DNA from: Larkinella terrae
GTDB taxonomy: Bacteria; Bacteroidota; Bacteroidia; Cytophagales; Spirosomataceae
Length of the DNA stretch: 64,000 nucleotides
Direction: 5' to 3'
Assembly (NCBI RefSeq): GCF_009668025.1
Contig: NZ_WJXZ01000002.1
Location: forward strand, 62,001-126,000
Made by a program: the position numbers and the translations under genes. Every line of letters begins with the position of its first letter. The stretch's first letter is position 1. The notes below the pieces were generated by a model. That model was given only the letters and a program-made list of their open reading frames with translations. It did no database searches and was not told where the DNA came from. Shown piece after piece: positions 1 through 64,000 of this stretch.

Positions 1-677
1 CGGTTTCCATTGCCCGGGCGTCCGACGGTTTATTCGATCCGACCATTGGGCCGTTGTCGCAACTCTGGCGACGGGCGGTTCGGCGGCAAATTTTCCCGAC
101 CAAACCGGAGCTCCGAAAAGCGCACCGGCTGGTTGATTACCGGTACATTGAATTTGACGCCGGTCAGCGAAAAATACGGTTGAAAAAACCGGGTATGCGG
201 CTCGATGTCGGCGGAATCGGGCAGGGATACGCCAACGATGAAGCGATGAACGTTCTTCAACAATTGGGTATAAAATCCGCTTTACTGGACATTGGCGGGG
301 ATATTCGGCTGAGCGATCCGCCACCGGGCGAACGCGGCTGGCGTATTCTGACCGGTTTTAGGGCCGATACCACCACCTTGTTTTTGAGCCACGTTGGCAT
401 AACCGCGTCGGGAGCCACGCACCGGTTTCTCGACCACAATGGCAAACGGTATTCCCATTTGATGAATCCACGAACGGGATTAGGACTGCTCCATCATGTA
501 CAGACGACGATTCTGGCCCCCGACGGCACCCAGGCCGACGCGCTGACAAAAGTCTTCAGCGTGGCTGGAATTCGAAAAAGTAGGCGGCTGGTGAAGCGGT
601 TTCCGGGTGTAACAGTTTGGATTACGGAAGAACGAAACGGAAAACCGCTCAAGTGGAGTTCAAAAAAAGACCTGTAA
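1..677 (+). CDS. apbE: FAD:protein FMN transferase (ApbE family), 5' end outside window
   Basis: The reading frame is open from base 3 and lacks its N-terminus, which lies upstream of the window. Visible ApbE-family signatures are DGLFDPTIGPL near the start, LDVGGIGQGYAND, ALLDIGGDIRL and the C-terminal part ITASGATHRF, YSHLMNPRTG, ADALTKVFSVAG, which carries the Mg/FAD-binding Asp-Ala region. The family transfers FMN from FAD to a Thr of flavoproteins (NQR/RNF subunits and periplasmic flavoproteins), usually outside the inner membrane. It converges on the exbD gene at 719-1111. The last codons and the TAA stop (675-677) lie inside a perfect palindrome (666-702), so the repeat forms the protein's C-terminal KDL. 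The family call is secure; the flavoprotein target is unknown. Confidence 0.9.
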   Translation, partial: VSIARASDGLFDPTIGPLSQLWRRAVRRQIFPTKPELRKAHRLVDYRYIEFDAGQRKIRLKKPGMRLDVGGIGQGYANDEAMNVLQQLGIKSALLDIGGDIRLSDPPPGERGWRILTGFRADTTTLFLSHVGITASGATHRFLDHNGKRYSHLMNPRTGLGLLHHVQTTILAPDGTQADALTKVFSVAGIRKSRRLVKRFPGVTVWITEERNGKPLKWSSKKDL

Positions 678-702
678 GGTTTTGAAAACCTTACAGGTCT
701 TT
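666..702. repeat. Perfect 37-nt palindrome, family B copy 1
   Basis: The sequence is an exact palindrome centred on base 684, core CCTGTAAGGTTTTG and its complement. The same 27-nt core recurs at 9731-9767. The five outer base pairs differ between the two copies (AAAGA/TCTTT here, CCAAA/TTTGG there) but are complementary in both. It overlaps the 3' end of apbE and could also act as a bidirectional terminator between convergent genes, though there is no long T tract. Confidence 0.9.
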
Positions 703-718
703 GAAACTTCCAGGACTC

Positions 719-1111
719 TTATTTCGAGGTCGCCATGACCATTTTGATGTTCAGTTTGGCACCGGTTTGCAATACATCGACCAGATCCTGAACGGCGAGC
801 GTTTTATCGACCCGCACCACAATCGTTGGTTCGAGAACGTCCTTCAAAACCGACTTCAGCTCCATTTCCAGATTTTCGGGCGAAATTGGAGTTTTATCGA
901 TAAAATACCGCTTTTCAGCATCGACCGAGAGCGTAATCTGTTTCTTGCTCAACTGCTGCGACGAAGCGGCTTTGGGTAGCAGTAGTTTAATGACGTTAGG
1001 GTTGGCCACCGTCGAGATAATCAGAAAGAACAACAGCAGGAAGAACATGATGTCGTTCAGGGAGGAAGTAGCAACCTCGGCGGCAAACTTGGTTTTTCTT
1101 CGGAATTTCAT
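719..1111 (-). CDS. ExbD/TolR-family biopolymer transport protein
   Basis: A 130-residue protein with a basic N-terminus (MKFRRKTKF), one membrane segment at about residues 19-38 containing the family's proton-path Asp (LNDIMFFLLLFFLI), and a periplasmic domain ending in VRVDKTLAVQDLVDVL. ExbD/TolR works with an ExbB/TolQ channel in the inner membrane to turn proton flow into work on TonB or TolA. It lies directly downstream of an ExbB-like gene (1189-1896), separated by an inverted repeat. It is a second, shorter ExbBD set, distinct from the one at 24.2-26.3 kb; no tonB or tolA lies beside it, so its partner is unknown. Confidence 0.9.
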   Translation of the reverse strand: MKFRRKTKFAAEVATSSLNDIMFFLLLFFLIISTVANPNVIKLLLPKAASSQQLSKKQITLSVDAEKRYFIDKTPISPENLEMELKSVLKDVLEPTIVVRVDKTLAVQDLVDVLQTGAKLNIKMVMATSK

Positions 1112-1123
1112 TGTCGGAGATTA

Positions 1124-1192
1124 TAGAGAAAAGACAAGAGAAAAAAGACGGTTTTTGGGTTTGTCTTTCGTCTCTTGTCTAACTTCTTTTAT
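1124..1192. repeat. Imperfect inverted repeat, family E copy 1 (GACAAGAGA arms)
   Basis: Left arm GACAAGAGA followed by AAAGAC pairs with GTCTTT followed by TCTCTTGTC. It fills the gap between the exbB and exbD genes on the minus strand and touches the exbB stop codon (1189-1191). Related arms occur at 7392-7445, 45125-45175 and 56563-56637. Confidence 0.75.
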
Positions 1193-1896
1193 CGTACTCT
1201 GGCGGCTTCGGTTGGTTTCTGCAGCACTTCCATGAACTCGAACGAGTTGATTTCCAGCTTCAGCGTGAATTTTTCGATCAGCATGTTGAGGAGGTGATAA
1301 CCGGTGTAGGCAATGACCCCGACGATCAGACCGGCGCCGGACGTGATCATTTTTTCGTACAGACCACCGGCGATGATTCCAACGCTGATGTTATCGGACA
1401 GCGAAATGTCGTAGAAAATCCGGATAATCCCCGAGATCGTTCCGATAAAACCCAGCATCGGGGCAATACCGGCAATGATTCCCAAATAGCCAAGATTCTT
1501 TTCCAGCCGGGAAAGTTCGATTTGCCCGACGGTTTCCAGCGTTCCTTCGATTTCCCGGATCGGCGAGCCAATGCGCCCGATGGCCTTTTCAAAAATCCGC
1601 CCGATCGAATTCCGCTGGTTTTTACAGAACGATTCAGCCGATTTGATATTTCCCTGCATCACCATATCTTTCACATTGTCGATAAAATTATCGTCGACTT
1701 TGGTATTGTTCCGGATGAACAGCCAGCGTTCGATAATCATGTACAAGGCCAGAAAGAATAGGAGTGAAATTGGAATCATGACCCAACCGCCTTTGGCGAC
1801 CAGATCGAAGAGTTGCATACTTTGGGCCGGGGCTGCGGCTGCTGCCGTGGAATCGACGGCCGGGCCACCAGCCGTTGGAACTTGTAATAGAATCAT
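1189..1896 (-). CDS. MotA/TolQ/ExbB proton channel family protein
   Basis: A 235-residue inner-membrane protein. An N-terminal Ala-rich segment (about residues 1-28) is followed by a first membrane span (GGWVMIPISLLFFLALYMII), a cytoplasmic loop with helices, and two more spans: LGIIAGIAPMLGFIGTISG and GLIVGVIAYTGYHLL. The second and third spans match the ExbB/TolQ pore region. It pairs with the ExbD-like gene downstream. A candidate -7 box on the minus strand lies at 2127-2134, which would give a leader of about 220 nt holding the inverted repeat at 1999-2114. Whether it drives TonB, Tol or another process cannot be read from the sequence. Confidence 0.9.
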   Translation of the reverse strand: MILLQVPTAGGPAVDSTAAAAAPAQSMQLFDLVAKGGWVMIPISLLFFLALYMIIERWLFIRNNTKVDDNFIDNVKDMVMQGNIKSAESFCKNQRNSIGRIFEKAIGRIGSPIREIEGTLETVGQIELSRLEKNLGYLGIIAGIAPMLGFIGTISGIIRIFYDISLSDNISVGIIAGGLYEKMITSGAGLIVGVIAYTGYHLLNMLIEKFTLKLEINSFEFMEVLQKPTEAARVR

Positions 1897-1998
1897 GTGA
1901 GCTATGAATCAGATAATCAGTTTTATACTAGCCTTTAAGCCGGAGCAGGAGAAAGCATCTTCGTTGTTCAACGCCTTCCCCGCCGGATTTATTGTCTT

Positions 1999-2114
1999 AA
2001 CCCTGTCAGCGCCGGGCCGTCGATACGGTTGAAAACCCTGACAGCGGTTTTGGTTTCATGATATATTAAGAACTTTTTAAACCGCTGTCAGGGTTTTCAA
2101 CCGCTGACAGGGTT
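1999..2114. repeat. Long inverted repeat, family C (ACCCTGACAGCGG)
   Basis: The right arm (2079-2114) is the reverse complement of the left arm once a 14-15 nt stretch (ccgggccgtcgata) inside the left arm is skipped. Both arms contain GGTTGAAAACCCTGACAGCGG-type sequence, resembling the core of family B. It lies 5' of the exbB gene and may fall in its leader. The unpaired block looks like a secondary insertion into an older perfect palindrome. Confidence 0.8.
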
Positions 2115-2126
2115 TCTACCGTTGGT

Positions 2127-2134
2127 CAAATATA
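2127..2134 (-). promoter_or_regulatory. Candidate -7 box (TATATTTG on minus strand)
   Basis: Plus-strand CAAATATA reads TATATTTG on the minus strand, an exact match to the Bacteroidota TAnnTTTG element. It would drive exbB/exbD leftward. No clear -33 TTTG is seen at the expected spacing, so this is tentative. Confidence 0.35.
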
Positions 2135-2171
2135 ACGAAACAATAAGTAGAATGATTGGAAAAGTTACTGA

Positions 2172-3143
2172 TCAGGCTTTAAGCAAAATCTTCCCGTGCC
2201 GACCGGCCTGTTCGCTGTGTTCAACGGCTTTTTTGATTTCGGAAATGGGGTAGGTGGCTTCAACCGGCACCTGAATCTGTCCGCTAACGAGCAGTGTCAT
2301 GACATTCCGGGCTACGTTTTGCCGCATCTGGCTATCGACCCGGCGCATCCAGTCGGTGAGCCAGAAACCCTTGACCGTCAGCTCCCGGAAAATCACCAAA
2401 CCAACATTGAACGACGGATTCTGCATGCTTAAGACGCCGTAGAGCAGCATGGTGCCACCTTTTGCCAGACATTTCAATGCATCGGAAGCCGTATTTCCGC
2501 CCACGGCTTCCAGCACACAGGCTACTCCTTTGCCCTCCGTGATCGCTTTGACGCGGTTTGTCAGTTTTTCTTTCTCCGTATTGATAATTTCTGTCAATCC
2601 AAGCGCTTTTAATTCGTCGTCGAGATCATGGTGCCGCACCGTTCCGATGGTCTGGATGCCTTTCAGCTTGCACAATTGAATCACGAGTTTGCTGAACGAC
2701 GATCCCGCGGCCGTCAGCAGCACCCATTGGCCGGGCTGTAAACCGGATTCTTCCAGCATGGCGTAGGCCGAAAACGGGTTGACAAACAACTGCGCGGCCA
2801 CTTCGTCAGACAACGCATCCGGTACCGGAATCAGGCTTCGTTGTTTGGCCAGAACGTACTCCGACCAGGTGCCGATGGCCGTAAAACTCACCCGAATCCC
2901 GGTTCGCATCGTAACGCCTTCCCCCAGCGCATCCACGATTCCGACGCCTTCAAAACCGGCACCGGAAGGCAATTCGGGCTGAATGCCGTAAAGGTTCTGA
3001 ACAAACATCAGATCCGAGGGATTGATCGGGCTGGCGATGACTTTAATCCGAACTTCGCCGGGCCCCGGTTCGGGCAGGGGCGCATCGACGACCTGAAGGA
3101 CGTCGGTGGGTTTGCCAATGGAAGAAAAGCTGACGGTTTGCAT
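2172..3143 (-). CDS. Medium-chain dehydrogenase/reductase, enoyl-[ACP/CoA] reductase (MECR)-like
   Basis: A 323-residue MDR-superfamily enzyme. The N-terminal GroES-like domain carries PGPGEVRIKVIASPINPSDL and NLYGIQPELPSGAGFEGVGIV, where the Tyr-containing segment resembles the catalytic region of mitochondrial trans-2-enoyl reductases. The Rossmann part carries LTAAGSSFSKLVIQLCKLKG and AVGGNTASDAL. The usual catalytic and structural zinc cysteine ligands are absent, which fits an NADPH-dependent enoyl/quinone reductase rather than a zinc alcohol dehydrogenase. It stands alone between exbB and the divergent hupE-like gene. The exact substrate is not determinable. Confidence 0.8.
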   Translation of the reverse strand: MQTVSFSSIGKPTDVLQVVDAPLPEPGPGEVRIKVIASPINPSDLMFVQNLYGIQPELPSGAGFEGVGIVDALGEGVTMRTGIRVSFTAIGTWSEYVLAKQRSLIPVPDALSDEVAAQLFVNPFSAYAMLEESGLQPGQWVLLTAAGSSFSKLVIQLCKLKGIQTIGTVRHHDLDDELKALGLTEIINTEKEKLTNRVKAITEGKGVACVLEAVGGNTASDALKCLAKGGTMLLYGVLSMQNPSFNVGLVIFRELTVKGFWLTDWMRRVDSQMRQNVARNVMTLLVSGQIQVPVEATYPISEIKKAVEHSEQAGRHGKILLKA

Positions 3144-3247
3144 GGATAGAGCAAAGGCTTAAACCGTAAAATACCGAATTGTTCGACAAAAGTACAAGGC
3201 AATCCATTGTTACCAGCGGGAAAGTAGGTCTGAATAGACAAACTTTC

Positions 3248-3255
3248 TAATTTTG
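3248..3255 (+). promoter_or_regulatory. Candidate -7 box (TAATTTTG)
   Basis: TAATTTTGC matches the Bacteroidota -7 consensus about 100 nt upstream of the HupE-like start at 3354. No convincing -33 element is seen, so the assignment is tentative. Confidence 0.3.
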
Positions 3256-3353
3256 CCCGCTTGATGACTTTTTTAACAACTGACCCAAAACCGCTAATTC
3301 CCGGAAAACCGCCTTCGTGCGGGTAAGGGATGGGTCTAATCAACACAAACCGC

Positions 3354-3953
3354 ATGAGTGAATTCTGGGCTTACCTCCAATTGGGTTTTTCACATATAAC
3401 CGATCCGGGTGGCTACGACCACATTTTGTTTGTCATTGCGCTGTGTGCTATTTATAACCTCAATCAGTGGAAACAGGTTTTGATTCTGGTGACGGCGTTT
3501 ACCATTGGTCATTCCTTCACACTGGCTCTGGCAACGCTGCAACTGATCGACTACAGTACCGAACTGATCGAGTTACTGATACCGGTCACTATTCTGGTGA
3601 CTGCCATTTCTAATTTTTTCTTCAAAGTACCCAAAAGCCGTTTTAACGAACCGCTGAAACAACCGAAGGGGCGCTACGTGCTGGCGTTGCTGTTCGGGTT
3701 AATTCACGGCATGGGTTTTTCCAATTACCTGCGGAGCCTGCTGGGTCAGCAATCCAGCATCTTAAAACCGCTGTTTGCCTTCAATCTGGGGCTGGAATTC
3801 GGCCAGATTTTTATCGTCCTGGCGGTTTTGGCCCTTGCTTTCGTGCTGGTCGAACTGCTGAGCGTTCGGCGTCACGACTGGAATCTGATCGTTTCCGGGA
3901 TTGTCGCCGGAATGGCCCTTTCCCTCATTATCAACAACGGGTACTTCGCCTGA
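3354..3953 (+). CDS. HupE/UreJ family membrane protein
   Basis: A 199-residue polytopic membrane protein with about six spans. The N-terminal HITDPGGYDHILFVIALC is the hallmark of the HupE/UreJ-2 group, whose conserved His/Asp residues are thought to bind nickel or another metal; further conserved motifs are TIGHSFTLAL and LIHGMGFSNYL. An in-frame ATG lies eight codons upstream (3330), but MSEFWAYLQLG at 3354 matches the usual family start. There are no hydrogenase or urease genes nearby; in Bacteroidota such orphan HupE proteins are common and their cargo is unproven. Confidence 0.85.
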   Translation: MSEFWAYLQLGFSHITDPGGYDHILFVIALCAIYNLNQWKQVLILVTAFTIGHSFTLALATLQLIDYSTELIELLIPVTILVTAISNFFFKVPKSRFNEPLKQPKGRYVLALLFGLIHGMGFSNYLRSLLGQQSSILKPLFAFNLGLEFGQIFIVLAVLALAFVLVELLSVRRHDWNLIVSGIVAGMALSLIINNGYFA

Positions 3954-4035
3954 CGATAATGTAATTACGGACGATCAGCCCGTGTGAGCTGGTGAACCGT
4001 TAAGCTGATATTATCTAATGGATTACAGAAATCGT

Positions 4036-4054
4036 CACGGACTGACAGTCCGTG
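4036..4054. repeat. Small perfect hairpin (CACGGACT gac AGTCCGTG)
   Basis: Eight-base-pair perfect arms with a 3-nt loop, alone in the 232-base gap between the hupE-like and M1 peptidase genes. No T tract follows. The rest of this gap shows nothing else I can support. Confidence 0.6.
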
Positions 4055-4185
4055 GTACTAGAGTAAGGATAAATAGCATCTTTTCCGGGATTGTACGGTC
4101 GCTATCCCATTTGATAAAGTAAGTTTACCGGTTTTTAGTAACTTCATTGCTGCATTCATCACAAATTATATTCGGATACCTAACT

Positions 4186-6594
4186 ATGAACCTGAGATTT
4201 TATCTCTTGGCTGCGGGATTGACCGCAATAGTATTTGGCACCAGGGCGCAAACGCCTTCAACCACTACCTACAAAGCCAACGACCGCTTCGAACAGATGG
4301 GCCAGTTGTTGCCCACACCCAACACCTTCCGGACGGCTTCCGGCGCGCCGGGCCGTGACTTCTTCCAAAACCGGGCGGACTACGATATTAAAGTAGAACT
4401 TGACGACGTTAATCAGAAAATTATTGGATCGGAAACCGTCACCTATTTCAATAACTCACCCGATGAGCTGAAGTATATCTGGTTGCAACTCGAGCAGAAT
4501 TACTTCGAAAAAGGCTCCATCGGGGGTATTACCGGAACCGGAAGTGTCAGCGCAACCGGAACCTCGACGGCCGCATTGGCAGAGCTGACCACCACGGCCG
4601 GACACCGACGCGGAAAGGCTTTTGACGGGGATTTTGGCTATAAAATTACGGCCGTGAAGGACAAAACCGGAAAACCGCTCAAGTATACGATCAACCAGAC
4701 GATGATGCGAATCGACCTGCCCGCGCCGTTGAAACCGGGGCAAAACTTCGTTTTCGGCGTCGACTGGAATTACAACATCACCGAATACTACGGCCGGAGC
4801 GGCTACGAATTTTTCCCGAAAGACGGCAATTATAATTACTTTATCGCTCACTGGTTTCCGCGGATGGCGGTTTACGACGATGTCAACGGCTGGCAACACA
4901 AGCAGTTTCTGGGGCAAGGCGAGTTCACGCTCATTTTCGGCAATTACAAAGTAGCGATCACAGTTCCGAACGACCACGTGGTGGCGGCATCAGGCGAGTG
5001 CCAGAATTATAAGCAGGTGTTGTCGGCGACGCAGGCCCAGCGGATGCAGAAAGCCGCCAATTCCAAAACGCCGGTGGTGATTGTGACGCAGGCCGAAGCC
5101 GAAGCCGCCGAAAAAGGAAAACCGACGGGCAGGAAAACCTGGATTTACAAAGCCGATAACGTCCGCGACTTTGCCTTTGCGTCATCTCGCAAGTTCATCT
5201 GGGATGCCATGCAAACCGATGTCTACGGCGACGGTCGCAAAATCTGGAGCATGTCCGTTTATCCGAAAGAAGGCAATCCGCTCTGGGGGCAATACTCGAC
5301 CCGGGCCGTGGAACATACGCTGAAATCGTACGGAAACCGTACCTTCAAGTATCCGTACCCGGTCGCCATTTCCTGCCACGCTACGCCGGGCGGGGGCATG
5401 GAATACCCGATGATCAGCTTCAACGGCGGGCGGCCCGAACCCGACGGCACCTACTCCGAAGCCGTGAAAGCCGGGATGATTGGGGTGATTATCCACGAAG
5501 TAGGGCACAACTTTTTCCCGATGATCGTCAACTCCGACGAGCGGCAGTGGGCCTGGATGGACGAAGGACTGAACACCTTCTGTCAGTATCTGGCCGAAAA
5601 AGAATGGGATTACAACTTCCCGACCCGGCGCGGGGAGCCGTACCAGATTGTCGACTACATGAAATCTGACCCATCGGTTCTATCGCCGATCATGACCTCG
5701 TCCGAAAATGTCATTAACCTGGGATCGAACGCCTACGCGAAACCGGCGGCCGCGTTGAACATCCTGCGCGAAACCGTCATGGGCCGCGAGCTGTTCGACT
5801 ACGCCTTCAAAGAATATTCCCGACGCTGGATGTTCAAAAACCCGACCCCGGCGGATTTCTTCCGGACGATGGAAGACGCTTCGGGCGTTGATCTGGACTG
5901 GTTCTGGAAAGGCTGGTTCTACGGTGTCGAGCCTGTTGATCAGGATCTGGTGGAGGTCGATTGGTTTACTTTGAACACCCAGAATCCCGAAGTGGAAAAA
6001 GCCCTTGCCCGCGCCGAAGCCGCCGGAAAAGCCAAAACCGTGAGCAAAATGCGGGATGCGGCTACTCAAGCGCAAACCGTGGTGGCGAAGGATTCGACGA
6101 TGAAGGACTTCTACAACCGCTACGATCCGTACGCGGTAACCGATGCGGATAAAAAGAAATACGAGGATTACCTGTCGTCGCTGACGGAAGACGAGCGTAA
6201 AACGCTGAACTCAAAAAATAACTTCTACACGCTGACACTGAAGAACAAAGGCGGTTTGCCGATGCCGATAATCGTGCGGATGGAGTTTGAAGATGGCACG
6301 GATTCGGTGGCTCGTTTTCCGGCGGAAATCTGGCGGTTCAACGACTTGCAGATCAACAAGGTGATTGCCACCAGCAAGAAAGTGACGCAGTGGACACTGG
6401 ACCCCTTCCAGGAGATTGCCGACATCGATACGGAGAACAACTCGTTCCCGCGCGTTTCAAAACCGACGCGTTTCCAGTTATTCAAGCAGCAGGGCGGTGG
6501 CCGTGGTGGTGCTCAGGGTCCGAACCCGATGCAGCAACAGCGGCAATCGACGCAACCACCGGCGCGGCAGGGCGGGGCGCCGAAGAATGAATAA
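4186..6594 (+). CDS. Secreted M1 family metallopeptidase
   Basis: An 802-residue protein if started at MNLRFYLLAAGLTA, which begins a clear signal peptide ending near TRAQ; an upstream in-frame ATG (4147) would put 13 polar residues before it. The gluzincin zinc site is HEVGH at residues 437-441, with the third ligand Glu460 in WMDEGLN (HExxH-x18-E). The exopeptidase loop appears as GGGMEYP rather than GAMEN, as in many Bacteroidota members. The C-terminus is Gly/Gln/Arg-rich low-complexity sequence. It is probably periplasmic or outer-membrane associated and degrades peptides. The stop TAA (6592-6594) lies in the arm of an inverted repeat and is followed at once by an in-frame TGA. Confidence 0.92.
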   Translation: MNLRFYLLAAGLTAIVFGTRAQTPSTTTYKANDRFEQMGQLLPTPNTFRTASGAPGRDFFQNRADYDIKVELDDVNQKIIGSETVTYFNNSPDELKYIWLQLEQNYFEKGSIGGITGTGSVSATGTSTAALAELTTTAGHRRGKAFDGDFGYKITAVKDKTGKPLKYTINQTMMRIDLPAPLKPGQNFVFGVDWNYNITEYYGRSGYEFFPKDGNYNYFIAHWFPRMAVYDDVNGWQHKQFLGQGEFTLIFGNYKVAITVPNDHVVAASGECQNYKQVLSATQAQRMQKAANSKTPVVIVTQAEAEAAEKGKPTGRKTWIYKADNVRDFAFASSRKFIWDAMQTDVYGDGRKIWSMSVYPKEGNPLWGQYSTRAVEHTLKSYGNRTFKYPYPVAISCHATPGGGMEYPMISFNGGRPEPDGTYSEAVKAGMIGVIIHEVGHNFFPMIVNSDERQWAWMDEGLNTFCQYLAEKEWDYNFPTRRGEPYQIVDYMKSDPSVLSPIMTSSENVINLGSNAYAKPAAALNILRETVMGRELFDYAFKEYSRRWMFKNPTPADFFRTMEDASGVDLDWFWKGWFYGVEPVDQDLVEVDWFTLNTQNPEVEKALARAEAAGKAKTVSKMRDAATQAQTVVAKDSTMKDFYNRYDPYAVTDADKKKYEDYLSSLTEDERKTLNSKNNFYTLTLKNKGGLPMPIIVRMEFEDGTDSVARFPAEIWRFNDLQINKVIATSKKVTQWTLDPFQEIADIDTENNSFPRVSKPTRFQLFKQQGGGRGGAQGPNPMQQQRQSTQPPARQGGAPKNE

Positions 6595-6683
6595 TGAACA
6601 ATTGACAATGTATAATGAAAGGAGGTGGAGGATTCTCTGAGATTCTTTCGGGCTCATTCATTGTTCCTTGTTCATTATTCATT
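6586..6683. repeat. Inverted repeat, family I (AATGAATAATGAACAA arms)
   Basis: Perfect 16-bp outer arms (6586-6601 and 6668-6683), with further partial pairing inside (CAATG, AATGA-type words). The left arm contains the last codon and the stop of the M1 peptidase, and the right arm ends just before tRNA-Pro. Confidence 0.8.
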
Positions 6684-6699
6684 AAGTTTGCACCCGATT

Positions 6700-6773
6700 C
6701 GGGATGTAGCACAGCCAGGTAGTGTACTTGCATGGGGTGCAAGGGGTCGTGGGTTCGAATCCCGCCATCCCGA
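6700..6773 (+). tRNA. tRNA-Pro (anticodon GGG)
   Basis: The acceptor stem CGGGATG (6700-6706) pairs with CATCCCG (6766-6772), with discriminator A at 6773. The anticodon stem CTTGC/GCAAG encloses loop ATGGGGT, giving anticodon GGG. The T arm is GTGGG TTCGAAT CCCGC. The 3' CCA is not encoded. A Rho-independent terminator follows at 6804. Confidence 0.95.
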
Positions 6774-6803
6774 CATATGGGACTTCTGCTATGGAAGGCA
6801 TTC

Positions 6804-6836
6804 AAACCCTGCACATCAAGTGCAGGGTTTTTTGTT
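6804..6836 (+). terminator. Rho-independent terminator after tRNA-Pro
   Basis: The stem AAACCCTGCAC/GTGCAGGGTTT with a 5-nt loop is followed by a run of T (TTTTTTGTTTT). It lies 31 nt downstream of the tRNA. Confidence 0.85.
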
Positions 6837-7008
6837 TTGCTACCTTGCATTCACAAAAACCAGCCCGGTTTTCCTTCTGCCTAAATTGTCTTGGCTTGCA
6901 TTAGCTAACTAGTTTCTTTCTCAATTTCAGGAATTTACCAAACACAAGTAATAAGGTTTTTCATCTGGAGAGCGGTTTCAAACTATCCGGTAAAAATATC
7001 GCGGAAAA

Positions 7009-7040
7009 TTTGCGTAGTTAAATGGCTACATATATATTTG
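7009..7040 (+). promoter_or_regulatory. Bacteroidota promoter of the arsR-like operon
   Basis: A -33 TTTG (7009-7012) is separated by 20 nt from a -7 TATATTTG (7033-7040), matching the TTTG/TAnnTTTG consensus. The start codon at 7059 lies about 12 nt after the predicted transcription start. The operator pair at 7014-7055 overlaps it. Confidence 0.7.
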
Positions 7041-7055
7041 TAGCCAAATAGCTAC
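7014..7055. promoter_or_regulatory. Twin ArsR-type operators (GTAG-N8-CTAC)
   Basis: Two dyads, GTAGTTAAATGGCTAC (7014-7029) and GTAGCCAAATAGCTAC (7040-7055), lie 26 bp apart. The pair as a whole is also an imperfect inverted repeat. One sits between the -33 and -7 boxes and the other covers the start site. This fits autorepression by the adjacent ArsR-family protein; binding is inference. Confidence 0.65.
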
Positions 7056-7058
7056 GCA

Positions 7059-7394
7059 ATGAATTTACGACGCGACGTATTCCAGGCCATCGCCGACCCG
7101 ACCCGGCGGGCGATTCTGCTGCTGGTGGCTTCGCACGCCATGACGGCCGGGGCCATAGCCGCCAATTTCGACACCGCCCGGCCGACGGTTTCCAAGCACC
7201 TCCAGATCCTGACCGAGTGCGAACTGCTGAAACAGGAACAAACCGGTCGGGAGATTTACTATCACCTCAATGGTCAGAAAATGAAAGAGATAGCCGACTT
7301 CCTCGAACCGTTCCGCAACCTGTGGGACGACCGGTTTAACAAACTGGAAGCCATCATGAAAAATTATACGCAGAAAAAAGAAGAAAGAGAATAG
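7059..7394 (+). CDS. ArsR-family winged-helix repressor
   Basis: A 111-residue regulator. It opens [20 protein letters not shown], typical of the ArsR group that is co-transcribed with SRPBCC (AHSA1) genes, and the recognition helix is in [20 protein letters not shown]. No metal-binding CxC motif is seen, so it is probably not a metal sensor. It heads a four-gene operon with SRPBCC, DoxX and YdeI-like genes and is likely autoregulated through the two dyads upstream. Its TAG stop (7392-7394) is the first triplet of an inverted-repeat arm. Confidence 0.88.
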
Positions 7395-7445
7395 ACAAGA
7401 GATTAACAAAATCAATGAAATCTTTCATCTTTTCTCTCTTGTCTA
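7392..7445. repeat. Inverted repeat, family E copy 2 (TAGACAAGAGA arms)
   Basis: Perfect 11-bp outer arms TAGACAAGAGA (7392-7402) and TCTCTTGTCTA (7435-7445), with an inner pair ATGAAA/TTTCAT. The first triplet is the stop codon of the arsR-like gene. It separates that gene from the SRPBCC gene within one apparent operon. Confidence 0.8.
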
Positions 7446-7475
7446 ACTGTCTGTTATACCAATCCAACAACTAGC

Positions 7476-7943
7476 ATGGAACGCAAAACCAAGATCAACG
7501 CCGAGGATGGCAACCAGGACCTGCTGATCACCCGGGAATTCGATTTACCGTTGGAATTGCTGTTTAAAGCGTATGAGGAAGCCGAAATTGTGGCGCAATG
7601 GATGAATACAAAGGTGCTGAAACTCGAAAATAAGAAGCACGGAAGTTACCAGTTTGAGACATCCGATGCGCACGGAAACGTAGTGATGCGGGCCAACGGG
7701 ACGATTCATGCGTTTGTGCCGAACCGGAAAATCATCCGGACCTTCGAAATGGAGAACACCCCTTTTCCGGTTCAACTCGAGTTTCTGGAGTTCGAATCCC
7801 TGGCGGAAAACCGCAGTAAACTCAGCATGCAAATCGTGTATCGATCGGTGGCCGACCGGAATCAGATGCTGCAATTGCCTTTCGCGCAGGGTATAAATAG
7901 GGCGCACAACCGCTTGCAGGATGTCGTCAGCAACTTAAAATAA
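7476..7943 (+). CDS. SRPBCC domain protein (AHSA1/CalC family)
   Basis: A 155-residue protein with the helix-grip pattern of AHSA1-like SRPBCC proteins: LLITREFDLPLELLFKAYEEAEIVAQWM at the start, GTIHAFVPNRKIIRTFEMEN in the middle, and the C-terminal long helix. These are hydrophobic-ligand binding domains often encoded beside ArsR-like repressors and DoxX proteins. The next gene starts 8 nt after its stop, indicating an operon. The ligand is unknown. Confidence 0.88.
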   Translation: MERKTKINAEDGNQDLLITREFDLPLELLFKAYEEAEIVAQWMNTKVLKLENKKHGSYQFETSDAHGNVVMRANGTIHAFVPNRKIIRTFEMENTPFPVQLEFLEFESLAENRSKLSMQIVYRSVADRNQMLQLPFAQGINRAHNRLQDVVSNLK

Positions 7944-7950
7944 CCGCATC

Positions 7951-8334
7951 ATGGCAAAACGGAACAAAATCATCTATTGGGTCGCCACGCTCTGGCTGTC
8001 CCTCGGAATGGTATCCACGGGGATCGTTCAACTGATCAAAATGAAGGAGGAGGTCGATCTGTTTACGCGCCTGGGCTATCCGATTTATCTCCTGACTCTA
8101 CTGGGTGTCTGGAAAATTCTGGGCGTAATTGCCGTCCTTCTGCCTAAATTCCCGCTGCTGAAGGAATGGGCGTATGCCGGTTTTTTCTTTATCATGTCCG
8201 GGGCGGTTTTTTCGCACGTAATTAATGGAGACGACGCCAAAGAGAATTTTGGCCCGGTTTTATTGCTTGTCCTGACGGCGGTTTCGTGGTATTTCCGGCC
8301 GACGGATCGAAAATTGATTCCCGTTACCCTTTAA
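7951..8334 (+). CDS. DoxX-like small membrane protein
   Basis: A 127-residue protein with four predicted membrane segments (IIYWVATLWLSLGMVSTGIV, YLLTLLGVWKILGVIAVLLP, WAYAGFFFIMSGAVFSHVI and VLLLVLTAVSWYF). The GYP(I)YLLTLLGVWKILGVIAVL block is typical of DoxX/DUF417-like proteins encoded with ArsR/SRPBCC genes. It sits tightly between the SRPBCC and YdeI genes. Its biochemical role is unproven. Confidence 0.85.
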   Translation: MAKRNKIIYWVATLWLSLGMVSTGIVQLIKMKEEVDLFTRLGYPIYLLTLLGVWKILGVIAVLLPKFPLLKEWAYAGFFFIMSGAVFSHVINGDDAKENFGPVLLLVLTAVSWYFRPTDRKLIPVTL

Positions 8335-8343
8335 CTGAAAAGC

Positions 8344-8922
8344 ATGAATCCCAAGGTTGATTTCTTTTTTGACAAGGCCAAAAAGTGGCAGGAGGAATAC
8401 CGGCTTTTGCGAACGATTGTGCTCAGCTGCCATCTGACCGAAGAGTTGAAATGGGGCGTTCCCTGCTACACGTTTGAGAAAAAGAACGTTGTGTTGATTC
8501 ACGGATTTAAAGAATACTGCGCGCTCCTGTTTCACAAAGGGGCTTTGTTGAAAGATTCCAACGGCATTTTGATCCAGCAAACCGAAAATGTGCAGTCGGC
8601 GCGCCAGATCCGGTTTACGAATGTGGACGAAATTCGTCATCTCGAAACTGTGCTGGAAGCTTATATTTATGAAGCCGTGGAAGTGGAAGAAGCCGGTTTA
8701 AAGGTGGAATTAAAAAAGACGCCGGAATTTGCCATGCCGGACGAATTTCGGGATAAATTGGACGAAATCCCGGCTTTGAAAACCGCATTTGCCACCCTGA
8801 CACCGGGCCGACAACGAGCGTATTTACTGCATTTTTCACAAGCGAAACAGGCGAAAACCCGGGCGTCGCGGATTGAGAAATGGATGCCTGCCATTCTGGA
8901 TGGAAAGGGATTGGAAGACTAA
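8344..8922 (+). CDS. YdeI/OmpD-associated family protein (DUF1801 plus C-terminal OmpD-associated domain)
   Basis: A 192-residue protein. The first 115 residues match the DUF1801/iron-chaperone-like fold (ELKWGVPCYTFEKKNVVLIHGFKEYCALLFHKGALLKD). The C-terminus, PGRQRAYLLHFSQAKQAKTRASRIEKW, is the signature of bacteriocin-protection/OmpD-associated YdeI domains. It begins 9 nt after the DoxX stop and is the last gene of the operon. Function is known only by family association. Confidence 0.88.
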   Translation: MNPKVDFFFDKAKKWQEEYRLLRTIVLSCHLTEELKWGVPCYTFEKKNVVLIHGFKEYCALLFHKGALLKDSNGILIQQTENVQSARQIRFTNVDEIRHLETVLEAYIYEAVEVEEAGLKVELKKTPEFAMPDEFRDKLDEIPALKTAFATLTPGRQRAYLLHFSQAKQAKTRASRIEKWMPAILDGKGLED

Positions 8923-9028
8923 GGCAATGTAGAGGAAAACATGGACCGACTCGAAAACGAGTTGACGAAAATGCAGTAAGCCAAAAACAATCAATGAAGC
9001 TGTTTAAAATTTAAATTTACCCGACTAC

Positions 9029-9124
9029 ATTTTGCTCTAGTCTGCCCCCAACCCCCTAAAGGGGGCTTTAGCATCCGGTTTTTAAAGCCCCCTTTAGGGG
9101 GTTGGGGGCAGACTAGAGCAAAAT
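9029..9124. repeat. Family A inverted repeat copy 1, 42-bp perfect arms
   Basis: Arms 9029-9070 and 9083-9124 are perfectly complementary over 42 bp with a 12-nt loop. The family core is GCCCCCAACCCCCTAAAGG in the left arm. This copy is longer than its siblings because its flanks (GCTCTAGTCT/AGACTAGAGC) are complementary too. It lies in the 240-base gap before the DUF4256 gene. Other copies: 13409-13476, 17710-17775, 19179-19242 (decayed) and 62948-63013. Confidence 0.95.
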
Positions 9125-9162
9125 CGGAAACTCAAAATCACAACTTTAAACAAGTTCAATAC

Positions 9163-9729
9163 ATGAACAGTCCTAAAAACGAGTTGTCGCCGGAGCATCG
9201 GGAAGACCTGCTCAAGACTCTGAAAATCCGGTTTGAGAAACATAAAAACCGCCATGCCGGTCTGGACTGGGCGGTTGTACTGGAAAAACTGGAATCCAGT
9301 CCGGAAAAACTGTGGTCGCTCAGCATTATGGAAGAAACCGGTGGAGAACCGGATGTGATTGGCCATGATCCGAAAACGGGCGACTACCTCTTTTGTGACT
9401 GCTCGGCGGAAAGTCCGAAAGGCCGCCGAAGTGTTTGTTACGACCGGGCCGCGCTGGAATCGCGGAAAGAATACAAACCGCAGGATAATGCCGTGGACAT
9501 GGCTGCTGAAATGGGCGTTGAGCTGCTTTCCGAAGAGCAATACCGGGCGTTGCAGCAACTGGGGTCCTTTGATATGAAAACGTCGAGCTGGGTGCAAACG
9601 CCCACTGAAGTCCGGAAACTCGGTGGAGCGCTCTTCTGTGACCGTCGGTACGACACGGTTTTTCTGTACCACAACGGGGCCGAATCGTATTATGCCGCCC
9701 GGGGATTCCGGGGTTTACTACGGGTCTAA
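9163..9729 (+). CDS. DUF4256 domain-containing protein
   Basis: A 188-residue cytoplasmic protein. The whole length matches DUF4256, with segments HAGLDWAVVLEKLESSPEKLWSL, FCDCSAESPKGRRSVCYDR, EYKPQDNAVDMAAEMG and LDGALFCDRRYDTVFLYHNGA-like sequence (here LGGALFCDRRYDTVF). The family has no known activity. It stands alone between two perfect palindromes: family A upstream and family B beginning one base after its stop. Confidence 0.85.
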   Translation: MNSPKNELSPEHREDLLKTLKIRFEKHKNRHAGLDWAVVLEKLESSPEKLWSLSIMEETGGEPDVIGHDPKTGDYLFCDCSAESPKGRRSVCYDRAALESRKEYKPQDNAVDMAAEMGVELLSEEQYRALQQLGSFDMKTSSWVQTPTEVRKLGGALFCDRRYDTVFLYHNGAESYYAARGFRGLLRV

Positions 9730-9730
9730 A

Positions 9731-9767
9731 CCAAACCTGTAAGGTTTTGAAAACCTTACAGGTTTGG
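9731..9767. repeat. Perfect 37-nt palindrome, family B copy 2
   Basis: The same core as 666-702, with compensated changes in the outer five pairs. It begins one base after the DUF4256 stop codon and separates that gene from the convergent DUF4199 gene. Confidence 0.9.
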
Positions 9768-9822
9768 CACCTGATAAAGCCGAATCCAACGGCGGTTTCG
9801 ATGTATGCTGAGGGTGATAAAA

Positions 9823-10416
9823 TTAAGCCGTTGGCGCCAGATTCCGATCATTTCTTTTTAGAATCAACGCACAAATCAGGGAGATAACCAGGCCGATGGG
9901 AAACACTTCTGCGTAAGTCAGTAATACAACGAACAACGGGTTTTTATACATCTTTTTATACATGTCCATTTCGCTCGACTTACTGGCTAATTCTTCGGTA
10001 CTGGCTCCGGCAGTTTTCGCTTCTCTCAAGACGTGAGCGGTGTATTTATCCATAAAATCCGGAATGAATACGTAATACTCGATCAGCCAGGTAATGACGT
10101 ACATCGTCGAAGCAATCAGCGTAATGTACAGGCCAATTTTAAACGCTTTTCCGAAGGAGATAATTTGGTTGTTATAGGTATCCCGGTAGTTTTTTATCCC
10201 GACGAAGATAAGGGAGAATGCGAGCACCATTGACGCATAACCCAGCGCCATGTTGCTTTCAAAATTCTGGTACATGTAACACATGACCGTGGAGACGGCC
10301 ATCACTGTTGTCAAAACGAAACCGGCAATAAATCCGCAGATGAGGATGATTTTTTTCATGGGCTGCAAGGCTTGATTCGGAGCAAAAGTGAGCAAACCGG
10401 TTTGGTTTTCGCTCAT
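9823..10416 (-). CDS. DUF4199 membrane protein
   Basis: A 197-residue Bacteroidota-type membrane protein with four predicted spans: IILICGFIAGFVLTTVM, ALGYASMVLAFSLIFVGIKNY, IGLYITLIASTMYVITWLIEYY and a C-terminal one near VFPIGLVISLICALIL. A start at the internal Met20 (MKKIILICGF, position 10359) resembles most family members better; the longer start adds a polar 19-residue lead. It is probably co-transcribed with the LuxR-like gene located 56 nt upstream. Function is unknown. Confidence 0.85.
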   Translation of the reverse strand: MSENQTGLLTFAPNQALQPMKKIILICGFIAGFVLTTVMAVSTVMCYMYQNFESNMALGYASMVLAFSLIFVGIKNYRDTYNNQIISFGKAFKIGLYITLIASTMYVITWLIEYYVFIPDFMDKYTAHVLREAKTAGASTEELASKSSEMDMYKKMYKNPLFVVLLTYAEVFPIGLVISLICALILKRNDRNLAPTA

Positions 10417-10472
10417 TCTTTCGGGTGATTTACCGGTTTTGGCTCCTAAATCACGCTAAAGGAGGAGCGTAT

Positions 10473-10952
10473 TCAGGGAATCAGGCGGAGTCGTTTCGCT
10501 TTTTCAACCGCCTGGGTTCGGCGTTTGACGTCCAGTTTTTCCAGCACATTCGACGAGTGCGTTTTGACGGTATTGAGGGAAACAAACAACCGCTCCGCAA
10601 TCTCCTGATTGCTGTATCCTGCGGCCATCAACTGCAAAACGTCCAGTTCGCGTTTGCTTAAACCGGTTTGACTCAACTCGGCTTCATTCAAGATAAAATC
10701 GTCACTTTTTTTGACGATAATCTCTTTTTCTACAAAGACGGTTTCGATTTTTGGTTTGGTTAATTTTTGTGCCAGCCAAACGCCTAAAACCGTAAAAAGA
10801 ACCGCAATCGCCCCGATATAAATTTCGAAAGCATGATTGATAATTAAAAACCGTAACTCAAGCCATTTGAGTAGAAATAGCAGGAAAGCCAGCGAAATAC
10901 CGTAAAGGAAGGTGGGCTTATTTCTGGTTAGAAAATTGAGCAATAGTTGCAT
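10473..10952 (-). CDS. Membrane-anchored LuxR-type HTH regulator
   Basis: A 159-residue protein with two predicted membrane segments (about residues 15-32 and 42-62), followed by a linker and a C-terminal LuxR/GerE HTH domain (LSKRELDVLQLMAAGYSNQEIAERLFVSLNTVKTHSSNVLEKL). There is no receiver domain, so it differs from a classic response regulator; the membrane part may sense something directly. It lies upstream of the DUF4199 membrane protein, and such pairs are frequent in Cytophagales. Targets are unknown. Confidence 0.88.
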   Translation of the reverse strand: MQLLLNFLTRNKPTFLYGISLAFLLFLLKWLELRFLIINHAFEIYIGAIAVLFTVLGVWLAQKLTKPKIETVFVEKEIIVKKSDDFILNEAELSQTGLSKRELDVLQLMAAGYSNQEIAERLFVSLNTVKTHSSNVLEKLDVKRRTQAVEKAKRLRLIP

Positions 10953-11013
10953 TACTGTCCGCGAATGGTACTTCTAAACAGAAAAATAATGCTTTCGGAC
11001 GATAGTTGCCCGT

Positions 11014-12393
11014 TTATTTATCGGCGAACAGGGCTTCGTAATGAGCCGATGGTTCAAAAATGCCGCCACTTTGTTCGTAAAATGTAGCATCGGTGAGGTA
11101 AACGCCCTTTTGCGTTTTGGTCCAGGTAGCACCCGCTTTGGGATGGTACGACATCAGCTTGTCCCAGTTTTTGAAATATTGATGCCCGTTGGTTTCCTGC
11201 AAACCGACCGTCATGCCCGGAAAAGGTGGCAGTCGGGCGGCCACAGCCTTGTTCCAGTCGACCAGAATGGGATTCACGGTCAGATCAGCGCAGAAGCAGG
11301 GAATCTTTTTCTCGTAGGCTAACTGCGTGATTTTCATGGTCATGCTGAGTGTTTTGGCAATCGCTTTGACGGCAATCGCCGAGTAGCCCTGCTCAATCCG
11401 ACGGGCGGCATCCTCCACGGTATGCGCGCTTTCGTCGGCGGCCACCCGCACGCCCAGGTCGCCCACAAAAACTTCGTTATTCTCCTCAAACGGTTCTTCA
11501 ATGACCGCAATCTGGTCGAACGCACCGATTTTTTTGGCGTGATCCAGAAACCGGAGCAGCGTTTCTTTCTTCTCGTAGCGGCCGTTGGCGTCGAAATAAT
11601 ACGGTATTTTGCCGGTTTTCGTGTACGGCGTTTCGTAGTGCCCGATGGCTTTGTGCAGCGCCGTCAGAAAGGCGATGTCCTTTTCGATCATTTCCGGCTG
11701 CGTACCCGCCGACCCGGTTTTCAACTTCATGATGAAATAGCCTTCGTCGGCTGCGGCCTTGATCCGCTCAGGACTGGTGCCGACGCTGAACGACGGAATG
11801 CTGGCGACTTTCGCGTGCCGGTACGACAAACCCGGTTTGTAGGCCGCCGGAATCATGTCGTCGAAACGAGCCATGCGGTTTTCCTGCGCGTACAGCAGCC
11901 AGGCCGCATTGTCGACGCAGACTAACGCATTGAGCGCGAAGGTTTTCCGCAGGTTCGGATTGCCCGTAATTTTCTTCCCATACGCCAGTACTTCCGGCAA
12001 AACCGTATCGAGCAACTCGACCGGCGTTGTGAACGACGTGCCTTTGATGAGTTGCAGCGCCCGTTCGCTCATGGCGTACATCAACGCGTTTCCGGCGCTT
12101 TCGGAGTGGGCGGCAAACACGCTCGAATCCGACCATAAAACGCCCTGCGTCGCCAGCCCGATTTTCCGGATGCCCGATTCTGACTCCAGCATCGCCATTG
12201 TTTGCCAACTGTCGGTAATAGCGCTGCCTTTGAACCGGTACGGATTCAGGGGTTCGCGCTCAAAGTTGGAGCTGACGTTTTTGATTCTAATCGTCGCCAG
12301 CGGTTTTTCAGAAGCCTCCGATTGCAGCGGAAAACCGGTGATTCCGGCGGCTACCAGTGCGCTGGTTCGTTCAACAAATTCCCGGCGGTTCAT
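11014..12393 (-). CDS. Enolase-superfamily (mandelate racemase/MLE-like) protein with Tat-like signal
   Basis: A 459-residue protein. The N-terminus, MNRREFVERTSALVAAGITG, resembles a Tat signal. The barrel carries the enolase-superfamily residues: KLKTG (lysine pair region), YYFDANGRY (metal Asp), IEEPFEEN (metal Glu) and RVAADES (metal Asp/Glu). Its length and N-terminal domain fit the 'enolase C-terminal domain-like' group rather than classic dehydratases. It is the last gene of the minus-strand uronate operon, separated from the isomerase by an inverted repeat. The substrate is probably a sugar acid. Confidence 0.8.
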   Translation of the reverse strand: MNRREFVERTSALVAAGITGFPLQSEASEKPLATIRIKNVSSNFEREPLNPYRFKGSAITDSWQTMAMLESESGIRKIGLATQGVLWSDSSVFAAHSESAGNALMYAMSERALQLIKGTSFTTPVELLDTVLPEVLAYGKKITGNPNLRKTFALNALVCVDNAAWLLYAQENRMARFDDMIPAAYKPGLSYRHAKVASIPSFSVGTSPERIKAAADEGYFIMKLKTGSAGTQPEMIEKDIAFLTALHKAIGHYETPYTKTGKIPYYFDANGRYEKKETLLRFLDHAKKIGAFDQIAVIEEPFEENNEVFVGDLGVRVAADESAHTVEDAARRIEQGYSAIAVKAIAKTLSMTMKITQLAYEKKIPCFCADLTVNPILVDWNKAVAARLPPFPGMTVGLQETNGHQYFKNWDKLMSYHPKAGATWTKTQKGVYLTDATFYEQSGGIFEPSAHYEALFADK

Positions 12394-12398
12394 AATTA

Positions 12399-12500
12399 GT
12401 TTACGGTTTTCAGTATTCAGTTTACGGTTGGCTGACGCATTCTACTCGTACAGTTAATCCATGCGTCAGCAATTGAATACCGTAAACCGTCAACCATTAA
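12399..12500. repeat. Inverted repeat, family H (GCTGACGCAT core with TTTACGGT words)
   Basis: The inner stem GCTGACGCAT (12431-12440) pairs perfectly with ATGCGTCAGC (12461-12470). Outer sequences (GTTTACGGT, AGTATTCA) pair less perfectly with TGAATACCGTAAAC. It fills the whole gap between two operon genes and overlaps the stop of the isomerase gene (12497-12499). Confidence 0.75.
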
Positions 12501-13366
12501 GCAGTCATTTTCTCAAAAAGCTGCCGTTGCGCGATCAGCGAAGCAATTTTGTCTGCCGGATTGGTGTGGCATTCGAGCAGCACCCAGCCTTTATAATTCG
12601 CTTTGGCGAGCAGATCCAGAAACTGCTGATACGGATACGTCGGATCGTTAAATTCGCGGACGTGGCAGGTGTCGCCCAGACGGTTTTTGACCAGATTGAA
12701 GTTGTATTCCAGCCCGTTGCCATTCAAATCCTGCTTGTTGCTGTTCCAGCAAACCGTCGCGTTTTTGTTCGGAGCGTGGTCCATGATGGTTTTGATGTTG
12801 GGCAATTCCTGCGTTTCGTTGCCGTGGACTTCCAGCCGGAGCTGTTGCCCGAAATCAGCCGCGTATTTCGCCAACTCATCCAGCGAGCGCCCGATCTGCT
12901 CCAGCGTTTTTTCAACCGGCACGTCTTTGTGCAACTGATTGGGTTTCACTTTGACGCCCGAACCGCCTACGTCGGCGCTGAGCCGGATAAACTCTTTCGT
13001 TCGCTCGATGGACTTCCGCAGCCGCTCCGGGTCCGGGTAGTCGTATTGCTCATTGGTGCCCAAACCCACCAGTTTAACCGGACTGTCGGCAAACCGTTTC
13101 TTAACTTCCTGCCGTTCGGCCGCCGACAGATCGGGCATCACCTTGTGCGCATGTTCCACCCGCAGTTCCGCCCCGGCAATGCCGGCGGTGGTGCAGTTCT
13201 GAATCAGCGTCGGAACGTCCCAGTCTTTGCCCCACAGATAGGTGACCATGCCGAGTTTCATCTTCGATTTTTTCCGAAGCGCAGCGGAGGTCGGGCCCGC
13301 CAGCAGCGAAGCCCCGGTCAGCAATGATAATTCTTCGAGAAAGGTTTTCCGGTTAATTTTATTCAT
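12497..13366 (-). CDS. Sugar phosphate isomerase/epimerase-like TIM-barrel protein, exported
   Basis: A 289-residue protein with a Tat/Sec-like N-terminus (MNKINRKTFLEELSLLTGASLLAG) and an AP-endonuclease-2/xylose-isomerase-type barrel: GMVTYLWGKDWD, AGIAGAELRVEHAHKV, LRLEVHGNET, HVREFN and WVLLECHT, with Glu and His residues where the family binds its divalent metal. It belongs to the uronate operon, downstream of the SDR gene. A periplasmic epimerase/isomerase acting on a sugar or sugar acid is a reasonable inference, but the substrate is not visible. Confidence 0.8.
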   Translation of the reverse strand: MNKINRKTFLEELSLLTGASLLAGPTSAALRKKSKMKLGMVTYLWGKDWDVPTLIQNCTTAGIAGAELRVEHAHKVMPDLSAAERQEVKKRFADSPVKLVGLGTNEQYDYPDPERLRKSIERTKEFIRLSADVGGSGVKVKPNQLHKDVPVEKTLEQIGRSLDELAKYAADFGQQLRLEVHGNETQELPNIKTIMDHAPNKNATVCWNSNKQDLNGNGLEYNFNLVKNRLGDTCHVREFNDPTYPYQQFLDLLAKANYKGWVLLECHTNPADKIASLIAQRQLFEKMTA

Positions 13367-13408
13367 TTATCAAGAGGTTTAGGAAAGTCATTTTTGAACT
13401 TTGAAATC

Positions 13409-13476
13409 TGCCCCCAACCCCCTGAAGGGGGCTTAAAATTGCAGGATGAGAAGCCCCCTTCAGGGGGTTGGGGGCA
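13409..13476. repeat. Family A inverted repeat copy 2, 26-bp perfect arms
   Basis: Arms 13409-13434 and 13451-13476. The core reads CCCCCTGAAGGGGG, the G variant, with the matching C change in the other arm. It begins 4 nt after the SDR stop codon on the minus strand and ends before the isomerase start. Confidence 0.95.
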
Positions 13477-13480
13477 AATT

Positions 13481-14242
13481 TTAAAACCCAATCGAATTAC
13501 CACCATCGACGGGCAACGAAGCACCGGTGATGTAGCGGGCGGCTTCCGACGACAGGAAAACGGCGGCATGGCCGATGTCTTCCGGTTTACCAAAATGGCC
13601 CATCGGCGTCCGGCGCATGGCCCGGTCGCGCCGGTCGGGATCACCGCCCATCGCTTTTTTGCTCATTTCGGTTTCGATGAAGCCCGGCGCAATGGCGTTC
13701 ACCCGGACGTTGTGAGGTGAAAACTCCGACGCCAGCACCTTCACCATACCTTCGACGCCCGACTTGGAAGCGGCATAAGCCGCCACCCGGTCGATGCCGT
13801 AATAGGCCGCCATCGACGAAATCATCAGGATCGAACCGCTTCGTCGGGGCACCATCCGCCGGGCACAGGCCCGAGTCAGTCCAAAAACCGCATTCAGATT
13901 GGTCTGAATGATGCGGCTGAATTCTTCGTCCGTGACTTCCAGGGCCGGTTTTTTGAGGTTGATACCGGCGTTGTTAACCAGAATATCAATCGGCCCGATG
14001 GCCCGTTCGATCTGTTCGACCAGCGGTTCCAGACCACTCAGGTCGGCCACGTCGTTGGTGAAATAATGGGCGTTTTTGCCCAACTCCGCGACAGCAGCCT
14101 GTAGCGGTTCTTCCCGGCGGCCGGTGATGACGACGGTGGCACCGGCCTGCACCATGCAGCGGGCAATGTCAAAACCAATTCCGGTGCCTCCTCCCGTAAT
14201 CAGGGCGAGTTTGCCGGTTAATGAAAATACAGTCTGATCCAA
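13481..14242 (-). CDS. SDR-family oxidoreductase, probable uronate-pathway (mannonate/gluconate) dehydrogenase
   Basis: A 253-residue classical short-chain dehydrogenase: nucleotide-binding TGGGTGIG (16-23), NNAG (90-93), and the catalytic Ser near 142-143 with Tyr156 and Lys160 (YAASK). It has a C-terminal PVDGGNSIGF tail. It resembles gluconate 5-dehydrogenase and SDR-type D-mannonate oxidoreductases. Its place directly after GH67 and near mannonate dehydratase suggests interconversion of fructuronate and mannonate, replacing UxuB. That specificity is inference from context. Confidence 0.85.
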   Translation of the reverse strand: MDQTVFSLTGKLALITGGGTGIGFDIARCMVQAGATVVITGRREEPLQAAVAELGKNAHYFTNDVADLSGLEPLVEQIERAIGPIDILVNNAGINLKKPALEVTDEEFSRIIQTNLNAVFGLTRACARRMVPRRSGSILMISSMAAYYGIDRVAAYAASKSGVEGMVKVLASEFSPHNVRVNAIAPGFIETEMSKKAMGGDPDRRDRAMRRTPMGHFGKPEDIGHAAVFLSSEAARYITGASLPVDGGNSIGF

Positions 14243-14285
14243 TTGATTCTCTGTTAATTGTACGTTTATACGACTTAAGTTTGAC

Positions 14286-16391
14286 TTATCGTAATTGATA
14301 AATATCCACCAATTCCTTGACTTCCTTCAAGCTCCGTTCCGGTTTTTTAAACGGGGCCGGAATGGGCTGCCGGGCAAATTCCTGAAGATACAACACCCAG
14401 GCATCGCGCCACCAGATGGCTTCTTTTTGCTGTGTTTCCAGGCGTCCGGCAACATTGGCAAACGTCTCGGAATCAACATCTTTCCGAACCGATGCCCATT
14501 GTTTTTGCAGCCAGCCGACCGAATCGGCGCCCGTGTAAAACCGGGTGCATAATTCGTCCCAGAGCGTTCGGCCCGTGCTCAGTTTCTGCGTCCACAAAAC
14601 GTGATGAAACCAGAGCAGATAGGGGAGTGGGCAGGTGGCCGGATTGTTCCATTGCTGCTGCACCTCGGGGCGGTATTGTGCCAGCGCATTGCTACCTTTG
14701 GCCGTACGCTCAAAACCGATTCCGAGCGAGTCGGCGCGGTGGTAATAAACCGCCGTCCAGTCGGGCCGCGAACTCCGGTTTTGCCAGGGCTCCGGCGCAA
14801 AATGCACGCCCGTCCAGGGCCGCGACAGCCCCAGCGGGGTGTTGTAATTGACGTAAATTTCCCGCGACTTCAGCAGCAAATCCGTAATGGTTTTGGCCGA
14901 TGATAGCTCGGTAGTCAGCGTCATCTTAACCCACTCATTCGCAATGGCTTCGGATGATAAGGTATGATCCCAGGCCAGCCGCCCGAAGGCGTACCAGTTT
15001 GCCTGCGCCAGCGGATGTCCCGTCCAGTTGCGATCCGAACCGGTGTTGGCAACCCCTGCAATGGCTGTCAGCGGATATTGGTGCAAACTGCCGTCAACGA
15101 CTTTGGCCACGGTCGAACCTTTTCCCGAAACGTACGTATCTGCATCCAAACACTCCTTGAAAATCGGTGCTTCGTACACCAGATGGGTGGCAAAACCGAG
15201 GTATTCCTGCGTGATCTGAAACTCCATTCCCAGCGGAGTTTTGGGCATGGTGCCGAAAATGGGCGAAAACGGTTCGCGGGGCTGAAAATCGATCGGACCG
15301 TTTTTCACCTGGACGATGACGTTTTTCGCAAACTGGCCGTCTAACGGGTTAAATTCGTCGTAGGCTGCTTTGAAACGGTCGGCTTTTCCGTCTGCTTTGT
15401 ACACAAACGCCCGCCAGATAACAATGCCCTTGTGCGGAGCCAGCGCTTTGGCGAGCATGTTGGCGCCGTCGGCGTGATTACGGCCATAATCCTGCGGGCC
15501 GGGCTGCCCTTCCGAGTTGGCTTTCACCAGAAAACCGCCAAAATCCGGGATGAATTTGTAAATCTCATTCACTTTATCGGCCCACCATTTATTGACTTCG
15601 GGATCGAGCGGATCGGCGGTTTTCAGCCCGCCGATGGTTTTGGGAGCCGGAAAATACACGGACAGATACACCTTGATGCCGTACGACCGAAAGACGTTCG
15701 CAAGTGCGGCTACTTTTTGTAAATATTCGGCGGTCAGAAACCGCGAACTCGCGTTGACGTTATTGACAACCGTTCCGTTGATGCCGATAGATGCGTTGGC
15801 GCGGGCATAATCCCGGTAGCGTGGATCGATGCGCTCGGGCAGCTCATACCATTTCCAGAGCGATTGACCGGCGTACCCGCGTTCGATGCTGCCGTCGGTA
15901 TTGTCCCAATGATTCAGCATTCGGTGCTGAATTTTCGGGTTACTGGTTAGCGAGAGCCGGTCGATGGGTTGCAGCGTCTGGAACTGGCGCAGCAGGGCAA
16001 ACGCGCCGTATAACACACCCGCATCGGTTTTGCCGGTAATCGTAATTGTATTTTGCTGGTTACTAAGCTGGTATCCTTCACTGTTAAGTGACGCAGCCGC
16101 GTTAGTGGTCAACGTAATACCGCCGGTTTTGCCGCCCGCGCTGGCGACAATCGGGACGGTTTTCCCCAATAAGCCCTGCAAACCGGTTTGCAATTCTTCG
16201 GCGGCCGTTTTCTGAATCGGACTGGTGCTGTTCAGGACGATTAACTGCGTCGAACGGGCGTACGCGGCTCGTTTGGTGGCGTCTTTGATCAGGTCATACT
16301 TCAGCCACAATCGATAACCGTCGTCGCGGTCCGGCGTTCCGGCTTTGCAGAGTGTAGTGAGCAATAAGAGAAATATGAGTTTGCTGCTCAT
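14286..16391 (-). CDS. GH67 alpha-glucuronidase
   Basis: A 701-residue secreted or periplasmic enzyme with signal peptide MSSKLIFLLLLTTLCKAG. The order is an N-terminal GH67N domain (to about residue 140), the catalytic barrel and a C-terminal helical domain. Candidate catalytic residues are Glu294 in NSEGQPGP (general acid), Asp368 in GPIDFQPRE and Glu390 in LGMEFQITQEY; the spacing closely matches characterised GH67 enzymes (292/365/393). It removes (4-O-methyl)-glucuronic acid from the non-reducing end of xylo-oligosaccharides. UxuA is directly upstream and the SDR directly downstream. Confidence 0.95.
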   Translation of the reverse strand: MSSKLIFLLLLTTLCKAGTPDRDDGYRLWLKYDLIKDATKRAAYARSTQLIVLNSTSPIQKTAAEELQTGLQGLLGKTVPIVASAGGKTGGITLTTNAAASLNSEGYQLSNQQNTITITGKTDAGVLYGAFALLRQFQTLQPIDRLSLTSNPKIQHRMLNHWDNTDGSIERGYAGQSLWKWYELPERIDPRYRDYARANASIGINGTVVNNVNASSRFLTAEYLQKVAALANVFRSYGIKVYLSVYFPAPKTIGGLKTADPLDPEVNKWWADKVNEIYKFIPDFGGFLVKANSEGQPGPQDYGRNHADGANMLAKALAPHKGIVIWRAFVYKADGKADRFKAAYDEFNPLDGQFAKNVIVQVKNGPIDFQPREPFSPIFGTMPKTPLGMEFQITQEYLGFATHLVYEAPIFKECLDADTYVSGKGSTVAKVVDGSLHQYPLTAIAGVANTGSDRNWTGHPLAQANWYAFGRLAWDHTLSSEAIANEWVKMTLTTELSSAKTITDLLLKSREIYVNYNTPLGLSRPWTGVHFAPEPWQNRSSRPDWTAVYYHRADSLGIGFERTAKGSNALAQYRPEVQQQWNNPATCPLPYLLWFHHVLWTQKLSTGRTLWDELCTRFYTGADSVGWLQKQWASVRKDVDSETFANVAGRLETQQKEAIWWRDAWVLYLQEFARQPIPAPFKKPERSLKEVKELVDIYQLR

Positions 16392-16401
16392 TTTATAAAA
16401 G

Positions 16402-16488
16402 TTGTTTCGCAGAGTTGAGCGGAGTTTAAAAGAGTTTAGCGGAGCCTCTGCGAAACTCTTTTAAACTCCGCTTAACTCCGCGAAATAA
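16402..16488. repeat. Inverted repeat, family D copy 1 (GAGCGGAGTTTAAAAGAG arms)
   Basis: Two 43-nt arms (16402-16444 and 16446-16488) with only a few mismatches and almost no loop. It fills the gap between the uxuA stop and the GH67 start. A second copy is at 20561-20661, where arm differences are compensated. Confidence 0.9.
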
Positions 16489-16489
16489 T

Positions 16490-17695
16490 TTAACCCTCCA
16501 ACGACCGTACAATCCCCAACTCCAACCCCCGCAGTTCTGCCAGCCCGCGCAAGCGACCAATGGCGGAATAGCCCGGATAGGTTTTCTTGTGCAGGTCGTC
16601 GAGCATCTGGTGCCCGTGGTCGGGGCGCATCGGAATGGCCGTGACGCCGACGCCGGTTTGGGCCCGCCGGTTTTGTTCCAGCACAATTTCCCTGATCACT
16701 GCGTACATGTCCACGTCGCCCGCCAGGTGGTCGGCTTCGTGAAAATTGAGCGGGTTTTCCTCCCGTTTCGTCGTTCGTAAATGAATGAAATGAATCCGAT
16801 TGCCAAACCGCCGGACGATGCCGGGCAGGTCGTTGTCCGGACGAATACCGAGCGAGCCCGTGCAAAACGTAATGCCGTTGGCGGTGCTATCGCAAGCGGA
16901 CATCAGTTCGGCCAGATCGGCTTCCGTGCTGACCACGCGCGGCAGACCCAGCAGCGGTTTTGGTGGATCGTCGGGGTGAATGCACAGGTTAATGCCTACC
17001 GATTCGGCTACCGGAGCGACTTCCCGAATGAAATAGTACAGATTATCACGGAGTTGTCGGTCGCGAATGGTGGCGTATTCGTTCAGTAATCCCTGAAAAG
17101 TCGACAGCGTAAAGGCTTCTTCCGAACCCGGCAAACCGAGCAAAACCGTGTTGGTCAACGTCGCAATTTCTTCCGGTGTCATTTGGGAAAACTTCCTGCG
17201 GGCGGCTTCCCGGACAGCCGGTTCGTAATCGGCTTCGGCGCCGGGACGTTTCAGAATGCAGAGGTCGAAAACCGCAAAATCTTCCCAGACAAACCGCAAC
17301 GCCAGCGAACCGTCCGGCATTTCGTAATTCAGGTTCGTCCGCGACCAATCGAGCACCGGCATGAAATTGTAGCAAACCGTGGTGATGCCACCTGCCGCCA
17401 GATTTCGCAGCGATTCCTTGTAATTTTCAATGTATTGCGCCCGCGTGGGTCGGCCTTTTTTAATGTCCTCATGAACCGGCAGACTTTCGACCACTGCCCA
17501 GTGCAGCGGAGAATACCGGCCGTTATCGGCTTCGATGAGCTGTTTCCGTTTTTCAATTTCCGCAATCGCCCAGACGTCGCCGACCGGAATCTGGTGCAAG
17601 GCCGTCACGACAGCGTTACAACCCGCCTGGCGGATGTCCATCAGCGAAACCGGATCGTGCGGTCCGAACCAGCGCATGGTTTGTAGCATTCCCAT
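16490..17695 (-). CDS. uxuA: Mannonate dehydratase
   Basis: A 401-residue cytoplasmic enzyme matching UxuA along its length: MRWFGPHDPVSL at the start, GCNAVVTALHQIPVG, CYNFMPVLDWSRT, NLCIHPDDPP, FCTGSLGIRPDNDLP, FIHLRTTKRE, FHEADHL and AIPMRPDHGHQM, which supplies the metal-binding His/Asp/Cys residues. It dehydrates D-mannonate to 2-keto-3-deoxy-D-gluconate, using Fe(II)/Mn(II). In this operon it would process glucuronate released by the GH67 and CE15 enzymes, after isomerisation by a UxaC not present in the window. Confidence 0.96.
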   Translation of the reverse strand: MGMLQTMRWFGPHDPVSLMDIRQAGCNAVVTALHQIPVGDVWAIAEIEKRKQLIEADNGRYSPLHWAVVESLPVHEDIKKGRPTRAQYIENYKESLRNLAAGGITTVCYNFMPVLDWSRTNLNYEMPDGSLALRFVWEDFAVFDLCILKRPGAEADYEPAVREAARRKFSQMTPEEIATLTNTVLLGLPGSEEAFTLSTFQGLLNEYATIRDRQLRDNLYYFIREVAPVAESVGINLCIHPDDPPKPLLGLPRVVSTEADLAELMSACDSTANGITFCTGSLGIRPDNDLPGIVRRFGNRIHFIHLRTTKREENPLNFHEADHLAGDVDMYAVIREIVLEQNRRAQTGVGVTAIPMRPDHGHQMLDDLHKKTYPGYSAIGRLRGLAELRGLELGIVRSLEG

Positions 17696-17709
17696 TCTTA
17701 CTTGTTTAG

Positions 17710-17775
17710 GCCCCCAACCCCCTGAAGGGGGCTTGTTGATCTGGAATCATAAAGCCCCCTTCAGGGGGTTGGGGG
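17710..17775. repeat. Family A inverted repeat copy 3, 24-bp perfect arms
   Basis: Arms 17711-17734 and 17752-17775, with the CCTGAAGG/CCTTCAGG variant as in copy 2. It begins 5 nt after the CE15 stop on the minus strand and lies before uxuA. Confidence 0.95.
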
Positions 17776-17780
17776 TAAAG

Positions 17781-19265
17781 TTATTTAAAATACTTTTTAG
17801 CAAATTCCAGAAAAACCGGCCAGTCGAGGCTGTCCACATGGCCACCTTCGTGGTTCCGAAACGCCACCTCACCCGAAACCAGGGCCACATCCGGCGCGGG
17901 CATTTCCCTGGTGCCAATGCCTTTTTTACCCAGCAACTCATACACCGGGCTGGCGGCCACACAGGCCAGAAACTCGCCGTGCGGATCGGCCCACTGGTCT
18001 TTGGTGCCACCGGTGATGAAAACCGGGCGGGGCGCCAGCAACGCAATCAGTTCATGGGCATCCACCGGCATGTCCTGCCAATGACCGCCGTATTTCAGGA
18101 AATTACCCGCCATCCAGTGGTACAAGCCCGAACCGGCTACATTATCGGGTGTTTCGCCGAAATTACGTTTTTCGAGCGATGCGCCCATTGACCCCGAGCA
18201 ACTCGCAAACACGATGGCCCAGCGCGGGTCCAGCGCCCCGGCCAGCAGAGCGGTTTTGCCCCAGCGCGAATGCCCCTGAATTCCAATCTGTTTGGCGTTG
18301 ATCGCTTTGTTAGTTTCGAGGTAATCGAGCGCGCGGCTGAGGCCCCAGCTCCAGGCCGACAGAACACCCCAGTCGTCGGGTTTGCGGTCGTTGCCTTCGT
18401 TCATTAGGCCAATAATTCCGGCGTGTAAACCGCCCCCGTTGTCCATCTGAATGGCGCCGGTGTTGAAAAGTGCCACCGCCCAGCCGGTTTCGATGATTTT
18501 CCGAATGGTGGCCGTCGGGGTTGGAAAAGCGCCCCAGACAATTACCATCAGCGGCACCGGGCCTGTCGCTTTGGCCGGGGTATAGAGCGTCAGTTCGACG
18601 CGAGGTGTGGCACTTGGGAATTTCGAATTGTCGATGCGGCCAGTAACCAGTTTTTTGTTGGCTTGCCCGCCCAGGGCAGTGTCCGGACTGGCGACCTCAA
18701 ACGTGACTTTGGGCGTGTCCCGGGGCGTTTTGCCGTAAATCTCGGTTTCGTAATCGCGCAGAATTTCGGGTCGGCGCTGTTTCCACCACACGCTGGCGGT
18801 TTTGACCGGTTTTCCATTTTTCAGCACCAACGGGTCCGGCAGCGTGTATCGGCTGGCGTTTGTTTCGTCGTAGTTCGTCCAGTTGCCCCAGCCCGACCGT
18901 ACGTGCGTATTGCCCGCTTCATCGTACCAGTTGGTCGAACCTTCGCGCTGCTTCAGGTGCTGGGGCCGTTTCGGATCATCAGAGGCTGGGGGCAAGGACG
19001 GCGTTTTGATTTGCAGCGTCGCCATTGTTTTCTCCCAGTCTTCCTGCGAAGCCGCCCGCATTTTATCCATGTAGGCCTTGCGTTCGTCCGGCGTCATTTT
19101 CGAAAAATCCGGACTTTGGGCGTTCGCGGTTTTTGCTGATAGAATTGTGAGCAGCAAAATCGTTGCTATCTTACATACTCCCCACCCCCTAAAGGGGGCT
19201 TTTTCATCCGGATTCGAAGCCCTCTTCAGGGAATGGGGGGCACAAGCGACTTTCAGTTTTTTCAT
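17781..19265 (-). CDS. CE15 glucuronoyl esterase with repeat-interrupted signal sequence
   Basis: A 494-residue alpha/beta hydrolase. The CE15 nucleophile motif is GHSRWGK with Ser333, and the catalytic His is His476 in NHEGGHVDS. The family cleaves ester bonds between lignin alcohols and 4-O-methyl-glucuronate of xylan. The start at 19265 lies 3 nt after the stop of the upstream gene, and no other in-frame ATG precedes the mature part. Between MKKLKVA and KIATILLLTILSAKTANAQ lie about 22 residues (8-29) encoded by a decayed family A repeat (19179-19242), inserted in frame. Removing it would leave a normal signal peptide. A TTG start inside the hydrophobic core is the only downstream alternative. 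Confidence 0.9.
   Translation of the reverse strand: MKKLKVACAPHSLKRASNPDEKAPFRGWGVCKIATILLLTILSAKTANAQSPDFSKMTPDERKAYMDKMRAASQEDWEKTMATLQIKTPSLPPASDDPKRPQHLKQREGSTNWYDEAGNTHVRSGWGNWTNYDETNASRYTLPDPLVLKNGKPVKTASVWWKQRRPEILRDYETEIYGKTPRDTPKVTFEVASPDTALGGQANKKLVTGRIDNSKFPSATPRVELTLYTPAKATGPVPLMVIVWGAFPTPTATIRKIIETGWAVALFNTGAIQMDNGGGLHAGIIGLMNEGNDRKPDDWGVLSAWSWGLSRALDYLETNKAINAKQIGIQGHSRWGKTALLAGALDPRWAIVFASCSGSMGASLEKRNFGETPDNVAGSGLYHWMAGNFLKYGGHWQDMPVDAHELIALLAPRPVFITGGTKDQWADPHGEFLACVAASPVYELLGKKGIGTREMPAPDVALVSGEVAFRNHEGGHVDSLDWPVFLEFAKKYFK
19179..19242. repeat. Family A inverted repeat copy 4, decayed and inside the CE15 coding region
   Basis: The left arm CCCCACCCCCTAAAGGGGG pairs imperfectly with GAAGCCCTCTTCAGGG plus TGGGGGGCA. 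The loop word CATCCGG is shared with copy 1. It is read through in frame as residues 8-29 of the CE15 esterase. Confidence 0.85.
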
Positions 19266-19268
19266 CGC

Positions 19269-20537
19269 TTATACAAAGAAAGGCACATCTTTCGGCGCGT
19301 ATTTTTTCATCCCTTCTTCGTTGATTTCGACGCCGATACCCGGTTTTTCGGACAGCGGAATAAAACCGTCTTTAACCATCGGCCCGTCGAACGTGACAAT
19401 TTCCTTGAACATCGGGTCTTCATGGAAATAAATCTGCCATTCCAAAATCATGAAGTTCGGCACCGACGCGCAAACGTGGCTGGACGCCATCGCGCCCAGG
19501 TACGACGCCACCATGTGGGGTGCAAACGGCACGTAATAGAGATTGGCGAGGTTGGCAATGCGCTGGCCTTCACCCAGCCCACCGGCTTTTTGCAAATCCG
19601 GCATGATGATATCCACCGCGCCAATTTCGAGCATCCGACGGAACCCGTAGGCCAGGTAATGGTTTTCGCCCGCACAAATCGGCGTGCTGGTCGATTCGGA
19701 AATGAGCTTGTACGCTTCGACGTTTTCGGCCGGAATCGGCTCTTCCAGGAACATCAGGTTGAGCGGTTCCATCATTTTGGCGACTCGTTTGCCGGTGGTC
19801 ATGTCGTACCGGCCGTGCATATCGACGCAGATATCGACTTTCGGTCCCACGGCTTTCCGAACGGAAGCAATCTGGTTGTACATCCGTTCCAGTTCGCCGG
19901 GGCTGGCCGTCCAGTTGTAGCGGTCGTATTTATTCGGATCGTTCCATTCGTCGATGTCGTATTTCACGGCATTGAAGCCCATCTGGACGGCTTCGGTGGC
20001 ACTTTTGGCAAAATGGTCGTTGCTTTTGTCCGTGTCGCGGTAAGTGCCGGTGTCGCAGTAAACCCGGATTCGATCACGGTATTTTCCGCCCAGCAACTGG
20101 TACACCGGCAGACCGAGCGCCTTGCCAACGAGATCCCACAGCCCGGCTTCGACGGCCGACAGGACGGCGATGTACATCCCAGCCTGCGCACCTTCAAAGA
20201 AGCCGGATTTCCGAATGTCTTCGAACAACCGATTGACGTTCAGCGGGCTTTTGCCCTTGATCCGCTGGGCCATCATTTTCACCAGGTGGTACGTGCCGGG
20301 TGTGGCATCGACGGCTTCTCCGCAGCCCCAGATGCCCTGGTTGGTATGAATCTTGACGAATAAACTATGGCCGTTGCGGATGTAACCGCATTTAATATCG
20401 GTGATTTTCAGGTCGGAAGGGGCCGACGATAGCGGAGCCCGTTCGACGGCGGTTTCCAGGGGGGCGCCGAAACTGGAGGTCGCGGCAAAGACGCTGGCAA
20501 TGGCGCTTTTGGTCAGGAAAGATCTTCTGGAAGTCAT
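19269..20537 (-). CDS. Enolase-superfamily sugar-acid dehydratase (mandelate racemase/MLE type)
   Basis: A 422-residue protein with a Tat-like leader (MTSRRSFLTKSAIASVFAA). The capping domain is followed by the barrel with metal ligands in CVDMHGRYD, FLEEPIPAEN and CAGENHY, then the base-bearing FAPHMV and the MILEWQ Glu. The DMHGRY and APHM motifs match sugar-acid dehydratases of the galactonate/mannonate type. It is translationally close to the CE15 gene (3-nt gap). The most likely role is dehydration of an aldonic or uronic acid from hemicellulose side chains. The exact substrate and the exported location are uncertain. Confidence 0.85.
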   Translation of the reverse strand: MTSRRSFLTKSAIASVFAATSSFGAPLETAVERAPLSSAPSDLKITDIKCGYIRNGHSLFVKIHTNQGIWGCGEAVDATPGTYHLVKMMAQRIKGKSPLNVNRLFEDIRKSGFFEGAQAGMYIAVLSAVEAGLWDLVGKALGLPVYQLLGGKYRDRIRVYCDTGTYRDTDKSNDHFAKSATEAVQMGFNAVKYDIDEWNDPNKYDRYNWTASPGELERMYNQIASVRKAVGPKVDICVDMHGRYDMTTGKRVAKMMEPLNLMFLEEPIPAENVEAYKLISESTSTPICAGENHYLAYGFRRMLEIGAVDIIMPDLQKAGGLGEGQRIANLANLYYVPFAPHMVASYLGAMASSHVCASVPNFMILEWQIYFHEDPMFKEIVTFDGPMVKDGFIPLSEKPGIGVEINEEGMKKYAPKDVPFFV

Positions 20538-20560
20538 GGGTTTGTGGAGTTTGTGGGGAG

Positions 20561-20661
20561 GTTGTTTCGCGGAGCTGAGCGGAGTTTAAAAGAGTTTAGC
20601 AGAGAAAATTAATTAACTCCGCTTAACTCCTTTTAAACTCCGCTCAGCTCCGCGAAATAAC
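20561..20661. repeat. Inverted repeat, family D copy 2
   Basis: Arms 20561-20604 and 20617-20661 share family D sequence (GAGCGGAGTTTAAAAG). Where copy 1 has GAGTTGAGC/GCTTAACTC, this copy has GAGCTGAGC/GCTCAGCTC, a compensated change. It lies between the RraA-like stop and the dehydratase start. Confidence 0.9.
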
Positions 20662-20664
20662 TCC

Positions 20665-21618
20665 TTACCAGGTTCGGGTTTTCAAATAATCCTGAATTTG
20701 TTCTTTCGGAACCGGCAGTTCGTTCAGGTGGGCGTTGAGCCACTGCGAGAAATCTTTTTCGATTTCGTCTGACCAGCGGTTGTCGATCTGGCCGGGCGTG
20801 TATTTCTGCTCACGAAGCCGCAAGTGCCCGAACATATCCCGTAACCGCACGATTTCGGAGGTTTTGACCACTTTCTCGACCAGGTGGGGCGGAATGAACG
20901 TCACCGCGCCGTCGCGGCCCAGCACTACGTCGCCGGGTATCACCATTACTTTGCCAATCCGCGTCGGGCGGTTGATGCCGACCAGGGTGGTATTCAGCTC
21001 GCCGTCGGGATTGTTGAGGTGATGGGAAGGGTGGTAACTGCGAAAGAACGAGGTAAAACCGCCAATTTCCTTCAAACCGGCGATGTCGCGAACGGCCCCT
21101 TCGTACACAATCCCGTTACCGGTTTTGGCGTAAATCGAGTTGCCGAGGTTGTCGCCGATGGTCGGGCCATCTTCGTGCATCCCAAACTGATCGACCACAT
21201 ACACGTCACCTTTCGTCAGCATATCGATGGGCCAGGCGTTCTGCGATTTCACGCGTCCGTCTTTTTCGTGCCCTTTCTTATCAGTCACCCGGTGCACATC
21301 GGGACGCCCGGGCATAAACGTTGCCGTGAGTGCCCGGCCCACCAGCACGCTGTCGGGGTTGATGGTTTGCCAGCCTTCGGCGTACTGGTATTTGTAATTC
21401 GAGCCTTTCATCGTGGCCCAGGCTTCTTCGTGGGTCACCAGTTTCATGCGTTTCAGCAAGGCGTCCGGCACTTTGGGTCGCCCATCGGGGAAGCGTTCCC
21501 CCTTCCATTCGGGGGTCAGAAAAATCAATTCTTCGCGGGAAATCTGCTGCCCGAACGACACTGTCGCCCGGCCGAGCAGAAAAACCGCCACGGCTGGTAA
21601 AATGATCCATTTCATCAT
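20665..21618 (-). CDS. RraA-family protein (aldolase/decarboxylase-like), exported
   Basis: A 317-residue protein with signal peptide MMKWIILPAVAVFLLGRATVSFGQ. The RraA/HMG-aldolase fold is visible in VLVGRALTATFMPG, DVYVVDQFGMHEDGPTIGDNLGNSIY, GIVYEGAVRDIAGLKEIG and VIPGDVVLGRDGAVTFIPPHLVE, with the family's Asp/Arg pair (RDIAG). Characterised RraA-like enzymes are pyruvate aldolases or oxaloacetate decarboxylases; others bind RNase E. It is the first gene of the leftward uronate operon. A sugar-acid aldolase-like role is inference. Confidence 0.85.
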   Translation of the reverse strand: MMKWIILPAVAVFLLGRATVSFGQQISREELIFLTPEWKGERFPDGRPKVPDALLKRMKLVTHEEAWATMKGSNYKYQYAEGWQTINPDSVLVGRALTATFMPGRPDVHRVTDKKGHEKDGRVKSQNAWPIDMLTKGDVYVVDQFGMHEDGPTIGDNLGNSIYAKTGNGIVYEGAVRDIAGLKEIGGFTSFFRSYHPSHHLNNPDGELNTTLVGINRPTRIGKVMVIPGDVVLGRDGAVTFIPPHLVEKVVKTSEIVRLRDMFGHLRLREQKYTPGQIDNRWSDEIEKDFSQWLNAHLNELPVPKEQIQDYLKTRTW

Positions 21619-21930
21619 AGTAATCAGGAACCAGAAAAAGATTGAGGATTGAAACGGAAGAAGGAAAATTCGGGAGATATCTACCCGTTTGATTGTGGAG
21701 TCAATGTCCGGGTACTATAAAGAAGCGATAGAATTGTCTAATCGGTGTCCACTTTGTTCGCTTGCGGACAAAAATTGTCCGGCATCGTACACTTTAAAAA
21801 TATACAAAAAAGTTGGTAGCTGATAATCAGTTACTTAACGTATTGGCAATTTGTTGGCACAGCAATTGGCATATAGTAATCAGAACAGTAACAACAACAG
21901 AAAGAACAACAACAACAAATACGAACAACC
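21619..21930. promoter_or_regulatory. Divergent regulatory region with TGTCC-box cluster
   Basis: This 312-base gap separates the leftward uronate operon from a rightward small secreted protein. It holds a dyad CGGACA-N5-TGTCCG (21765-21781) plus further TGTCC words at 21705-21711 and 21746-21750, consistent with an operator for the catabolic operon. Near 21885-21930 the leader of the rightward gene is almost pure A/C (repeated AACAAC), with no Shine-Dalgarno. No clear TAnnTTTG box was found for either direction. Confidence 0.45.
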
Positions 21931-22308
21931 ATGAAAGCATTATTTGGTACCCTGATCATCGCTGCGCTGCTGAGCGCCAACACCGCAACGGCCACCCCGA
22001 ACACTCCCAAAAACCGTTCGTTCGAGACCAACACCTTTATTACGAACCAGAACAAAATCTGGGTGGCCGTTGAAAAGTCATCCTCCGTCCCCGTCACGGT
22101 TTCGCTGCGTAACAGCGACAATGAAGTGGTTTTCAAACGCTTTATTGGCAAGAGTGAAAGCAAATTTGCCGCCAAGCTGGACGTGAGCGATCTGCCGGAA
22201 GGCCAATATGAACTGGAATTTACGTCATCAGAGGGTAGTATTAAAAAAACAGTTAGCATCAGCAAACCGGTGGTAATTGAAACGACCCGAATGATTTCAA
22301 TGAAATAA
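21931..22308 (+). CDS. Small secreted protein, DUF3244-like Ig-type fold
   Basis: A 125-residue protein with a clear signal peptide (MKALFGTLIIAALLSANTATA). The remainder, about 100 residues, is a beta-rich domain ending SDLPEGQYELEFTSSEGSIKKTVSI, resembling the Por-secretion/DUF3244 style of Ig-like domain but without a recognisable sorting motif. Its A/C-rich leader and the strong terminator after it suggest a single-gene transcript, possibly abundant. No function can be assigned. Confidence 0.75.
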   Translation: MKALFGTLIIAALLSANTATATPNTPKNRSFETNTFITNQNKIWVAVEKSSSVPVTVSLRNSDNEVVFKRFIGKSESKFAAKLDVSDLPEGQYELEFTSSEGSIKKTVSISKPVVIETTRMISMK

Positions 22309-22347
22309 AAGATTCTGTAGGATTAGTTTAGGTTAAGAAAGCGCAGG

Positions 22348-22382
22348 AAAGCTACTTCCGATTCGGAGGTAGCTTTTTTTTG
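22348..22382 (+). terminator. Rho-independent terminator
   Basis: The stem AAAGCTACTTCCGA / TCGGAGGTAGCTTT (one mismatch) is followed by a T tract. It lies 40 nt after the small secreted protein gene. Confidence 0.85.
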
Positions 22383-22428
22383 GTATACCGAAAACCGGAA
22401 ACCGTATACCGAAAAACTGTTAAGTTTG
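22383..22428 (+). promoter_or_regulatory. MFS gene promoter: direct repeats and -7 box at the start codon
   Basis: GTATACCGAAAA occurs twice, at 22383-22394 and 22404-22415, exactly 21 bp apart (two helical turns), suggesting an operator. TAAGTTTG (22421-22428) matches the -7 consensus and ends 3 nt before the ATG at 22432, so transcription would start at about the start codon (leaderless). Confidence 0.5.
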
Positions 22429-22431
22429 TAA

Positions 22432-23631
22432 ATGGAACAGCCGCGCACCATCTACACGCCTGCTTTTTTTCTTCTTTGCCTGAGCGCATTTCTTTTTTAC
22501 GCCAGTTTCAACATGCTGATTCCCGAATTGCCCGGTTATTTAACAAGCCTGGGTGGAGCGGAATATAAAGGGTACATCATCAGTTTATTTACCATAACCG
22601 CCGGATTATCAAGGCCTTTCAGCGGCCGCTTGACCGACTCGATCGGGCGCGTGCCGGTGATGGCCTTTGGGTCGCTGGTTTGTTTTGTCTGCGGTTTTTT
22701 ATATCCGCTTGTGCCGCTGGCGGTAGCGCACGGCGTAGCGGCTTTGTTGTTATTGCGATTGGTACACGGTTTTTCGACCGGTTTTAAACCCACCGGGACC
22801 TCGGCTTACGTCGCCGACATTGTTCCCGACGAACGGCGGGGCGAAGCGATGGGCGTTTTGGGATTGAGCGGCAGCATCGGCATGGCGTTCGGGCCGGCCA
22901 TCGGGAGTTGGTTAACAGCGGCCTTTGGCTTGAATCCCTTATTCTATACGTCGTCGGCGCTGGCGTTGTTATCCATCATTATTTTATTGAATATGAAAGA
23001 AACGCTCCTCAAACGGGTGCCGTTTCGCTGGAAATTATTGCGGATTTCGCGTCGCGATGTGTTCGAACCGACGGTTATATCGCCGTCGCTGGTAACATTT
23101 CTTAACTCGTTCAGTTTCGGGGCGGTTATTACGCTGACACCCGATTTCAGTGAAGCCCTGAATGTGGGCAATAAAGGCTTGTTTTTTACGGTTTTCACCA
23201 TTTCCTCGCTGGCCATCCGGTTTCTGGCGGGCAAAGTGTCCGATCAATACGGCCGTCGACCGGTTTTGCGAATTGCGTCACTGCTTATTACCGCAGCGAT
23301 GGTGTTGATGGCTTTCAGTACGTCAGTGGCCTCCTTTCTGCTGGCCGGAGTTGTATTCGGAATTTCGACGGGAATGTATTCGCCGACGGCTCAGGCCTGG
23401 ACGGTGGATCTGAGTCATTCCGGAAATCGCGGGCGCGCATTGGCAACGATGTATATCGCGATGGAAGCCGGTATTGGCCTGAGCGCTTTCCTTTCGGCTA
23501 CGCTATATGACAATAAAACGGAGCGGTTTCCGCTGGCTTTCCTGGTCACGGCGGCTTTTTCATTGATTTCTTTTCTTTATCTCCTGACAGGTCAGAAAAA
23601 AAAGAAGGCAACTGTTTTTTTTGAAAAGTAG
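22432..23631 (+). CDS. MFS transporter
   Basis: A 399-residue protein with about 12 membrane segments. The A-motif-like loop after span 2 reads GRLTDSIGRVPVM, and the second half has its counterpart GKVSDQYGRRPVLRI. The N-terminus, TIYTPAFFLLCLSAFLFYASFNMLIPELP, is typical of the MFS drug/sugar-efflux group widespread in Bacteroidota. It is monocistronic: a terminator lies before it and 538 AT-rich bases after it. The substrate is unknown. Confidence 0.92.
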   Translation: MEQPRTIYTPAFFLLCLSAFLFYASFNMLIPELPGYLTSLGGAEYKGYIISLFTITAGLSRPFSGRLTDSIGRVPVMAFGSLVCFVCGFLYPLVPLAVAHGVAALLLLRLVHGFSTGFKPTGTSAYVADIVPDERRGEAMGVLGLSGSIGMAFGPAIGSWLTAAFGLNPLFYTSSALALLSIIILLNMKETLLKRVPFRWKLLRISRRDVFEPTVISPSLVTFLNSFSFGAVITLTPDFSEALNVGNKGLFFTVFTISSLAIRFLAGKVSDQYGRRPVLRIASLLITAAMVLMAFSTSVASFLLAGVVFGISTGMYSPTAQAWTVDLSHSGNRGRALATMYIAMEAGIGLSAFLSATLYDNKTERFPLAFLVTAAFSLISFLYLLTGQKKKKATVFFEK

Positions 23632-24169
23632 AATTAAGGTATCGTTTTTAGATCGGTAACATAAAGCGGGTTAACCTAAAATGAGGTCCGCTGGAAGATC
23701 GTATAAAAAATTTAGCGGGATGAGTAACTGGTTTTGTAGTTGGTCTTTTGTTACTAATTTGTGGGGTGTGGAATAGAACGAATGAGTAGAAATACAAAAA
23801 GTGCATACTTCGTTACAACGCTAGTGGAATAACGTATACAAAACTTTATTAAAACCTGTGCAAAATGTAAATCGAATGGAAACGAATAATATTCTGTATA
23901 ATGGCGTGAAATTGAAATAGTTAATAAAATTTTATCTAAAATAATTTCAGATAAAAAACTTGGAAAAATATAAAAAACGTTGAATATTTTCTCGAATTAA
24001 CAAAAAAATGACATACCCATTTGTATAATTTCAGATAGAAAATTGATACTTTTGTTGTAGGCTTCGCGAAAAGTCTTCCGAAATTTTATTCTACCAAAAC
24101 GTTTCAATTTGAAATTTTCGTTTTCTTTACACAAAAAACCAGTTTCAATTTAACCCTACAGTTAGTCTA
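23632..24169. other. 538-base AT-rich intergenic region upstream of the exbB operon
   Basis: No open frame of note. The DNA is markedly A+T rich compared with the coding regions. It contains a direct repeat ATAATTTCAGATA (near 23943 and 24026), a -7 box at 24047-24054, and GTTTCAATTT twice in the predicted leader (24101-24110 and 24142-24151). The predicted leader of the exbB transcript is about 110 nt. Confidence 0.6.
24047..24054 (+). promoter_or_regulatory. -7 box of the exbB-exbD-tonB operon (TACTTTTG)
   Basis: An exact TAnnTTTG match in the AT-rich region. A TTTG at 24020-24023 could be the -33 element, but the 23-nt spacing is longer than at other promoters in this window. Confidence 0.5.
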
Positions 24170-25003
24170 ATGAAAACACAATCTCCAACTCCAGCACCAG
24201 CTAAAGCAGCAGCTCCCAAGAAGAAGTCGAGCGGTCTGAATCCGGTGTTTGTCATTCCCATTTTGTTTGCCATCGCAGTTTGCACGTACATGTTCGTGTT
24301 TGGCGATGCTAGTCACTTTCAGGGTGGAAATAACGAAAACCTTCCGGTCGACGGCGATTATTTTGGGATCATTTACAAAGGAGGTCCAATCGTACCCCTG
24401 CTGTTTACCTGTTTCTTAATTGTGCTGGTTTTCTCAATTGAGCGTTTTATTACGATCGGCCGTGCCAATGGTTCCGGTTCAATCGACGAGTTTGTTCGGA
24501 AAGTAAAAGGTATGCTCGACCGCAATGAAGTAGACGCAGCCATCAAAGAGTGCGACCGTCAGAAAGGTTCAGTTGGTAACGTTGTAAAAACCGCTCTGTT
24601 GAAATATCAGCAACTGAGAACGGATGCCGAACTGACGAAAGAGCAGAAACTGGTAGCCCTGCAAAAAGAAGTAGAAGAAGCAACAACGCTCGAGTTGCCG
24701 ATGTTGGAGAAAAACCTGACCATCATTGCTACGCTGGCTTCGGTATCAACGCTGGTTGCGCTGTTGGGTACGGTATTGGGTATGATCCGTGCATTTAGCG
24801 AATTGGGATCGACGGGTCAACCGGATACGGCTGCTTTGTCAACGGGTATCTCTGAGGCCCTTGTAAACACGGCTTTGGGTATCGGTACGGCCGCTATCGC
24901 GACGATCATGTACAGCTATTTTACGAGCCGCATTGATGAGCTGACCTACAACATCGACGAAATCGGGTTGAGCATTCAGCAAAACTTTGCTGCACACAAT
25001 TAA
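24170..25003 (+). CDS. exbB: ExbB/TolQ-type proton channel
   Basis: A 277-residue inner-membrane protein. A Lys/Ala/Pro-rich cytoplasmic N-terminus (residues 1-24) is followed by an extra span (PVFVIPILFAIAVCTYMFVF), a span near VPLLFTCFLIVLVFSIERF, a long cytoplasmic helical domain, and two C-terminal spans (IIATLASVSTLVALLGTVLG and ALVNTALGIGTAAIATIMYSYF). The Thr-rich pore segments match ExbB. It heads the operon exbB-exbD-exbD-tonB and drives TonB-dependent uptake with the proton motive force. Confidence 0.93.
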   Translation: MKTQSPTPAPAKAAAPKKKSSGLNPVFVIPILFAIAVCTYMFVFGDASHFQGGNNENLPVDGDYFGIIYKGGPIVPLLFTCFLIVLVFSIERFITIGRANGSGSIDEFVRKVKGMLDRNEVDAAIKECDRQKGSVGNVVKTALLKYQQLRTDAELTKEQKLVALQKEVEEATTLELPMLEKNLTIIATLASVSTLVALLGTVLGMIRAFSELGSTGQPDTAALSTGISEALVNTALGIGTAAIATIMYSYFTSRIDELTYNIDEIGLSIQQNFAAHN

Positions 25004-25045
25004 TAAGTGGTTAGTAACGTTTTTACATCACAAAAAGATTAAACT

Positions 25046-25672
25046 ATGCCTATCGTTAAGCCCAAACGGTCGCGACCTCACATGGACATGACGGCGATGT
25101 GTGATGTAGCATTCCTTCTACTGACCTTCTTTATTTTGACGGCTCAGATCAGAGTACAGGAGGCTGCTGAAATCAATCCGCCGACCTCGATCTCCGGTAT
25201 AAAAGTTCCTGATACCGATATCATGACCATTAGTTTGGATAAATCCGGACAGGTGTTTTTCGGTATCGATGGTCAACCAAACCGGGTGGCCATGCTCGAA
25301 AACATTGGTGAAGTATACGGCATTTCTTTCTCCGATCGCGAAAAGAAAGCCTTCTCACTGCTGCCAAACTTCGGAATACCGATCAACCAGTTGAAATCCT
25401 ATTTGTCGCTGAAACCGGATCAACAGGGTCAGGTTAAACAACCGGGAATTCCGGTGGATTCAACGGCCAATCTGCAAACCAACCAGTTGTCGCAGTGGGT
25501 TTTCAATGCCCGTAAAGCGAACAATAAACTGCGTATTGCTGTCAAAGGCGATAACCTGGCGAAATTCCCGAACTTCAAGAACGTATTGAGTTCATTGCAA
25601 TCGCAGAACATCAACAAGTTCAACCTGATTACAGGTACCGAAGCTCCACCCGCCGGATGGACAAATGATTAA
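25046..25672 (+). CDS. exbD: ExbD-family protein, first copy (long form)
   Basis: A 208-residue protein with a basic N-terminus, a single span with the proton-path Asp (TAMCDVAFLLLTFFILTAQI) and a periplasmic domain enlarged relative to classic ExbD (about 140), with an insertion around residues 90-140. It lies 42 nt after exbB. Having two ExbD genes in tandem is usual in Bacteroidota TonB operons, and both are thought to join one ExbB complex. Confidence 0.92.
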   Translation: MPIVKPKRSRPHMDMTAMCDVAFLLLTFFILTAQIRVQEAAEINPPTSISGIKVPDTDIMTISLDKSGQVFFGIDGQPNRVAMLENIGEVYGISFSDREKKAFSLLPNFGIPINQLKSYLSLKPDQQGQVKQPGIPVDSTANLQTNQLSQWVFNARKANNKLRIAVKGDNLAKFPNFKNVLSSLQSQNINKFNLITGTEAPPAGWTND

Positions 25673-25724
25673 TTAAGGTTAAACCACAAACTCACGCGAT
25701 TCATCGCCTTAACATTGTAAAAAG

Positions 25725-26252
25725 ATGGCAGATATCGACACCGGTGGGGGTGGGGGTAAGCATAAAGGTGGGAAAGTCCGAAGTAAAAAAGGATCTACAC
25801 GGGTCGATATGACCCCGATGGTGGACCTGGGCTTTCTTCTCATTACGTTTTTCATTCTTGCTTCCACCTTAAGTAAACCGTCTTCGATGACACTGAACGT
25901 GCCGGACAAGACCGAAAAAGTAGAGACGGAGCCTATTAAGGCCTCGAAGGTAATGACAATTTTCCTGGGGAAAGACAACCAGATTTATTACATTTTCGGA
26001 AAAGCCGCCAACGAAAATCCGGAGTTAAAAACGGTTCAGTTTGGCCCCGAAATCCGGAATGCAATTCAGGAAAATAAGCGCAAAATCGGAGAGAAGGATT
26101 TTGTTGTGGTTATCAAACCGACCAAAGAATCTACCTACAAAAATCTGGTAGATATGCTGGACGAGATGGCTATTACAAAGACAAAACGCTACGCATTAGT
26201 GGATCAGATGACTCCGGATGAGAACAAGCTGATTGATCCTAAAATGAAGTAA
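25725..26252 (+). CDS. exbD: ExbD-family protein, second copy
   Basis: A 175-residue paralogue. A Gly/Lys-rich N-terminus (MADIDTGGGGGKHKGGKVRS) precedes the span VDMTPMVDLGFLLITFFILAS, with the conserved Asp in PMVDLGFL. The periplasmic domain follows (KPTKESTYKNLVDMLDEMAI). It sits 52 nt after the first exbD and 36 nt before tonB, in the same operon. Confidence 0.92.
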   Translation: MADIDTGGGGGKHKGGKVRSKKGSTRVDMTPMVDLGFLLITFFILASTLSKPSSMTLNVPDKTEKVETEPIKASKVMTIFLGKDNQIYYIFGKAANENPELKTVQFGPEIRNAIQENKRKIGEKDFVVVIKPTKESTYKNLVDMLDEMAITKTKRYALVDQMTPDENKLIDPKMK

Positions 26253-26288
26253 TGAACGGCTAAAAGCCAATTCAATGAATTAATCGCC

Positions 26289-27116
26289 ATGGCAGAAGTA
26301 ACGACTAATACCGGGACACTTGATGATATAGTGTTCGCAAATCGTAACAAGGCGTATGGTGCGTATGCATTACGGAAAGACTATTCCAGAACAGTTTACC
26401 GGGCCCTGATTATCGGGTCGGTACTTTTCCTTCTGGCAATGGCGACTCCTTCGATTATCTCTGTTTTGGCTCCAAAAGAAGACGAACAGGCGATGGTTGA
26501 AGTGGACCTGATGAAGTTACCACCTCCGCCGATTGACCCGAATGAACCGCCACCGCCACCGCCACCACCGGTTGAGTTGCCGAAGGTAAACACGGTGAAA
26601 TTCCTACCGCCGGAAGTAAAACCGGATGAGGAAGTTCCCGAGGAAACCCCTCCGCCAACCGTTGAGGAATTGAAGGAAGCTGTTGCGGCTGAAAAAACGC
26701 AGGAAGGAGACCCGAACGCCGAAGAGGTAATTGTGGCTCCCGAAGAAACGGCTGGTCCGACGAAAGTAGAAGCTGCCGTTGAGGCCGCTCCAAAAGAAGA
26801 TCAGATTTTTACCGTTGTTGAACAAAACCCGGAATTTCCGGGAGGTATGGCGGCTCTTGGCCAGTTTTTGGGCAAGAACATCCGGTACCCACCCGCAGCC
26901 TCCCGGGCCAACGTATCAGGCCGGGTGTTCGTAAGTTTCGTTGTTAATACCGATGGCAGTATTCAGGACGTTTCGGTTCTGAAAGGTCTGGGCTTCGGTA
27001 CGGACGAAGAAGCGATGCGGGTTGTGAAATCCATGCCGAAATGGCGGCCCGGTAAACAGTCCGGTCGTCCGGTACGGGTTAAATACAACTTGCCCATCAA
27101 CTTCCAGTTGGAGTAA
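26289..27116 (+). CDS. tonB: TonB family energy transducer
   Basis: A 275-residue protein. A cytoplasmic N-terminus (LDDIVFANRNKAYGAYALRKDYSRTV, typical of Bacteroidota TonBs) is followed by one span (ALIIGSVLFLLAMATPSIISVL), a Pro-rich and then Glu/Pro-rich periplasmic linker (PPPPPPPP around residue 85) and the C-terminal TonB domain (about 195-275: FPGGMAALGQFLGKNIRYP, GRVFVSFVVNTDGSI, MPKWRPGKQSGRPVRVKYNLPI). It transmits ExbBD energy to outer-membrane receptors. It is the fourth gene of the operon. Confidence 0.95.
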   Translation: MAEVTTNTGTLDDIVFANRNKAYGAYALRKDYSRTVYRALIIGSVLFLLAMATPSIISVLAPKEDEQAMVEVDLMKLPPPPIDPNEPPPPPPPPVELPKVNTVKFLPPEVKPDEEVPEETPPPTVEELKEAVAAEKTQEGDPNAEEVIVAPEETAGPTKVEAAVEAAPKEDQIFTVVEQNPEFPGGMAALGQFLGKNIRYPPAASRANVSGRVFVSFVVNTDGSIQDVSVLKGLGFGTDEEAMRVVKSMPKWRPGKQSGRPVRVKYNLPINFQLE

Positions 27117-27135
27117 GTTTGGAGTACGATTGCGA

Positions 27136-27342
27136 ATGAAAGAAAAACCATCTGCAGACCTATTCAGCGTATCTATTAGCGTTCTGATGGGATTATTATA
27201 CCTGGGAGGGGGCATCTACCTGATTGCCTCCTCTCAGTCTTTTGGACTCCTGCCCACGGGAACTTTCCGATATTTGTTAGCTGGATTGCTGATCATTTAT
27301 GGATTATTCAGAGCATACCGGGGTGTAGAACGATTGCTTTAG
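27136..27342 (+). CDS. Small conserved membrane protein in the tonB operon
   Basis: A 68-residue protein with two predicted spans (SVSISVLMGLLYLGGGIYLIAS and YLLAGLLIIYGLFRAYRG). The ATG at 27136 is preferred to a TTG two codons earlier. It starts 19 nt after tonB and ends 2 nt before the pstS-like start, so it is firmly in the operon. I do not recognise a named family; a role in assembling or tuning the TonB system is only suggested by position. Confidence 0.7.
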   Translation: MKEKPSADLFSVSISVLMGLLYLGGGIYLIASSQSFGLLPTGTFRYLLAGLLIIYGLFRAYRGVERLL

Positions 27343-27344
27343 TT

Positions 27345-28286
27345 ATGAACAACCTGATAAAGATTGGAATTGGGATTGGGTTGATCAGTCTGGCGGCCTG
27401 TTCCTCCAGCCCTCCGCCCGATAATCCAACGCACGGGAAGATCAATATAACGGCCGATGAATCGCTGGAGCCGATGGTCGAGTCCATCTATAAGGCTTAT
27501 GAAGGGGTTTATCCGAATGCCAAATTCAATGTAGTTTATAAACCTGAACAGGAAGCGATCACAACGATGCTCCGGGACAGTGCGCGGCTGGTGTTTTCGA
27601 CGCGGGAATTGAATGACAACGAAAAGTCGGTTTTTGCCAAAAACAAGATCAAATATAAATCGGAGTTCATTGCCACCGATGGAATTGCGCTGATTGTGGG
27701 GAGGGAAAACCCGGACAGCCTGATTACAATGGCGGAGCTAAACGATATATTTCAGGGGCGGATTAAAAACTGGGAGCAGCTGAAACGAGGAAGCCAGAAA
27801 GGCCCGATTGTGCTGGTTTTCGACAATAATAACTCCAGTAACCTAAATTTTGCATTGAAGCAATTCAAAGTCAGTGACTTAAGCCGGATTAAAATTTTTA
27901 CGGTAAAATCAAACAAACAGGTCATTGAATATGTTCGTAAGAATCCAACGGCACTAGGTTTTATCGGGGTCAATTGGATTAGCGACGGCGATTCACCGTT
28001 AGCTGCCGAGTTATCGAAAAACCTGCGGGTGATGGGAGTGTCTGAAGATGCCAGCCCTGATTCCATTGATGATTTTTTTCAACCATTTCAAAAGAATTTA
28101 GGTTTAAAGATATATCCCCTGCGCCGTAACGTTTACGTAATAAGTCGCGAAGCCCACTCGGGTTTAGGAAGCGGTCTCATTAATTACATTATTCGGGATG
28201 TTGGCGGACTTTTGATCGAGAAAAGTGGTCTTTGGCCCACAAAACCGTATAATCGGGAGGTATTTTTGGAAAAGAAGTTGAATTAA
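27345..28286 (+). CDS. PstS-like phosphate-binding lipoprotein
   Basis: A 313-residue substrate-binding protein with a lipoprotein signal (SLAACSSS, lipidated Cys19). The mature part matches PBP-like-2/PstS domains: INITADESLEPMVESIYKAYEG, LIVGRENPDSLITMAELNDIFQGRIKNW and a SNLNFALKQF segment. It lies 2 nt after the small membrane gene, with no pstCAB permease nearby. This linkage of a PstS-like lipoprotein to exbBD-tonB is common in Cytophagales; it may not transport phosphate in the classic way. Confidence 0.85.
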   Translation: MNNLIKIGIGIGLISLAACSSSPPPDNPTHGKINITADESLEPMVESIYKAYEGVYPNAKFNVVYKPEQEAITTMLRDSARLVFSTRELNDNEKSVFAKNKIKYKSEFIATDGIALIVGRENPDSLITMAELNDIFQGRIKNWEQLKRGSQKGPIVLVFDNNNSSNLNFALKQFKVSDLSRIKIFTVKSNKQVIEYVRKNPTALGFIGVNWISDGDSPLAAELSKNLRVMGVSEDASPDSIDDFFQPFQKNLGLKIYPLRRNVYVISREAHSGLGSGLINYIIRDVGGLLIEKSGLWPTKPYNREVFLEKKLN

Positions 28287-28309
28287 TTTCTGTTTCCAAT
28301 GCAATTTTA

Positions 28310-28317
28310 TAGTTTTG
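28310..28317 (+). promoter_or_regulatory. Candidate -7 box for the TPR gene (TAGTTTTG)
   Basis: An exact TAnnTTTG match, 59 nt upstream of the TPR start at 28377, in a T-rich gap. This suggests the TPR gene can be transcribed independently of the tonB operon. Confidence 0.5.
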
Positions 28318-28376
28318 TATTTTGTTTTTTCATATAGTAAACTTTTTTTTCACCCATTTCTCAACCTGAAATTGGC

Positions 28377-30149
28377 ATGAATTTCCAAAAGAAAGCTCTG
28401 TTGACAGTGGTAGCCGCCGGTTTGTTTGGCTCATTGCAAGCGGTTGCCCAAGACGCACAATCGGGAGTGAAGGATCTGGAAGCAGGCCGTTATAACAAGG
28501 CTATCCAAACGTTTCAAAGTTTGGCCACCAGTGCTCCTTCTGCCGACAACTATTTCTATCTGGGCTATGCCCAGTTGAAATCCGGTAATCCGGACGCTGC
28601 CAAACAAGCGTTTGAAAAAGGCGCGGCTGCTGATCCTAAAAGCCAGCTCAATAACGTTGGATTGGGTGCGGTGGCATTGGCCAAAAAAGATCGCGCTACT
28701 GCGAAGACTTTAATTGATAACGCTTTAAAGGAAACCAAAAATAAGAATATTGACGTGCTGCTGCGCGCTGGTGAAGCGTACACCATGTTCCGTAAACCCG
28801 AAGAAGGATTGAACGATCCGGCGGAAGCGATCCGGATCCTGACGATTGCTGACGAACGGGATAAGAAAAACGAGAATGCCGAAATCGAAATGGCGTTGGG
28901 TGATGCCTATACGCTGAAAAACGATGGGGGTAATGCGGTTTCGAAATACGAAAACGCGCTGTCAATTCGGCCGAACGATGCCGAAGCCAAATACAAAATT
29001 GGAAACACGTTCCTGCGCGCCAAGAACTATGCCGAAGCGCAGAAATTTTATGCCGAAGCGATTGCCGCTGACCCTGAATTTGCGCCAACGTACGAAGACT
29101 TAGCGGAAGCGTACTTCGGTTCGAGAGCGTACAAGAATGCGTCAAAAAACATGGACTTGTACATCCAGAAAAGCCAGACGACGAACATTGACAAACTGTT
29201 ACGTTCAGCTCAGTTTGACTTCCTGGCGGGCGATTTCAACAAATCCATCCAGAAGCTGGATCAACTGGAAGGCAAAGTAAAAAACCCGGTTATTCAACGG
29301 ATTCGCGGCTGGGCTTTATCAGGTCTCGGTAAATACGATGAAGCCATTCAGGCACTGGAGAATTTTATTAAAGCCGCCCCGGATAAAGTGATCTACGACG
29401 ATTATAAATACCTGGGCCGTGCGTATTCGCAGAAAGGTACACCGGAAGGTGATTCCTTAGCGATTATGAATCTGGAAAAAGCCGCACCTCAGGATACGAC
29501 GGAGAACCTGTATCGTGAAATTGGTAAAACGCTGTATACGGCCAAGCGTTACGATAGAGCTGCTACTGCTTACAAGAAAGCCATTGCGGTGGACACGGCA
29601 AAAGCTACGACCAACGATTATTTCCAATTGGGTATGTCGAATTACCTGCTGGGAAGTAGAGTAGGTCGCGATAGTACCATGATGATGGGTGGTGATACGG
29701 CCGCGATTCGTCAGGCAAAAGAAAAATTCTACGCAGCTGCTGACTCGGCTTTCCTGAAAGTAAACAAGGTAAGTCCCGACTGGTCGCCCGGTTATTACTT
29801 CCGCGCTTCGGCTAACTACTTTAGCGACACGAAAGGTGCCATGACGACGGGTGAGCCAGTTCCCATGTACGAAAAATACCTGGAAGTTTCGGATAAGGAA
29901 ATTGCAGCTGACGCGGCTAAAAAAGAAGCAAATAAACGATATATGATGACGGCTTATAAATTTTTGTCCTCGTATTATGCGAACAAGAATGATGCCGTGA
30001 AGTCAAAAGAATATTTGACGAAAGCCGCCGAGTTGGATCCAACGGATAAAGACGTACAGAATGCGCTGAATCCGCCAGCACCGCAACCCGCTGCGAAACC
30101 GGCCGCCAAACCGGCTGCTAAAAAACAGGCTGGTAAGGCTACTAAATAA
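28377..30149 (+). CDS. Secreted/periplasmic TPR protein
   Basis: A 590-residue protein with a signal peptide (MNFQKKALLTVVAAGLFGSLQAVAQ) and about ten TPR-type helix pairs, for example YNKAIQTFQSLATSAPSADNYFYLGYAQLKSGN, GNAVSKYENALSIRPNDAEAKYKIGN and YDRAATAYKKAIAVDTAKATT. The C-terminus is a Pro/Ala/Lys tail with repeated AAKPAAK, possibly cell-wall interacting. It follows the exbBD-tonB-pstS genes, as in other Cytophagales, so it probably scaffolds an envelope complex. A strong hairpin follows. Confidence 0.9.
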   Translation: MNFQKKALLTVVAAGLFGSLQAVAQDAQSGVKDLEAGRYNKAIQTFQSLATSAPSADNYFYLGYAQLKSGNPDAAKQAFEKGAAADPKSQLNNVGLGAVALAKKDRATAKTLIDNALKETKNKNIDVLLRAGEAYTMFRKPEEGLNDPAEAIRILTIADERDKKNENAEIEMALGDAYTLKNDGGNAVSKYENALSIRPNDAEAKYKIGNTFLRAKNYAEAQKFYAEAIAADPEFAPTYEDLAEAYFGSRAYKNASKNMDLYIQKSQTTNIDKLLRSAQFDFLAGDFNKSIQKLDQLEGKVKNPVIQRIRGWALSGLGKYDEAIQALENFIKAAPDKVIYDDYKYLGRAYSQKGTPEGDSLAIMNLEKAAPQDTTENLYREIGKTLYTAKRYDRAATAYKKAIAVDTAKATTNDYFQLGMSNYLLGSRVGRDSTMMMGGDTAAIRQAKEKFYAAADSAFLKVNKVSPDWSPGYYFRASANYFSDTKGAMTTGEPVPMYEKYLEVSDKEIAADAAKKEANKRYMMTAYKFLSSYYANKNDAVKSKEYLTKAAELDPTDKDVQNALNPPAPQPAAKPAAKPAAKKQAGKATK

Positions 30150-30171
30150 CCGCTATTTTAAAGCTGATTTG

Positions 30172-30210
30172 CAGAAAGAGGAACCCTTCAACCGGTTCCT
30201 CTTTCTGTTG
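30172..30210 (+). terminator. Strong hairpin after the TPR gene, probable terminator
   Basis: A 14-bp perfect stem, CAGAAAGAGGAACC / GGTTCCTCTTTCTG, with an 8-nt loop. The following T tract is weak (TTGTTG). Confidence 0.65.
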
Positions 30211-30268
30211 TCAGACACCTATTGATAAATACTTCCCCTGAAAAATGCTGTTTTCCTGACAACAATTG

Positions 30269-30276
30269 TATTTTTG
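30269..30276 (+). promoter_or_regulatory. -7 box of adk (TATTTTTG)
   Basis: An exact TAnnTTTG match, 32 nt upstream of the adk ATG at 30309. A canonical -33 TTTG is not obvious. Confidence 0.55.
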
Positions 30277-30308
30277 TGCGCGAACCTGCGTGTATCTTGA
30301 AACATTCT

Positions 30309-30899
30309 ATGCTCAATCTTGTACTATTTGGCCCGCCGGGTGCCGGAAAAGGCACACAAAGTGAAAAACTGATTGCCCAATATCAATTGGTGCATTTATC
30401 GACCGGCGACCTGCTGCGCTCCGAAATCCGGGAAGGGACAGAACTTGGTCTGCGGGCCAGGATGCTGATGGATCAGGGTATTTTGGTGCCGGATGAGGTC
30501 GTTATTGGCATGATTGAAAATAAACTAAAAGAAAATCAATCAGCCGCTGGCTTCATTTTTGATGGTTTTCCAAGGACGGTGCCGCAGGCCCAGGCGCTTG
30601 ATGAGCTTCTGGCGCATTACAACACCGAAATTAAGGTGATGGTTGCGCTGGTGGTCGATGAGGACGAGTTGACGAAACGACTGCTGATCCGTGGTCAGTC
30701 ATCAGGCCGTCCCGATGATCAGAATGAAGAATTGATCCATCGCAGGATAAAAGAGTACAATGATAAAACGGCACCTGTTGCCAGTTACTACGAGTCGCAA
30801 GGGAAATTCAAAGCCATTGGCGGAATCGGAAATATTGAAGAAATATTCCAGGCCATTTGTGAGAAAATTGAAACCGCCACTGCGAACGTTCGCCAGTAA
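30309..30899 (+). CDS. adk: Adenylate kinase
   Basis: A 196-residue cytoplasmic enzyme. The P loop GPPGAGKGT is at residues 8-16, followed by HLSTGDLLRSEI (AMP site), FDGFPRTVPQA and a short lid with GQSSGRPDD. It interconverts ATP+AMP and 2 ADP. An open frame extends upstream to 30222, but the start at 30309 places the P loop at the usual distance and follows the -7 box. obgE follows 27 nt later. Confidence 0.97.
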   Translation: MLNLVLFGPPGAGKGTQSEKLIAQYQLVHLSTGDLLRSEIREGTELGLRARMLMDQGILVPDEVVIGMIENKLKENQSAAGFIFDGFPRTVPQAQALDELLAHYNTEIKVMVALVVDEDELTKRLLIRGQSSGRPDDQNEELIHRRIKEYNDKTAPVASYYESQGKFKAIGGIGNIEEIFQAICEKIETATANVRQ

Positions 30900-30926
30900 A
30901 TACAAGCAACAGGGCCAGGCAGTAGC

Positions 30927-31934
30927 ATGGCTTCATCAAATTTTATAGATTACGTAAAAATAAACATTCGATCGGGTGCAGGGGGTGCCGGTTCCATGCA
31001 TTTTCGGCGGGAAAAACACGTCGATAAAGGTGGACCCGACGGGGGCGATGGCGGCCGTGGAGGCCACATCATTCTGAAGGGAAGCTCGCAACTCTGGACC
31101 TTATTGCATTTAAAATACCAGAAGCACATCAAGGCCAAACCCGGTAACGCGGGTGAAGGCGGCCGAAGAACCGGTGCGGAAGGGGATGATGTCATCATTG
31201 AAGTTCCGCTGGGGACCATTGCCCGTCTTGCCGAAACCGGTGAGCAAATGGCCGAGATCACGGAAGATGGACAGAAGATTATTCTGTTACACGGTGGGCG
31301 GGGCGGTTTAGGAAATACGCATTTTAAGTCGTCCACCAAACAGGCGCCGGATTATGCCCAACCGGGTGAAGCCGGGCAGGAAGAGTGGGTTATTCTGGAA
31401 TTGAAATTACTGGCTGACGTGGGCCTGGTGGGCTTTCCGAACGCCGGGAAATCGACCTTGCTATCGGTTTTGTCGGCTGCTAAGCCCGAAATCGCTGATT
31501 ACCCTTTTACGACGCTGGTTCCCCAGTTAGGCGTTGTGGCATACCGGGACTATAAGTCGTTTGTCATGGCTGACATTCCGGGAATTATTGAAGGGGCGTC
31601 GCAGGGAAAAGGATTGGGCCTGCGCTTTCTGCGGCACATCGAACGGAACTCAATTTTATTATTTCTGGTACCGGCCACCAGCGAAGACTGTGGTGCCGAA
31701 TATGAAACGTTGTTGAATGAACTGCGGGAGTATAAGCCCGAATTGCTTGACAAGCAGCGATTATTGGCGATTTCTAAGATAGATTTAATTACGGAAACAG
31801 ACTATAAAGAGATTCGCAAACGTTTACCGGCTGACGTACCTACGGTATTTCTCTCAGCCATTCTTCAGCAAGGCCTGACGGAACTGAAGGATAAAATCTG
31901 GGAAGCGTTGAACCGACCTGAAAACGAAGTGTAA
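30927..31934 (+). CDS. obgE: GTPase ObgE/CgtA
   Basis: A 335-residue ribosome-associated GTPase. The glycine-rich Obg domain occupies about residues 1-158 ([30 protein letters not shown]). The G domain has G1 GFPNAGKST (169-177), G2 around [12 protein letters not shown]3 DIPGIIEGA and G4 ISKID. It lacks a C-terminal OCT domain, as is usual in Bacteroidota. It acts in 50S maturation and stress control and is probably co-transcribed with adk. Confidence 0.97.
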
Positions 31935-31970
31935 CCAATCCACCAGCGACCATCGCGACGATGCTCAGCT

Positions 31971-34697
31971 ATGAAGAAAATTCGACTCTCTACAACGTTA
32001 TTACCTTTCTTTTTATTTCTGCTTCCTGCGTTGACTCTGGCGCAGATCCAAATTACATTCCCAAAATCGCGGATGGTTTTTCAGAGAAATGGCGGCAACG
32101 AAGCTAGTCTTTGGATTGGCGGCTATTATTCTCTGCCTTTTACCCGGATTCAGGTACGGGCGGAACCGATGGATGGCGGAACTCTGGTTGACTGGACAAC
32201 CATTCAGGAAAACCCGAAAGGTGGAGCTTTTGCGGGGTCTGTAACCGTGAAAGGTGGATGGTATCGTTTGAAAGTTCGCGGTTTACAGGGCGAACAATAC
32301 ATTGAAGGGGGCGGGGTTGAACGCATTGGCGTGGGCGAAGTATTCATAATCGCCGGGCAGTCAAATGCCCAGGGGTTTGAGAATTACGGCGGACCTGCAG
32401 CGAGTAACGACCGGGTCAGTTGTATCAACTTCGGATCCAATACCGATCAATCGCCTTTTGATCCGAATTTTCCGGAATTTTCGCATTTAGACGCCGGAAA
32501 CCGGGTTTTCCCCCGAGGGTATTCCTCCTGGTGCTGGGGACGACTCGGTGATAAACTCGTCGCGCGGCTGGGCGTACCGGTTTTGTTCTTTAATGCGGGC
32601 TGGCAGGGATCATCGTCGAAAAACTGGCGCGAAAGCGCGGATGGTATCCAGACTACCGAAGAATATACCAATACCGCCAAATATCCCGTAGGGCAACCCT
32701 ATGGAAACCTCCGGACCGCCTTGAATTACTACGTTCAGACTCTGGGGATCAGGGCGATATTATGGCACCAGGGCGAAGCTGACAATCAGTTCAATCGCTC
32801 GACTGATGATTATGCTGCCAATGTAACCAAAGTCATTCAGCGCAGTCGTGAGCACAGCGGAAAGGACATTTCCTGGGTAGTTTGTCGGGCATCGTATTTC
32901 GATGCCGGGGGGAGTAAAGGAAGCATTATTGCGGGACAGAATAAAGTTATTCAAACCGCTGGCAATGTTTTTCCCGGCCCGAACACCGACGGTATTCAAA
33001 TACCGCGCGGGGGTTCGGGCAATCCCGATAATGATGGCGTTCACTTTTTCGGCAATGGATTGGTGCAACTCGCCGACGCCTGGGATGCGAATTTGAACGA
33101 CAATTTTTTTCAGAACTCCAAACCCCAGTCGCCAACGCCCGGAGCAACCATTACCGTAACCTGCGGGGGCAATAATAATCTGTCACTCAAAGTTGACGGT
33201 GGATTTAATTCCATTACCTGGGATTCCGGGGGCAATGGACAGTCTATTACTGTCGGCGGTGGGCGGTATATGGCCACCGCAAAAGACGGGCTGGGCAATA
33301 CCATTTTCACCGCACCTTTCCAGGTACCAAACCGGCCGGTTATTTCGACCAGCGGCCCAACTACTTTTTGCGAAGGAGGTAACTTGACGCTGACTTCTTC
33401 GTATGACAATACGGCCTGGAGCAACAACGCCAATGGGAAGAATATTACGGTTTCGACGGGGGGGACTTACCGGGCGGTTTATCGCGATGTAAGCAATTGC
33501 GAGTTTACATCTGATGAAGTGGCCGTCAAGGTCAATCCGTTACCGGCTCCGCCAACTGCCCGGAACCTGGGTGAAGCCCGGTTCTGCGACCGGCTTTCCA
33601 CGACGCTTGAATCCACCGATGCCCTGATTTACAACTGGAGTACCGGCGAAAAATCGAAGCAGATCGTTATCCAGAAAGGGGGCACTTATTCCCTGACCGT
33701 TACCGACCAAAACGGCTGTACATCCCGCGAATCCAACCAGATTCCGATTATCGTCGACCCATTACCGAGTCGCCCCACCGTCACGGCCGGTGGCCCAACT
33801 ACGTTCTGCGCCGACCAAAACGTAACGCTGACGTCAACCGCCGAAGCAGGATACGTCTGGGATGGCGTAGCAAATCAGACGGGACGGAGTGTGACAATCA
33901 ATCTGGCGGGTAATTACGCGGTCAGAACCCGCAACATCTACGGTTGCCTTTCCGACCCTTCCAATGCCATTCTGATCCGGGTAAATCCGCTGCCGGCTCC
34001 GCCGACGCTGACGGCCAGTGGCGCAACGACGTTCTGCGATGGCGAACGGGTAACCCTGACGGCGAGTGGTAATCTGAAAGCCTTCTGGAACGTCGGGGAT
34101 TCGACGCAAAGTATTGTTGCCACCCGATCCAATACGTATACCGCCCGGGTGCGCGACGCCAACGGCTGTTTTTCACCCGCATCGGCCGGGCTTAAAGTGG
34201 ATGTAAAACCGGTGCCAACCATTCCCACCGTTCAGCAGATCGGTACGTATACCCTTGAAGCGGCAGGCACCCGGCAGGGCGATTATTACCGCTGGGAACG
34301 GGATAATGCCGTGGTTGAACCCCGAACCTCCATCATTAAAGCGAATCAGACGGGATCATACCGGGCGCGGGCCTTCCTGGCTTATGATAACGGGCTCGTG
34401 TGTGCATCCGATTTCTCAGCCCCGATTGCCTTTACGCTCATTATCGATAACGATGGCTTGAGCGTTTACCCGAATCCCAGTCCAAATAAAGAAGTGACCA
34501 TCGAAACGCTGGAAGATATTACCGATGCCACCGTTATCTTAACCACTTTAAGTGGCCAGGTATTATGGCGGTCCAATGTGACGACATTTAACGAACGAAA
34601 AAGGTGGAATTTTTCGACGGTTCCGTCGGGGCATTATATCCTGACCGTTCGGTCAGCTACTTTTAAGGTGTCGAAACGTCTGTTAATTGGTTTATAA
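31971..34697 (+). CDS. Secreted SGNH (sialate O-acetylesterase-like) protein with Ig repeats and T9SS sorting domain
   Basis: A 908-residue protein: signal peptide (residues 1-25), N-terminal beta domain, SGNH/SASA catalytic domain, several Ig/PKD-like repeats with GPTTFC-type starts, and a type A T9SS C-terminal domain (LSVYPNPSPNKEVTIETL to the end). Catalytic motifs are GQSNAQG (Ser131), LWHQGEADN and the Asp-His pair in NDGVHFFGNG. It would deacetylate carbohydrate esters at the cell surface. A tandem paralogue follows at 34899. The substrate (sialate or xylan acetyl groups) is not determinable. Confidence 0.88.
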   Translation: MKKIRLSTTLLPFFLFLLPALTLAQIQITFPKSRMVFQRNGGNEASLWIGGYYSLPFTRIQVRAEPMDGGTLVDWTTIQENPKGGAFAGSVTVKGGWYRLKVRGLQGEQYIEGGGVERIGVGEVFIIAGQSNAQGFENYGGPAASNDRVSCINFGSNTDQSPFDPNFPEFSHLDAGNRVFPRGYSSWCWGRLGDKLVARLGVPVLFFNAGWQGSSSKNWRESADGIQTTEEYTNTAKYPVGQPYGNLRTALNYYVQTLGIRAILWHQGEADNQFNRSTDDYAANVTKVIQRSREHSGKDISWVVCRASYFDAGGSKGSIIAGQNKVIQTAGNVFPGPNTDGIQIPRGGSGNPDNDGVHFFGNGLVQLADAWDANLNDNFFQNSKPQSPTPGATITVTCGGNNNLSLKVDGGFNSITWDSGGNGQSITVGGGRYMATAKDGLGNTIFTAPFQVPNRPVISTSGPTTFCEGGNLTLTSSYDNTAWSNNANGKNITVSTGGTYRAVYRDVSNCEFTSDEVAVKVNPLPAPPTARNLGEARFCDRLSTTLESTDALIYNWSTGEKSKQIVIQKGGTYSLTVTDQNGCTSRESNQIPIIVDPLPSRPTVTAGGPTTFCADQNVTLTSTAEAGYVWDGVANQTGRSVTINLAGNYAVRTRNIYGCLSDPSNAILIRVNPLPAPPTLTASGATTFCDGERVTLTASGNLKAFWNVGDSTQSIVATRSNTYTARVRDANGCFSPASAGLKVDVKPVPTIPTVQQIGTYTLEAAGTRQGDYYRWERDNAVVEPRTSIIKANQTGSYRARAFLAYDNGLVCASDFSAPIAFTLIIDNDGLSVYPNPSPNKEVTIETLEDITDATVILTTLSGQVLWRSNVTTFNERKRWNFSTVPSGHYILTVRSATFKVSKRLLIGL

Positions 34698-34711
34698 GGA
34701 GTTACTCTCAG

Positions 34712-34754
34712 AAACTGCCCCCCGGACTACGTTTCGGGGGGCAGTTTTGTTTTC
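34712..34754 (+). terminator. Rho-independent terminator
   Basis: The perfect stem AAACTGCCCCCCG / CGGGGGGCAGTTT is followed by TTGTTTT. It lies 15 nt after the first esterase gene. Confidence 0.9.
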
Positions 34755-34898
34755 CCGGAAAAAAAACCGAATCTTTGTTAGTTAAACAGCGATAGAATCC
34801 CTTTGACAGTCGCTGTTTTGCAAGTTACAAACGCCACAAGAATCAGATATCCAGCGATTAAGAGAGAGTTTGAATTGAGAACGATTACTTGTTAACGA

Positions 34899-37037
34899 AT
34901 GAAATCCACCGTAATTACCCGACTGCTTGGCACGGCGGGGCTTTTTCTTTTCTGGTATTCTGCGATTGCTCAACTAAAAATAACGTATCCTTCGAGTCGG
35001 GCGGTTTTTCAGCGCGATCAGAGTGATAACAGTACCATTTTTATCTCCGGAACGTACTCACAGCCCATCACGAAGGTCGAAGCCCGTCTGGTAAAAATGA
35101 ACGATGGGCAGGGCATCGACACCGACTGGCAAACCATTCAGACCAATCCGCAGGGCGGTATTTTTCAGGGTCCTTTGAAAGGTCGGGGCGGTTGGTACCG
35201 GCTGGAAGCCCGGGCCTGGCAGGGAAATACCCTCGTCGGGCAGGACAATGTGGTCAAGATCGGAATCGGTGAAGTTTTTATCATTACCGGTCAGTCGAAC
35301 GCCCAGGGGTTTCAGCAGAAGGGCGCTGAAGGAGCCACGGATGACCGCGTCAATTGCATTACCTACGATAATTCGGTTACAAACTCCCTGGACAATCCAC
35401 CCTCGCCCAGTTTCCGGCAGCTCGGGGCCGACGCACTCGTGGGTCCGCGGGGCCAAAGCGCCTGGTGCTGGGGGTTGCTGGGCGACATGGTGGCCCGGAA
35501 ATATAACGTCCCGGTTTTATTCATCAACACGGCCTGGGCCGGAACTGCCATTCATAACTGGACAGAAAGTTTTGACGGAAAAACCACCAAAAACGTTTTT
35601 GTGGATCAAAATTTACCCGCCGGAATGCCATATGGCAATTTGTTGATATCGCTGCGGTATTTTAGCTCGCTTCAGGGATTACGGGCGGTTTTGTGGCAGC
35701 AGGGCGAAACGGACAACCACTTGCGGCTGCAACAGGACCAATACCGGCTTTCGATGCAGTTGCTCGTCAACAAAACCAGGGCCGATACCCGACGTTATCC
35801 GTCCTGGATGCTGGCGCGTTCGTCCTACAACCTGGGTCGCGTGGATGGCGGAATCATTGCCGCCCAAAATCAGGTAATCGGTACATTTAACAACAATGTT
35901 TTTGCGGGACCGGAAACCGACCGCATCCAGATACCGCGGTATGATGCCGTCAATGGCGATGGGGGAACGCACTTCGGCGGTGATGGCCTGCGGCAATACG
36001 CCGAAGCCTGGTTTGCCAGTATGGATGAGCGGTTTTTTACGGGCGCTATTCCGTTGCTGCCGCTGCCGACTCCGGCCCTGAGCGTTGCCTGCGCTTCGAC
36101 CAATGCCGGTGTTAACCTGAGTTTGCAAACCGAAGTTCGGGATCGGGACAATACGCCCTTTCAACTCACCAACATTACCTGGAGCAACGGACAGAAAGGG
36201 AACACACTGGCCGTGACCGCCCCCGGAACGTATTACGCCATTGCCAAAGATGACGGAGGTACGACGTTTATTTCGCCCTCGGTTACCATCACGGCGCCCT
36301 TGGTTCCGGCAACGCCAACCATTACACAATCGGGAACGCAGCAAGCCTGCGCGGATTCGACGTTTACCTTCTCGACCGACAGCCCGGTTGCCAATAACAT
36401 CATCTGGAGTACCAACGCCACTTCCCGCCAGCTGACCGTCGGAACCGCCGGTTCGTATACCGCTAAAGCCGTCAATCTGTACGGCTGTACATCGCCGGTA
36501 TCGGCACCGGCCAGCCTGATCATTCAGCCTAAACAGGCCCCACCGACTATTGAGCAGCGTGGCCCATTTTCCCTGCAGGCGCTGCCACCCACGGGCTCAC
36601 TGCCGCTCAAACGGCAATACGACTGGAAATCGGGCGGTGCTACGGTTCCGGGCAATGCCGACGTCATCAAAGTCACGCAGAACGGGCAATATTCGGCGCG
36701 CTCAAAAACCACCTTTACCCTGGGGAATAGCTCCATTGTGTGTTATTCGGCTTATTCGAAGGAAGTGGGGTACGTCAGTAACGAAAACGCCGGGAATGGA
36801 ATCATTGCGTTTCCGAACCCGTCGACGGATGGAATTGTCCGACTTGAAATAAAAGAAAATATTAAAAATGCGAATGTAACGGTTTCAACGATAAGCGGGC
36901 AGGTGGTTTATACCACGTTGTTACCGGTTTTCGATAATCAACTGGCCATCAATCTGTCAACATTTTCACCGGGAAATTACATTATTCGGGTAAAAGCCGA
37001 TGGTTATCAGGACACCCGGCGGGTTTGGGTGAAATAA
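34899..37037 (+). CDS. Secreted SGNH (sialate O-acetylesterase-like) protein with T9SS sorting domain, paralogue
   Basis: A 712-residue paralogue of the preceding gene with the same order: signal peptide (ending near AIAQ), beta domain, SGNH domain with GQSNAQG (Ser133), LWQQGETDNH and GGTHFGGDG, fewer Ig-like repeats, and a type A T9SS domain (IIAFPNPSTDGIVRLEI to the end). The catalytic Asp region reads GDGGTHF instead of NDGVHF. It is flanked by terminators, so the two paralogues are transcribed separately. Confidence 0.88.
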   Translation: MKSTVITRLLGTAGLFLFWYSAIAQLKITYPSSRAVFQRDQSDNSTIFISGTYSQPITKVEARLVKMNDGQGIDTDWQTIQTNPQGGIFQGPLKGRGGWYRLEARAWQGNTLVGQDNVVKIGIGEVFIITGQSNAQGFQQKGAEGATDDRVNCITYDNSVTNSLDNPPSPSFRQLGADALVGPRGQSAWCWGLLGDMVARKYNVPVLFINTAWAGTAIHNWTESFDGKTTKNVFVDQNLPAGMPYGNLLISLRYFSSLQGLRAVLWQQGETDNHLRLQQDQYRLSMQLLVNKTRADTRRYPSWMLARSSYNLGRVDGGIIAAQNQVIGTFNNNVFAGPETDRIQIPRYDAVNGDGGTHFGGDGLRQYAEAWFASMDERFFTGAIPLLPLPTPALSVACASTNAGVNLSLQTEVRDRDNTPFQLTNITWSNGQKGNTLAVTAPGTYYAIAKDDGGTTFISPSVTITAPLVPATPTITQSGTQQACADSTFTFSTDSPVANNIIWSTNATSRQLTVGTAGSYTAKAVNLYGCTSPVSAPASLIIQPKQAPPTIEQRGPFSLQALPPTGSLPLKRQYDWKSGGATVPGNADVIKVTQNGQYSARSKTTFTLGNSSIVCYSAYSKEVGYVSNENAGNGIIAFPNPSTDGIVRLEIKENIKNANVTVSTISGQVVYTTLLPVFDNQLAINLSTFSPGNYIIRVKADGYQDTRRVWVK

Positions 37038-37053
37038 CCGTCGGTTCAGAACG

Positions 37054-37092
37054 AAGCGGGTCTTTCATTCCGGTGGAAGACCCGCTTTGTGT
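37054..37092 (+). terminator. Rho-independent-type hairpin
   Basis: The stem AAGCGGGTCTT / AAGACCCGCTT is followed by TGTGTT. It lies 17 nt after the second esterase and before the nuo promoter. Confidence 0.7.
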
Positions 37093-37114
37093 TGATAAAT
37101 CCGCGCTTATGTGG

Positions 37115-37122
37115 TAAATTTG
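37115..37122 (+). promoter_or_regulatory. -7 box of the nuo operon (TAAATTTG)
   Basis: An exact TAnnTTTG match, 56 nt before the nuoA ATG. A GTTG at 37091-37094, 20 nt upstream, could act as a -33 element. Confidence 0.55.
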
Positions 37123-37178
37123 AAAGATAATTTCGTGTTTGAAATATCATTAACTTGCGGGGCTTTCTGCAACCTTAT

Positions 37179-37550
37179 ATGAACACAACCTATTTGCCTT
37201 CCGATTACCTGCCGATTTTTATCCAATTAGGATTGGCGCTGGGCTTCATCATCACCACGATGTTCGTGACCCACAACATCGGCCCCAAACGACACAGCAA
37301 GAAAAAAGACGAAGCGTTCGAGTGCGGGATTCCCTCTGAGGGCGATGCCCGGACTCCGATCTCCATCAAATATTTTCTGATTGCCATTCTATTCGTCCTC
37401 TTCGACGTAGAAGTGATTTTTATGTATCCCTGGGCAGTCAATTTCAAAAACCTTGGCGTGGCCGGGTTCGTCGAAATGGTCCTTTTCATGGGATTTCTGC
37501 TGGCCGGTTTTTACTACATTCTCCGGAAAGGAGTTTTGAAGTGGGAGTAA
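37179..37550 (+). CDS. nuoA: NADH-quinone oxidoreductase subunit A
   Basis: A 123-residue membrane subunit with three spans. The conserved KKDEAFECGIPSEGDAR loop and the ILFVLFDVEVIFMYPWAV segment with acidic residues are diagnostic for NuoA. The ATG at 37179 is preferred over a TTG eight codons upstream. It is the first gene of the nuo cluster A-B-C-D-x-E-x-F-x-G-H-I-J, where x marks inserted non-nuo genes. Confidence 0.96.
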   Translation: MNTTYLPSDYLPIFIQLGLALGFIITTMFVTHNIGPKRHSKKKDEAFECGIPSEGDARTPISIKYFLIAILFVLFDVEVIFMYPWAVNFKNLGVAGFVEMVLFMGFLLAGFYYILRKGVLKWE

Positions 37551-37605
37551 ACCGAAACGCAGTAAAAAATGTTAATTTGTTGTTATCAACAAGCAACTCC
37601 AAAGC

Positions 37606-38151
37606 ATGGCAAGTGACATCAAGATAGCCGAAGCCCCCGCCAGTTACGAAGGCCCCGGTTTTCAGGCAACTTCATTTGATAAAATCATTGGGCTGGCCCG
37701 CGCCAATTCGCTGTGGCCATTGCCGTTTGCAACCTCGTGTTGCGGCATCGAATTTATGTCGACCATGGCATCGCGGTACGATATTGCGCGTTTCGGAGCC
37801 GAGCGCCCGAGTTTTTCGCCCCGGCAGGCCGACGTATTGCTGGTGGCCGGGACTATCGCCAAAAAAATGGCACCGGTTTTAAAACAGGTTTATCTGCAAA
37901 TGGCCGAACCGCGCTGGGTCATTGCCATCGGTGCCTGCGCGTCGAGTGGCGGTATTTTCGATACGTACAGTGTTTTGCAGGGAATTGACCGGATTATCCC
38001 GGTTGACGTCTACGTGCCCGGTTGTCCTCCGCGCCCGGAGCAAATTCTGGACGGGCTGATGAAGGTTCAGGAACTCTCGATCAACGAATCCCTGCGCCGA
38101 CGGAATTCGCCGGAATATCAGCACTTGCTGGAATCGTATAATATTCAATAA
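37606..38151 (+). CDS. nuoB: NADH-quinone oxidoreductase subunit B
   Basis: A 181-residue peripheral-arm subunit that carries cluster N2. Its ligands are visible as TSCCGIEF (tandem cysteines), GACASSGG and VPGCPPRPE. It lies 55 nt after nuoA and is followed by inverted repeat F1. Confidence 0.97.
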
Positions 38152-38154
38152 TTG

Positions 38155-38241
38155 GATGGTTGTATGGTTTTAATGGCTAAATGGTTAAAATGGTTGCAAA
38201 TGTTCAGAAAGCCATTTAACCATTAAAACCATACAATCATT
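38155..38241. repeat. Inverted repeat, family F copy 1 (ATGGTTTTAATGG arms)
   Basis: Arms of about 27 bp, roughly 38156-38182 with 38211-38239, built from ATGG/TTAA words. It starts a few bases after the nuoB stop. A second copy (38789-38876) lies after nuoC. Confidence 0.8.
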
Positions 38242-38283
38242 AAAGCTATTTTAATCCGTCCAGCCATTTGACGACTATTTTTC

Positions 38284-38787
38284 ATGACTAACGAGGAAGT
38301 TGCTAAAGATCTGATCCGCCAGTTTGGGGAAGACGTTTACGATTTTGATGAACCGTACGGAATGCTGACGTTATCGACCACGCGGGACCAAATTATCCCG
38401 ATCATTCGGTACCTGAAGGATCATTCGCTGTATCAGATCGGTTTTCTGACGACGCTGTGCGGTATTCATTATCCCGACGATCCGAACCCGGAACGGGAGT
38501 ATTGTATCGTTTATCAGCTTCACAGTCTGGTCAATAATTTCCGGCTTCGGATCAAGGTTTTTCTGTCGGAAGACGATCTGCACATTCCAACGGCAACGAC
38601 GGTTTATCTGGCCGCCAACTGGATGGAACGCGAAACATACGATTTCTTCGGTGTCATTTTCGACGGTCACCCCAAGCTGACCCGGATTCTGAACATGGAG
38701 GACATGGATTACTTTCCGATGCGGAAAGAATACCCGCTCGAAGATCCGACGCGGGAAGATAAGATCGATGCGTTATTTGGTAGATAA
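38284..38787 (+). CDS. nuoC: NADH-quinone oxidoreductase subunit C
   Basis: A 167-residue subunit of the 30-kDa family. The signature ERETYDFFGVIFDGHPKLTRILNMEDMDYFPMRKEYPL is clear near the C-terminus. It is flanked on both sides by family F inverted repeats. Confidence 0.96.
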   Translation: MTNEEVAKDLIRQFGEDVYDFDEPYGMLTLSTTRDQIIPIIRYLKDHSLYQIGFLTTLCGIHYPDDPNPEREYCIVYQLHSLVNNFRLRIKVFLSEDDLHIPTATTVYLAANWMERETYDFFGVIFDGHPKLTRILNMEDMDYFPMRKEYPLEDPTREDKIDALFGR

Positions 38788-38788
38788 G

Positions 38789-38876
38789 GATTGAATGGCC
38801 GAATGGCTAATAAATGGTTAAAAAACAATAAACCATTTAACCATTTTCAACCATTCAGCCATTCAACAATTCAAAG
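38789..38876. repeat. Inverted repeat, family F copy 2 (TTGAATGGC arms)
   Basis: The left words TTGAATGGCCGAATGGC and AAATGGTTAAA pair with TTTAACCATTT and GCCATTCAACAA-type sequence. It occupies the nuoC-nuoD gap and ends 4 nt before nuoD. It is open in the nuoD frame, which creates a spurious 30-codon N-terminal extension. Confidence 0.8.
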
Positions 38877-38880
38877 TTAC

Positions 38881-40128
38881 ATGAGCACTGTACTTGACAT
38901 ATCGAATAAAAACGTACCCGGTAACGATTTGCCCGCTAAACCGGAGGAAAACGTTCAGTACGTCAACGAGTTAACCACCCTCAACCTCGGCCCTACACAC
39001 CCGGCAACCCACGGTATTTTCCAGAACATCCTGCAAATGGATGGTGAGAAGATCGTGTCGGGTGAGCAGACGATTGGCTACATTCACCGGGCGTTCGAGA
39101 AAATTGCCGAACGGCGGCCTTTCTACCAGATCACCACGCTGACCGACCGGATGAACTACTGTTCGTCGCCGATCAACAACTTCGGCTGGCACATGACGGT
39201 CGAGAAGTTGCTGGGCATTACGGTCCCGAAACGGGCGCAGTACATTCGTGTGATCATGATGGAACTGGCCCGGATTGCCGACCACCTGATTTGTAACGGG
39301 ATTCTGGGCGTGGATACGGGAGCCTTTACCGGTTTTCTGTACCTGTTCGAGGAACGCGAAAATATCTACGAAATCTACGAAGAAGTCTGCGGAGCCCGTC
39401 TGACGACCAACATGGGCCGGATTGGCGGCATGGAGCGGGATTTGTCGGCGGAAGCGATTCGCAAAATCCGCGCCTTCATCAAGCGGTTTCCGCCCATCAT
39501 GCAGGAGTTTGAAAAGTTGTTCAACCGCAACCGGATTTTCATGGATCGCGTCATCGACGTCGGTCCGATTACGGCCGAGCGCGCGCTGAACTACGGTTTT
39601 ACGGGCCCGAACCTGCGGGCCGCCGGGGTCGACTACGACGTGCGGGTCATGAATCCGTATTCGTCGTATCAGGACTTTGAATTCGATATTCCGGTTGGAA
39701 AAAGTGGCGACACCTACGACCGGTTTATGGTGCGGAACGGCGAAATATGGGAGAGCTTGCGGATTATCGAACAGGCAATTGAGAACCTGCCTGAAGGGCC
39801 GTATTTTGCCGATGCGCCGGAGTATTACCTGCCGCCCAAGAAAGAAGTGTACCGGAACATGGAAGCCCTGATTTATCACTTCAAGATTGTGATGGGCGAA
39901 ATCGATGCGCCGGTGGGCGAGGTTTACCACTCGGTGGAAGGTGGCAATGGCGAACTGGGCTTTTACCTGATCAGCGATGGCGGTCGGGCGCCCTACCGGT
40001 TGCATTTCCGTCGGCCTTCGTTTATCTATTACCAGGCCTATCCGGAAATGTGCGTCGGAACGACTTTGTCGGATGCGATTGTCATTATGAGTAGCCTGAA
40101 CGTCATTGCGGGCGAATTGGATTCGTAA
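38881..40128 (+). CDS. nuoD: NADH-quinone oxidoreductase subunit D
   Basis: A 415-residue 49-kDa subunit. It has LNLGPTHPATHG, IGYIHRAFEKIAE, RTNMGRIGG-like (TTNMGRIGGMERDL) and the C-terminal RPSFIYYQAYPEMCVGTTLSDAIVIMSSLNVIAGELD. It forms the quinone pocket with NuoB. The start at 38881 is chosen because upstream in-frame sequence is the family F repeat. A DUF29 gene, not nuoE, follows. Confidence 0.97.
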   Translation: MSTVLDISNKNVPGNDLPAKPEENVQYVNELTTLNLGPTHPATHGIFQNILQMDGEKIVSGEQTIGYIHRAFEKIAERRPFYQITTLTDRMNYCSSPINNFGWHMTVEKLLGITVPKRAQYIRVIMMELARIADHLICNGILGVDTGAFTGFLYLFEERENIYEIYEEVCGARLTTNMGRIGGMERDLSAEAIRKIRAFIKRFPPIMQEFEKLFNRNRIFMDRVIDVGPITAERALNYGFTGPNLRAAGVDYDVRVMNPYSSYQDFEFDIPVGKSGDTYDRFMVRNGEIWESLRIIEQAIENLPEGPYFADAPEYYLPPKKEVYRNMEALIYHFKIVMGEIDAPVGEVYHSVEGGNGELGFYLISDGGRAPYRLHFRRPSFIYYQAYPEMCVGTTLSDAIVIMSSLNVIAGELDS

Positions 40129-40155
40129 ATTCCCGAGAGGGAGAAAGGAGGGCTT

Positions 40156-40596
40156 ATGAAACCCGATTGGCAGGATTTAGTCAGTAGTTCGTACCCGGAA
40201 ACCGTTGTTACAATCCGAAAAATGATTGAGCAAAGTGAGTACGAAGAGGCTATGGCTGGTCTTGATGAACTGGAGGAAAGCATGTCGAAGCATGAACAGC
40301 GAGCTGTTAAGAGCCAACTGACGCGCTTAATGGCGCACATATTGAAATGGCGCTATCAACCAGATAAACGATCGACCAGTTGGGCGCTGACTATCGCTAA
40401 CTCCCGCATTGAAATTGAAGATTCGCAGGAAACAATGCCTTCACTAAATACAGCGTTTATCCAAAGTATTTGGGAGAAATGTTTTGACCATGCAATTACA
40501 TTGGCCAAAGCCGAAATGAATCTGTCGCGTAAAGATAAATTTGAACCTGCTCCATTAACGTGGCAGGAAGTTTTTGAAGACGAATACCTGCTGTAA
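40156..40596 (+). CDS. DUF29 family protein inside the nuo operon (first)
   Basis: A 146-residue helical protein matching DUF29: YEEAMAGLDELEESMSKHEQ, RLMAHILKWRYQPDKRSTSW, IANSRIEIED and MPSLNTAF. DUF29 has no established function and is best known from cyanobacteria and other genomes with high copy number. It sits between nuoD (27-nt gap) and nuoE (6-nt gap), so it is co-transcribed. It has a strong Shine-Dalgarno-like AAGGAGGG (40145-40152), rare in Bacteroidota, only 3 nt before the ATG. It is visibly A+T richer than its nuo neighbours. Confidence 0.82.
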   Translation: MKPDWQDLVSSSYPETVVTIRKMIEQSEYEEAMAGLDELEESMSKHEQRAVKSQLTRLMAHILKWRYQPDKRSTSWALTIANSRIEIEDSQETMPSLNTAFIQSIWEKCFDHAITLAKAEMNLSRKDKFEPAPLTWQEVFEDEYLL

Positions 40597-40602
40597 ACCA
40601 AT

Positions 40603-41100
40603 ATGACGGAAACTCCAACTACCGTAGAATTTACCCCTGAGAGGCTGGCGACAGCGCAGGAAATGATTGCCCGTTATCCGCAGGGTCGGCAGAAGTCGGC
40701 GCTGCTGCCGCTGTTGCACCTGGCGCAGGAACAATGGGGCTGGCTGAGTCCGGAAGTGATGGATTATGTCGCCCGGATGCTGGAGATTCAGGCGATTGAA
40801 GTCTACGAAGTGGCGACGTTCTACACCATGTTTCACCTGGACCCGGTTGGTAAACACGTGATTGAATACTGCCGGACGGGTCCCTGCTGCCTGATGGGGG
40901 GCGAAGAGGTATACGATTACCTGAAACAGAAACTCGGCATTCAGGCCGGCGAAACCACTCCTGATCAGAAGTTTACGCTGAAGGAGGTGGAATGTTTGGC
41001 CGCTTGTGGAATGGGACCGGTTTTTCAGATTCGGGAGAAATATTACATGCACCTGACCCGGGAGCGGGTCGATGAAATTATTGATGAATTGAGTCGGTAA
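40603..41100 (+). CDS. nuoE: NADH-quinone oxidoreductase subunit E
   Basis: A 165-residue thioredoxin-like [2Fe-2S] subunit. Cluster ligands are in CRTGPCCLMGG and VECLAACGMGPV. An N-terminal helical part with SALLPLLHLAQEQWGWLS is typical. It lies between the first DUF29 gene and the dioxygenase-like gene. Confidence 0.95.
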   Translation: MTETPTTVEFTPERLATAQEMIARYPQGRQKSALLPLLHLAQEQWGWLSPEVMDYVARMLEIQAIEVYEVATFYTMFHLDPVGKHVIEYCRTGPCCLMGGEEVYDYLKQKLGIQAGETTPDQKFTLKEVECLAACGMGPVFQIREKYYMHLTRERVDEIIDELSR

Positions 41101-41148
41101 AGAATGGGTAAAAGGTAACTTCAATTCAACAATGCGGAGTACATTCGT

Positions 41149-42180
41149 ATGGAAAGCAGGTTGAAAAATAAACTTCGGCGGTTTTACCGGATAATTAAGT
41201 TCCGCATGGGAAATAAACCGCTTGATTTTGAGGAAGATACCTTGCCCTGGATTGATCGGTCAGACGCGGATATCGATTCATTTGTCAGGCAATTTGAAAC
41301 ACCGAAGAACTTTCCCTATGATTTAGGCAAGTTACTCCGGGACTGGCGGGATCAGGGATGCGTTATTCTGGAAAACGCGCTTCCTGTGGAATGGCTCGAC
41401 GGTTTGTGGCAGGAAGCGGACGAAGTGGTTGACAACAACGAAAAATATTCGGTTAAATCGCTGGTCTATCAGTTTAATGATGGCAAAGAAACGCCCGTTA
41501 AAGACGTTCCGAAGGAAAAGCTGAAAGGCGTTGGGTCGCGATTGCTGGACTATCACAATAGTTCGGTGGGAGCAAAAAAGATACTGACGCATCCCCATCT
41601 GGCGACTTTTCTACAGGCGGTTTTTAACGAAAGAACGGCGGTTTTTCAAAGTACGATATTTAAATACGGCAGCCAACAGGGCATGCATCAGGATTTTCCC
41701 TGGGTAGTTCTGAAAATAGCCAGTCACCTGGTGGCAGCCTGGATTCCGCTCGAAGACGTTAGCCCCGATGCGGGGCCGGTGGTTTATTACCAGGGATCAC
41801 ACCGTTTACCGAAGTTTAATTTTGGTGACGGAATCCTGTTCAGCGGGCACGATGTGGTGTTTACACCCGCCGATTTTTCCCGGTATCTGGAAAAGATCTG
41901 CGCCAGAAACGGCATCGAGAAAACGGTTTTGCTATTGAAAAAAGGCGATGCAATGTTTTGGCACGCTGCGCTGGTGCACAGCGGGAGCCGGATCAACAAA
42001 CCGGAACTGACGCGTAAATCGTTGGTTTGTCATTATTCAACGGTGCGCTCGTACCCGAAACACCGCTTTGAAGAATGTGAGAAGTCGCTGGCAAGTCGGC
42101 ACAATGATATTACCATTTACGCCAATCCGACAAACCTAGCCGAAGAAGATATTATGACGGCAGGTAAAGACTGGAAGTGA
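41149..42180 (+). CDS. Phytanoyl-CoA dioxygenase (PhyH) family protein inside the nuo operon
   Basis: A 343-residue Fe(II)/2-oxoglutarate-type oxygenase. The facial triad is H180-x-D182 in GMHQDFPW with distal His277 in ALVHSGSRIN, whose Ser/Arg are placed to bind 2-oxoglutarate. PhyH-family members hydroxylate lipids or small molecules. It is inserted between nuoE and nuoF on the same strand (gaps of 48 nt on each side), an unusual position. No link to complex I is known; the substrate is unknown. Confidence 0.85.
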   Translation: MESRLKNKLRRFYRIIKFRMGNKPLDFEEDTLPWIDRSDADIDSFVRQFETPKNFPYDLGKLLRDWRDQGCVILENALPVEWLDGLWQEADEVVDNNEKYSVKSLVYQFNDGKETPVKDVPKEKLKGVGSRLLDYHNSSVGAKKILTHPHLATFLQAVFNERTAVFQSTIFKYGSQQGMHQDFPWVVLKIASHLVAAWIPLEDVSPDAGPVVYYQGSHRLPKFNFGDGILFSGHDVVFTPADFSRYLEKICARNGIEKTVLLLKKGDAMFWHAALVHSGSRINKPELTRKSLVCHYSTVRSYPKHRFEECEKSLASRHNDITIYANPTNLAEEDIMTAGKDWK

Positions 42181-42228
42181 TAATTTTGTGATTAATGACT
42201 GGGGTTAGACCCGTTTTGAACTATAGCT

Positions 42229-43569
42229 ATGGGCAAAAAAATTCTGCTCGAACATATTAACGTCCCCGGCATCGAAACCTACGATGTCTACCGGAAACAG
42301 GGCGGTTATACGGCAGTTGAGAAAGCATTGAAAACCATGAGCCCCGACGGCGTGGTGGAAGAAGTGAAGAAAGCCGGAATCCGCGGCCGGGGTGGTGCGG
42401 GTTTCCCGATGGGGATGAAGTGGAGCTTTCTGGCCAAACCGGAAGGCGTTCCCCGATACCTTGTTTGTAACGCCGACGAGTCGGAACCGGGTACGTTCAA
42501 GGATCATTACCTGATGAAGAACATTCCCCACCTGCTGGTGGAAGGAATGATTATTTCGAGCTACGCACTGGGCGCCAACAAGTCGTTCATCTACGTGCGG
42601 GGCGAGTTGATGTACGTGATTCGCATTCTCGAAAAAGCCATTGCCGAAGCGAAAGCGGCCGGTTTTCTGGGGAAAAATATTCTGGGCTCAGGCTACGATC
42701 TGGAACTGGTCGTGCATCCGGGCGGGGGAGCTTACATTTGTGGTGAAGAAACCGCCCTGCTCGAATCACTGGAAGGCAAACGCGGCAATCCACGGAATAA
42801 ACCGCCGTTCCCGGCCGTGAAGGGACTTTACCAATGCCCGACGGTGGTCAACAACGTCGAGTCGATTGCAACAGCCTCCTGGATCGTGAACAACGGCGGA
42901 GATGCCTACGCGGCAATCGGCATCGGCCGGAGTTCGGGAACCAAGCTGATTTCGGCGTCGGGACACATCAAAAAACCGGGCGTTTACGAAATCGAGCTGG
43001 GCGTTCCGGTCGAAGAATTTATTTATTCCGACGAATGGTGTGGCGGTATTCGTGATGGTCACCACCTGAAAGCCCTGGTGGCCGGTGGATCGTCCGTTCC
43101 CATCCTGCCTGCCAACCTGATTACGAAACTCGCCAACGGCGAACCGCGTCTGATGACCTACGAATCGCTGTCTGACGGCGGTTTTCAAACCGGCACCATG
43201 CTGGGTTCGGGCGGTTTTATCGTTTTTGACGAAACCGCCTGTGTGGTACGAAACACCTGGAATTTCTCCCGGTTTTACCACCACGAATCCTGCGGACAGT
43301 GCAGTCCCTGCCGCGAGGGAACTGGCTGGATGGAAAAAGTCCTGCACCGGATCGAATACGGACACGGCAGTATGCACGACATTGATCTGCTGGTCGATGT
43401 ATCCAAAAAAATTGAAGGAAACACCATTTGTCCGCTCGGCGACGCGGCTGCCTGGCCGGTAGCCAGTGCGATCCGCCATTTCCGCGACGAGTTCGAGTGG
43501 CACATTACCAACCCCTCCGAAGCAACGAAACCGGGTGCGGTTTTTAAAGGAGATATGGCGCTGGTGTAG
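42229..43569 (+). CDS. nuoF: NADH-quinone oxidoreductase subunit F
   Basis: A 446-residue flavin subunit. It has the NADH/FMN-binding GIRGRGGAGFPMGMKW, NADESEPGTFKDH and GGGAYICGEETALLESLEG, and the N3 [4Fe-4S] ligands ESCGQCSPCREG plus NTICPLGDAAAWP. It oxidises NADH in the peripheral arm. A second DUF29 gene follows instead of nuoG. Confidence 0.97.
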   Translation: MGKKILLEHINVPGIETYDVYRKQGGYTAVEKALKTMSPDGVVEEVKKAGIRGRGGAGFPMGMKWSFLAKPEGVPRYLVCNADESEPGTFKDHYLMKNIPHLLVEGMIISSYALGANKSFIYVRGELMYVIRILEKAIAEAKAAGFLGKNILGSGYDLELVVHPGGGAYICGEETALLESLEGKRGNPRNKPPFPAVKGLYQCPTVVNNVESIATASWIVNNGGDAYAAIGIGRSSGTKLISASGHIKKPGVYEIELGVPVEEFIYSDEWCGGIRDGHHLKALVAGGSSVPILPANLITKLANGEPRLMTYESLSDGGFQTGTMLGSGGFIVFDETACVVRNTWNFSRFYHHESCGQCSPCREGTGWMEKVLHRIEYGHGSMHDIDLLVDVSKKIEGNTICPLGDAAAWPVASAIRHFRDEFEWHITNPSEATKPGAVFKGDMALV

Positions 43570-43605
43570 TTACAAAGTAATTATTTCGACACCTTGGAAG
43601 AGATA

Positions 43606-44025
43606 ATGCTATTGCGGAAATTGGTCGAAGAGCACGATTACAAAGGAGCTCTTGCGTTGATCGATCATATGGACGAAATGGCGAGAGACGATAAAATTAA
43701 TAAAGTCGGAGCGTACGTTTTTGTGTTGTTGGTTCATTTGATTAAGCAGCAAGCCGAAAATAGGACTGTAAGGTCTTGGAACCACTTAATTGAGAAGGCA
43801 CTTGATGGTATTCATAGAGCTAATAAACGTCGTAAAACAGGAGGGCAATATTTATCGGCAAAAGAACTAGATGAAACAATTGATGAACGCTTCAATCTGG
43901 CTATTAGCGAAGCCGCAAGTGAAGTATTCGAAGGAATGCATTCATCAAATAAAATTGCCAAAATGATTGATGCTGAACAGATTAAAGGAAAGGCTTTAGA
44001 GCTGATCGTAACTTACGAGCTATAG
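43606..44025 (+). CDS. DUF29 family protein inside the nuo operon (second)
   Basis: A 139-residue helical protein started at the ATG at 43606 (a TTG at 43594 would add four residues). DUF29 features are YKGALALIDHMDEMARDD, FVLLVHLIKQQAENRTVRSWNHLIEKAL and a helical C-terminus. It is more diverged than the first DUF29 protein, and the two are not close duplicates. It lies 36 nt after nuoF and 4 nt before nuoG, so it is embedded in the operon. Its base composition is clearly more A+T rich than the nuo genes, suggesting acquisition. Confidence 0.75.
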   Translation: MLLRKLVEEHDYKGALALIDHMDEMARDDKINKVGAYVFVLLVHLIKQQAENRTVRSWNHLIEKALDGIHRANKRRKTGGQYLSAKELDETIDERFNLAISEAASEVFEGMHSSNKIAKMIDAEQIKGKALELIVTYEL

Positions 44026-44029
44026 CTAA

Positions 44030-45115
44030 ATGGAAGATATAAAACCGCAGTTATTCAAAGTTACCATCGACGGAATTGAGGTCGAAGTAGAACCGGGAAC
44101 AACCATTTTACAGGCTGCCCGGAAAATCGGTGGCAACGTGGCTCCACCGGCCATGTGTTACTACCAGCCCCTGAAAGGCAGTGGCGGAAAATGCCGGGCC
44201 TGTCTGGTGCGGGTAGCGGCTGGTTCGGCCAAAGATCCGCGCCCGATGCCGAAACTCGTGGCGTCGTGCATTACGCCCGTCCAGGATGGCATGATCGTTG
44301 AAAACTCGACCAACGAGCAGGTTCTGACCACCCGCAAAGCCATCGTCGAGTTTCTGCTGATCAATCACCCGCTCGATTGCCCGGTTTGCGACCAGGCCGG
44401 CGAGTGCGATTTGCAGAACTTCGCTTTCAACCACGGCATGGCGACCACCCGCTACGAGGAGGACCGCCGGACGTTTGAGAAGCAGGACATCGGACCCTAC
44501 ATCCAACTGCACATGACGCGCTGCATCCTGTGCTACCGTTGCGTGTATACCGCCGATCAGATTACGCAGAAACGCGTACACGGCGTGTTAGGCCGGGGTG
44601 ATGCGTCCGAAATCAGTACCTACATCGAGAAAGCCATCGACAATGATTTCTCCGGAAACGTCATCGACGTTTGTCCGGTGGGAGCGTTGACGGATAAAAC
44701 CTATCGGTTTAAAAACCGGGTCTGGTTTACCAAACCGGTCGATGCGCACCGCGATTGCCCCACCTGTTCCGGAAAAACGACGGTTTGGTACCGGGGCGAT
44801 GAGGTGATCCGGGTTACGGCTCGCAAAAACGAATGGAACGAAGTAACCGAGTTCATTTGCAACACCTGCCGTTTCGAGAAAAAGAAAACCAGTGACTGGG
44901 TCATCGAAGGCCCAACGAAAATCTCGCGCAGTTCGGTAATTTCGGCCAATAAATACCGCGCCGACACGATCAAACCGGATTTCCAGAAAAAGCTGGCCGC
45001 GGCTACGTACACACAGGTCGATGACGAGCGCGATACGTCGCAGTTGGGCATTCAGCAGTTGCCGCCGGAGCGGTTTGCCCCGGTTTTGCCCCACGCCAAC
45101 GATCCGGAACCTTAA
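44030..45115 (+). CDS. nuoG: NADH-quinone oxidoreductase subunit G, short form
   Basis: A 361-residue protein with only the N-terminal iron-sulfur part of NuoG: the [2Fe-2S] ligands (MCYYQPLKGSGGKCRACLV, ASCITPV), the His-Cys cluster (HPLDCPVCDQAGECDLQ), CILCYRCVY and VIDVCPVGALTDK, followed by a CPTCSG/CNTC zinc- or cluster-like region. The large molybdopterin-type domain of classical NuoG (about 900 residues) is absent, which is usual in Bacteroidota. It is followed by inverted repeat E3. Confidence 0.93.
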   Translation: MEDIKPQLFKVTIDGIEVEVEPGTTILQAARKIGGNVAPPAMCYYQPLKGSGGKCRACLVRVAAGSAKDPRPMPKLVASCITPVQDGMIVENSTNEQVLTTRKAIVEFLLINHPLDCPVCDQAGECDLQNFAFNHGMATTRYEEDRRTFEKQDIGPYIQLHMTRCILCYRCVYTADQITQKRVHGVLGRGDASEISTYIEKAIDNDFSGNVIDVCPVGALTDKTYRFKNRVWFTKPVDAHRDCPTCSGKTTVWYRGDEVIRVTARKNEWNEVTEFICNTCRFEKKKTSDWVIEGPTKISRSSVISANKYRADTIKPDFQKKLAAATYTQVDDERDTSQLGIQQLPPERFAPVLPHANDPEP

Positions 45116-45124
45116 AATAGAGAA

Positions 45125-45175
45125 AAGATGTGAGACAAGAGAATAAAGACTGATTGGTCGCTTGTCTCACATCTT
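45125..45175. repeat. Inverted repeat, family E copy 3 (AAGATGTGAGACAAG arms)
   Basis: Perfect 15-bp arms, AAGATGTGAGACAAG (45125-45139) and CTTGTCTCACATCTT (45161-45175), with further partial pairing outside (AGAGAA, TTCTC). It fills the nuoG-nuoH gap. Confidence 0.85.
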
Positions 45176-45198
45176 ACTTCTCATGTCTAGATAAAAAA

Positions 45199-46350
45199 AT
45201 GAACCTGACAGAACTCATCATTAAAGGCATTCTGATCCTCGTGCTCTTCGGAGTAACGTTGCTGATTGCCATGTATTCGACCTGGGCAGAACGTAAAGTC
45301 GCCGGTTTTATCCAGATTCGTTTCGGACCAAACCGGGCGGGACCGGGCGGAATATTACAACCGCTGGCCGATGCCGGTAAAATGTTTTTCAAAGAGGATT
45401 TCATTCCCTCGCAGGCTAACAAATGGCTGTTTATTCTCGGCCCCTGTTTAGCCATTCTGACGGCCTTGATGTCGAGCGCGGTGATTCCGTTTGGCGAAAG
45501 CATCAAGTACGACGATCTGGTCATTCCGGTTCAGGGCATCGAAATCAACATCGGTATTCTGTACGTTTTCGGCGTTGTGTCGCTGGGCGTGTACGGGCTG
45601 ATGGTGGGCGGCTGGGCGTCGAACAACAAGTTCTCGCTGCTGGGCGCCATTCGGGCGGCTTCGCAGAACATCAGCTACGAAATCGGGTTTGGTCTGTCGA
45701 TCATCGCCATTCTGATGATGACGGGCTCGCTGTCGATTCGGGCGATTGTGGAGCAGCAACACGGTTTTGCCTGGAATCTGTTCAATCAGCCGCTGGGTTT
45801 CATTATCTTTCTGACCTGCGCATTTGCAGAATGTAACCGGACGCCGTTCGATTTGCCGGAGTGCGAAACCGAACTCGTGGGCGGTTATCACACCGAATAC
45901 AGCTCCATGAAACTGGGCTTTTACCTGTTCGCCGAATACATCAACATGTTCGTGTCGTCGGCCATCATTTCATCGCTCTATTTTGGCGGTTACAATTATC
46001 CCGGTATGGACTGGGTTCGCGAAACCCTGACCGGTTCGCTGGGAGCCGCTACGGGCCACAACCTGGCGACGCTCATCGGAACGCTGGTGCTGTTTGGCAA
46101 GATTTTCTTCTTCATTTTCTTCTTCATGTGGGTGCGCTGGACCCTGCCGCGTTTCCGCTACGATCAGTTGATGAATCTGGGCTGGAAAACCTTCATTCCG
46201 CTTTCGATTTTGAATGTCGTGGTAACCGGTTTCGGCCTGTTGTTTGATATAAAATACGCCACCTGGGCAATTGTCGTCGTGATGGTTATTCTGGCGCTGG
46301 TGTCGTCGGCACGCGCGCCGAAACCCGCCGTTCAGCCACAACGAACTTAA
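45199..46350 (+). CDS. nuoH: NADH-quinone oxidoreductase subunit H
   Basis: A 383-residue membrane subunit with about eight spans. Signatures are AERKVAGFIQIRFGPNRAGP near the N-terminus and CAFAECNRTPFDLPECETELVGGYHTEYS, the quinone-channel acidic loop. The start at 45199 is chosen because the open frame upstream is repeat E3. Confidence 0.97.
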   Translation: MNLTELIIKGILILVLFGVTLLIAMYSTWAERKVAGFIQIRFGPNRAGPGGILQPLADAGKMFFKEDFIPSQANKWLFILGPCLAILTALMSSAVIPFGESIKYDDLVIPVQGIEINIGILYVFGVVSLGVYGLMVGGWASNNKFSLLGAIRAASQNISYEIGFGLSIIAILMMTGSLSIRAIVEQQHGFAWNLFNQPLGFIIFLTCAFAECNRTPFDLPECETELVGGYHTEYSSMKLGFYLFAEYINMFVSSAIISSLYFGGYNYPGMDWVRETLTGSLGAATGHNLATLIGTLVLFGKIFFFIFFFMWVRWTLPRFRYDQLMNLGWKTFIPLSILNVVVTGFGLLFDIKYATWAIVVVMVILALVSSARAPKPAVQPQRT

Positions 46351-46362
46351 CGCATTGATAAT

Positions 46363-46926
46363 ATGCAACTAACCAATCGATCTAAAGAGGTCAGTAACAA
46401 GCAGATGACGCTGGCGGAGAAGATGTATCTTCCGGCTATTGCGCAAGGGCTGGCCATTACGATAAAGCACTTCTTCGGTAAAAAAGTGACCGTTCCGTAC
46501 CCGGAAGTGAAGCGGTATCTCGGACCGGTTTTCCGCGGACACCACATTCTGAAGCGCGACGAAGAAGGCCGGGAGCGCTGCACCGCCTGCGGGTTGTGCG
46601 CCGTTGCCTGTCCGGCCGAAGCCATTTCGATGGTCGCGGCTGAGCGGAAGAAAGGCGAAGAAAATCTGTACCGTGAAGAGAAATACGCAGCGGTTTACGA
46701 AATCAACATGCTGCGGTGTATCTTCTGCGGGTTGTGCGAAGAGGCTTGTCCGAAGCAGGCGGTTTACCTGCGTCACGACAAACTGGTGCCTATTTTCACC
46801 GAGCGCGATCAGGTTATTTACGGGAAAGACGAGTTGGTCGAAAAAATGAACGACCGTTACATCCGGACAAACCCCGACGCGCAGGCCACCCCAACCGAAC
46901 CGTCGTTTTCGCGATCAGCCACTTAG
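46363..46926 (+). CDS. nuoI: NADH-quinone oxidoreductase subunit I
   Basis: A 187-residue protein with two [4Fe-4S] motifs, CTACGLCAVACPAE and CIFCGLCEEACPKQ, and the N-terminal segment KRYLGPVFRGHHILKRDEEG typical of NuoI. It starts 12 nt after nuoH and is followed by inverted repeat G. Confidence 0.96.
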   Translation: MQLTNRSKEVSNKQMTLAEKMYLPAIAQGLAITIKHFFGKKVTVPYPEVKRYLGPVFRGHHILKRDEEGRERCTACGLCAVACPAEAISMVAAERKKGEENLYREEKYAAVYEINMLRCIFCGLCEEACPKQAVYLRHDKLVPIFTERDQVIYGKDELVEKMNDRYIRTNPDAQATPTEPSFSRSAT

Positions 46927-46930
46927 TGAG

Positions 46931-46983
46931 TTTAGGGTTTATAGTTTAGCGTTTTCAGTCAATGCTAGACTATAAACCCTAGA
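46931..46983. repeat. Inverted repeat, family G (GGGTTTATAGTTTAGC arms)
   Basis: Arms 46931-46950 and 46964-46983 pair over 20 positions with two G-T type mismatches. It occupies the nuoI-nuoJ gap. Confidence 0.8.
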
Positions 46984-46999
46984 CCTTAAATTATAAAAA

Positions 47000-47518
47000 A
47001 TGAAGCCTACTGAAATACTATTTTACGCCTTAACCGCCATCACACTCCTGAGTGCGTCGTTTGTGGTGACGGCCCGAAACCCGATTCACAGCGTACTGGC
47101 GCTGATCATGACATTCTTCTGTCTGTCGGGACATTATATTTTGCTGAACGCCCAGTTTCTGGCGGCTGTCAACATCATTGTCTACGCCGGAGCCATCATG
47201 GTTTTGTTTCTGTTTGTGATCATGTTTCTGAACCTGAAAACCGACGACGAAGAATCGAAAACCACGATGACCAAGCTGGCGGCCGTGGTGGTCGGTGGCG
47301 TATTGCTGGTCGTGATGGTTGCGGTGCTTCGGGTCGGAACGGCGGCCACTTATAATCCGTCGTCGTATAGCTCGAAAGTCGGGTTGGTCGAAAATCTCGG
47401 CATTGTTTTATACAAGGATTACCTTTTGCCGTTCGAACTGGCGTCGATCCTGCTGTTGGTCGCGATGGTCGGAGCGGTGATGCTGGGCCGACGCGAGCCC
47501 GGAGATCGACATTACTAA
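47000..47518 (+). CDS. nuoJ: NADH-quinone oxidoreductase subunit J
   Basis: A 172-residue membrane subunit with five spans. Conserved sequence includes RNPIHSVLALIMTFFCLSGHYILLNAQFLAAVNIIVYAGAIMVLFLFVIMFL, the NuoJ signature. A terminator follows directly, so nuoK, nuoL, nuoM and nuoN must be encoded elsewhere. Confidence 0.95.
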   Translation: MKPTEILFYALTAITLLSASFVVTARNPIHSVLALIMTFFCLSGHYILLNAQFLAAVNIIVYAGAIMVLFLFVIMFLNLKTDDEESKTTMTKLAAVVVGGVLLVVMVAVLRVGTAATYNPSSYSSKVGLVENLGIVLYKDYLLPFELASILLLVAMVGAVMLGRREPGDRHY

Positions 47519-47538
47519 TAATCAGGTTATTTAGATTT

Positions 47539-47577
47539 AAACGGGTTGTGCCAGCTGGTACAACCCGTTTTTGTTTT
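47539..47577 (+). terminator. Rho-independent terminator ending the nuo operon
   Basis: The stem AAACGGGTTGT / ACAACCCGTTT, with the inner pair CCAGCTGG, is followed by TTTTGTTTT. It lies 21 nt after nuoJ. Confidence 0.88.
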
Positions 47578-47628
47578 AGCGCAATTTCAGTCCGGGAAAA
47601 TAAATATTCCTAAAAAATTGGCTACTAT

Positions 47629-47658
47629 TTTGATCGTACGATTTTTATCGTACCTTTG
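47629..47658 (+). promoter_or_regulatory. blaI-type promoter with overlapping operator; leaderless start
   Basis: A -33 TTTG (47629-47632) is separated by 18 nt from the -7 TACCTTTG (47651-47658). Between and across them lies the dyad GTACGAT-TTTT-ATCGTAC (47636-47653); ATCGTACGAT (47633-47642) is also a palindrome. This fits autorepression by BlaI. The ATG at 47663 begins 5 nt after the -7 box, so the transcript would have essentially no leader. Confidence 0.7.
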
Positions 47659-47662
47659 AGGC

Positions 47663-48079
47663 ATGAAACCGGAAAGCCAATCATCATCGGAACGATCTGA
47701 ACCTACCAAAGCCGAACTGGACATCCTGACGGTATTGTGGAAACACGGCCCGTCAACCGTGCGGTTCGTTCATGAACAGCTCAATACGTTCAAGGAAGTA
47801 AATTACACGACCACCCTGAAGCAGATGCAGTTGATGGCCGAGAAAGGGCTGCTGAGCCGGGACGAAAGCCAGATGAAACACATTTACGGCGTGGCTGAAG
47901 AGGAGCAGAAAACCAAAAGTTACCTGCTCGATCGCTTCGTGAATCATCTCTACGACGGTTCGGCGGGGAATCTGGTCATGCAACTGCTGGATACCAAAAA
48001 AGCCTCGAAGGATGAACTGAAAGCCATTCGGGCGCTACTGGACAAACTGGATGAAGAAGAACCAAATACACAACAATGA
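47663..48079 (+). CDS. BlaI/MecI/CopY-family repressor
   Basis: A 138-residue winged-helix repressor: PTKAELDILTVLWKHGPSTVRFVHEQL, then the recognition region VNYTTTLKQMQLMAEKGLLSRDE, and a C-terminal dimerisation/cleavage region (FVNHLYDGSAGNLVMQLLD). The stop overlaps the start of the BlaR1-like gene (ATGA), so translation is coupled. The dyad upstream is its probable operator. In Bacteroidota such pairs often control outer-membrane or stress genes rather than beta-lactamases, and none is seen here. Confidence 0.92.
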   Translation: MKPESQSSSERSEPTKAELDILTVLWKHGPSTVRFVHEQLNTFKEVNYTTTLKQMQLMAEKGLLSRDESQMKHIYGVAEEEQKTKSYLLDRFVNHLYDGSAGNLVMQLLDTKKASKDELKAIRALLDKLDEEEPNTQQ

Positions 48080-49710
48080 ACGCCATGAAATTTCCCTTCG
48101 ATCACCTGATGGCCCAGCCCTGGGTCCCAAAAATCGGACTGACCCTCCTGCATTCGCTTTGGCAGGGCTTACTTCTTGCGGTTTTGGCCGGATCAATCCT
48201 GTTGCTGACCCGCACGGCGGAAGCTCGTCTGCGGTATTGGCTTTTCGTCGGCCTGTTGGCGCTGTTCGCCCTGAGCATCGGCGTTACGTTCTGCCTTCAG
48301 TTTGATCAGCAAGCGGTTTTGCCGGTTGCGGACCTCCAGAATGGGCCAACTACCGGCGCTGCTGTTGTTTCGGTGGCAGCCAGCCCCGACGTGTTTGAAT
48401 CGTATGTAACCGGCGGTTTTGCTTTTCTGACGCAGTATTCGTCGCCCATTGTGTTGATCTGGCTGCTGATCCTGGCGCTGAAAAGTGTTCATTTTGTGAG
48501 AAATCTCTACCAACTGAGTTACCTGCAACGCCGTCAGACTTTTCCGATGGGTCAGCATTGGGAAAACCGGGCAAAAGACCTGGCCGGGCAGTTGGGCATT
48601 ACCCGAACGATCCGCGTGATGCAGTCGGCGCTGGTAAAATCACCTCTGGTGCTGGGGCATTTTAAACCGGTTATACTGGTGCCGTTGGGGATCATTACCG
48701 CCATTCCGCCCGAAGAAATTGAGCTGATGTTGCTGCACGAACTGGCGCACATCAAGCGGCTGGATTTTATGGTCAATTTGCTGCAACATCTGCTTGAACT
48801 CCTGTTTTTCTTTAATCCGGCGGTTTTGTGGATTTCGTCGTTGATCCGCGCCGAGCGCGAAGCCTGCTGCGATGACTTGGTATTGACGTATGCGGGCAGC
48901 AAGCGAAAATACATCCGGGCGCTGTTGTCGTTCCGGGAATACGAGCTGGAAGAGTCGGGGTATGCGCTGGCTTTTGCCAAAAAAAGAGGGTTACTCCAAC
49001 GGATCGAACGGCTGGTTTCGCAAACGAATACAACCTTGAACCTGTCGGAAAAAGTGGTGCTTTCCATCTCGGTTGTTTTGGTTTGCACGCTTAGCTTTCT
49101 GTACGCCCAACCCGCTCCGAAGGCCAAAAAACCGGTCGGTATTACGGAGACGAAGCAAGATAAATTGCGCCAAAACCGGATTGAAGTCAAACCGCCAATC
49201 AGCGAAAAGACGGATGAAACCGGAGCGAAGGCGGTTCCGGATTTAGCAAAGGACGAAACGCTGCAAGCCTCTAATCGCTCAGAAAATGGTCAGCCTGCCA
49301 GCAGTCTCCGGCTGGATAGCAGCCAACGATTTCAGGATGTACAGGACAATTCCAACTCATTTCGTCAGGATTCACTGAATATTGAATTAGCGGGTCTGCA
49401 ACCGCTGCAATCACCCCTGCGACCGACGGACTCCCTTCAAAAACCGGCACTGAAGCTCAACCGGCTTTCCTATTCGCCCAAGCCGCTCAGCCTCAATACC
49501 AAGAAATCCGTTACCGATCAGATTATCGATGAGATCGTTGACGCCGGACTTAGTGCCAAGCGGGAAGGTTTGTCCTTTCACATTACGAACGATTTCCTGA
49601 TTGTCAACGGCGTCAGGCAGTCCGACGAAGTTCACCGGCAGATCATTTCCAAATTTGTCAAAAAACCGGGCGACACCGTCGATTTTACCTACCGGAATAC
49701 CAATCCGTAA
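48076..49710 (+). CDS. BlaR1-type M56 membrane metallopeptidase
   Basis: A 544-residue protein with N-terminal membrane spans, the M56 zinc motif HELAH (221-225) in LLHELAHIKRLDF and a further span near residue 330 (VVLSISVVLVCTLSFLY). The C-terminal 200 residues are a Ser/Gln/Asp-rich linker and a small domain (VTDQIIDEIVDAG...VDFTYRN); there is no penicillin-binding sensor domain. It probably senses an unknown envelope signal and triggers BlaI cleavage. It overlaps blaI by 4 nt and is followed by a TonB-dependent receptor. Confidence 0.9.
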   Translation: MNAMKFPFDHLMAQPWVPKIGLTLLHSLWQGLLLAVLAGSILLLTRTAEARLRYWLFVGLLALFALSIGVTFCLQFDQQAVLPVADLQNGPTTGAAVVSVAASPDVFESYVTGGFAFLTQYSSPIVLIWLLILALKSVHFVRNLYQLSYLQRRQTFPMGQHWENRAKDLAGQLGITRTIRVMQSALVKSPLVLGHFKPVILVPLGIITAIPPEEIELMLLHELAHIKRLDFMVNLLQHLLELLFFFNPAVLWISSLIRAEREACCDDLVLTYAGSKRKYIRALLSFREYELEESGYALAFAKKRGLLQRIERLVSQTNTTLNLSEKVVLSISVVLVCTLSFLYAQPAPKAKKPVGITETKQDKLRQNRIEVKPPISEKTDETGAKAVPDLAKDETLQASNRSENGQPASSLRLDSSQRFQDVQDNSNSFRQDSLNIELAGLQPLQSPLRPTDSLQKPALKLNRLSYSPKPLSLNTKKSVTDQIIDEIVDAGLSAKREGLSFHITNDFLIVNGVRQSDEVHRQIISKFVKKPGDTVDFTYRNTNP

Positions 49711-49804
49711 CCAATTTAACGGCTCCATTTCAATCACTTACTTTCGGTAAGCAGGGATTGCTGTGCCTGCTGAAATTCGAACCAACCCTCCAATCACACC
49801 TTTT

Positions 49805-52255
49805 ATGAAAACGAAAATTCGGGTGATTTTCACCCTGTGGATAACTATTGCCCAAACGATCGGATTGGCGCAGTCGCGGGGCCAGTTAAGCGGGCAGGTG
49901 GTCACCGCCGACCAAAAACCGGTCGATGCGGCTGCGGTTTCGGTGGTTTTAGCGACCGATTCGAGTCTGGTCAAAGCCGAACTGACGGAGGCCAACGGAA
50001 CGTTCCGCTTCGCAAATCTGAAAACCGGGAGTTATTTCATTACTATCAGTGCCTTAGGGTTTGAACCCTATTGGAGCCAACGGATTGAACTGACGGATTC
50101 CGAAACCGTTCGGACGCTGGAGCCTTTTCAACTGCGTACTTCGGCCATCAAGCTGAAGGAAGTGGTCGTAACGGGTAAAAAAGAATTTGTGGAGTATAAA
50201 CTGGACCGGACGGTGGTGAATGTGGATGCGCTTTTGTCCAATGCGGGTACCAACATTCTGGAAGTGTTGCAGAAAGCGCCGGGCGTGATGGTCGATCAGG
50301 ATGGTAACATCAGCCTGAAGGGGCAATCCGGCGTTCTGGTGCTGATCGATAACCGCCCAACCTATCTGTCGGCGAACGACTTGGCGGCTTATCTGAAGTC
50401 GCTTCCGTCGGGTACGATCGATCAGATTGAGCTGATGACCAACCCGCCCGCGCGCTACGATGCCGCCGGGAAGGCCGGGGTTATTAACATCAAAACCAAA
50501 AAGACCACAATTGAAGGCTTTAACGGAAGCCTAACCGCCAATCTGGGCCGGGCGTTTTACTGGCGGCACAACGAAACCGTTAACCTGAATTACCGCAAAA
50601 ACCGCTTTAATTTCTTTCTCAACGGCGGTTTTAACAGTCAGGATACCTGGCGGAAACTCGCGATTGAGCGACGATACTACGGAGAAAACCAGCAGTTGAA
50701 CACGATTTTTTCCCAGAACTCGTATTTCTATCCGCACAACCGCACCCCGACGTTCAAGGCAGGAATGGATTTTTATGTCAATTCGAAAACGACGGTGGGC
50801 TTCGTTTTTACGGGTTCGTACGCGTTCAACAAGGAAAAAAGATCGGTCAGCAGCGCGCTGCTCGATCCGGAAAACCGTCCCGATTCATTGATTGATGCGG
50901 CTAATTCGCAGCGGAGCCGTTTTTGGCAGAACGGCATCAACCTGAATTTTACGCACCAGTACGACAGCACCGGACGTTCGATTTCCGTGGATCTGGACCA
51001 TGTGAGCTACTGGATTTCAACGCAGCAACAGTTTCAGAACCGGTTTCTGGATGCTAGCGCAATCGAGAAAAACCGGGAAAACATCCGGGCCGATCTGCCC
51101 TCCAGCGTCGCGATTTACACGATCCGGTCGGACTATAACCATCCGTTACGCAACAAAGCCAATCTGGCGGCTGGTGTCAAAAGCAGTTACGTAGCCACCG
51201 ATAATGAGGCCAGTTACTTCACGCAAACCGCTCTGGGAGAAACGCCGGATTTTGAGAAAACGAACCGGTTTCGGTATACCGAAAACATCAACGCGGCTTA
51301 CCTGAATTTCAATGGAGAATTCGCCCGTTTCTCGTTCCAGACCGGTTTACGGCTCGAAAATACGAGGGCCAGCGGGCATCAATTAGGTAATGCGATCAAA
51401 CCGGACTCGAGCTTTACGCGGAATTACACCAATCTTTTTCCGACGGTTTATCTATCCTACCGACTCGACAGCAACCAGAACAACCTGATTTTTTCGTACG
51501 GACGACGCATCGGCCGGCCTTATTATCAGGACCTGAATCCCTTCGTTTTTCTGCTCGACAAGTTCACCTATTTTGCCGGCAACCCCTTTCTGCGCCCCGA
51601 ATTCGGCCATAAGTTCGAGTTGAAGTTTACGCACAAAAACCGGCTCAATGTCACGCTGATGTACAATTACGTCACCAATATGAATACCGAAACGATTGAG
51701 CAGCAGGGTGCTATTTTCATCAGCCGGACCGGAAATGTTGGCAATCTACAATTTGGCGGTATTTCGGTCAACACCACGCTGAAAGCCGGAAACTGGTGGA
51801 CGTGTAATCTCTACGCCGAAATCATCAAAAACCGGTTTGAAGGCTTCCCGGGAACCGGCGGATTGGCCACGGGTTCGGTCTACGGGTACATCAATCCGAG
51901 CAACCAGTTTCTGTTTAAGAACGGCTGGAGCGCCGAGGTAAGCTGGTTTTATATCAGCCGGAGCCAGAGCGCCCAGTTTGATAAGTCGGCGCTGTTTGCT
52001 TTGAATACGGGCGTTCAGAAGAAAGTGCTGGCTAACAAAGGCTCGGTGCGGCTGACGCTGCGCGATGCGTTCCGGTCGCTGCAACCCCAGGGCAAGATTC
52101 TGAACATTCCGAATGCGACGGCCAGCTACCACAATCGGTTCGACAGCCGGTCGCTGACGGTTTCGTTTACGTATAATTTCAGTAAAGGAGCCACCGGAAA
52201 GCAGAAACGAAATACCAGTGGAGCGGGCAGCGAACAGGACCGGGTCAAGAATTAG
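49805..52255 (+). CDS. TonB-dependent receptor / outer membrane beta-barrel protein with carboxypeptidase-like plug extension
   Basis: An 816-residue protein: signal peptide from MKTKIRVIFTLW, an N-terminal CarboxypepD_reg-like domain (GQLSGQVVTADQKPVDAAAVSVV), a plug domain (KEVVVTGKKEFVEYKLDRTVVNVD, EVLQKAPGVMVDQDGNISLKGQSGV) and a long beta-barrel of the 'outer_membrane_beta_barrel' type, ending in KGATGKQKRNTSG. No SusD partner is adjacent. It lies 95 nt after the BlaR1-like gene and may be in its regulon. The start at 49805 is preferred to one 14 codons upstream because of the signal peptide. Confidence 0.87.
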   Translation: MKTKIRVIFTLWITIAQTIGLAQSRGQLSGQVVTADQKPVDAAAVSVVLATDSSLVKAELTEANGTFRFANLKTGSYFITISALGFEPYWSQRIELTDSETVRTLEPFQLRTSAIKLKEVVVTGKKEFVEYKLDRTVVNVDALLSNAGTNILEVLQKAPGVMVDQDGNISLKGQSGVLVLIDNRPTYLSANDLAAYLKSLPSGTIDQIELMTNPPARYDAAGKAGVINIKTKKTTIEGFNGSLTANLGRAFYWRHNETVNLNYRKNRFNFFLNGGFNSQDTWRKLAIERRYYGENQQLNTIFSQNSYFYPHNRTPTFKAGMDFYVNSKTTVGFVFTGSYAFNKEKRSVSSALLDPENRPDSLIDAANSQRSRFWQNGINLNFTHQYDSTGRSISVDLDHVSYWISTQQQFQNRFLDASAIEKNRENIRADLPSSVAIYTIRSDYNHPLRNKANLAAGVKSSYVATDNEASYFTQTALGETPDFEKTNRFRYTENINAAYLNFNGEFARFSFQTGLRLENTRASGHQLGNAIKPDSSFTRNYTNLFPTVYLSYRLDSNQNNLIFSYGRRIGRPYYQDLNPFVFLLDKFTYFAGNPFLRPEFGHKFELKFTHKNRLNVTLMYNYVTNMNTETIEQQGAIFISRTGNVGNLQFGGISVNTTLKAGNWWTCNLYAEIIKNRFEGFPGTGGLATGSVYGYINPSNQFLFKNGWSAEVSWFYISRSQSAQFDKSALFALNTGVQKKVLANKGSVRLTLRDAFRSLQPQGKILNIPNATASYHNRFDSRSLTVSFTYNFSKGATGKQKRNTSGAGSEQDRVKN

Positions 52256-52261
52256 AACCTG

Positions 52262-53749
52262 TCAGCGCGAGGAAATAATCTTCCGAATGCCGAGGTAGCC
52301 ACCCGCGGAGTTGTAGAGCAACTGGCCGTAATCGGAAGCAAACGACGCGTTGATCTGAAACTCGCCCAAACCGCCCAGATCGACCGGAGCCATCAGGCTA
52401 AACAGCGACGACCATTGCGTTGGTTTCTTGTAAAACGGTTCGTTATAGGTGCCGATGTTGCTGCTATACGACAGTTTCCCCAGCCATTCGACGCGGCCAA
52501 TGCCGCCGGATAAGCCGAAATGCACCAGACTAACCCGGTTGTTGGCGATTGCGCCGTTGGGAAGCCCCGCCCGGACGTCGGTGCCCGGTGTCATGAACGG
52601 CGAGCCAATGGTGCGGCCGTTATACTTCCAGCCATCGACGTACTGCGAGTGGTTGAAGTAATTATCCCGGCCCCGTTTCGCCGGATTATCGATCAGGAAG
52701 ATCGGTCCGCCCTGATTTTTGGTATACAGAAATTCGAACAGAGCTTCATTGATGGAAAAAAACGACCGCTCCGTGCGCTTGTTTTTCAACCGGATTCCGT
52801 TTAAGCCGTCGCGGATATTAGTCAGGTAAAACAACGAACCATCGTCGTAAATACTCTGGCGATACATCAGCAGATTAAGGGAGCCCAGTTCCACTTCGAG
52901 CGCTAAATCGACGGTACCCAGGTGATTCCCGACCCGGTTTTCTTCAAAGCTGGGCAAGGTTGTGTCGATCTTGTTCGGATTTCGGTGCGAGGTCACCACA
53001 AACCAGTAGCTTCGCCAATTGCTGGGCAAATAGCCGTTGTTCGTAAGCGGGCCGTAGATTTTGTCGGAATAACCGCCCCACTGCACCTGGTGGTTAATCC
53101 CGGCGTAAGCCTTCACTTTCGAACCCGGTTTTCCCATCCGGCCATACAGGACTTTCTGGTGCAGATACGTATGTTCAACAGTCCGGTTGTTATCGAACCA
53201 GCCGTGGTTATAAAAGGCGTAAACGGCCAGAAAATTATTGGTCAGCGGAACCGGCACAAAACCGTGGGTCCCAATCTGAATAACCGGAATGGGCAGGGCG
53301 TTGCCGGACCAGGCAAACGAGCCCGAAGTTAGCGTTGTATCCACCAGACCGTAGGTATTCCGACGGCGTCCGGCGTAGAGTTCCACGCTGCCGTAGCGCG
53401 CCTTTACATACGCTTCGGGGAGGAGAATTTTGGTATTACCGGCCACATTCGCAACCGCTTCGACGCCGTATCCCCAGTCAAATTTTTTCTGGCGGATGAT
53501 TCCGCTATCGATGACCGGTTTTCCGTAATCAGACGAAATCCCGAGCCGAAACGTTGCCGCGGGCGTTGTGGTGGGAACGATACCGAATTGATTGGCCCGC
53601 AGCCAGAAGGGCGTCCGGTCGCCGGAAGAAAGATAAAGACCTGTCTGAAAATCATACCGCGTTGTTTTGGGAAAATAAGCCCGCTGGGCAACAACCGGTC
53701 CAATAAGACAGAAGAAAAGATAAATCGCCAGTCCGGCTTTTAGTTTCAT
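52262..53749 (-). CDS. Capsule assembly Wzi family protein
   Basis: A 495-residue outer-membrane beta-barrel protein with a signal peptide (MKLKAGLAIYLFFCLIGPVVAQ). Wzi-family features include TPFWLRANQFGIVP, PEAYVKARYGSVELYAGRRRNTYG and LPIPVIQIGTHGFVPVPLT. Wzi anchors capsule polysaccharide at the cell surface. It is the last gene of the minus-strand polysaccharide locus, 22 nt after the initiating transferase. It converges on the TonB-receptor gene with only 6 nt between stops. Confidence 0.9.
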   Translation of the reverse strand: MKLKAGLAIYLFFCLIGPVVAQRAYFPKTTRYDFQTGLYLSSGDRTPFWLRANQFGIVPTTTPAATFRLGISSDYGKPVIDSGIIRQKKFDWGYGVEAVANVAGNTKILLPEAYVKARYGSVELYAGRRRNTYGLVDTTLTSGSFAWSGNALPIPVIQIGTHGFVPVPLTNNFLAVYAFYNHGWFDNNRTVEHTYLHQKVLYGRMGKPGSKVKAYAGINHQVQWGGYSDKIYGPLTNNGYLPSNWRSYWFVVTSHRNPNKIDTTLPSFEENRVGNHLGTVDLALEVELGSLNLLMYRQSIYDDGSLFYLTNIRDGLNGIRLKNKRTERSFFSINEALFEFLYTKNQGGPIFLIDNPAKRGRDNYFNHSQYVDGWKYNGRTIGSPFMTPGTDVRAGLPNGAIANNRVSLVHFGLSGGIGRVEWLGKLSYSSNIGTYNEPFYKKPTQWSSLFSLMAPVDLGGLGEFQINASFASDYGQLLYNSAGGYLGIRKIISSR

Positions 53750-53771
53750 AGATAGTAAGACAGCAACACGA

Positions 53772-55160
53772 TTATTTGCCTCTTCCCTGCATCATGACGC
53801 GAACCGTTTGAACAATCAGCCAGACGTCGGTTGAAAGAGAAACGCTTTGCAGATATTCAAGATCATACCACAACCGCTGCACCATCTGCTCCACGTTTTC
53901 GGCGTATCCGAATTTAATTTGCCCGATGGACGTGATGCCCGGTTTTACCATCAGCAAGTATTTGTATTCCGGCGATTTCTCGACAATTTGGTTGATAAAA
54001 TACTGCCGTTCCGGGCGGGGCCCAACCACCGACATATCGCCTTTCAGTACATTGTAAAACTGGGGAAATTCGTCGATCCGGGTTTTGCGCATGAACTGAC
54101 CCCAGGGCGTAATCCGATCGTCGTTATCGCCCGACGAAAGCGCCGGACCCCCTTGTTCGGCGTCGGGATACATGCTGCGGAATTTATGAATCCGGAAGGG
54201 TTTGCCCCACTTACCGATTCGTTCCTGCGAATAAAAAGCCGGTCCTTTCGAGCTGAATTTCGTGATCAGGGCAATAAGGACGAAAAAAGGTGCCCCGACT
54301 GCCAGCACGCTCGCCGAGAAAGCAATATCGAATGCCCGCTTGAAAACGTTGACCTGCAAATCGTCGAGATAATGCGTTGACAGGCTGATAACGGGCTGAA
54401 TGTCGTGGTATTCGACCGTGACGCCTTTCGTCAGGAACCCTTTGAAATCAACGATCAGCTTCACCTGATAGCTGGCTTCTTCCGAAAAATCCATGATTTC
54501 CCGGAGTTGCTCGGTTTCGATGTAAGGCAGGCAGCAATAGACACAGTCGATTTCGTTGCGGATAATGTATTCTTTCAGGTAGCTGTAATCCCCCCGCAGT
54601 GCGGTGGCATTCTCCGGATTCATTTTATCGAAATAACCGTAAAACTTGAATCCGATTTCCGGGTACATCTGATAAAACGTCTGAATGCTTTTGGAAAGCG
54701 GCCCGTAGCCGACTACCACAAACCGCCGGGTATTGTAACCCATCGCCCGGTAGACCTTCAGCAGAATCAAAACGACTGAGCGCCAGAGCGCACCGGCACA
54801 CAGAAACAGCACGTACGTCAGCGCCAGGTGTTCGCGGGAATAGTAAAAACCGCCCTGTGTAAATACCCAGAAGACGGAAACGAGCGCAATATGCAACCCA
54901 ATCAGCTTGGCCAGACCCACCAGCAGATTCTGGATCGTAAACGTCAGACGGGAATAATTATAGGGCTTGTTTATCAGCAAAATCAGGAACCAGGCCGCAT
55001 TGATAAACCAGAACAAGGTAACGTAAGGCACATCGAACAGCGACTCCGTTGTACCAAATTTTAGCCGGTAGGCGAGCGCAAAACAGATATCCAGGGAGAT
55101 GATATCCATCGTTGCACTGAAAGGCCGCAGTAAAAAAGAAAACCGGTGTTTCATAAACAA
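53772..55160 (-). CDS. Undecaprenyl-phosphate glucose/hexose phosphotransferase (WcaJ type)
   Basis: A 462-residue polyprenyl-P sugar-1-phosphate transferase. An N-terminal block of about four spans is followed by a Rossmann-like CoA-binding-type domain (RRFVVVGYGPLSKSIQTF) and a final span with the catalytic domain (SSKGPAFYSQERIGKWGKPFRIHKFRSM, MRKTRIDEFPQFYNVLKGDMSVVGPRPER). It loads the first sugar phosphate onto undecaprenyl phosphate to start a repeat unit. The 257 bases upstream probably hold its own promoter. Confidence 0.93.
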   Translation of the reverse strand: MFMKHRFSFLLRPFSATMDIISLDICFALAYRLKFGTTESLFDVPYVTLFWFINAAWFLILLINKPYNYSRLTFTIQNLLVGLAKLIGLHIALVSVFWVFTQGGFYYSREHLALTYVLFLCAGALWRSVVLILLKVYRAMGYNTRRFVVVGYGPLSKSIQTFYQMYPEIGFKFYGYFDKMNPENATALRGDYSYLKEYIIRNEIDCVYCCLPYIETEQLREIMDFSEEASYQVKLIVDFKGFLTKGVTVEYHDIQPVISLSTHYLDDLQVNVFKRAFDIAFSASVLAVGAPFFVLIALITKFSSKGPAFYSQERIGKWGKPFRIHKFRSMYPDAEQGGPALSSGDNDDRITPWGQFMRKTRIDEFPQFYNVLKGDMSVVGPRPERQYFINQIVEKSPEYKYLLMVKPGITSIGQIKFGYAENVEQMVQRLWYDLEYLQSVSLSTDVWLIVQTVRVMMQGRGK

Positions 55161-55417
55161 TTCATTTGGAACGGTTTCTGCACACGCAGGCTGATAAGCT
55201 GCTGAACCGCTCCCCCGCTAAAATTCGTAACAAATGGATAGTACTTATTATAAAGAGATACAACAAGTAAGTAACTCTTTAATAACTCCAAGTTCACAGA
55301 ATTTGTACGTTTTTCGGTCAAAATTTATTGAAAAATAAGCCAATATTTATCCTAAGGACAAATCATTTTCCGGCTTCTTGACATAGTTCTATTTAATAAT
55401 CAGATAGTTAAAAGTAA
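55161..55417. other. 257-base intergenic region within the polysaccharide locus
   Basis: An A+T-rich stretch between two minus-strand genes, with no open frame and no inverted repeat of the kinds seen elsewhere. No TAnnTTTG box was found on the minus strand. It probably contains the promoter of the initiating transferase and wzi, but I cannot place it. Confidence 0.4.
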
Positions 55418-56545
55418 TTAACGGGTCGCAGACCACTCAGTAACTTTAGCGGTTACATACTGATCGAATTGCCGACGGAAGTTCGCGTGGCTGAACTGCT
55501 GTGCGTGCTGATGGATCACCGCCGGGTCAAACCGGTCGGCGGTTTTTTCAAATCGCTGCACGCACTCGGCGAGTGAACCCACGTCCTGCCGGTCGAAAAA
55601 CAGACCCGTTGTCTGGTCGATCACCGATTCCAGAACGCCCCCTTTTCCGAAAGCCAGCACCGGCGTTCCGCAGGCCTGGGCCTCCACGGGCGTAATCCCG
55701 AAATCTTCTTCGGCGGCAAATATAAACGCTTTTGCTTTCTGCATATACGAAACCAGCGCGTCATCGGATTGATAACCCACCAATTCGATGTTCGGAGTGG
55801 CAAGCCGCTTGATTTTTTCGTAATCCGGGCCATCGCCCACCACCACCAGCCGTTTGTCGGGCATGGTGGCAAAAGCCTCCACGATCAGGTTGATTTTTTT
55901 ATACGGAACCATCCGCGAAGCCGTCAGGTAATAATCCTCCTTTTGCGAACCCAGCGTAAACAATTCCGTGTCGACGGGCGGGTAAATGACGTCGGCTGCG
56001 CGGCCGTACACTTTTCGGATGCGCCGGGCGATGTAGCGGGAGTTGGCCACAAAATAATCGACCCGCTGCGCCGACTGGTAATCCCAAAGCCGGATGTAGT
56101 GCAGAATCAGTTTGGCGATCAACCCGCTCAACCCGGTTTTCAGACCACTTTCGTTCAGGTACTGGTGATACAGATCCCAGGCGTAGCGCATCGGCGAGTG
56201 GCAATAACAGATGTGAAGCTGATTGGGGCCGGTCAGCACGCCCTTCGCCACGGCATGGCTACTCGACAAAATGACATCGTAGGCGCTGAGATCGAATTGC
56301 TCGACGGCCAGCGGCATCAGTGGGAGGTAGGTACGGTATTTTTTTTTAGCCCAGGGTAATTTCTGGATGAAACTCGTCACGGCGGTTTTATGCTGGATCA
56401 ACGGCCGTTGCGATTCGGGCAAGAAATCCACCAACGTGAAGAGGTCACTTTGCGGATAGAGTGCCAGGATTTGCTCGACCACGCTTTCCGAACCGGCAAA
56501 GGTGACCAGCCACTCGTGAACAACGGCAACTTTTTTCGTAAGCAT
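55418..56545 (-). CDS. Glycosyltransferase family 4
   Basis: A 375-residue GT-B enzyme. The start MLTKKVAVVHEWLVTFAGSE (56545) is preferred to a longer frame (56584) running through an inverted repeat. The C-terminal donor domain shows LTASRMVPYKKINLIVEAF, RLVVVGDGPDYEKIKRLA and the E-x7-E site EEDFGITPVEAQACG. It adds a sugar during EPS repeat-unit synthesis; donor and acceptor are unknown. It is the last of the glycosyltransferase series before the WcaJ-like gene. Confidence 0.92.
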   Translation of the reverse strand: MLTKKVAVVHEWLVTFAGSESVVEQILALYPQSDLFTLVDFLPESQRPLIQHKTAVTSFIQKLPWAKKKYRTYLPLMPLAVEQFDLSAYDVILSSSHAVAKGVLTGPNQLHICYCHSPMRYAWDLYHQYLNESGLKTGLSGLIAKLILHYIRLWDYQSAQRVDYFVANSRYIARRIRKVYGRAADVIYPPVDTELFTLGSQKEDYYLTASRMVPYKKINLIVEAFATMPDKRLVVVGDGPDYEKIKRLATPNIELVGYQSDDALVSYMQKAKAFIFAAEEDFGITPVEAQACGTPVLAFGKGGVLESVIDQTTGLFFDRQDVGSLAECVQRFEKTADRFDPAVIHQHAQQFSHANFRRQFDQYVTAKVTEWSATR

Positions 56546-56562
56546 TTCTGAGAATAAAGAGG

Positions 56563-56637
56563 TTAGACAAGAGACGTGAGACAAATTCGGGAAACGGGCA
56601 AAAGTCTTTTCTCTCTTGTCTAACGTCTCTTGTCTAA
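56563..56637. repeat. Inverted repeat, family E copy 4 (TTAGACAAGAGACG arms)
   Basis: The outer arm TTAGACAAGAGACG (56563-56576) pairs with CGTCTCTTGTCTAA (56624-56637), with AGAC words pairing inside. On the minus strand the right arm encodes the final residues LDKRR and the TAG stop of the glycosyltransferase at 56620-57699. Confidence 0.85.
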
Positions 56638-57699
56638 TTCCGTAATAATTCCGGCGAGTTTTTTGGCCGTTTGCTGCCAGCTGAACTTTTCGACGCGTCC
56701 ACGGCCTTTTTCAACCAGGGTTTTGCGGAGGTTTTCGTCGCCATAGAGTTTCTTCAGGCCGTCGCGGATGCTGCCGATGTTGTACGGATCGACGTAAACA
56801 CTCGCGTCGCCACAGACTTCGGGCAGGCTCGTAGTGTCGGAAACCAGCGTCGGGCAACCGCACGACATGGCCTCGAGTGGCGGAATGCCAAAGCCTTCAA
56901 AAAACGACGGATACGCGAAAAACAGCGCGTGCTGGTACAGATTGACCAGTTGCTCATCACTGATGTAGCCGGTAAAAATAATCGACGGATCGTTCTGGAT
57001 CATTTCTTTCAAACCCGTGTCGGCGAATACCTTGTGGGCGGCCCCGACAATTACCAGCTTGGTATCCGAAAATTTAGCCTCCTGAAACGCCTGAATCAGC
57101 CCCTTGAAATTCTTGCGCGGATCGAGCGACGAAACCGCCAGGATGTATTTGCCGTACGGGTTTTCGCCTTTCGTGCCGGGCGGATACCGGAAAATATCCG
57201 AAATGCTGGGGTAAATAATGTCCAGCGACGACCGGGGAATGTTGTAGCAGCGATGCAGATCATTCAGTGAATACTCGCTGATCGTCAAAACTTTATGGGC
57301 GGATTTTACGATTCGGGGAACCGTAAAATTGTAAAGCATTGAAAACTTTTTCGTAAACCATTCCGGGTGGAGATGAAAGGACAAATCCAGCACGGTAACA
57401 ATCTTATTCCGGTAAACGATGGGGGCTGTATTACACAGATTCAGCAATAACGGACTTCCCTGGCTGCGCAAATACGCGGGCATTTCGAGTTGTTCCCAGA
57501 TGTAGCCTTTGCTGCGGCCGTAAACCGTAGCTCCCAAATCCTGCGCAATGTCCTGTTGTAAAATATTATGCGGGGTTAAAAACGTAATATCCGGCAACAA
57601 ATCTTTCAATCGCATCCCGAGTTCAATGCCAACCCGCTGCGTTCCGGTAATGGGCTGGGTGAGAAACCGGGCATTGACAACAACTGATTTATGGTTCAT
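56620..57699 (-). CDS. Glycosyltransferase family 4
   Basis: A 359-residue GT-B enzyme. The N-terminal acceptor domain has FLTQPITGTQRVGIELGMRL, and the donor domain shows LAVSSLDPRKNFKGLIQAF, KLVIVGAAHKVF and YPSFFEGFGIPPLEAMSCG (E-x7-E). It resembles mannosyl/rhamnosyl transferases of EPS loci. The C-terminal residues LDKRR and the stop codon are supplied by an inverted repeat, so the original C-terminus has probably been replaced or extended. Confidence 0.92.
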   Translation of the reverse strand: MNHKSVVVNARFLTQPITGTQRVGIELGMRLKDLLPDITFLTPHNILQQDIAQDLGATVYGRSKGYIWEQLEMPAYLRSQGSPLLLNLCNTAPIVYRNKIVTVLDLSFHLHPEWFTKKFSMLYNFTVPRIVKSAHKVLTISEYSLNDLHRCYNIPRSSLDIIYPSISDIFRYPPGTKGENPYGKYILAVSSLDPRKNFKGLIQAFQEAKFSDTKLVIVGAAHKVFADTGLKEMIQNDPSIIFTGYISDEQLVNLYQHALFFAYPSFFEGFGIPPLEAMSCGCPTLVSDTTSLPEVCGDASVYVDPYNIGSIRDGLKKLYGDENLRKTLVEKGRGRVEKFSWQQTAKKLAGIITELDKRR

Positions 57700-57726
57700 A
57701 CAGGCTGTAAGTGAGTATTCGTAAAA

Positions 57727-59022
57727 TTAGGAATTGCTTTCTACACTACTGATACTAACTACGGAGTTCCGTTGTTTCGTATCAAAATTCCGCTTGAGCA
57801 TGTAGATACACAGGGCAATCACCAGCGGCAGGGCGTTGGACGGCGACGTAATGCGGTGCTCGGTGAAACTCATGACGGACAGGTTGAAAAAGGAAACCAG
57901 TAAAAATTTCTGGACGATACTGTCGCGACCTTTTTTCAAAAACCGGTACAGGGCGTGCCAGAAAAGCAGAAAAATGCCCAGCCCAATCAGGCCCTGTTCG
58001 CCCAGAATGTGCAGGTACGAATGGTGGGCGTGAGCATCATTAAAAACTTTTTTGGGCTGATCGTTGAGGCTGATCACGTACGGAAAACCCTTGTATTTCA
58101 ACGGAATGTCGTTGACGGAGCCAAAACCGGTGCCGATCAGGGGCGAATGCAGAAAACAGTCGACGGCGCGCGGCCAGGTTTCGACGGCGCGAATGGCAAT
58201 GTTGGCCGATTTGGTGCTGACTTCGCCAAAGAGCGGTGAAATGTACGTGCTGGCTCCGGCTTCGCTCAAATCGGCATCGCGGACGTAGCGGTCGTAAAGC
58301 GGGTAGGTATACGACAAAACCGCACACTGAACGGCAACAATCGCGAAAAGGGCAAGCCGGATCAGGTAAGCGCGGTTGGTGCGGTCAAAAAAGTAAAAAG
58401 CAAAACCGGCCACCAGCCCCAGCAGCGAACCGCGCGAGGTGGTGGAGATCAGAAAAACAAAATTGACCAGCATTAGCAGTAGCCATTTCCGTTTGCGTTC
58501 CTGCAAAAACAGCACGATGTTGAGCGACAGTACAATGCTGATAAAACCGCCCGCGCCGTTGGTGCTTTTGAAAAAACCGTGGAAGTAGGTTTCCGGATTG
58601 CCCCAGTCGGTGATGGCTGCCCCTTTAGTCAGCACCAGATTCAGCCCGAATGCAATGCCGTTGATGACCGTGGCAAAAATCAAAAACCGCTTGAACAGGG
58701 AATCGACTGCGACGTTGTAAGAAAAAAACGAAATCAGCAGCAGTGGCAGGTACGAAATGATAAAGTTGCCGTCGTAGCGGTAAAAACCAAAACGGAGCAG
58801 CGACTGCGGGTAGTAAATCAGAATTCCCGCCAGCGAATACAGAAAATAAAGGTAGAGGTAGTAAATAAACCGCGGAACAACGATAACGGAATGCCGAAAA
58901 AACAGATACGGCAAAACCGCCAGCGCCAGAATCGACGGCAGCGGGCTGATGAAGATCAGGTTGGTGACGGTTCCGAACAAACCGATCAGTAACGCGATAT
59001 AGAACAGCGTTTTTAGCTTCAT
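57727..59022 (-). CDS. O-antigen ligase/polymerase (Wzy-like) family membrane protein
   Basis: A 431-residue protein with about ten spans and a large periplasmic loop (around residues 255-350) holding FLHSPLIGTGFGSVND and NDAHAHHSYLHILGEQGLIGLG, the O-antigen ligase (Wzy_C) signature with the conserved His. It would polymerise or ligate the polysaccharide repeat units on the periplasmic side. Its ATG overlaps the stop of the GT2 gene upstream, which indicates tight operon coupling. Confidence 0.9.
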   Translation of the reverse strand: MKLKTLFYIALLIGLFGTVTNLIFISPLPSILALAVLPYLFFRHSVIVVPRFIYYLYLYFLYSLAGILIYYPQSLLRFGFYRYDGNFIISYLPLLLISFFSYNVAVDSLFKRFLIFATVINGIAFGLNLVLTKGAAITDWGNPETYFHGFFKSTNGAGGFISIVLSLNIVLFLQERKRKWLLLMLVNFVFLISTTSRGSLLGLVAGFAFYFFDRTNRAYLIRLALFAIVAVQCAVLSYTYPLYDRYVRDADLSEAGASTYISPLFGEVSTKSANIAIRAVETWPRAVDCFLHSPLIGTGFGSVNDIPLKYKGFPYVISLNDQPKKVFNDAHAHHSYLHILGEQGLIGLGIFLLFWHALYRFLKKGRDSIVQKFLLVSFFNLSVMSFTEHRITSPSNALPLVIALCIYMLKRNFDTKQRNSVVSISSVESNS

Positions 59023-59759
59023 CGCTGGCGGCCCGTCAGCCGTTTGGTATATACTTTCAGTTTGTCTTTGTAAAGCCAGGTCAGGTATTGTCGGCGGGTC
59101 AAAATCCCTTTTTCGTGCCAGAGGTGCAGGTTTTCCCAGACGGCTTCCGGCCGGTGGGAGGCACCGCCCTGCCGAAAGTTACTCAGAATGGCGTTTAAAG
59201 GGACAAACGGCACCTGATTCTTTGCAAAACGGAGCATCAGTTCATAATCGCTCACGTAGCGGTATTGTTCATTAAACAGGCCGTACGTTTGGTAAAACGA
59301 AGCCGGAACGAAGCAGGTCGGGTGTTCGATGTTGCCTTTGGCAAGCTGGCTGGCGTGCGTCTGAATCAGAAAGGCTTCCTGCTCGTCGAGAAACGTCCGC
59401 TGAATGCCGTGGAAAACCGCCGGTCCCGATTGCTGATACGCCCGTACCACCTGCTCAACGGCGTCGGTTTCGTACCAGTCGTCGCTGTTGATGATCCCGA
59501 TCAACTCGCCGGATGCTTGCCGGATGCCTTTGTTCATCGCGTTGTAAATACCGGTATCGGGTTCGGAGATAAACCGGATCAGATCGGGAAACTGCCGGGC
59601 ATACCGCTCGATGATTGCGACGGTCCGGTCGGTCGATTTGCCATCGATCAGAATGTATTCGATTGGCGCATAGGTCTGGTTTACAACCGATTGAATAGTT
59701 TGCTCAAGGTGTTTCTGGCTATTAAAACAAACGGTTATAATGGAAACCAATGGCGGCAT
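59019..59759 (-). CDS. Glycosyltransferase family 2
   Basis: A 246-residue GT-A enzyme started at MPPLVSIITVCFNS (59759); a longer in-frame start (59813) adds an unlikely hydrophobic lead. Motifs are SIITVCFNSQKHLEQTIQSV, YILIDGKSTDRT, GIYNAMNKGI and the metal-site INSDDWY. It resembles Bacteroidota EPS glycosyltransferases of the WcaA type. It overlaps the wzy-like gene by 4 nt. Confidence 0.92.
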   Translation of the reverse strand: MPPLVSIITVCFNSQKHLEQTIQSVVNQTYAPIEYILIDGKSTDRTVAIIERYARQFPDLIRFISEPDTGIYNAMNKGIRQASGELIGIINSDDWYETDAVEQVVRAYQQSGPAVFHGIQRTFLDEQEAFLIQTHASQLAKGNIEHPTCFVPASFYQTYGLFNEQYRYVSDYELMLRFAKNQVPFVPLNAILSNFRQGGASHRPEAVWENLHLWHEKGILTRRQYLTWLYKDKLKVYTKRLTGRQR

Positions 59760-59869
59760 AAGCGAATCCTGCGGTGACGAGGTAAACAAAAACCAACCGG
59801 CAAAGATAAACAATTGGCGGGTGTCGGTACCTGCCGTTCGGGAATTGACGAACCGCTCGGGCCAAAAAC

Positions 59870-60973
59870 TTACTGTAAGTCCTGGTAAAGCGCGAGGGTT
59901 TCCTGAACGGTTTTTTCCCAGGAAAACTGCCGGAGCCGTTCGCGCCCTTTCTGAATCAGGTCCTGGCGCAGCTCCGAACTGTTCAGGATCTGGCCGACTG
60001 CTTCGCGGATTGAATCCGGGTTTTCAGGGTCGAAATACGAAGCCGCCGAACCCGCTACTTCGGGCAGCGAACTCCGGTTACTCAGAACGCACGGACAATT
60101 GCAGGCAAAGGCTTCCAGCACGGGAATACCGAACCCTTCGTAAAGCGACGGGAACACAAAAGCCGTCGCCTGGCCGTACAATTGACGCAATGTATTGTCG
60201 TTAATCGGTTTTTGTTCAACGAGTTGCGTTAGTTGAAGCTGCTGAAGAAGGGCGGTTTCCCCGGTTGAAAAAGCACCCCCGCCCGCGCAGATCACCCGAA
60301 TCTGATGCCCACGCAGCAAGGGCGCCACCGCCTGAATAAACGGTCGGAAATGTTTATACATACCCCGATTGCCCACAAACAGCAAATAAGGAGCCGTTGC
60401 GGGCGGGTTGTCCAAACGCTCCTCGACGGCGACCGACGAACCCAGGTAAATAACCCGAACCCGCTCCGGCGGAATATTGTAATAGTCAACCAAATCCCGT
60501 TTGGTATTCTCGGAAATGGCAATAACCGCCGTTGCTCGTTCAATGATCTGCTTCTTCCAGGTCATGACGAGATGATCAGCCGCCAGTTCGGGAAAAACCG
60601 TATGGTATTTTTCGTGAATCATGTCCAGAAAGGTAACCACCACGGGCCGTTTCTGAATGTGGTCGAGAAAGTACGGTTCGTAATAAGTAGCGTGAAAAAC
60701 ATCGTACGACCGGGTTTGCATCTCCAGGAGACTGAAGATCTTATTGAATCGATAGATGCGCGGCTGGGTTCTGGAAAACGGCTGGCCGGGGAAAAAAGGC
60801 CATGCCCGGAGGGATTTTTCTTTTAAATAGGCGTTGTTGGAAAACAGCAGCGACAAATGAGCCTGGTGTTCGTCGGGAGACTGATTGATACCGGCAATTA
60901 ATTCGCAGAAGTATCGGGAAATGCCGCCGTAGTTTTGTTGAGAGAAGGTTTGATGATCAAAAAAAATCTTCAT
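59870..60973 (-). CDS. Glycosyltransferase family 4
   Basis: A 367-residue GT-B enzyme. The start MKIFFDHQTFSQQNYGGISRYF is typical of the group. The donor domain carries YLLFVGNRGMYKHFRPFIQAV, IRVICAGGGAF and FPSLYEGFGIPVLEAFACN (E-x7-E). It lies 16 nt after the preceding gene (60990-61946), in the EPS operon. Sugar specificity is unknown. Confidence 0.92.
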   Translation of the reverse strand: MKIFFDHQTFSQQNYGGISRYFCELIAGINQSPDEHQAHLSLLFSNNAYLKEKSLRAWPFFPGQPFSRTQPRIYRFNKIFSLLEMQTRSYDVFHATYYEPYFLDHIQKRPVVVTFLDMIHEKYHTVFPELAADHLVMTWKKQIIERATAVIAISENTKRDLVDYYNIPPERVRVIYLGSSVAVEERLDNPPATAPYLLFVGNRGMYKHFRPFIQAVAPLLRGHQIRVICAGGGAFSTGETALLQQLQLTQLVEQKPINDNTLRQLYGQATAFVFPSLYEGFGIPVLEAFACNCPCVLSNRSSLPEVAGSAASYFDPENPDSIREAVGQILNSSELRQDLIQKGRERLRQFSWEKTVQETLALYQDLQ

Positions 60974-60989
60974 GCAGTTCGGTTTTCCT

Positions 60990-61946
60990 TCAGGGAAGCA
61001 AATGCTTTTTGAAGGTCGATTTCATGGTTTTTAGCCCGGTTTTGTTGGTAATATTCTCCATTCTTTCCTTAATACCGGTTACTTTCCGAAAAAACTTATT
61101 CAGCGAATATTCCGTTGCCTGGCGGTTTTCGATGAAAAACCGGGGATGAACAATTTCCGTCAGCGGTTGAAGCGGACGGTTTGCCGTTAACTCCGTGTCT
61201 TTTTTGGTGTGGGTGGCGTTCTCGTCAAAACCGATGTTGGAGATCAGATTCTGGTTGGGGCAGATGCAGAGCCCGTAATTGATCCAGATGGCGTAGCACC
61301 ACTGGTAATCCCAGGTGTCGATCTGGCCGGAAAAAACGCCGTCGAACGCTTCGTTCCAGTATTGCTGAACTTTCGGGTCCGTAAACAACGATTTGATCAG
61401 GTTCAATTGCCGGAATTCCGGGTATGTCGTCATGTTCACATCGTATTTCTGCCAGGCCCGGCTCCAGCCCGCCCAACCCCAGACGTGGCAAATCTTGGAG
61501 TAAAAATACGAACCGTCGCCGTGCCACTGACCATGCTGAAAATTGACGCCCGTGATGTGCATAACACCCGGATTGTGCTGGTGGTACAGCAGATTTTCGC
61601 GGCAAAACGAAAAGAAAGTCGGATCGGGAAGGCAATCGTCTTCCAGAATAATGCCCATTTCGACTTGCCCGAAAAACCAGTCAATTGCCGTGCTGACGCC
61701 CCGCTTGCAACCCAGGTTCCGGGGCTGGATGAGCCGATGGACTTCGCAGGGCCAGTCGATCTCCTCCAGAAGGGCGATACACTGGGCAACTTGTTCCGAA
61801 TCGGCCGGTCGGTCGGGGCGCGGGCCGTCAATCGCTACGTAGAGCTGTTGCGGCTGCGCCAAACGAATCTGGTCAAGAACCTGGCGGGCATGACGGGGCC
61901 GGTTAAATAAAATGAATAGAACCGGAATATCGAGCGGTATAGACAC
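60990..61946 (-). CDS. GT-A-fold glycosyltransferase, EDD type
   Basis: A 318-residue protein beginning IPVLFILFNRPRHARQVLDQIR, with the nucleotide-sugar site VEMGIILEDDCLPDPTFFSF and conserved VWGWAGWSRAWQKYD. It belongs to a Bacteroidota family related to GNT-I/hemolytic protein HlpA-like glycosyltransferases. A close paralogue (63088-64000) lies two genes upstream, on the other side of the methyltransferase, so the pair arose by duplication. Its C-terminus is basic and possibly membrane-associated. Confidence 0.85.
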   Translation of the reverse strand: MSIPLDIPVLFILFNRPRHARQVLDQIRLAQPQQLYVAIDGPRPDRPADSEQVAQCIALLEEIDWPCEVHRLIQPRNLGCKRGVSTAIDWFFGQVEMGIILEDDCLPDPTFFSFCRENLLYHQHNPGVMHITGVNFQHGQWHGDGSYFYSKICHVWGWAGWSRAWQKYDVNMTTYPEFRQLNLIKSLFTDPKVQQYWNEAFDGVFSGQIDTWDYQWCYAIWINYGLCICPNQNLISNIGFDENATHTKKDTELTANRPLQPLTEIVHPRFFIENRQATEYSLNKFFRKVTGIKERMENITNKTGLKTMKSTFKKHLLP

Positions 61947-62021
61947 TGGAACAGAGATGGCCTGATATGTAACGCTTAACTGCTAATTTCGCAATTAAGT
62001 TACGGAATAAAGACGTCGCTT

Positions 62022-62834
62022 TCAAATAAGGTCTTTAAGAGGCTGTTTTCTCACGGAATCGTATACTTTTTGGAAGTCATCATTCAACATCGATTTGGCC
62101 GGATAGCGGTGCAGGTAGTTGTAGAACGCCACTTTCCGGGGGTGTGTGAACCAGCGGAGCCAGGTCGGGCTGATCGGTTTGGCCGTCATCAGGTGCAGGT
62201 CATGCCCGTCGCTGTAGAGTTGCAGGCCAAACCGTTTGGCGAGCCGGTGTAAGGATTCCAGGCTATAGAGGGCAACATGCTGACCGGTTTCGGGAATAAA
62301 ATACCACCAGGTTTCGGGAGTTACGTTCGGATTGGGCAGCACTTTGGTGGTAAACAGAATACTTTTACCGGCTTGTAACATTTGCTCAACGGTGCCAACC
62401 GGATTGGCGAGGTGCTCGAAGACTTCAAAAGCCGTGATTAACTCGTAGTTTTTAACTTCCGGCTGATCGGTCACATCGAAATGTTTGGCAAACAGATTCT
62501 CACAATATTGATCCAGACGAATAAAGGGAAATCCGCGGTCGCGCATCATCCGGACAAATAAACCGTATCCCCCGCCGTAATCCAGAAAAGGGCCTTCCGG
62601 CCGAAACCACTTCCGGATGACGGCCTCTACCGTCGGTGCCCAGTGCAGATTCCGCGAAACCAACCCAATGTCGAGCGACGTAATGGCCGACTCGTACGCT
62701 TCCGGCAGCCAGTAGGGCGTTTCGGTCTGGATAAAACCGCATTCGTGGCACCGGTAATACGTGACATCATATTTGAACAATACTTTCACCTGGAAAGACT
62801 CGCTCGAAGGGGTATTGCAAATATGGCAGGTCAT
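62022..62834 (-). CDS. Class I SAM-dependent methyltransferase with N-terminal zinc ribbon
   Basis: A 270-residue protein. The N-terminal CHIC...CHEC motif (about residues 3-34) resembles the zinc-binding part of sugar C-methyltransferases. The SAM site LDYGGGYGLFVRMM and the post-motif region ITAFEVFEHLANP follow. It probably modifies a sugar or polysaccharide component. It sits between two paralogous glycosyltransferase genes and has a family A repeat upstream. Confidence 0.88.
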   Translation of the reverse strand: MTCHICNTPSSESFQVKVLFKYDVTYYRCHECGFIQTETPYWLPEAYESAITSLDIGLVSRNLHWAPTVEAVIRKWFRPEGPFLDYGGGYGLFVRMMRDRGFPFIRLDQYCENLFAKHFDVTDQPEVKNYELITAFEVFEHLANPVGTVEQMLQAGKSILFTTKVLPNPNVTPETWWYFIPETGQHVALYSLESLHRLAKRFGLQLYSDGHDLHLMTAKPISPTWLRWFTHPRKVAFYNYLHRYPAKSMLNDDFQKVYDSVRKQPLKDLI

Positions 62835-62947
62835 AAGTTATCCTTTTGGTCCTGGTTAGTCCGGTTTTTGGTTTATCGTTTCAACATTGTACGCTTTTCG
62901 GTTTTATAAGAAACTGTCTGAAATTCAGATCTTCCCTTACTTCGGTC

Positions 62948-63013
62948 TGCCCCCAACCCCCTAAAGGGGGCTTTGAGACGCCGATTAAAGCCCCCTTTAG
63001 GGGGTTGGGGGCA
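62948..63013. repeat. Family A inverted repeat copy 5, 27-bp perfect arms
   Basis: Arms 62948-62974 and 62987-63013 with a 12-nt loop, the CCTAAAGG/CCTTTAGG variant as in copy 1. It lies in the 253-base gap between the methyltransferase gene and the upstream glycosyltransferase gene; the rest of that gap shows nothing else. Confidence 0.95.
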
Positions 63014-63087
63014 AAGCGGGAAAGGGAAATTATAAAATTTAGGCAGTCGCTAAACCATAGGCTATTAACCCGGAAATCTACTTTCAG

Positions 63088-64000
63088 TCAAAAATAGAGT
63101 AAATTTTTCAGACCAAGCTTCCGTTTCAGGCTTTCCGCTTTGACAGTCACCCAACCCGGTTTTTTAAAATAGTGGTTGGCGGAGTATTCCGTCGCCAGAA
63201 TGTTTTCGATGATAAACGTCGGATGATTGATTTCGATCAGCGGTTCCAGCGGCAGATTCGCCAGCAATTCGCTGTCTTCACGGGTGTGGGTGGCGTCACC
63301 GCCAAAACCGATATTGGAAATCAGATTCTGGTTGGGGCAGATGCAAAGGCCGTTGTTGATCCAGATGGTATACACCCACGGATAAGCCCAGCTATTGACC
63401 TGGCCCGTAGCCACGCTGTCGAACGCTTCGATCCAGTATTGCTGCACCTGGGGGTCGGAGAAAAGATCCGCGATCCGGTTCTGCTCGCGAAAAATCGGAT
63501 ACGAAGCCATACCCACGTCGTATTTTTCCCAGGCCCGGCGCCAGCTGGCCCAGCCCCAGACGTGGCAAATTTTGGAGTAAAAATACGAGCCGTCGCCGTG
63601 CCAGTTGCCATTCTGAAAATTAACTCCGGCGATGTGCATGACCGTGGCGTCGTTACGGTGATGGCGGAGATTTTCGCGGCAGAATGTAAAGAAACTCAGG
63701 TCCGGCAAACAGTCATCTTCCAGAATAATACCCATTTCGACCTGCTGAAAAAACCAGCTGATGGCCGTACTAACGGCCTTCTTACAACCCAGATTCTGCT
63801 CCTGAATCAAGCGGTGAACCGAACAGGGCCAGTCAATTTCGTCCAGCAACGCCAGGCATTCCGCAACCTGTTCCTGATCGGACGGACGGTGGGGGCGGGG
63901 GCCGTCGATGGATATAAACAATTCACGGGGCTGCACCCGACGGATTTGGTCAAGAACCTGGCGGGCGTGGTGGGGGCGGTTAAATAAAATAAACAGAATA
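63088..64000 (-). CDS. GT-A-fold glycosyltransferase, EDD type, 5' end outside window
   Basis: The frame is open to the window edge. Its start lies beyond base 64000, because the paralogue at 60990-61946 has about ten more N-terminal residues. Visible residues include FILFNRPHHARQVLDQIRRV, MGIILEDDCLPDLSFFTFCREN and HVWGWASWRRAWEKYD. It is strongly similar to the gene at 60990-61946 over its whole length, with divergence mainly at the C-terminus. Same EPS operon; substrate unknown. Confidence 0.87.
   Translation of the reverse strand, partial: ILFILFNRPHHARQVLDQIRRVQPRELFISIDGPRPHRPSDQEQVAECLALLDEIDWPCSVHRLIQEQNLGCKKAVSTAISWFFQQVEMGIILEDDCLPDLSFFTFCRENLRHHRNDATVMHIAGVNFQNGNWHGDGSYFYSKICHVWGWASWRRAWEKYDVGMASYPIFREQNRIADLFSDPQVQQYWIEAFDSVATGQVNSWAYPWVYTIWINNGLCICPNQNLISNIGFGGDATHTREDSELLANLPLEPLIEINHPTFIIENILATEYSANHYFKKPGWVTVKAESLKRKLGLKNLLYF

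What the first reader, a model, noticed from the sequence alone, without database searches (positions are those of the whole stretch)
666..63013. At least nine families of long hairpin repeats sit almost exclusively at gene junctions
The window holds about 17 long inverted repeats in nine sequence families (A-I): A 9029, 13409, 17710, 19179 and 62948; B 666 and 9731; C 1999; D 16402 and 20561; E 1124, 7392, 45125 and 56563; F 38155 and 38789; G 46931; H 12399; I 6586. The families share no obvious sequence, except B and C, but share one design: arms of about 11-43 bp, a short loop, and a position within a few bases of a stop codon, mostly inside operons. Families with unrelated sequence but the same architecture and site preference suggest one generating or selecting process, for example mRNA 3'-end protection, operon tuning or REP-like mobility. 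No REP-associated transposase is visible here.
Basis: partly seen in the sequence, partly recalled or inferred. Interest (0 to 1): 0.85.

Follow-up and report, generated by a model that had tools for sequence, protein, structure and literature searches.

The report
Fast-changing hairpin repeats behind stop codons
A bacterium of the genus Larkinella carries many unrelated-looking DNA hairpins parked just behind the ends of its genes; between related species their letters change quickly, yet both arms change together, which points to DNA copying errors rather than selection on RNA as what keeps the arms matched.

Summary
In 1.264 Mb of this genome (16%) there are 160 long hairpins; six Markov-3 shuffled sets gave 0 or 1 each. 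159 of 160 lie at gene junctions, with a median of 8 nt to the upstream stop between co-directional genes. They form 16 families plus 23 singletons, many with 7- to 10-nt periods in the arms. The genus is Larkinella. At orthologous junctions a family often stays, yet its arms differ between species while matching each other (0.91 within, 0.62 between); 203 of 294 double changes are Watson-Crick again. G-U mismatches are no commoner than A-C (40:53 own, 23:27 relatives; tRNA control 14:0), and there is no T-tract. So palindromy is probably kept at DNA level, most likely by replication template switching between arms. Unrelated families sit at the same orthologous junctions and behind 43 similar gene ends of one array. 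How families spread is unknown; hairpins near the Y1-transposase genes are mostly other types. Family A looks REPIN-like.

The parts
666..702 (.). family B hairpin, convergent junction, overlaps the end of gene 54-677
   Evidence: 100% arms, 1-nt loop; ortholog sites in G001 and G005 (G004 weaker) carry different but paired arms
1119..1193 (-). family E hairpin (imperfect), spans the stop of gene 1189-1818
   Evidence: 74% arms, score 12
1999..2103 (-). family C hairpin (arms 2026-2050/2079-2103, outer repeat from 1999)
   Evidence: 100% arms; C-type in G003 and G006, none in G001, G004, G005
6586..6683 (+). family I (heptad AATGAAY) hairpin containing the stop of gene 4186-6594
   Evidence: 16-nt arms, 66-nt loop
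7392..7445 (+). family E hairpin starting with the TAG stop of gene 7059-7394
   Evidence: 11-nt arms
9029..9124 (+). family A hairpin, 42-nt perfect arms
   Evidence: MFE -86.2, z -14.3
9731..9767 (.). family B hairpin 1 nt after the stop of gene 9163-9729, convergent junction
   Evidence: 100% arms
12399..12494 (-). family H (GTTTACG heptads) hairpin; other families or a short gap at this junction in relatives
   Evidence: score 12
13400..13485 (-). family A hairpin overlapping the stop of gene 13481-14242
   Evidence: 94% arms; A in G003 and G006, none in five others
16399..16491 (-). family D hairpin; ortholog hairpins rewritten, loop inverted relative to four relatives
17711..17775 (-). 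family A hairpin; junction is 7-10 nt long in G001, G004, G005
19179..19240 (-). decayed family A hairpin
   Evidence: score 10
20561..20661 (-). family D hairpin; D' (ACACAGAG/ACACAGGG) in G003 and G004
38156..38240 (+). family F (ATGGTT) hairpin 4 nt after the stop of the NuoB-type gene
   Evidence: PF01058; F-type repeats with different arms in relatives
38789..38872 (+). family F hairpin, next junction of the complex I operon
   Evidence: score 13; z -8.0
45125..45175 (+). family E hairpin before the NuoH-type gene
   Evidence: 94% arms; PF00146; nearly the same in G008
46930..46984 (+). family G (GTTTAGG heptads) hairpin; 9-10 nt junction in G002, G005, G006
56563..56637 (-). family E hairpin spanning the stop of gene 56620-57699
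   Evidence: 95% arms
62943..63018 (-). family A hairpin
   Evidence: 94% arms

Best explanation
These are short DNA hairpins that occupy the slot behind stop codons, are tolerated there, and are rewritten at DNA level: during replication a polymerase switches template from one arm to the other, so that mutations in one arm are copied into the other, arms are lengthened or replaced in blocks, and the loop can be flipped. Slippage within the 7- to 10-nt units of the arms would change their length and word order. This keeps each hairpin nearly perfect while its sequence drifts fast and differs between species. Shown: abundance, site, concerted arm change, absence of G-U preference, absence of a T-tract, turnover of families at one junction. 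Inferred: template switching as the agent, slippage, and tolerance (not need) as the reason for the site. Not explained: how a family reaches new loci.
For: Arms match within a hairpin (0.91) far better than between orthologous hairpins (0.62, best of four arm comparisons), within > between in 34 of 42. On co-directional orthologous junctions 294 of 3089 base pairs changed on both sides, 123 expected if independent, and 203 of the 294 are again Watson-Crick. Mismatches left in arms: G-U 40 vs A-C 53 (111 co-directional own hairpins), 31 vs 42 without the paralog array, 23 vs 27 in 55 hairpins of relatives, 151 vs 155 among single changes; tRNA acceptor stems 14 vs 0 (22 tRNAs). Block rewriting is visible at junction 13|14: G003 has a perfect 27-nt inverted copy where G006 (92.4% nt identity over aligned blocks of the region) has an imperfect one, and G002 and G005 each have outer arms matched to each other in their own way. 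Loops match better inverted between species at two junctions. Such footprints are described for template switching: arm homogenisation and spacer inversion (PMC8604942, passages read), creation and upkeep of RNA hairpins (PMC8794818, abstract read).
Against: Hairpins were picked for being paired, which raises the within-arm value. Comparisons share species and junctions and are not independent, and repetitive arms may be misaligned. Loop inversion is weak evidence: for same-family hairpins at different loci direct and inverted loops are also about equal (18 and 21 of 702), and only two junctions show it. Convergent hairpins had G-T 23 vs A-C 9 on the arbitrary + strand (p 0.02), unexplained. 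Template switching alone does not carry a family to dozens of loci, nor explain why word hairpins hug the stop even in long gaps (6 of 6 within 17 nt).
Confidence: 0.6

Rival explanations
1. REPIN- or MITE-like mobile families: each hairpin is a copy inserted by a transposase acting in trans; arms match because copies are recent, and junction differences reflect insertions and losses.
For: Copy numbers jump between sister genomes: family A 175 matches in own, 123 in G006, 61 in G003, but 3 in G008 (the closest relative), 2 in G002 (94% identical to G006) and 0 in G001, G004, G005; family I 178 in own, 90 in G008, 0-4 in seven others. A hairpin in some species and a hairpin-free junction of 30 nt or less in others at 8 of 69 hairpin-bearing junctions. 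Family A consists of two inverted small palindromes, as a REPIN does (sequence). Y1-transposase genes are in 9 of 9 Larkinella genomes.
Against: In loci of about 3.3 kb around the three Y1 genes of this genome, the nearest hairpins (score >=12) are other types (GTCGCGTAGCGAC at L031; a CGAGGGTTGCACCCCCGG type and one more at L033; none at L032); one E-type hairpin lies about 1 kb from the L033 gene. Families 6 and 15 (15 resembles part of the L033 hairpin by eye) sit mid-intergenic (median 95 nt from a stop). G007 has Y1 genes and no family D. The same family at the same site in most species with arms different in each (NuoB junction, junction 16|17) is not what fresh insertion gives. No target-site duplication was recognised by eye.
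Confidence: 0.27
2. Functional 3' hairpins: they protect mRNA 3' ends, tune operon stoichiometry or stop transcription, and selection on RNA pairing keeps the arms matched.
For: Very stable RNA folds (10 of 10 tested, z -5.0 to -14.3). Site directly behind stops, inside operons, enriched at convergent ends (37 of 159, one-sided p 0.003) and depleted between divergent genes (11 of 159, p 0.002). Clusters of hairpins have been proposed to end transcription (PMC8355165, listing only).
Against: G-U is not preferred over A-C, while tRNA stems show it. No T-tract: 2.39 T in 8 nt after vs 2.68 before the hairpin; 9 of 111 with 5 or more T; terminator-like sites in 6500-21700 are 26 vs 23.0 +/- 5.1 expected. 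At 58 of 100 own-hairpin junction pairs the relative has no hairpin of score 14 or more.
Confidence: 0.1
3. Stop-codon junctions are insertion hot spots that different families hit again and again (for example single-stranded or R-looped DNA at gene ends), and the arms are made at insertion by fold-back synthesis.
For: Unrelated families at one orthologous junction (13, 72, 298 and 218); behind 43 gene ends of one array about eight hairpin types (sorted by eye) or short gaps follow similar ...SLRSE stops; word hairpins stay next to the stop even with over 100 nt free (6 of 6).
Against: The same family is kept at several junctions across most of the genus sample, so much of the change is in place. 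No intermediate or enzyme is known.
Confidence: 0.25

Closest known systems
REP / REPIN elements with RAYT transposases (PMC3116915, PMC3733652: passages read)
   Same: Palindromic, extragenic, many copies, preferring co-directional and convergent junctions, can supply stop codons; compensatory changes between REPIN halves were noted; Y1-transposase genes are in this genome.
   Different: Many families per genome, word-like arms without fixed sequence, placed at stop codons rather than at random in extragenic space, and mostly not the hairpins near the Y1 genes. Family A alone is close to a REPIN.
Template-switch (quasipalindrome) hairpins (PMC8794818 abstract, PMC8604942 passages)
   Same: Arm homogenisation, multi-base paired changes, possible loop inversion.
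   Different: Described for RNA genes, yeast coding DNA and reporter sites (the last from a listing); here it would act on a genome-wide population of repeat families. The yeast paper says short inverted repeats in proteobacterial non-coding DNA are more conserved than their surroundings; here arm bases differ at about 19% (9 hairpin comparisons) where aligned blocks of the region differ by about 8% (G006-G003).
Heptameric intergenic repeats (TAACTGA in Beggiatoaceae, Cyanobacteria, Bacteroidetes; PMC4679880 abstract and one section read; cyanobacterial STRR recalled)
   Same: Seven-base units, intergenic, turnover between relatives.
   Different: Those are direct arrays, mostly before start codons in the main genome described; here degenerate heptads form hairpin arms behind stop codons.
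Intrinsic terminators
   Same: Hairpin downstream of a stop codon.
   Different: No T-tract, arms of 16 to about 50 nt, often inside operons, family repeats.
Coding palindromes in Nematomorpha mitochondria (PMC6649704, listing only)
   Same: Numerous long perfect inverted repeats in one lineage.
   Different: Eukaryotic organelle, inside genes.

Membership tests
REP/REPIN with RAYT | Y1/RAYT-type transposase gene in the genome | tested here: met
   PF01797: 3 genes in own genome, 1-7 matches in each of 9 Larkinella genomes; RAYT versus IS200 not resolved
REP/REPIN with RAYT | the family's repeats flank the RAYT gene | tested here: not met
   Within about 1.5 kb, score >=12: L031 and L033 hold other hairpins nearby, L032 none; one E-type hairpin about 1 kb from the L033 gene
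REP/REPIN with RAYT | conserved family sequence across copies | tested here: not met
   Word families keep units, not sequence; family A does keep its core
REP/REPIN with RAYT | GTAG or CGTC tag at one end | not tested
   no systematic scan made
Template-switch-maintained hairpins | arms homogenised within a lineage | tested here: met
   0.91 within vs 0.62 between, 42 comparisons
Template-switch-maintained hairpins | paired changes in excess of independence, without RNA wobble preference | tested here: met
   294 double changes vs 123 expected, 203 Watson-Crick; single changes G-U 151, A-C 155
Template-switch-maintained hairpins | loop (spacer) inversion | tested here: inconclusive
   7 inverted, 13 direct, 37 neither of 57 pairs, inverted at two junctions; control 21, 18, 663 of 702
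Template-switch-maintained hairpins | events seen in dividing cells | not testable with these tools
   needs mutation accumulation or a reporter
Intrinsic terminators | T-tract after the stem | tested here: not met
   9 of 111 with 5 or more T in 8 nt; mean not above the 5' side
RNA structures under selection | G-U tolerated over A-C on the sense strand | tested here: not met
   40:53, 31:42, 23:27, 151:155; tRNA control 14:0
Heptameric repeats | 7-nt period | tested here: met
   best lag 7 in families 1, 5, 8, 9 of 13 tested; five others best at 8-10 above the 99% shuffle level; z 5.6 at lag 7 over 29 representatives; mononucleotide shuffles only
Heptameric repeats | direct arrays without inverted partner | tested here: not met
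   of 317 word runs 195 are in or near a detected hairpin, 68 have a partner, 54 are solo; reversed control 13

The most novel reading that the evidence does not exclude
A class of hairpin repeat that needs no transposase of its own: gene ends seed short fold-back copies, template switching makes perfect palindromy an attractor, slippage in 7- to 10-nt units gives each species its own vocabulary, and stop-codon slots are filled, rewritten, swapped and emptied over and over.
Probability: 0.3. Interest if true: 0.82.

Novelty: new variant of a known kind. Interest (0 to 1): 0.68.

Why it matters
Covarying stems are usually read as proof of a functional RNA. Here is a natural, genome-wide set in which stems covary strongly yet show no wobble preference, so it could serve as a test bed for telling mutation-driven from selection-driven covariation. 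It also gives a dense natural record of what looks like template-switch mutation in bacteria, and asks why gene 3' ends collect hairpins.

Tried and rejected
Rfam at gathering thresholds: only the tRNA. Bidirectional terminators: rejected (no T-tract). Flank copying outside family A cores as proof of fold-back synthesis: 6 of 18 copies extend 5 nt or more vs 12% in swapped flanks, but some extensions are a longer form of the element, so it is not used as proof. Wide sharing of words across phyla (my recollection before testing): not supported for the two words tried; the exact family-I 16-mer is in 6 of 296 Bacteroidota genomes, own included, and of 80 listed stretches (107 found, scan stopped at its limit) with the family-D word 79 are Larkinella and one is a match inside an ORF of a Chloroflexi MAG without a hairpin there. 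Phages as carriers: family D word 0 viral contigs, family A word 9; in short stretches of three of these nine no hairpin reached score 14, and two of the matches lie in ORFs. An autonomous element for family A was not searched for beyond PF01797 and these contigs. A search of papers for six typed arm-like words: 0 papers. That I know of no print description rests on searches of an open-licence library only. The class of 'word families' (groups 1, 2, 4, 5, 7, 8, 9, 10, 13, 14) was defined after seeing the arms. A script error (KeyError) and a missing file were repaired.
Full report
Where it is. The window is G000:C12:62001-126000 of a 7.85 Mb genome.

Is it real. All 19 listed places hold inverted arms. 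In own sequence joined from the window and 60 fetched stretches (1.264 Mb, 16% of the genome) 160 hairpins score at least 16; six shuffled sets give 0 or 1. One has its midpoint inside a gene; 68 and 43 lie between co-directional genes, 37 between convergent and 11 between divergent genes. Divergent junctions are depleted and convergent ones enriched. In co-directional junctions the median distance is 8 nt to the upstream stop and 42 nt to the next start; 93 of 111 are closer to the stop. Gene calls come from a simple caller of my own, so starts are uncertain, stops much less so.

Families. Arms fall into 16 groups of two or more plus 23 singletons (group 2 merges D, D' and E words, group 1 several AT-rich words). 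Classes differ in placement. The word families (I, D/E, F, H, 7, M, K, J, 13, 14; a class I defined after seeing the arms) are within 20 nt of a stop in 81 of 82 cases with an adjacent stop; families 6 and 15 (median 95 nt) and 12 (103 nt) sit well away; A and C are in between. Six word hairpins in co-directional gaps with at least 100 nt to spare still sit -9 to 17 nt from the stop. Arms have internal periods: 7 nt is best in groups 1, 5, 8 and 9, and 8-10 nt in groups 0, 2, 4, 7 and 10 (9 of 13 groups tested above the 99% shuffle level at such lags); over one arm per group or singleton (29), lag 7 has z 5.6 (mononucleotide shuffles).

Similar gene ends in an array. In C6:232-412 kb 65 genes have paralogs there, the twelve listed having 44 hits each (a look of MacB/FtsX-type permeases is recalled, not tested). 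I read 43 gene ends of the ...SLRSE type; what follows the stop is family I, M, D', 7, 13, 14-like, A or another hairpin, a hairpin-like remnant, or a short gap (sorted by eye). Array copies are not independent, so key counts were repeated without the array: 134 hairpins, medians 9 and 45 nt, G-U 31 and A-C 42.

Orthologous junctions. The window region is syntenic in six relatives and partly in G008. Over 400 own/relative junction pairs both have a hairpin in 42, own only in 58, relative only in 23, neither in 277 (score >=14). At the NuoB junction F-type repeats persist but arms differ between species (scores 10-23); at 16|17 family D or D' persists in 7 of 8 (none detected in G008); at 13|14 own has H, G002, G003 and G005 a GAACGCGGATTGAACGGATG-type (G006 a weaker one), G008 another, and G001 and G004 have 14-15 nt; at 44|45 three relatives have 9-10 nt. 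Among species pairs with two hairpins of score >=16, 43 have related arms and 12, at 6 junctions, unrelated ones; of these six junctions 16 and 19 are variants of the D group.

How arms stay matched. Within-hairpin similarity is 0.91, best between-species similarity 0.62; the first value is inflated because hairpins were chosen for pairing, the second is not. In 189 co-directional comparisons at 27 junctions, 3089 base pairs, 294 changed on both sides (123 expected) and 203 of these are Watson-Crick again. If RNA pairing were selected, G-U should outlast A-C on the sense strand; it does not in four overlapping counts (40:53; 31:42; 23:27; 151:155), whereas tRNA acceptor stems from the same sequences give 14:0 (22 tRNAs; the stem register was chosen counting G-U as paired, a mild bias). 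For convergent hairpins, on the arbitrary + strand, G-T 23 vs A-C 9 is unexplained. Seven of 57 same-family pairs have loops that match better inverted, at two junctions, but same-family loops at different loci are also split about equally, so this supports repeated flipping only weakly. Aligned blocks of the G006 and G003 regions are 92.4% identical while arm bases differ at 18.7% (9 hairpin comparisons). Outside detected hairpins, word runs also occur with a weaker partner (68) or solo (54; reversed control 13 in all), which fits decay of hairpins.

Mechanism. Replication template switching between arms gives these footprints (PMC8604942, PMC8794818). I put it at 0.6. The site preference may be tolerance, since divergent junctions and starts are avoided, or a hot spot; it is not settled. 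Spread between loci is not explained. The Y1-transposase genes have mostly other hairpins near them.

Spread of the phenomenon. Density is about 127 per Mb in own sequence, 116 in a stretch of G005, 50 in G001, 125 in same-family G012 and 75 in G022 (in both, many are short-loop hairpins of another kind), and 0-13 per Mb in three more distant Bacteroidota; the stretches are 77-294 kb and not random, the last three having been chosen around family-I word matches. Family D is in 8 of 9 Larkinella genomes with zero control matches; family I is abundant only in own and G008; family A is in 23 of 121 genomes of the family with large jumps in number. So vocabularies turn over at genus scale.

Verdict. 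A real and unusual population of hairpins, of which family A is close to REPINs and the rest are best seen as a new variant of hairpin repeat, probably kept up by template switching.

Noticed in passing
G000:C6:234000-390000 (loci L045-L053): A tandem array of some 40 large paralogous genes, most about 780-885 aa, ending ...SLRSE/SLKTE; an unusual number of paralogs in one place.
   Followed up: partly
L031, L033: Two of three Y1-transposase genes have small hairpins a few hundred nt away (GTCGCGTAGCGAC; CGAGGGTTGCACCCCCGG), possibly the true REP families of this genome.
   Followed up: partly
window 37606-47518: Complex I operon with four junctions carrying hairpins in this genome (after 38151, 38787, 45115, 46926), weaker or absent in some Larkinella relatives.
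   Followed up: partly
L309, L313, L316: Three IMG/VR contigs carry two family-A core matches exactly 1,643 bases apart, apparently the same phage region.
   Followed up: no
G001:C1:453586-453918: The single Y1-transposase match in G001 has an internal TAG, yet family D is still present in that genome (39 matches).
   Followed up: no
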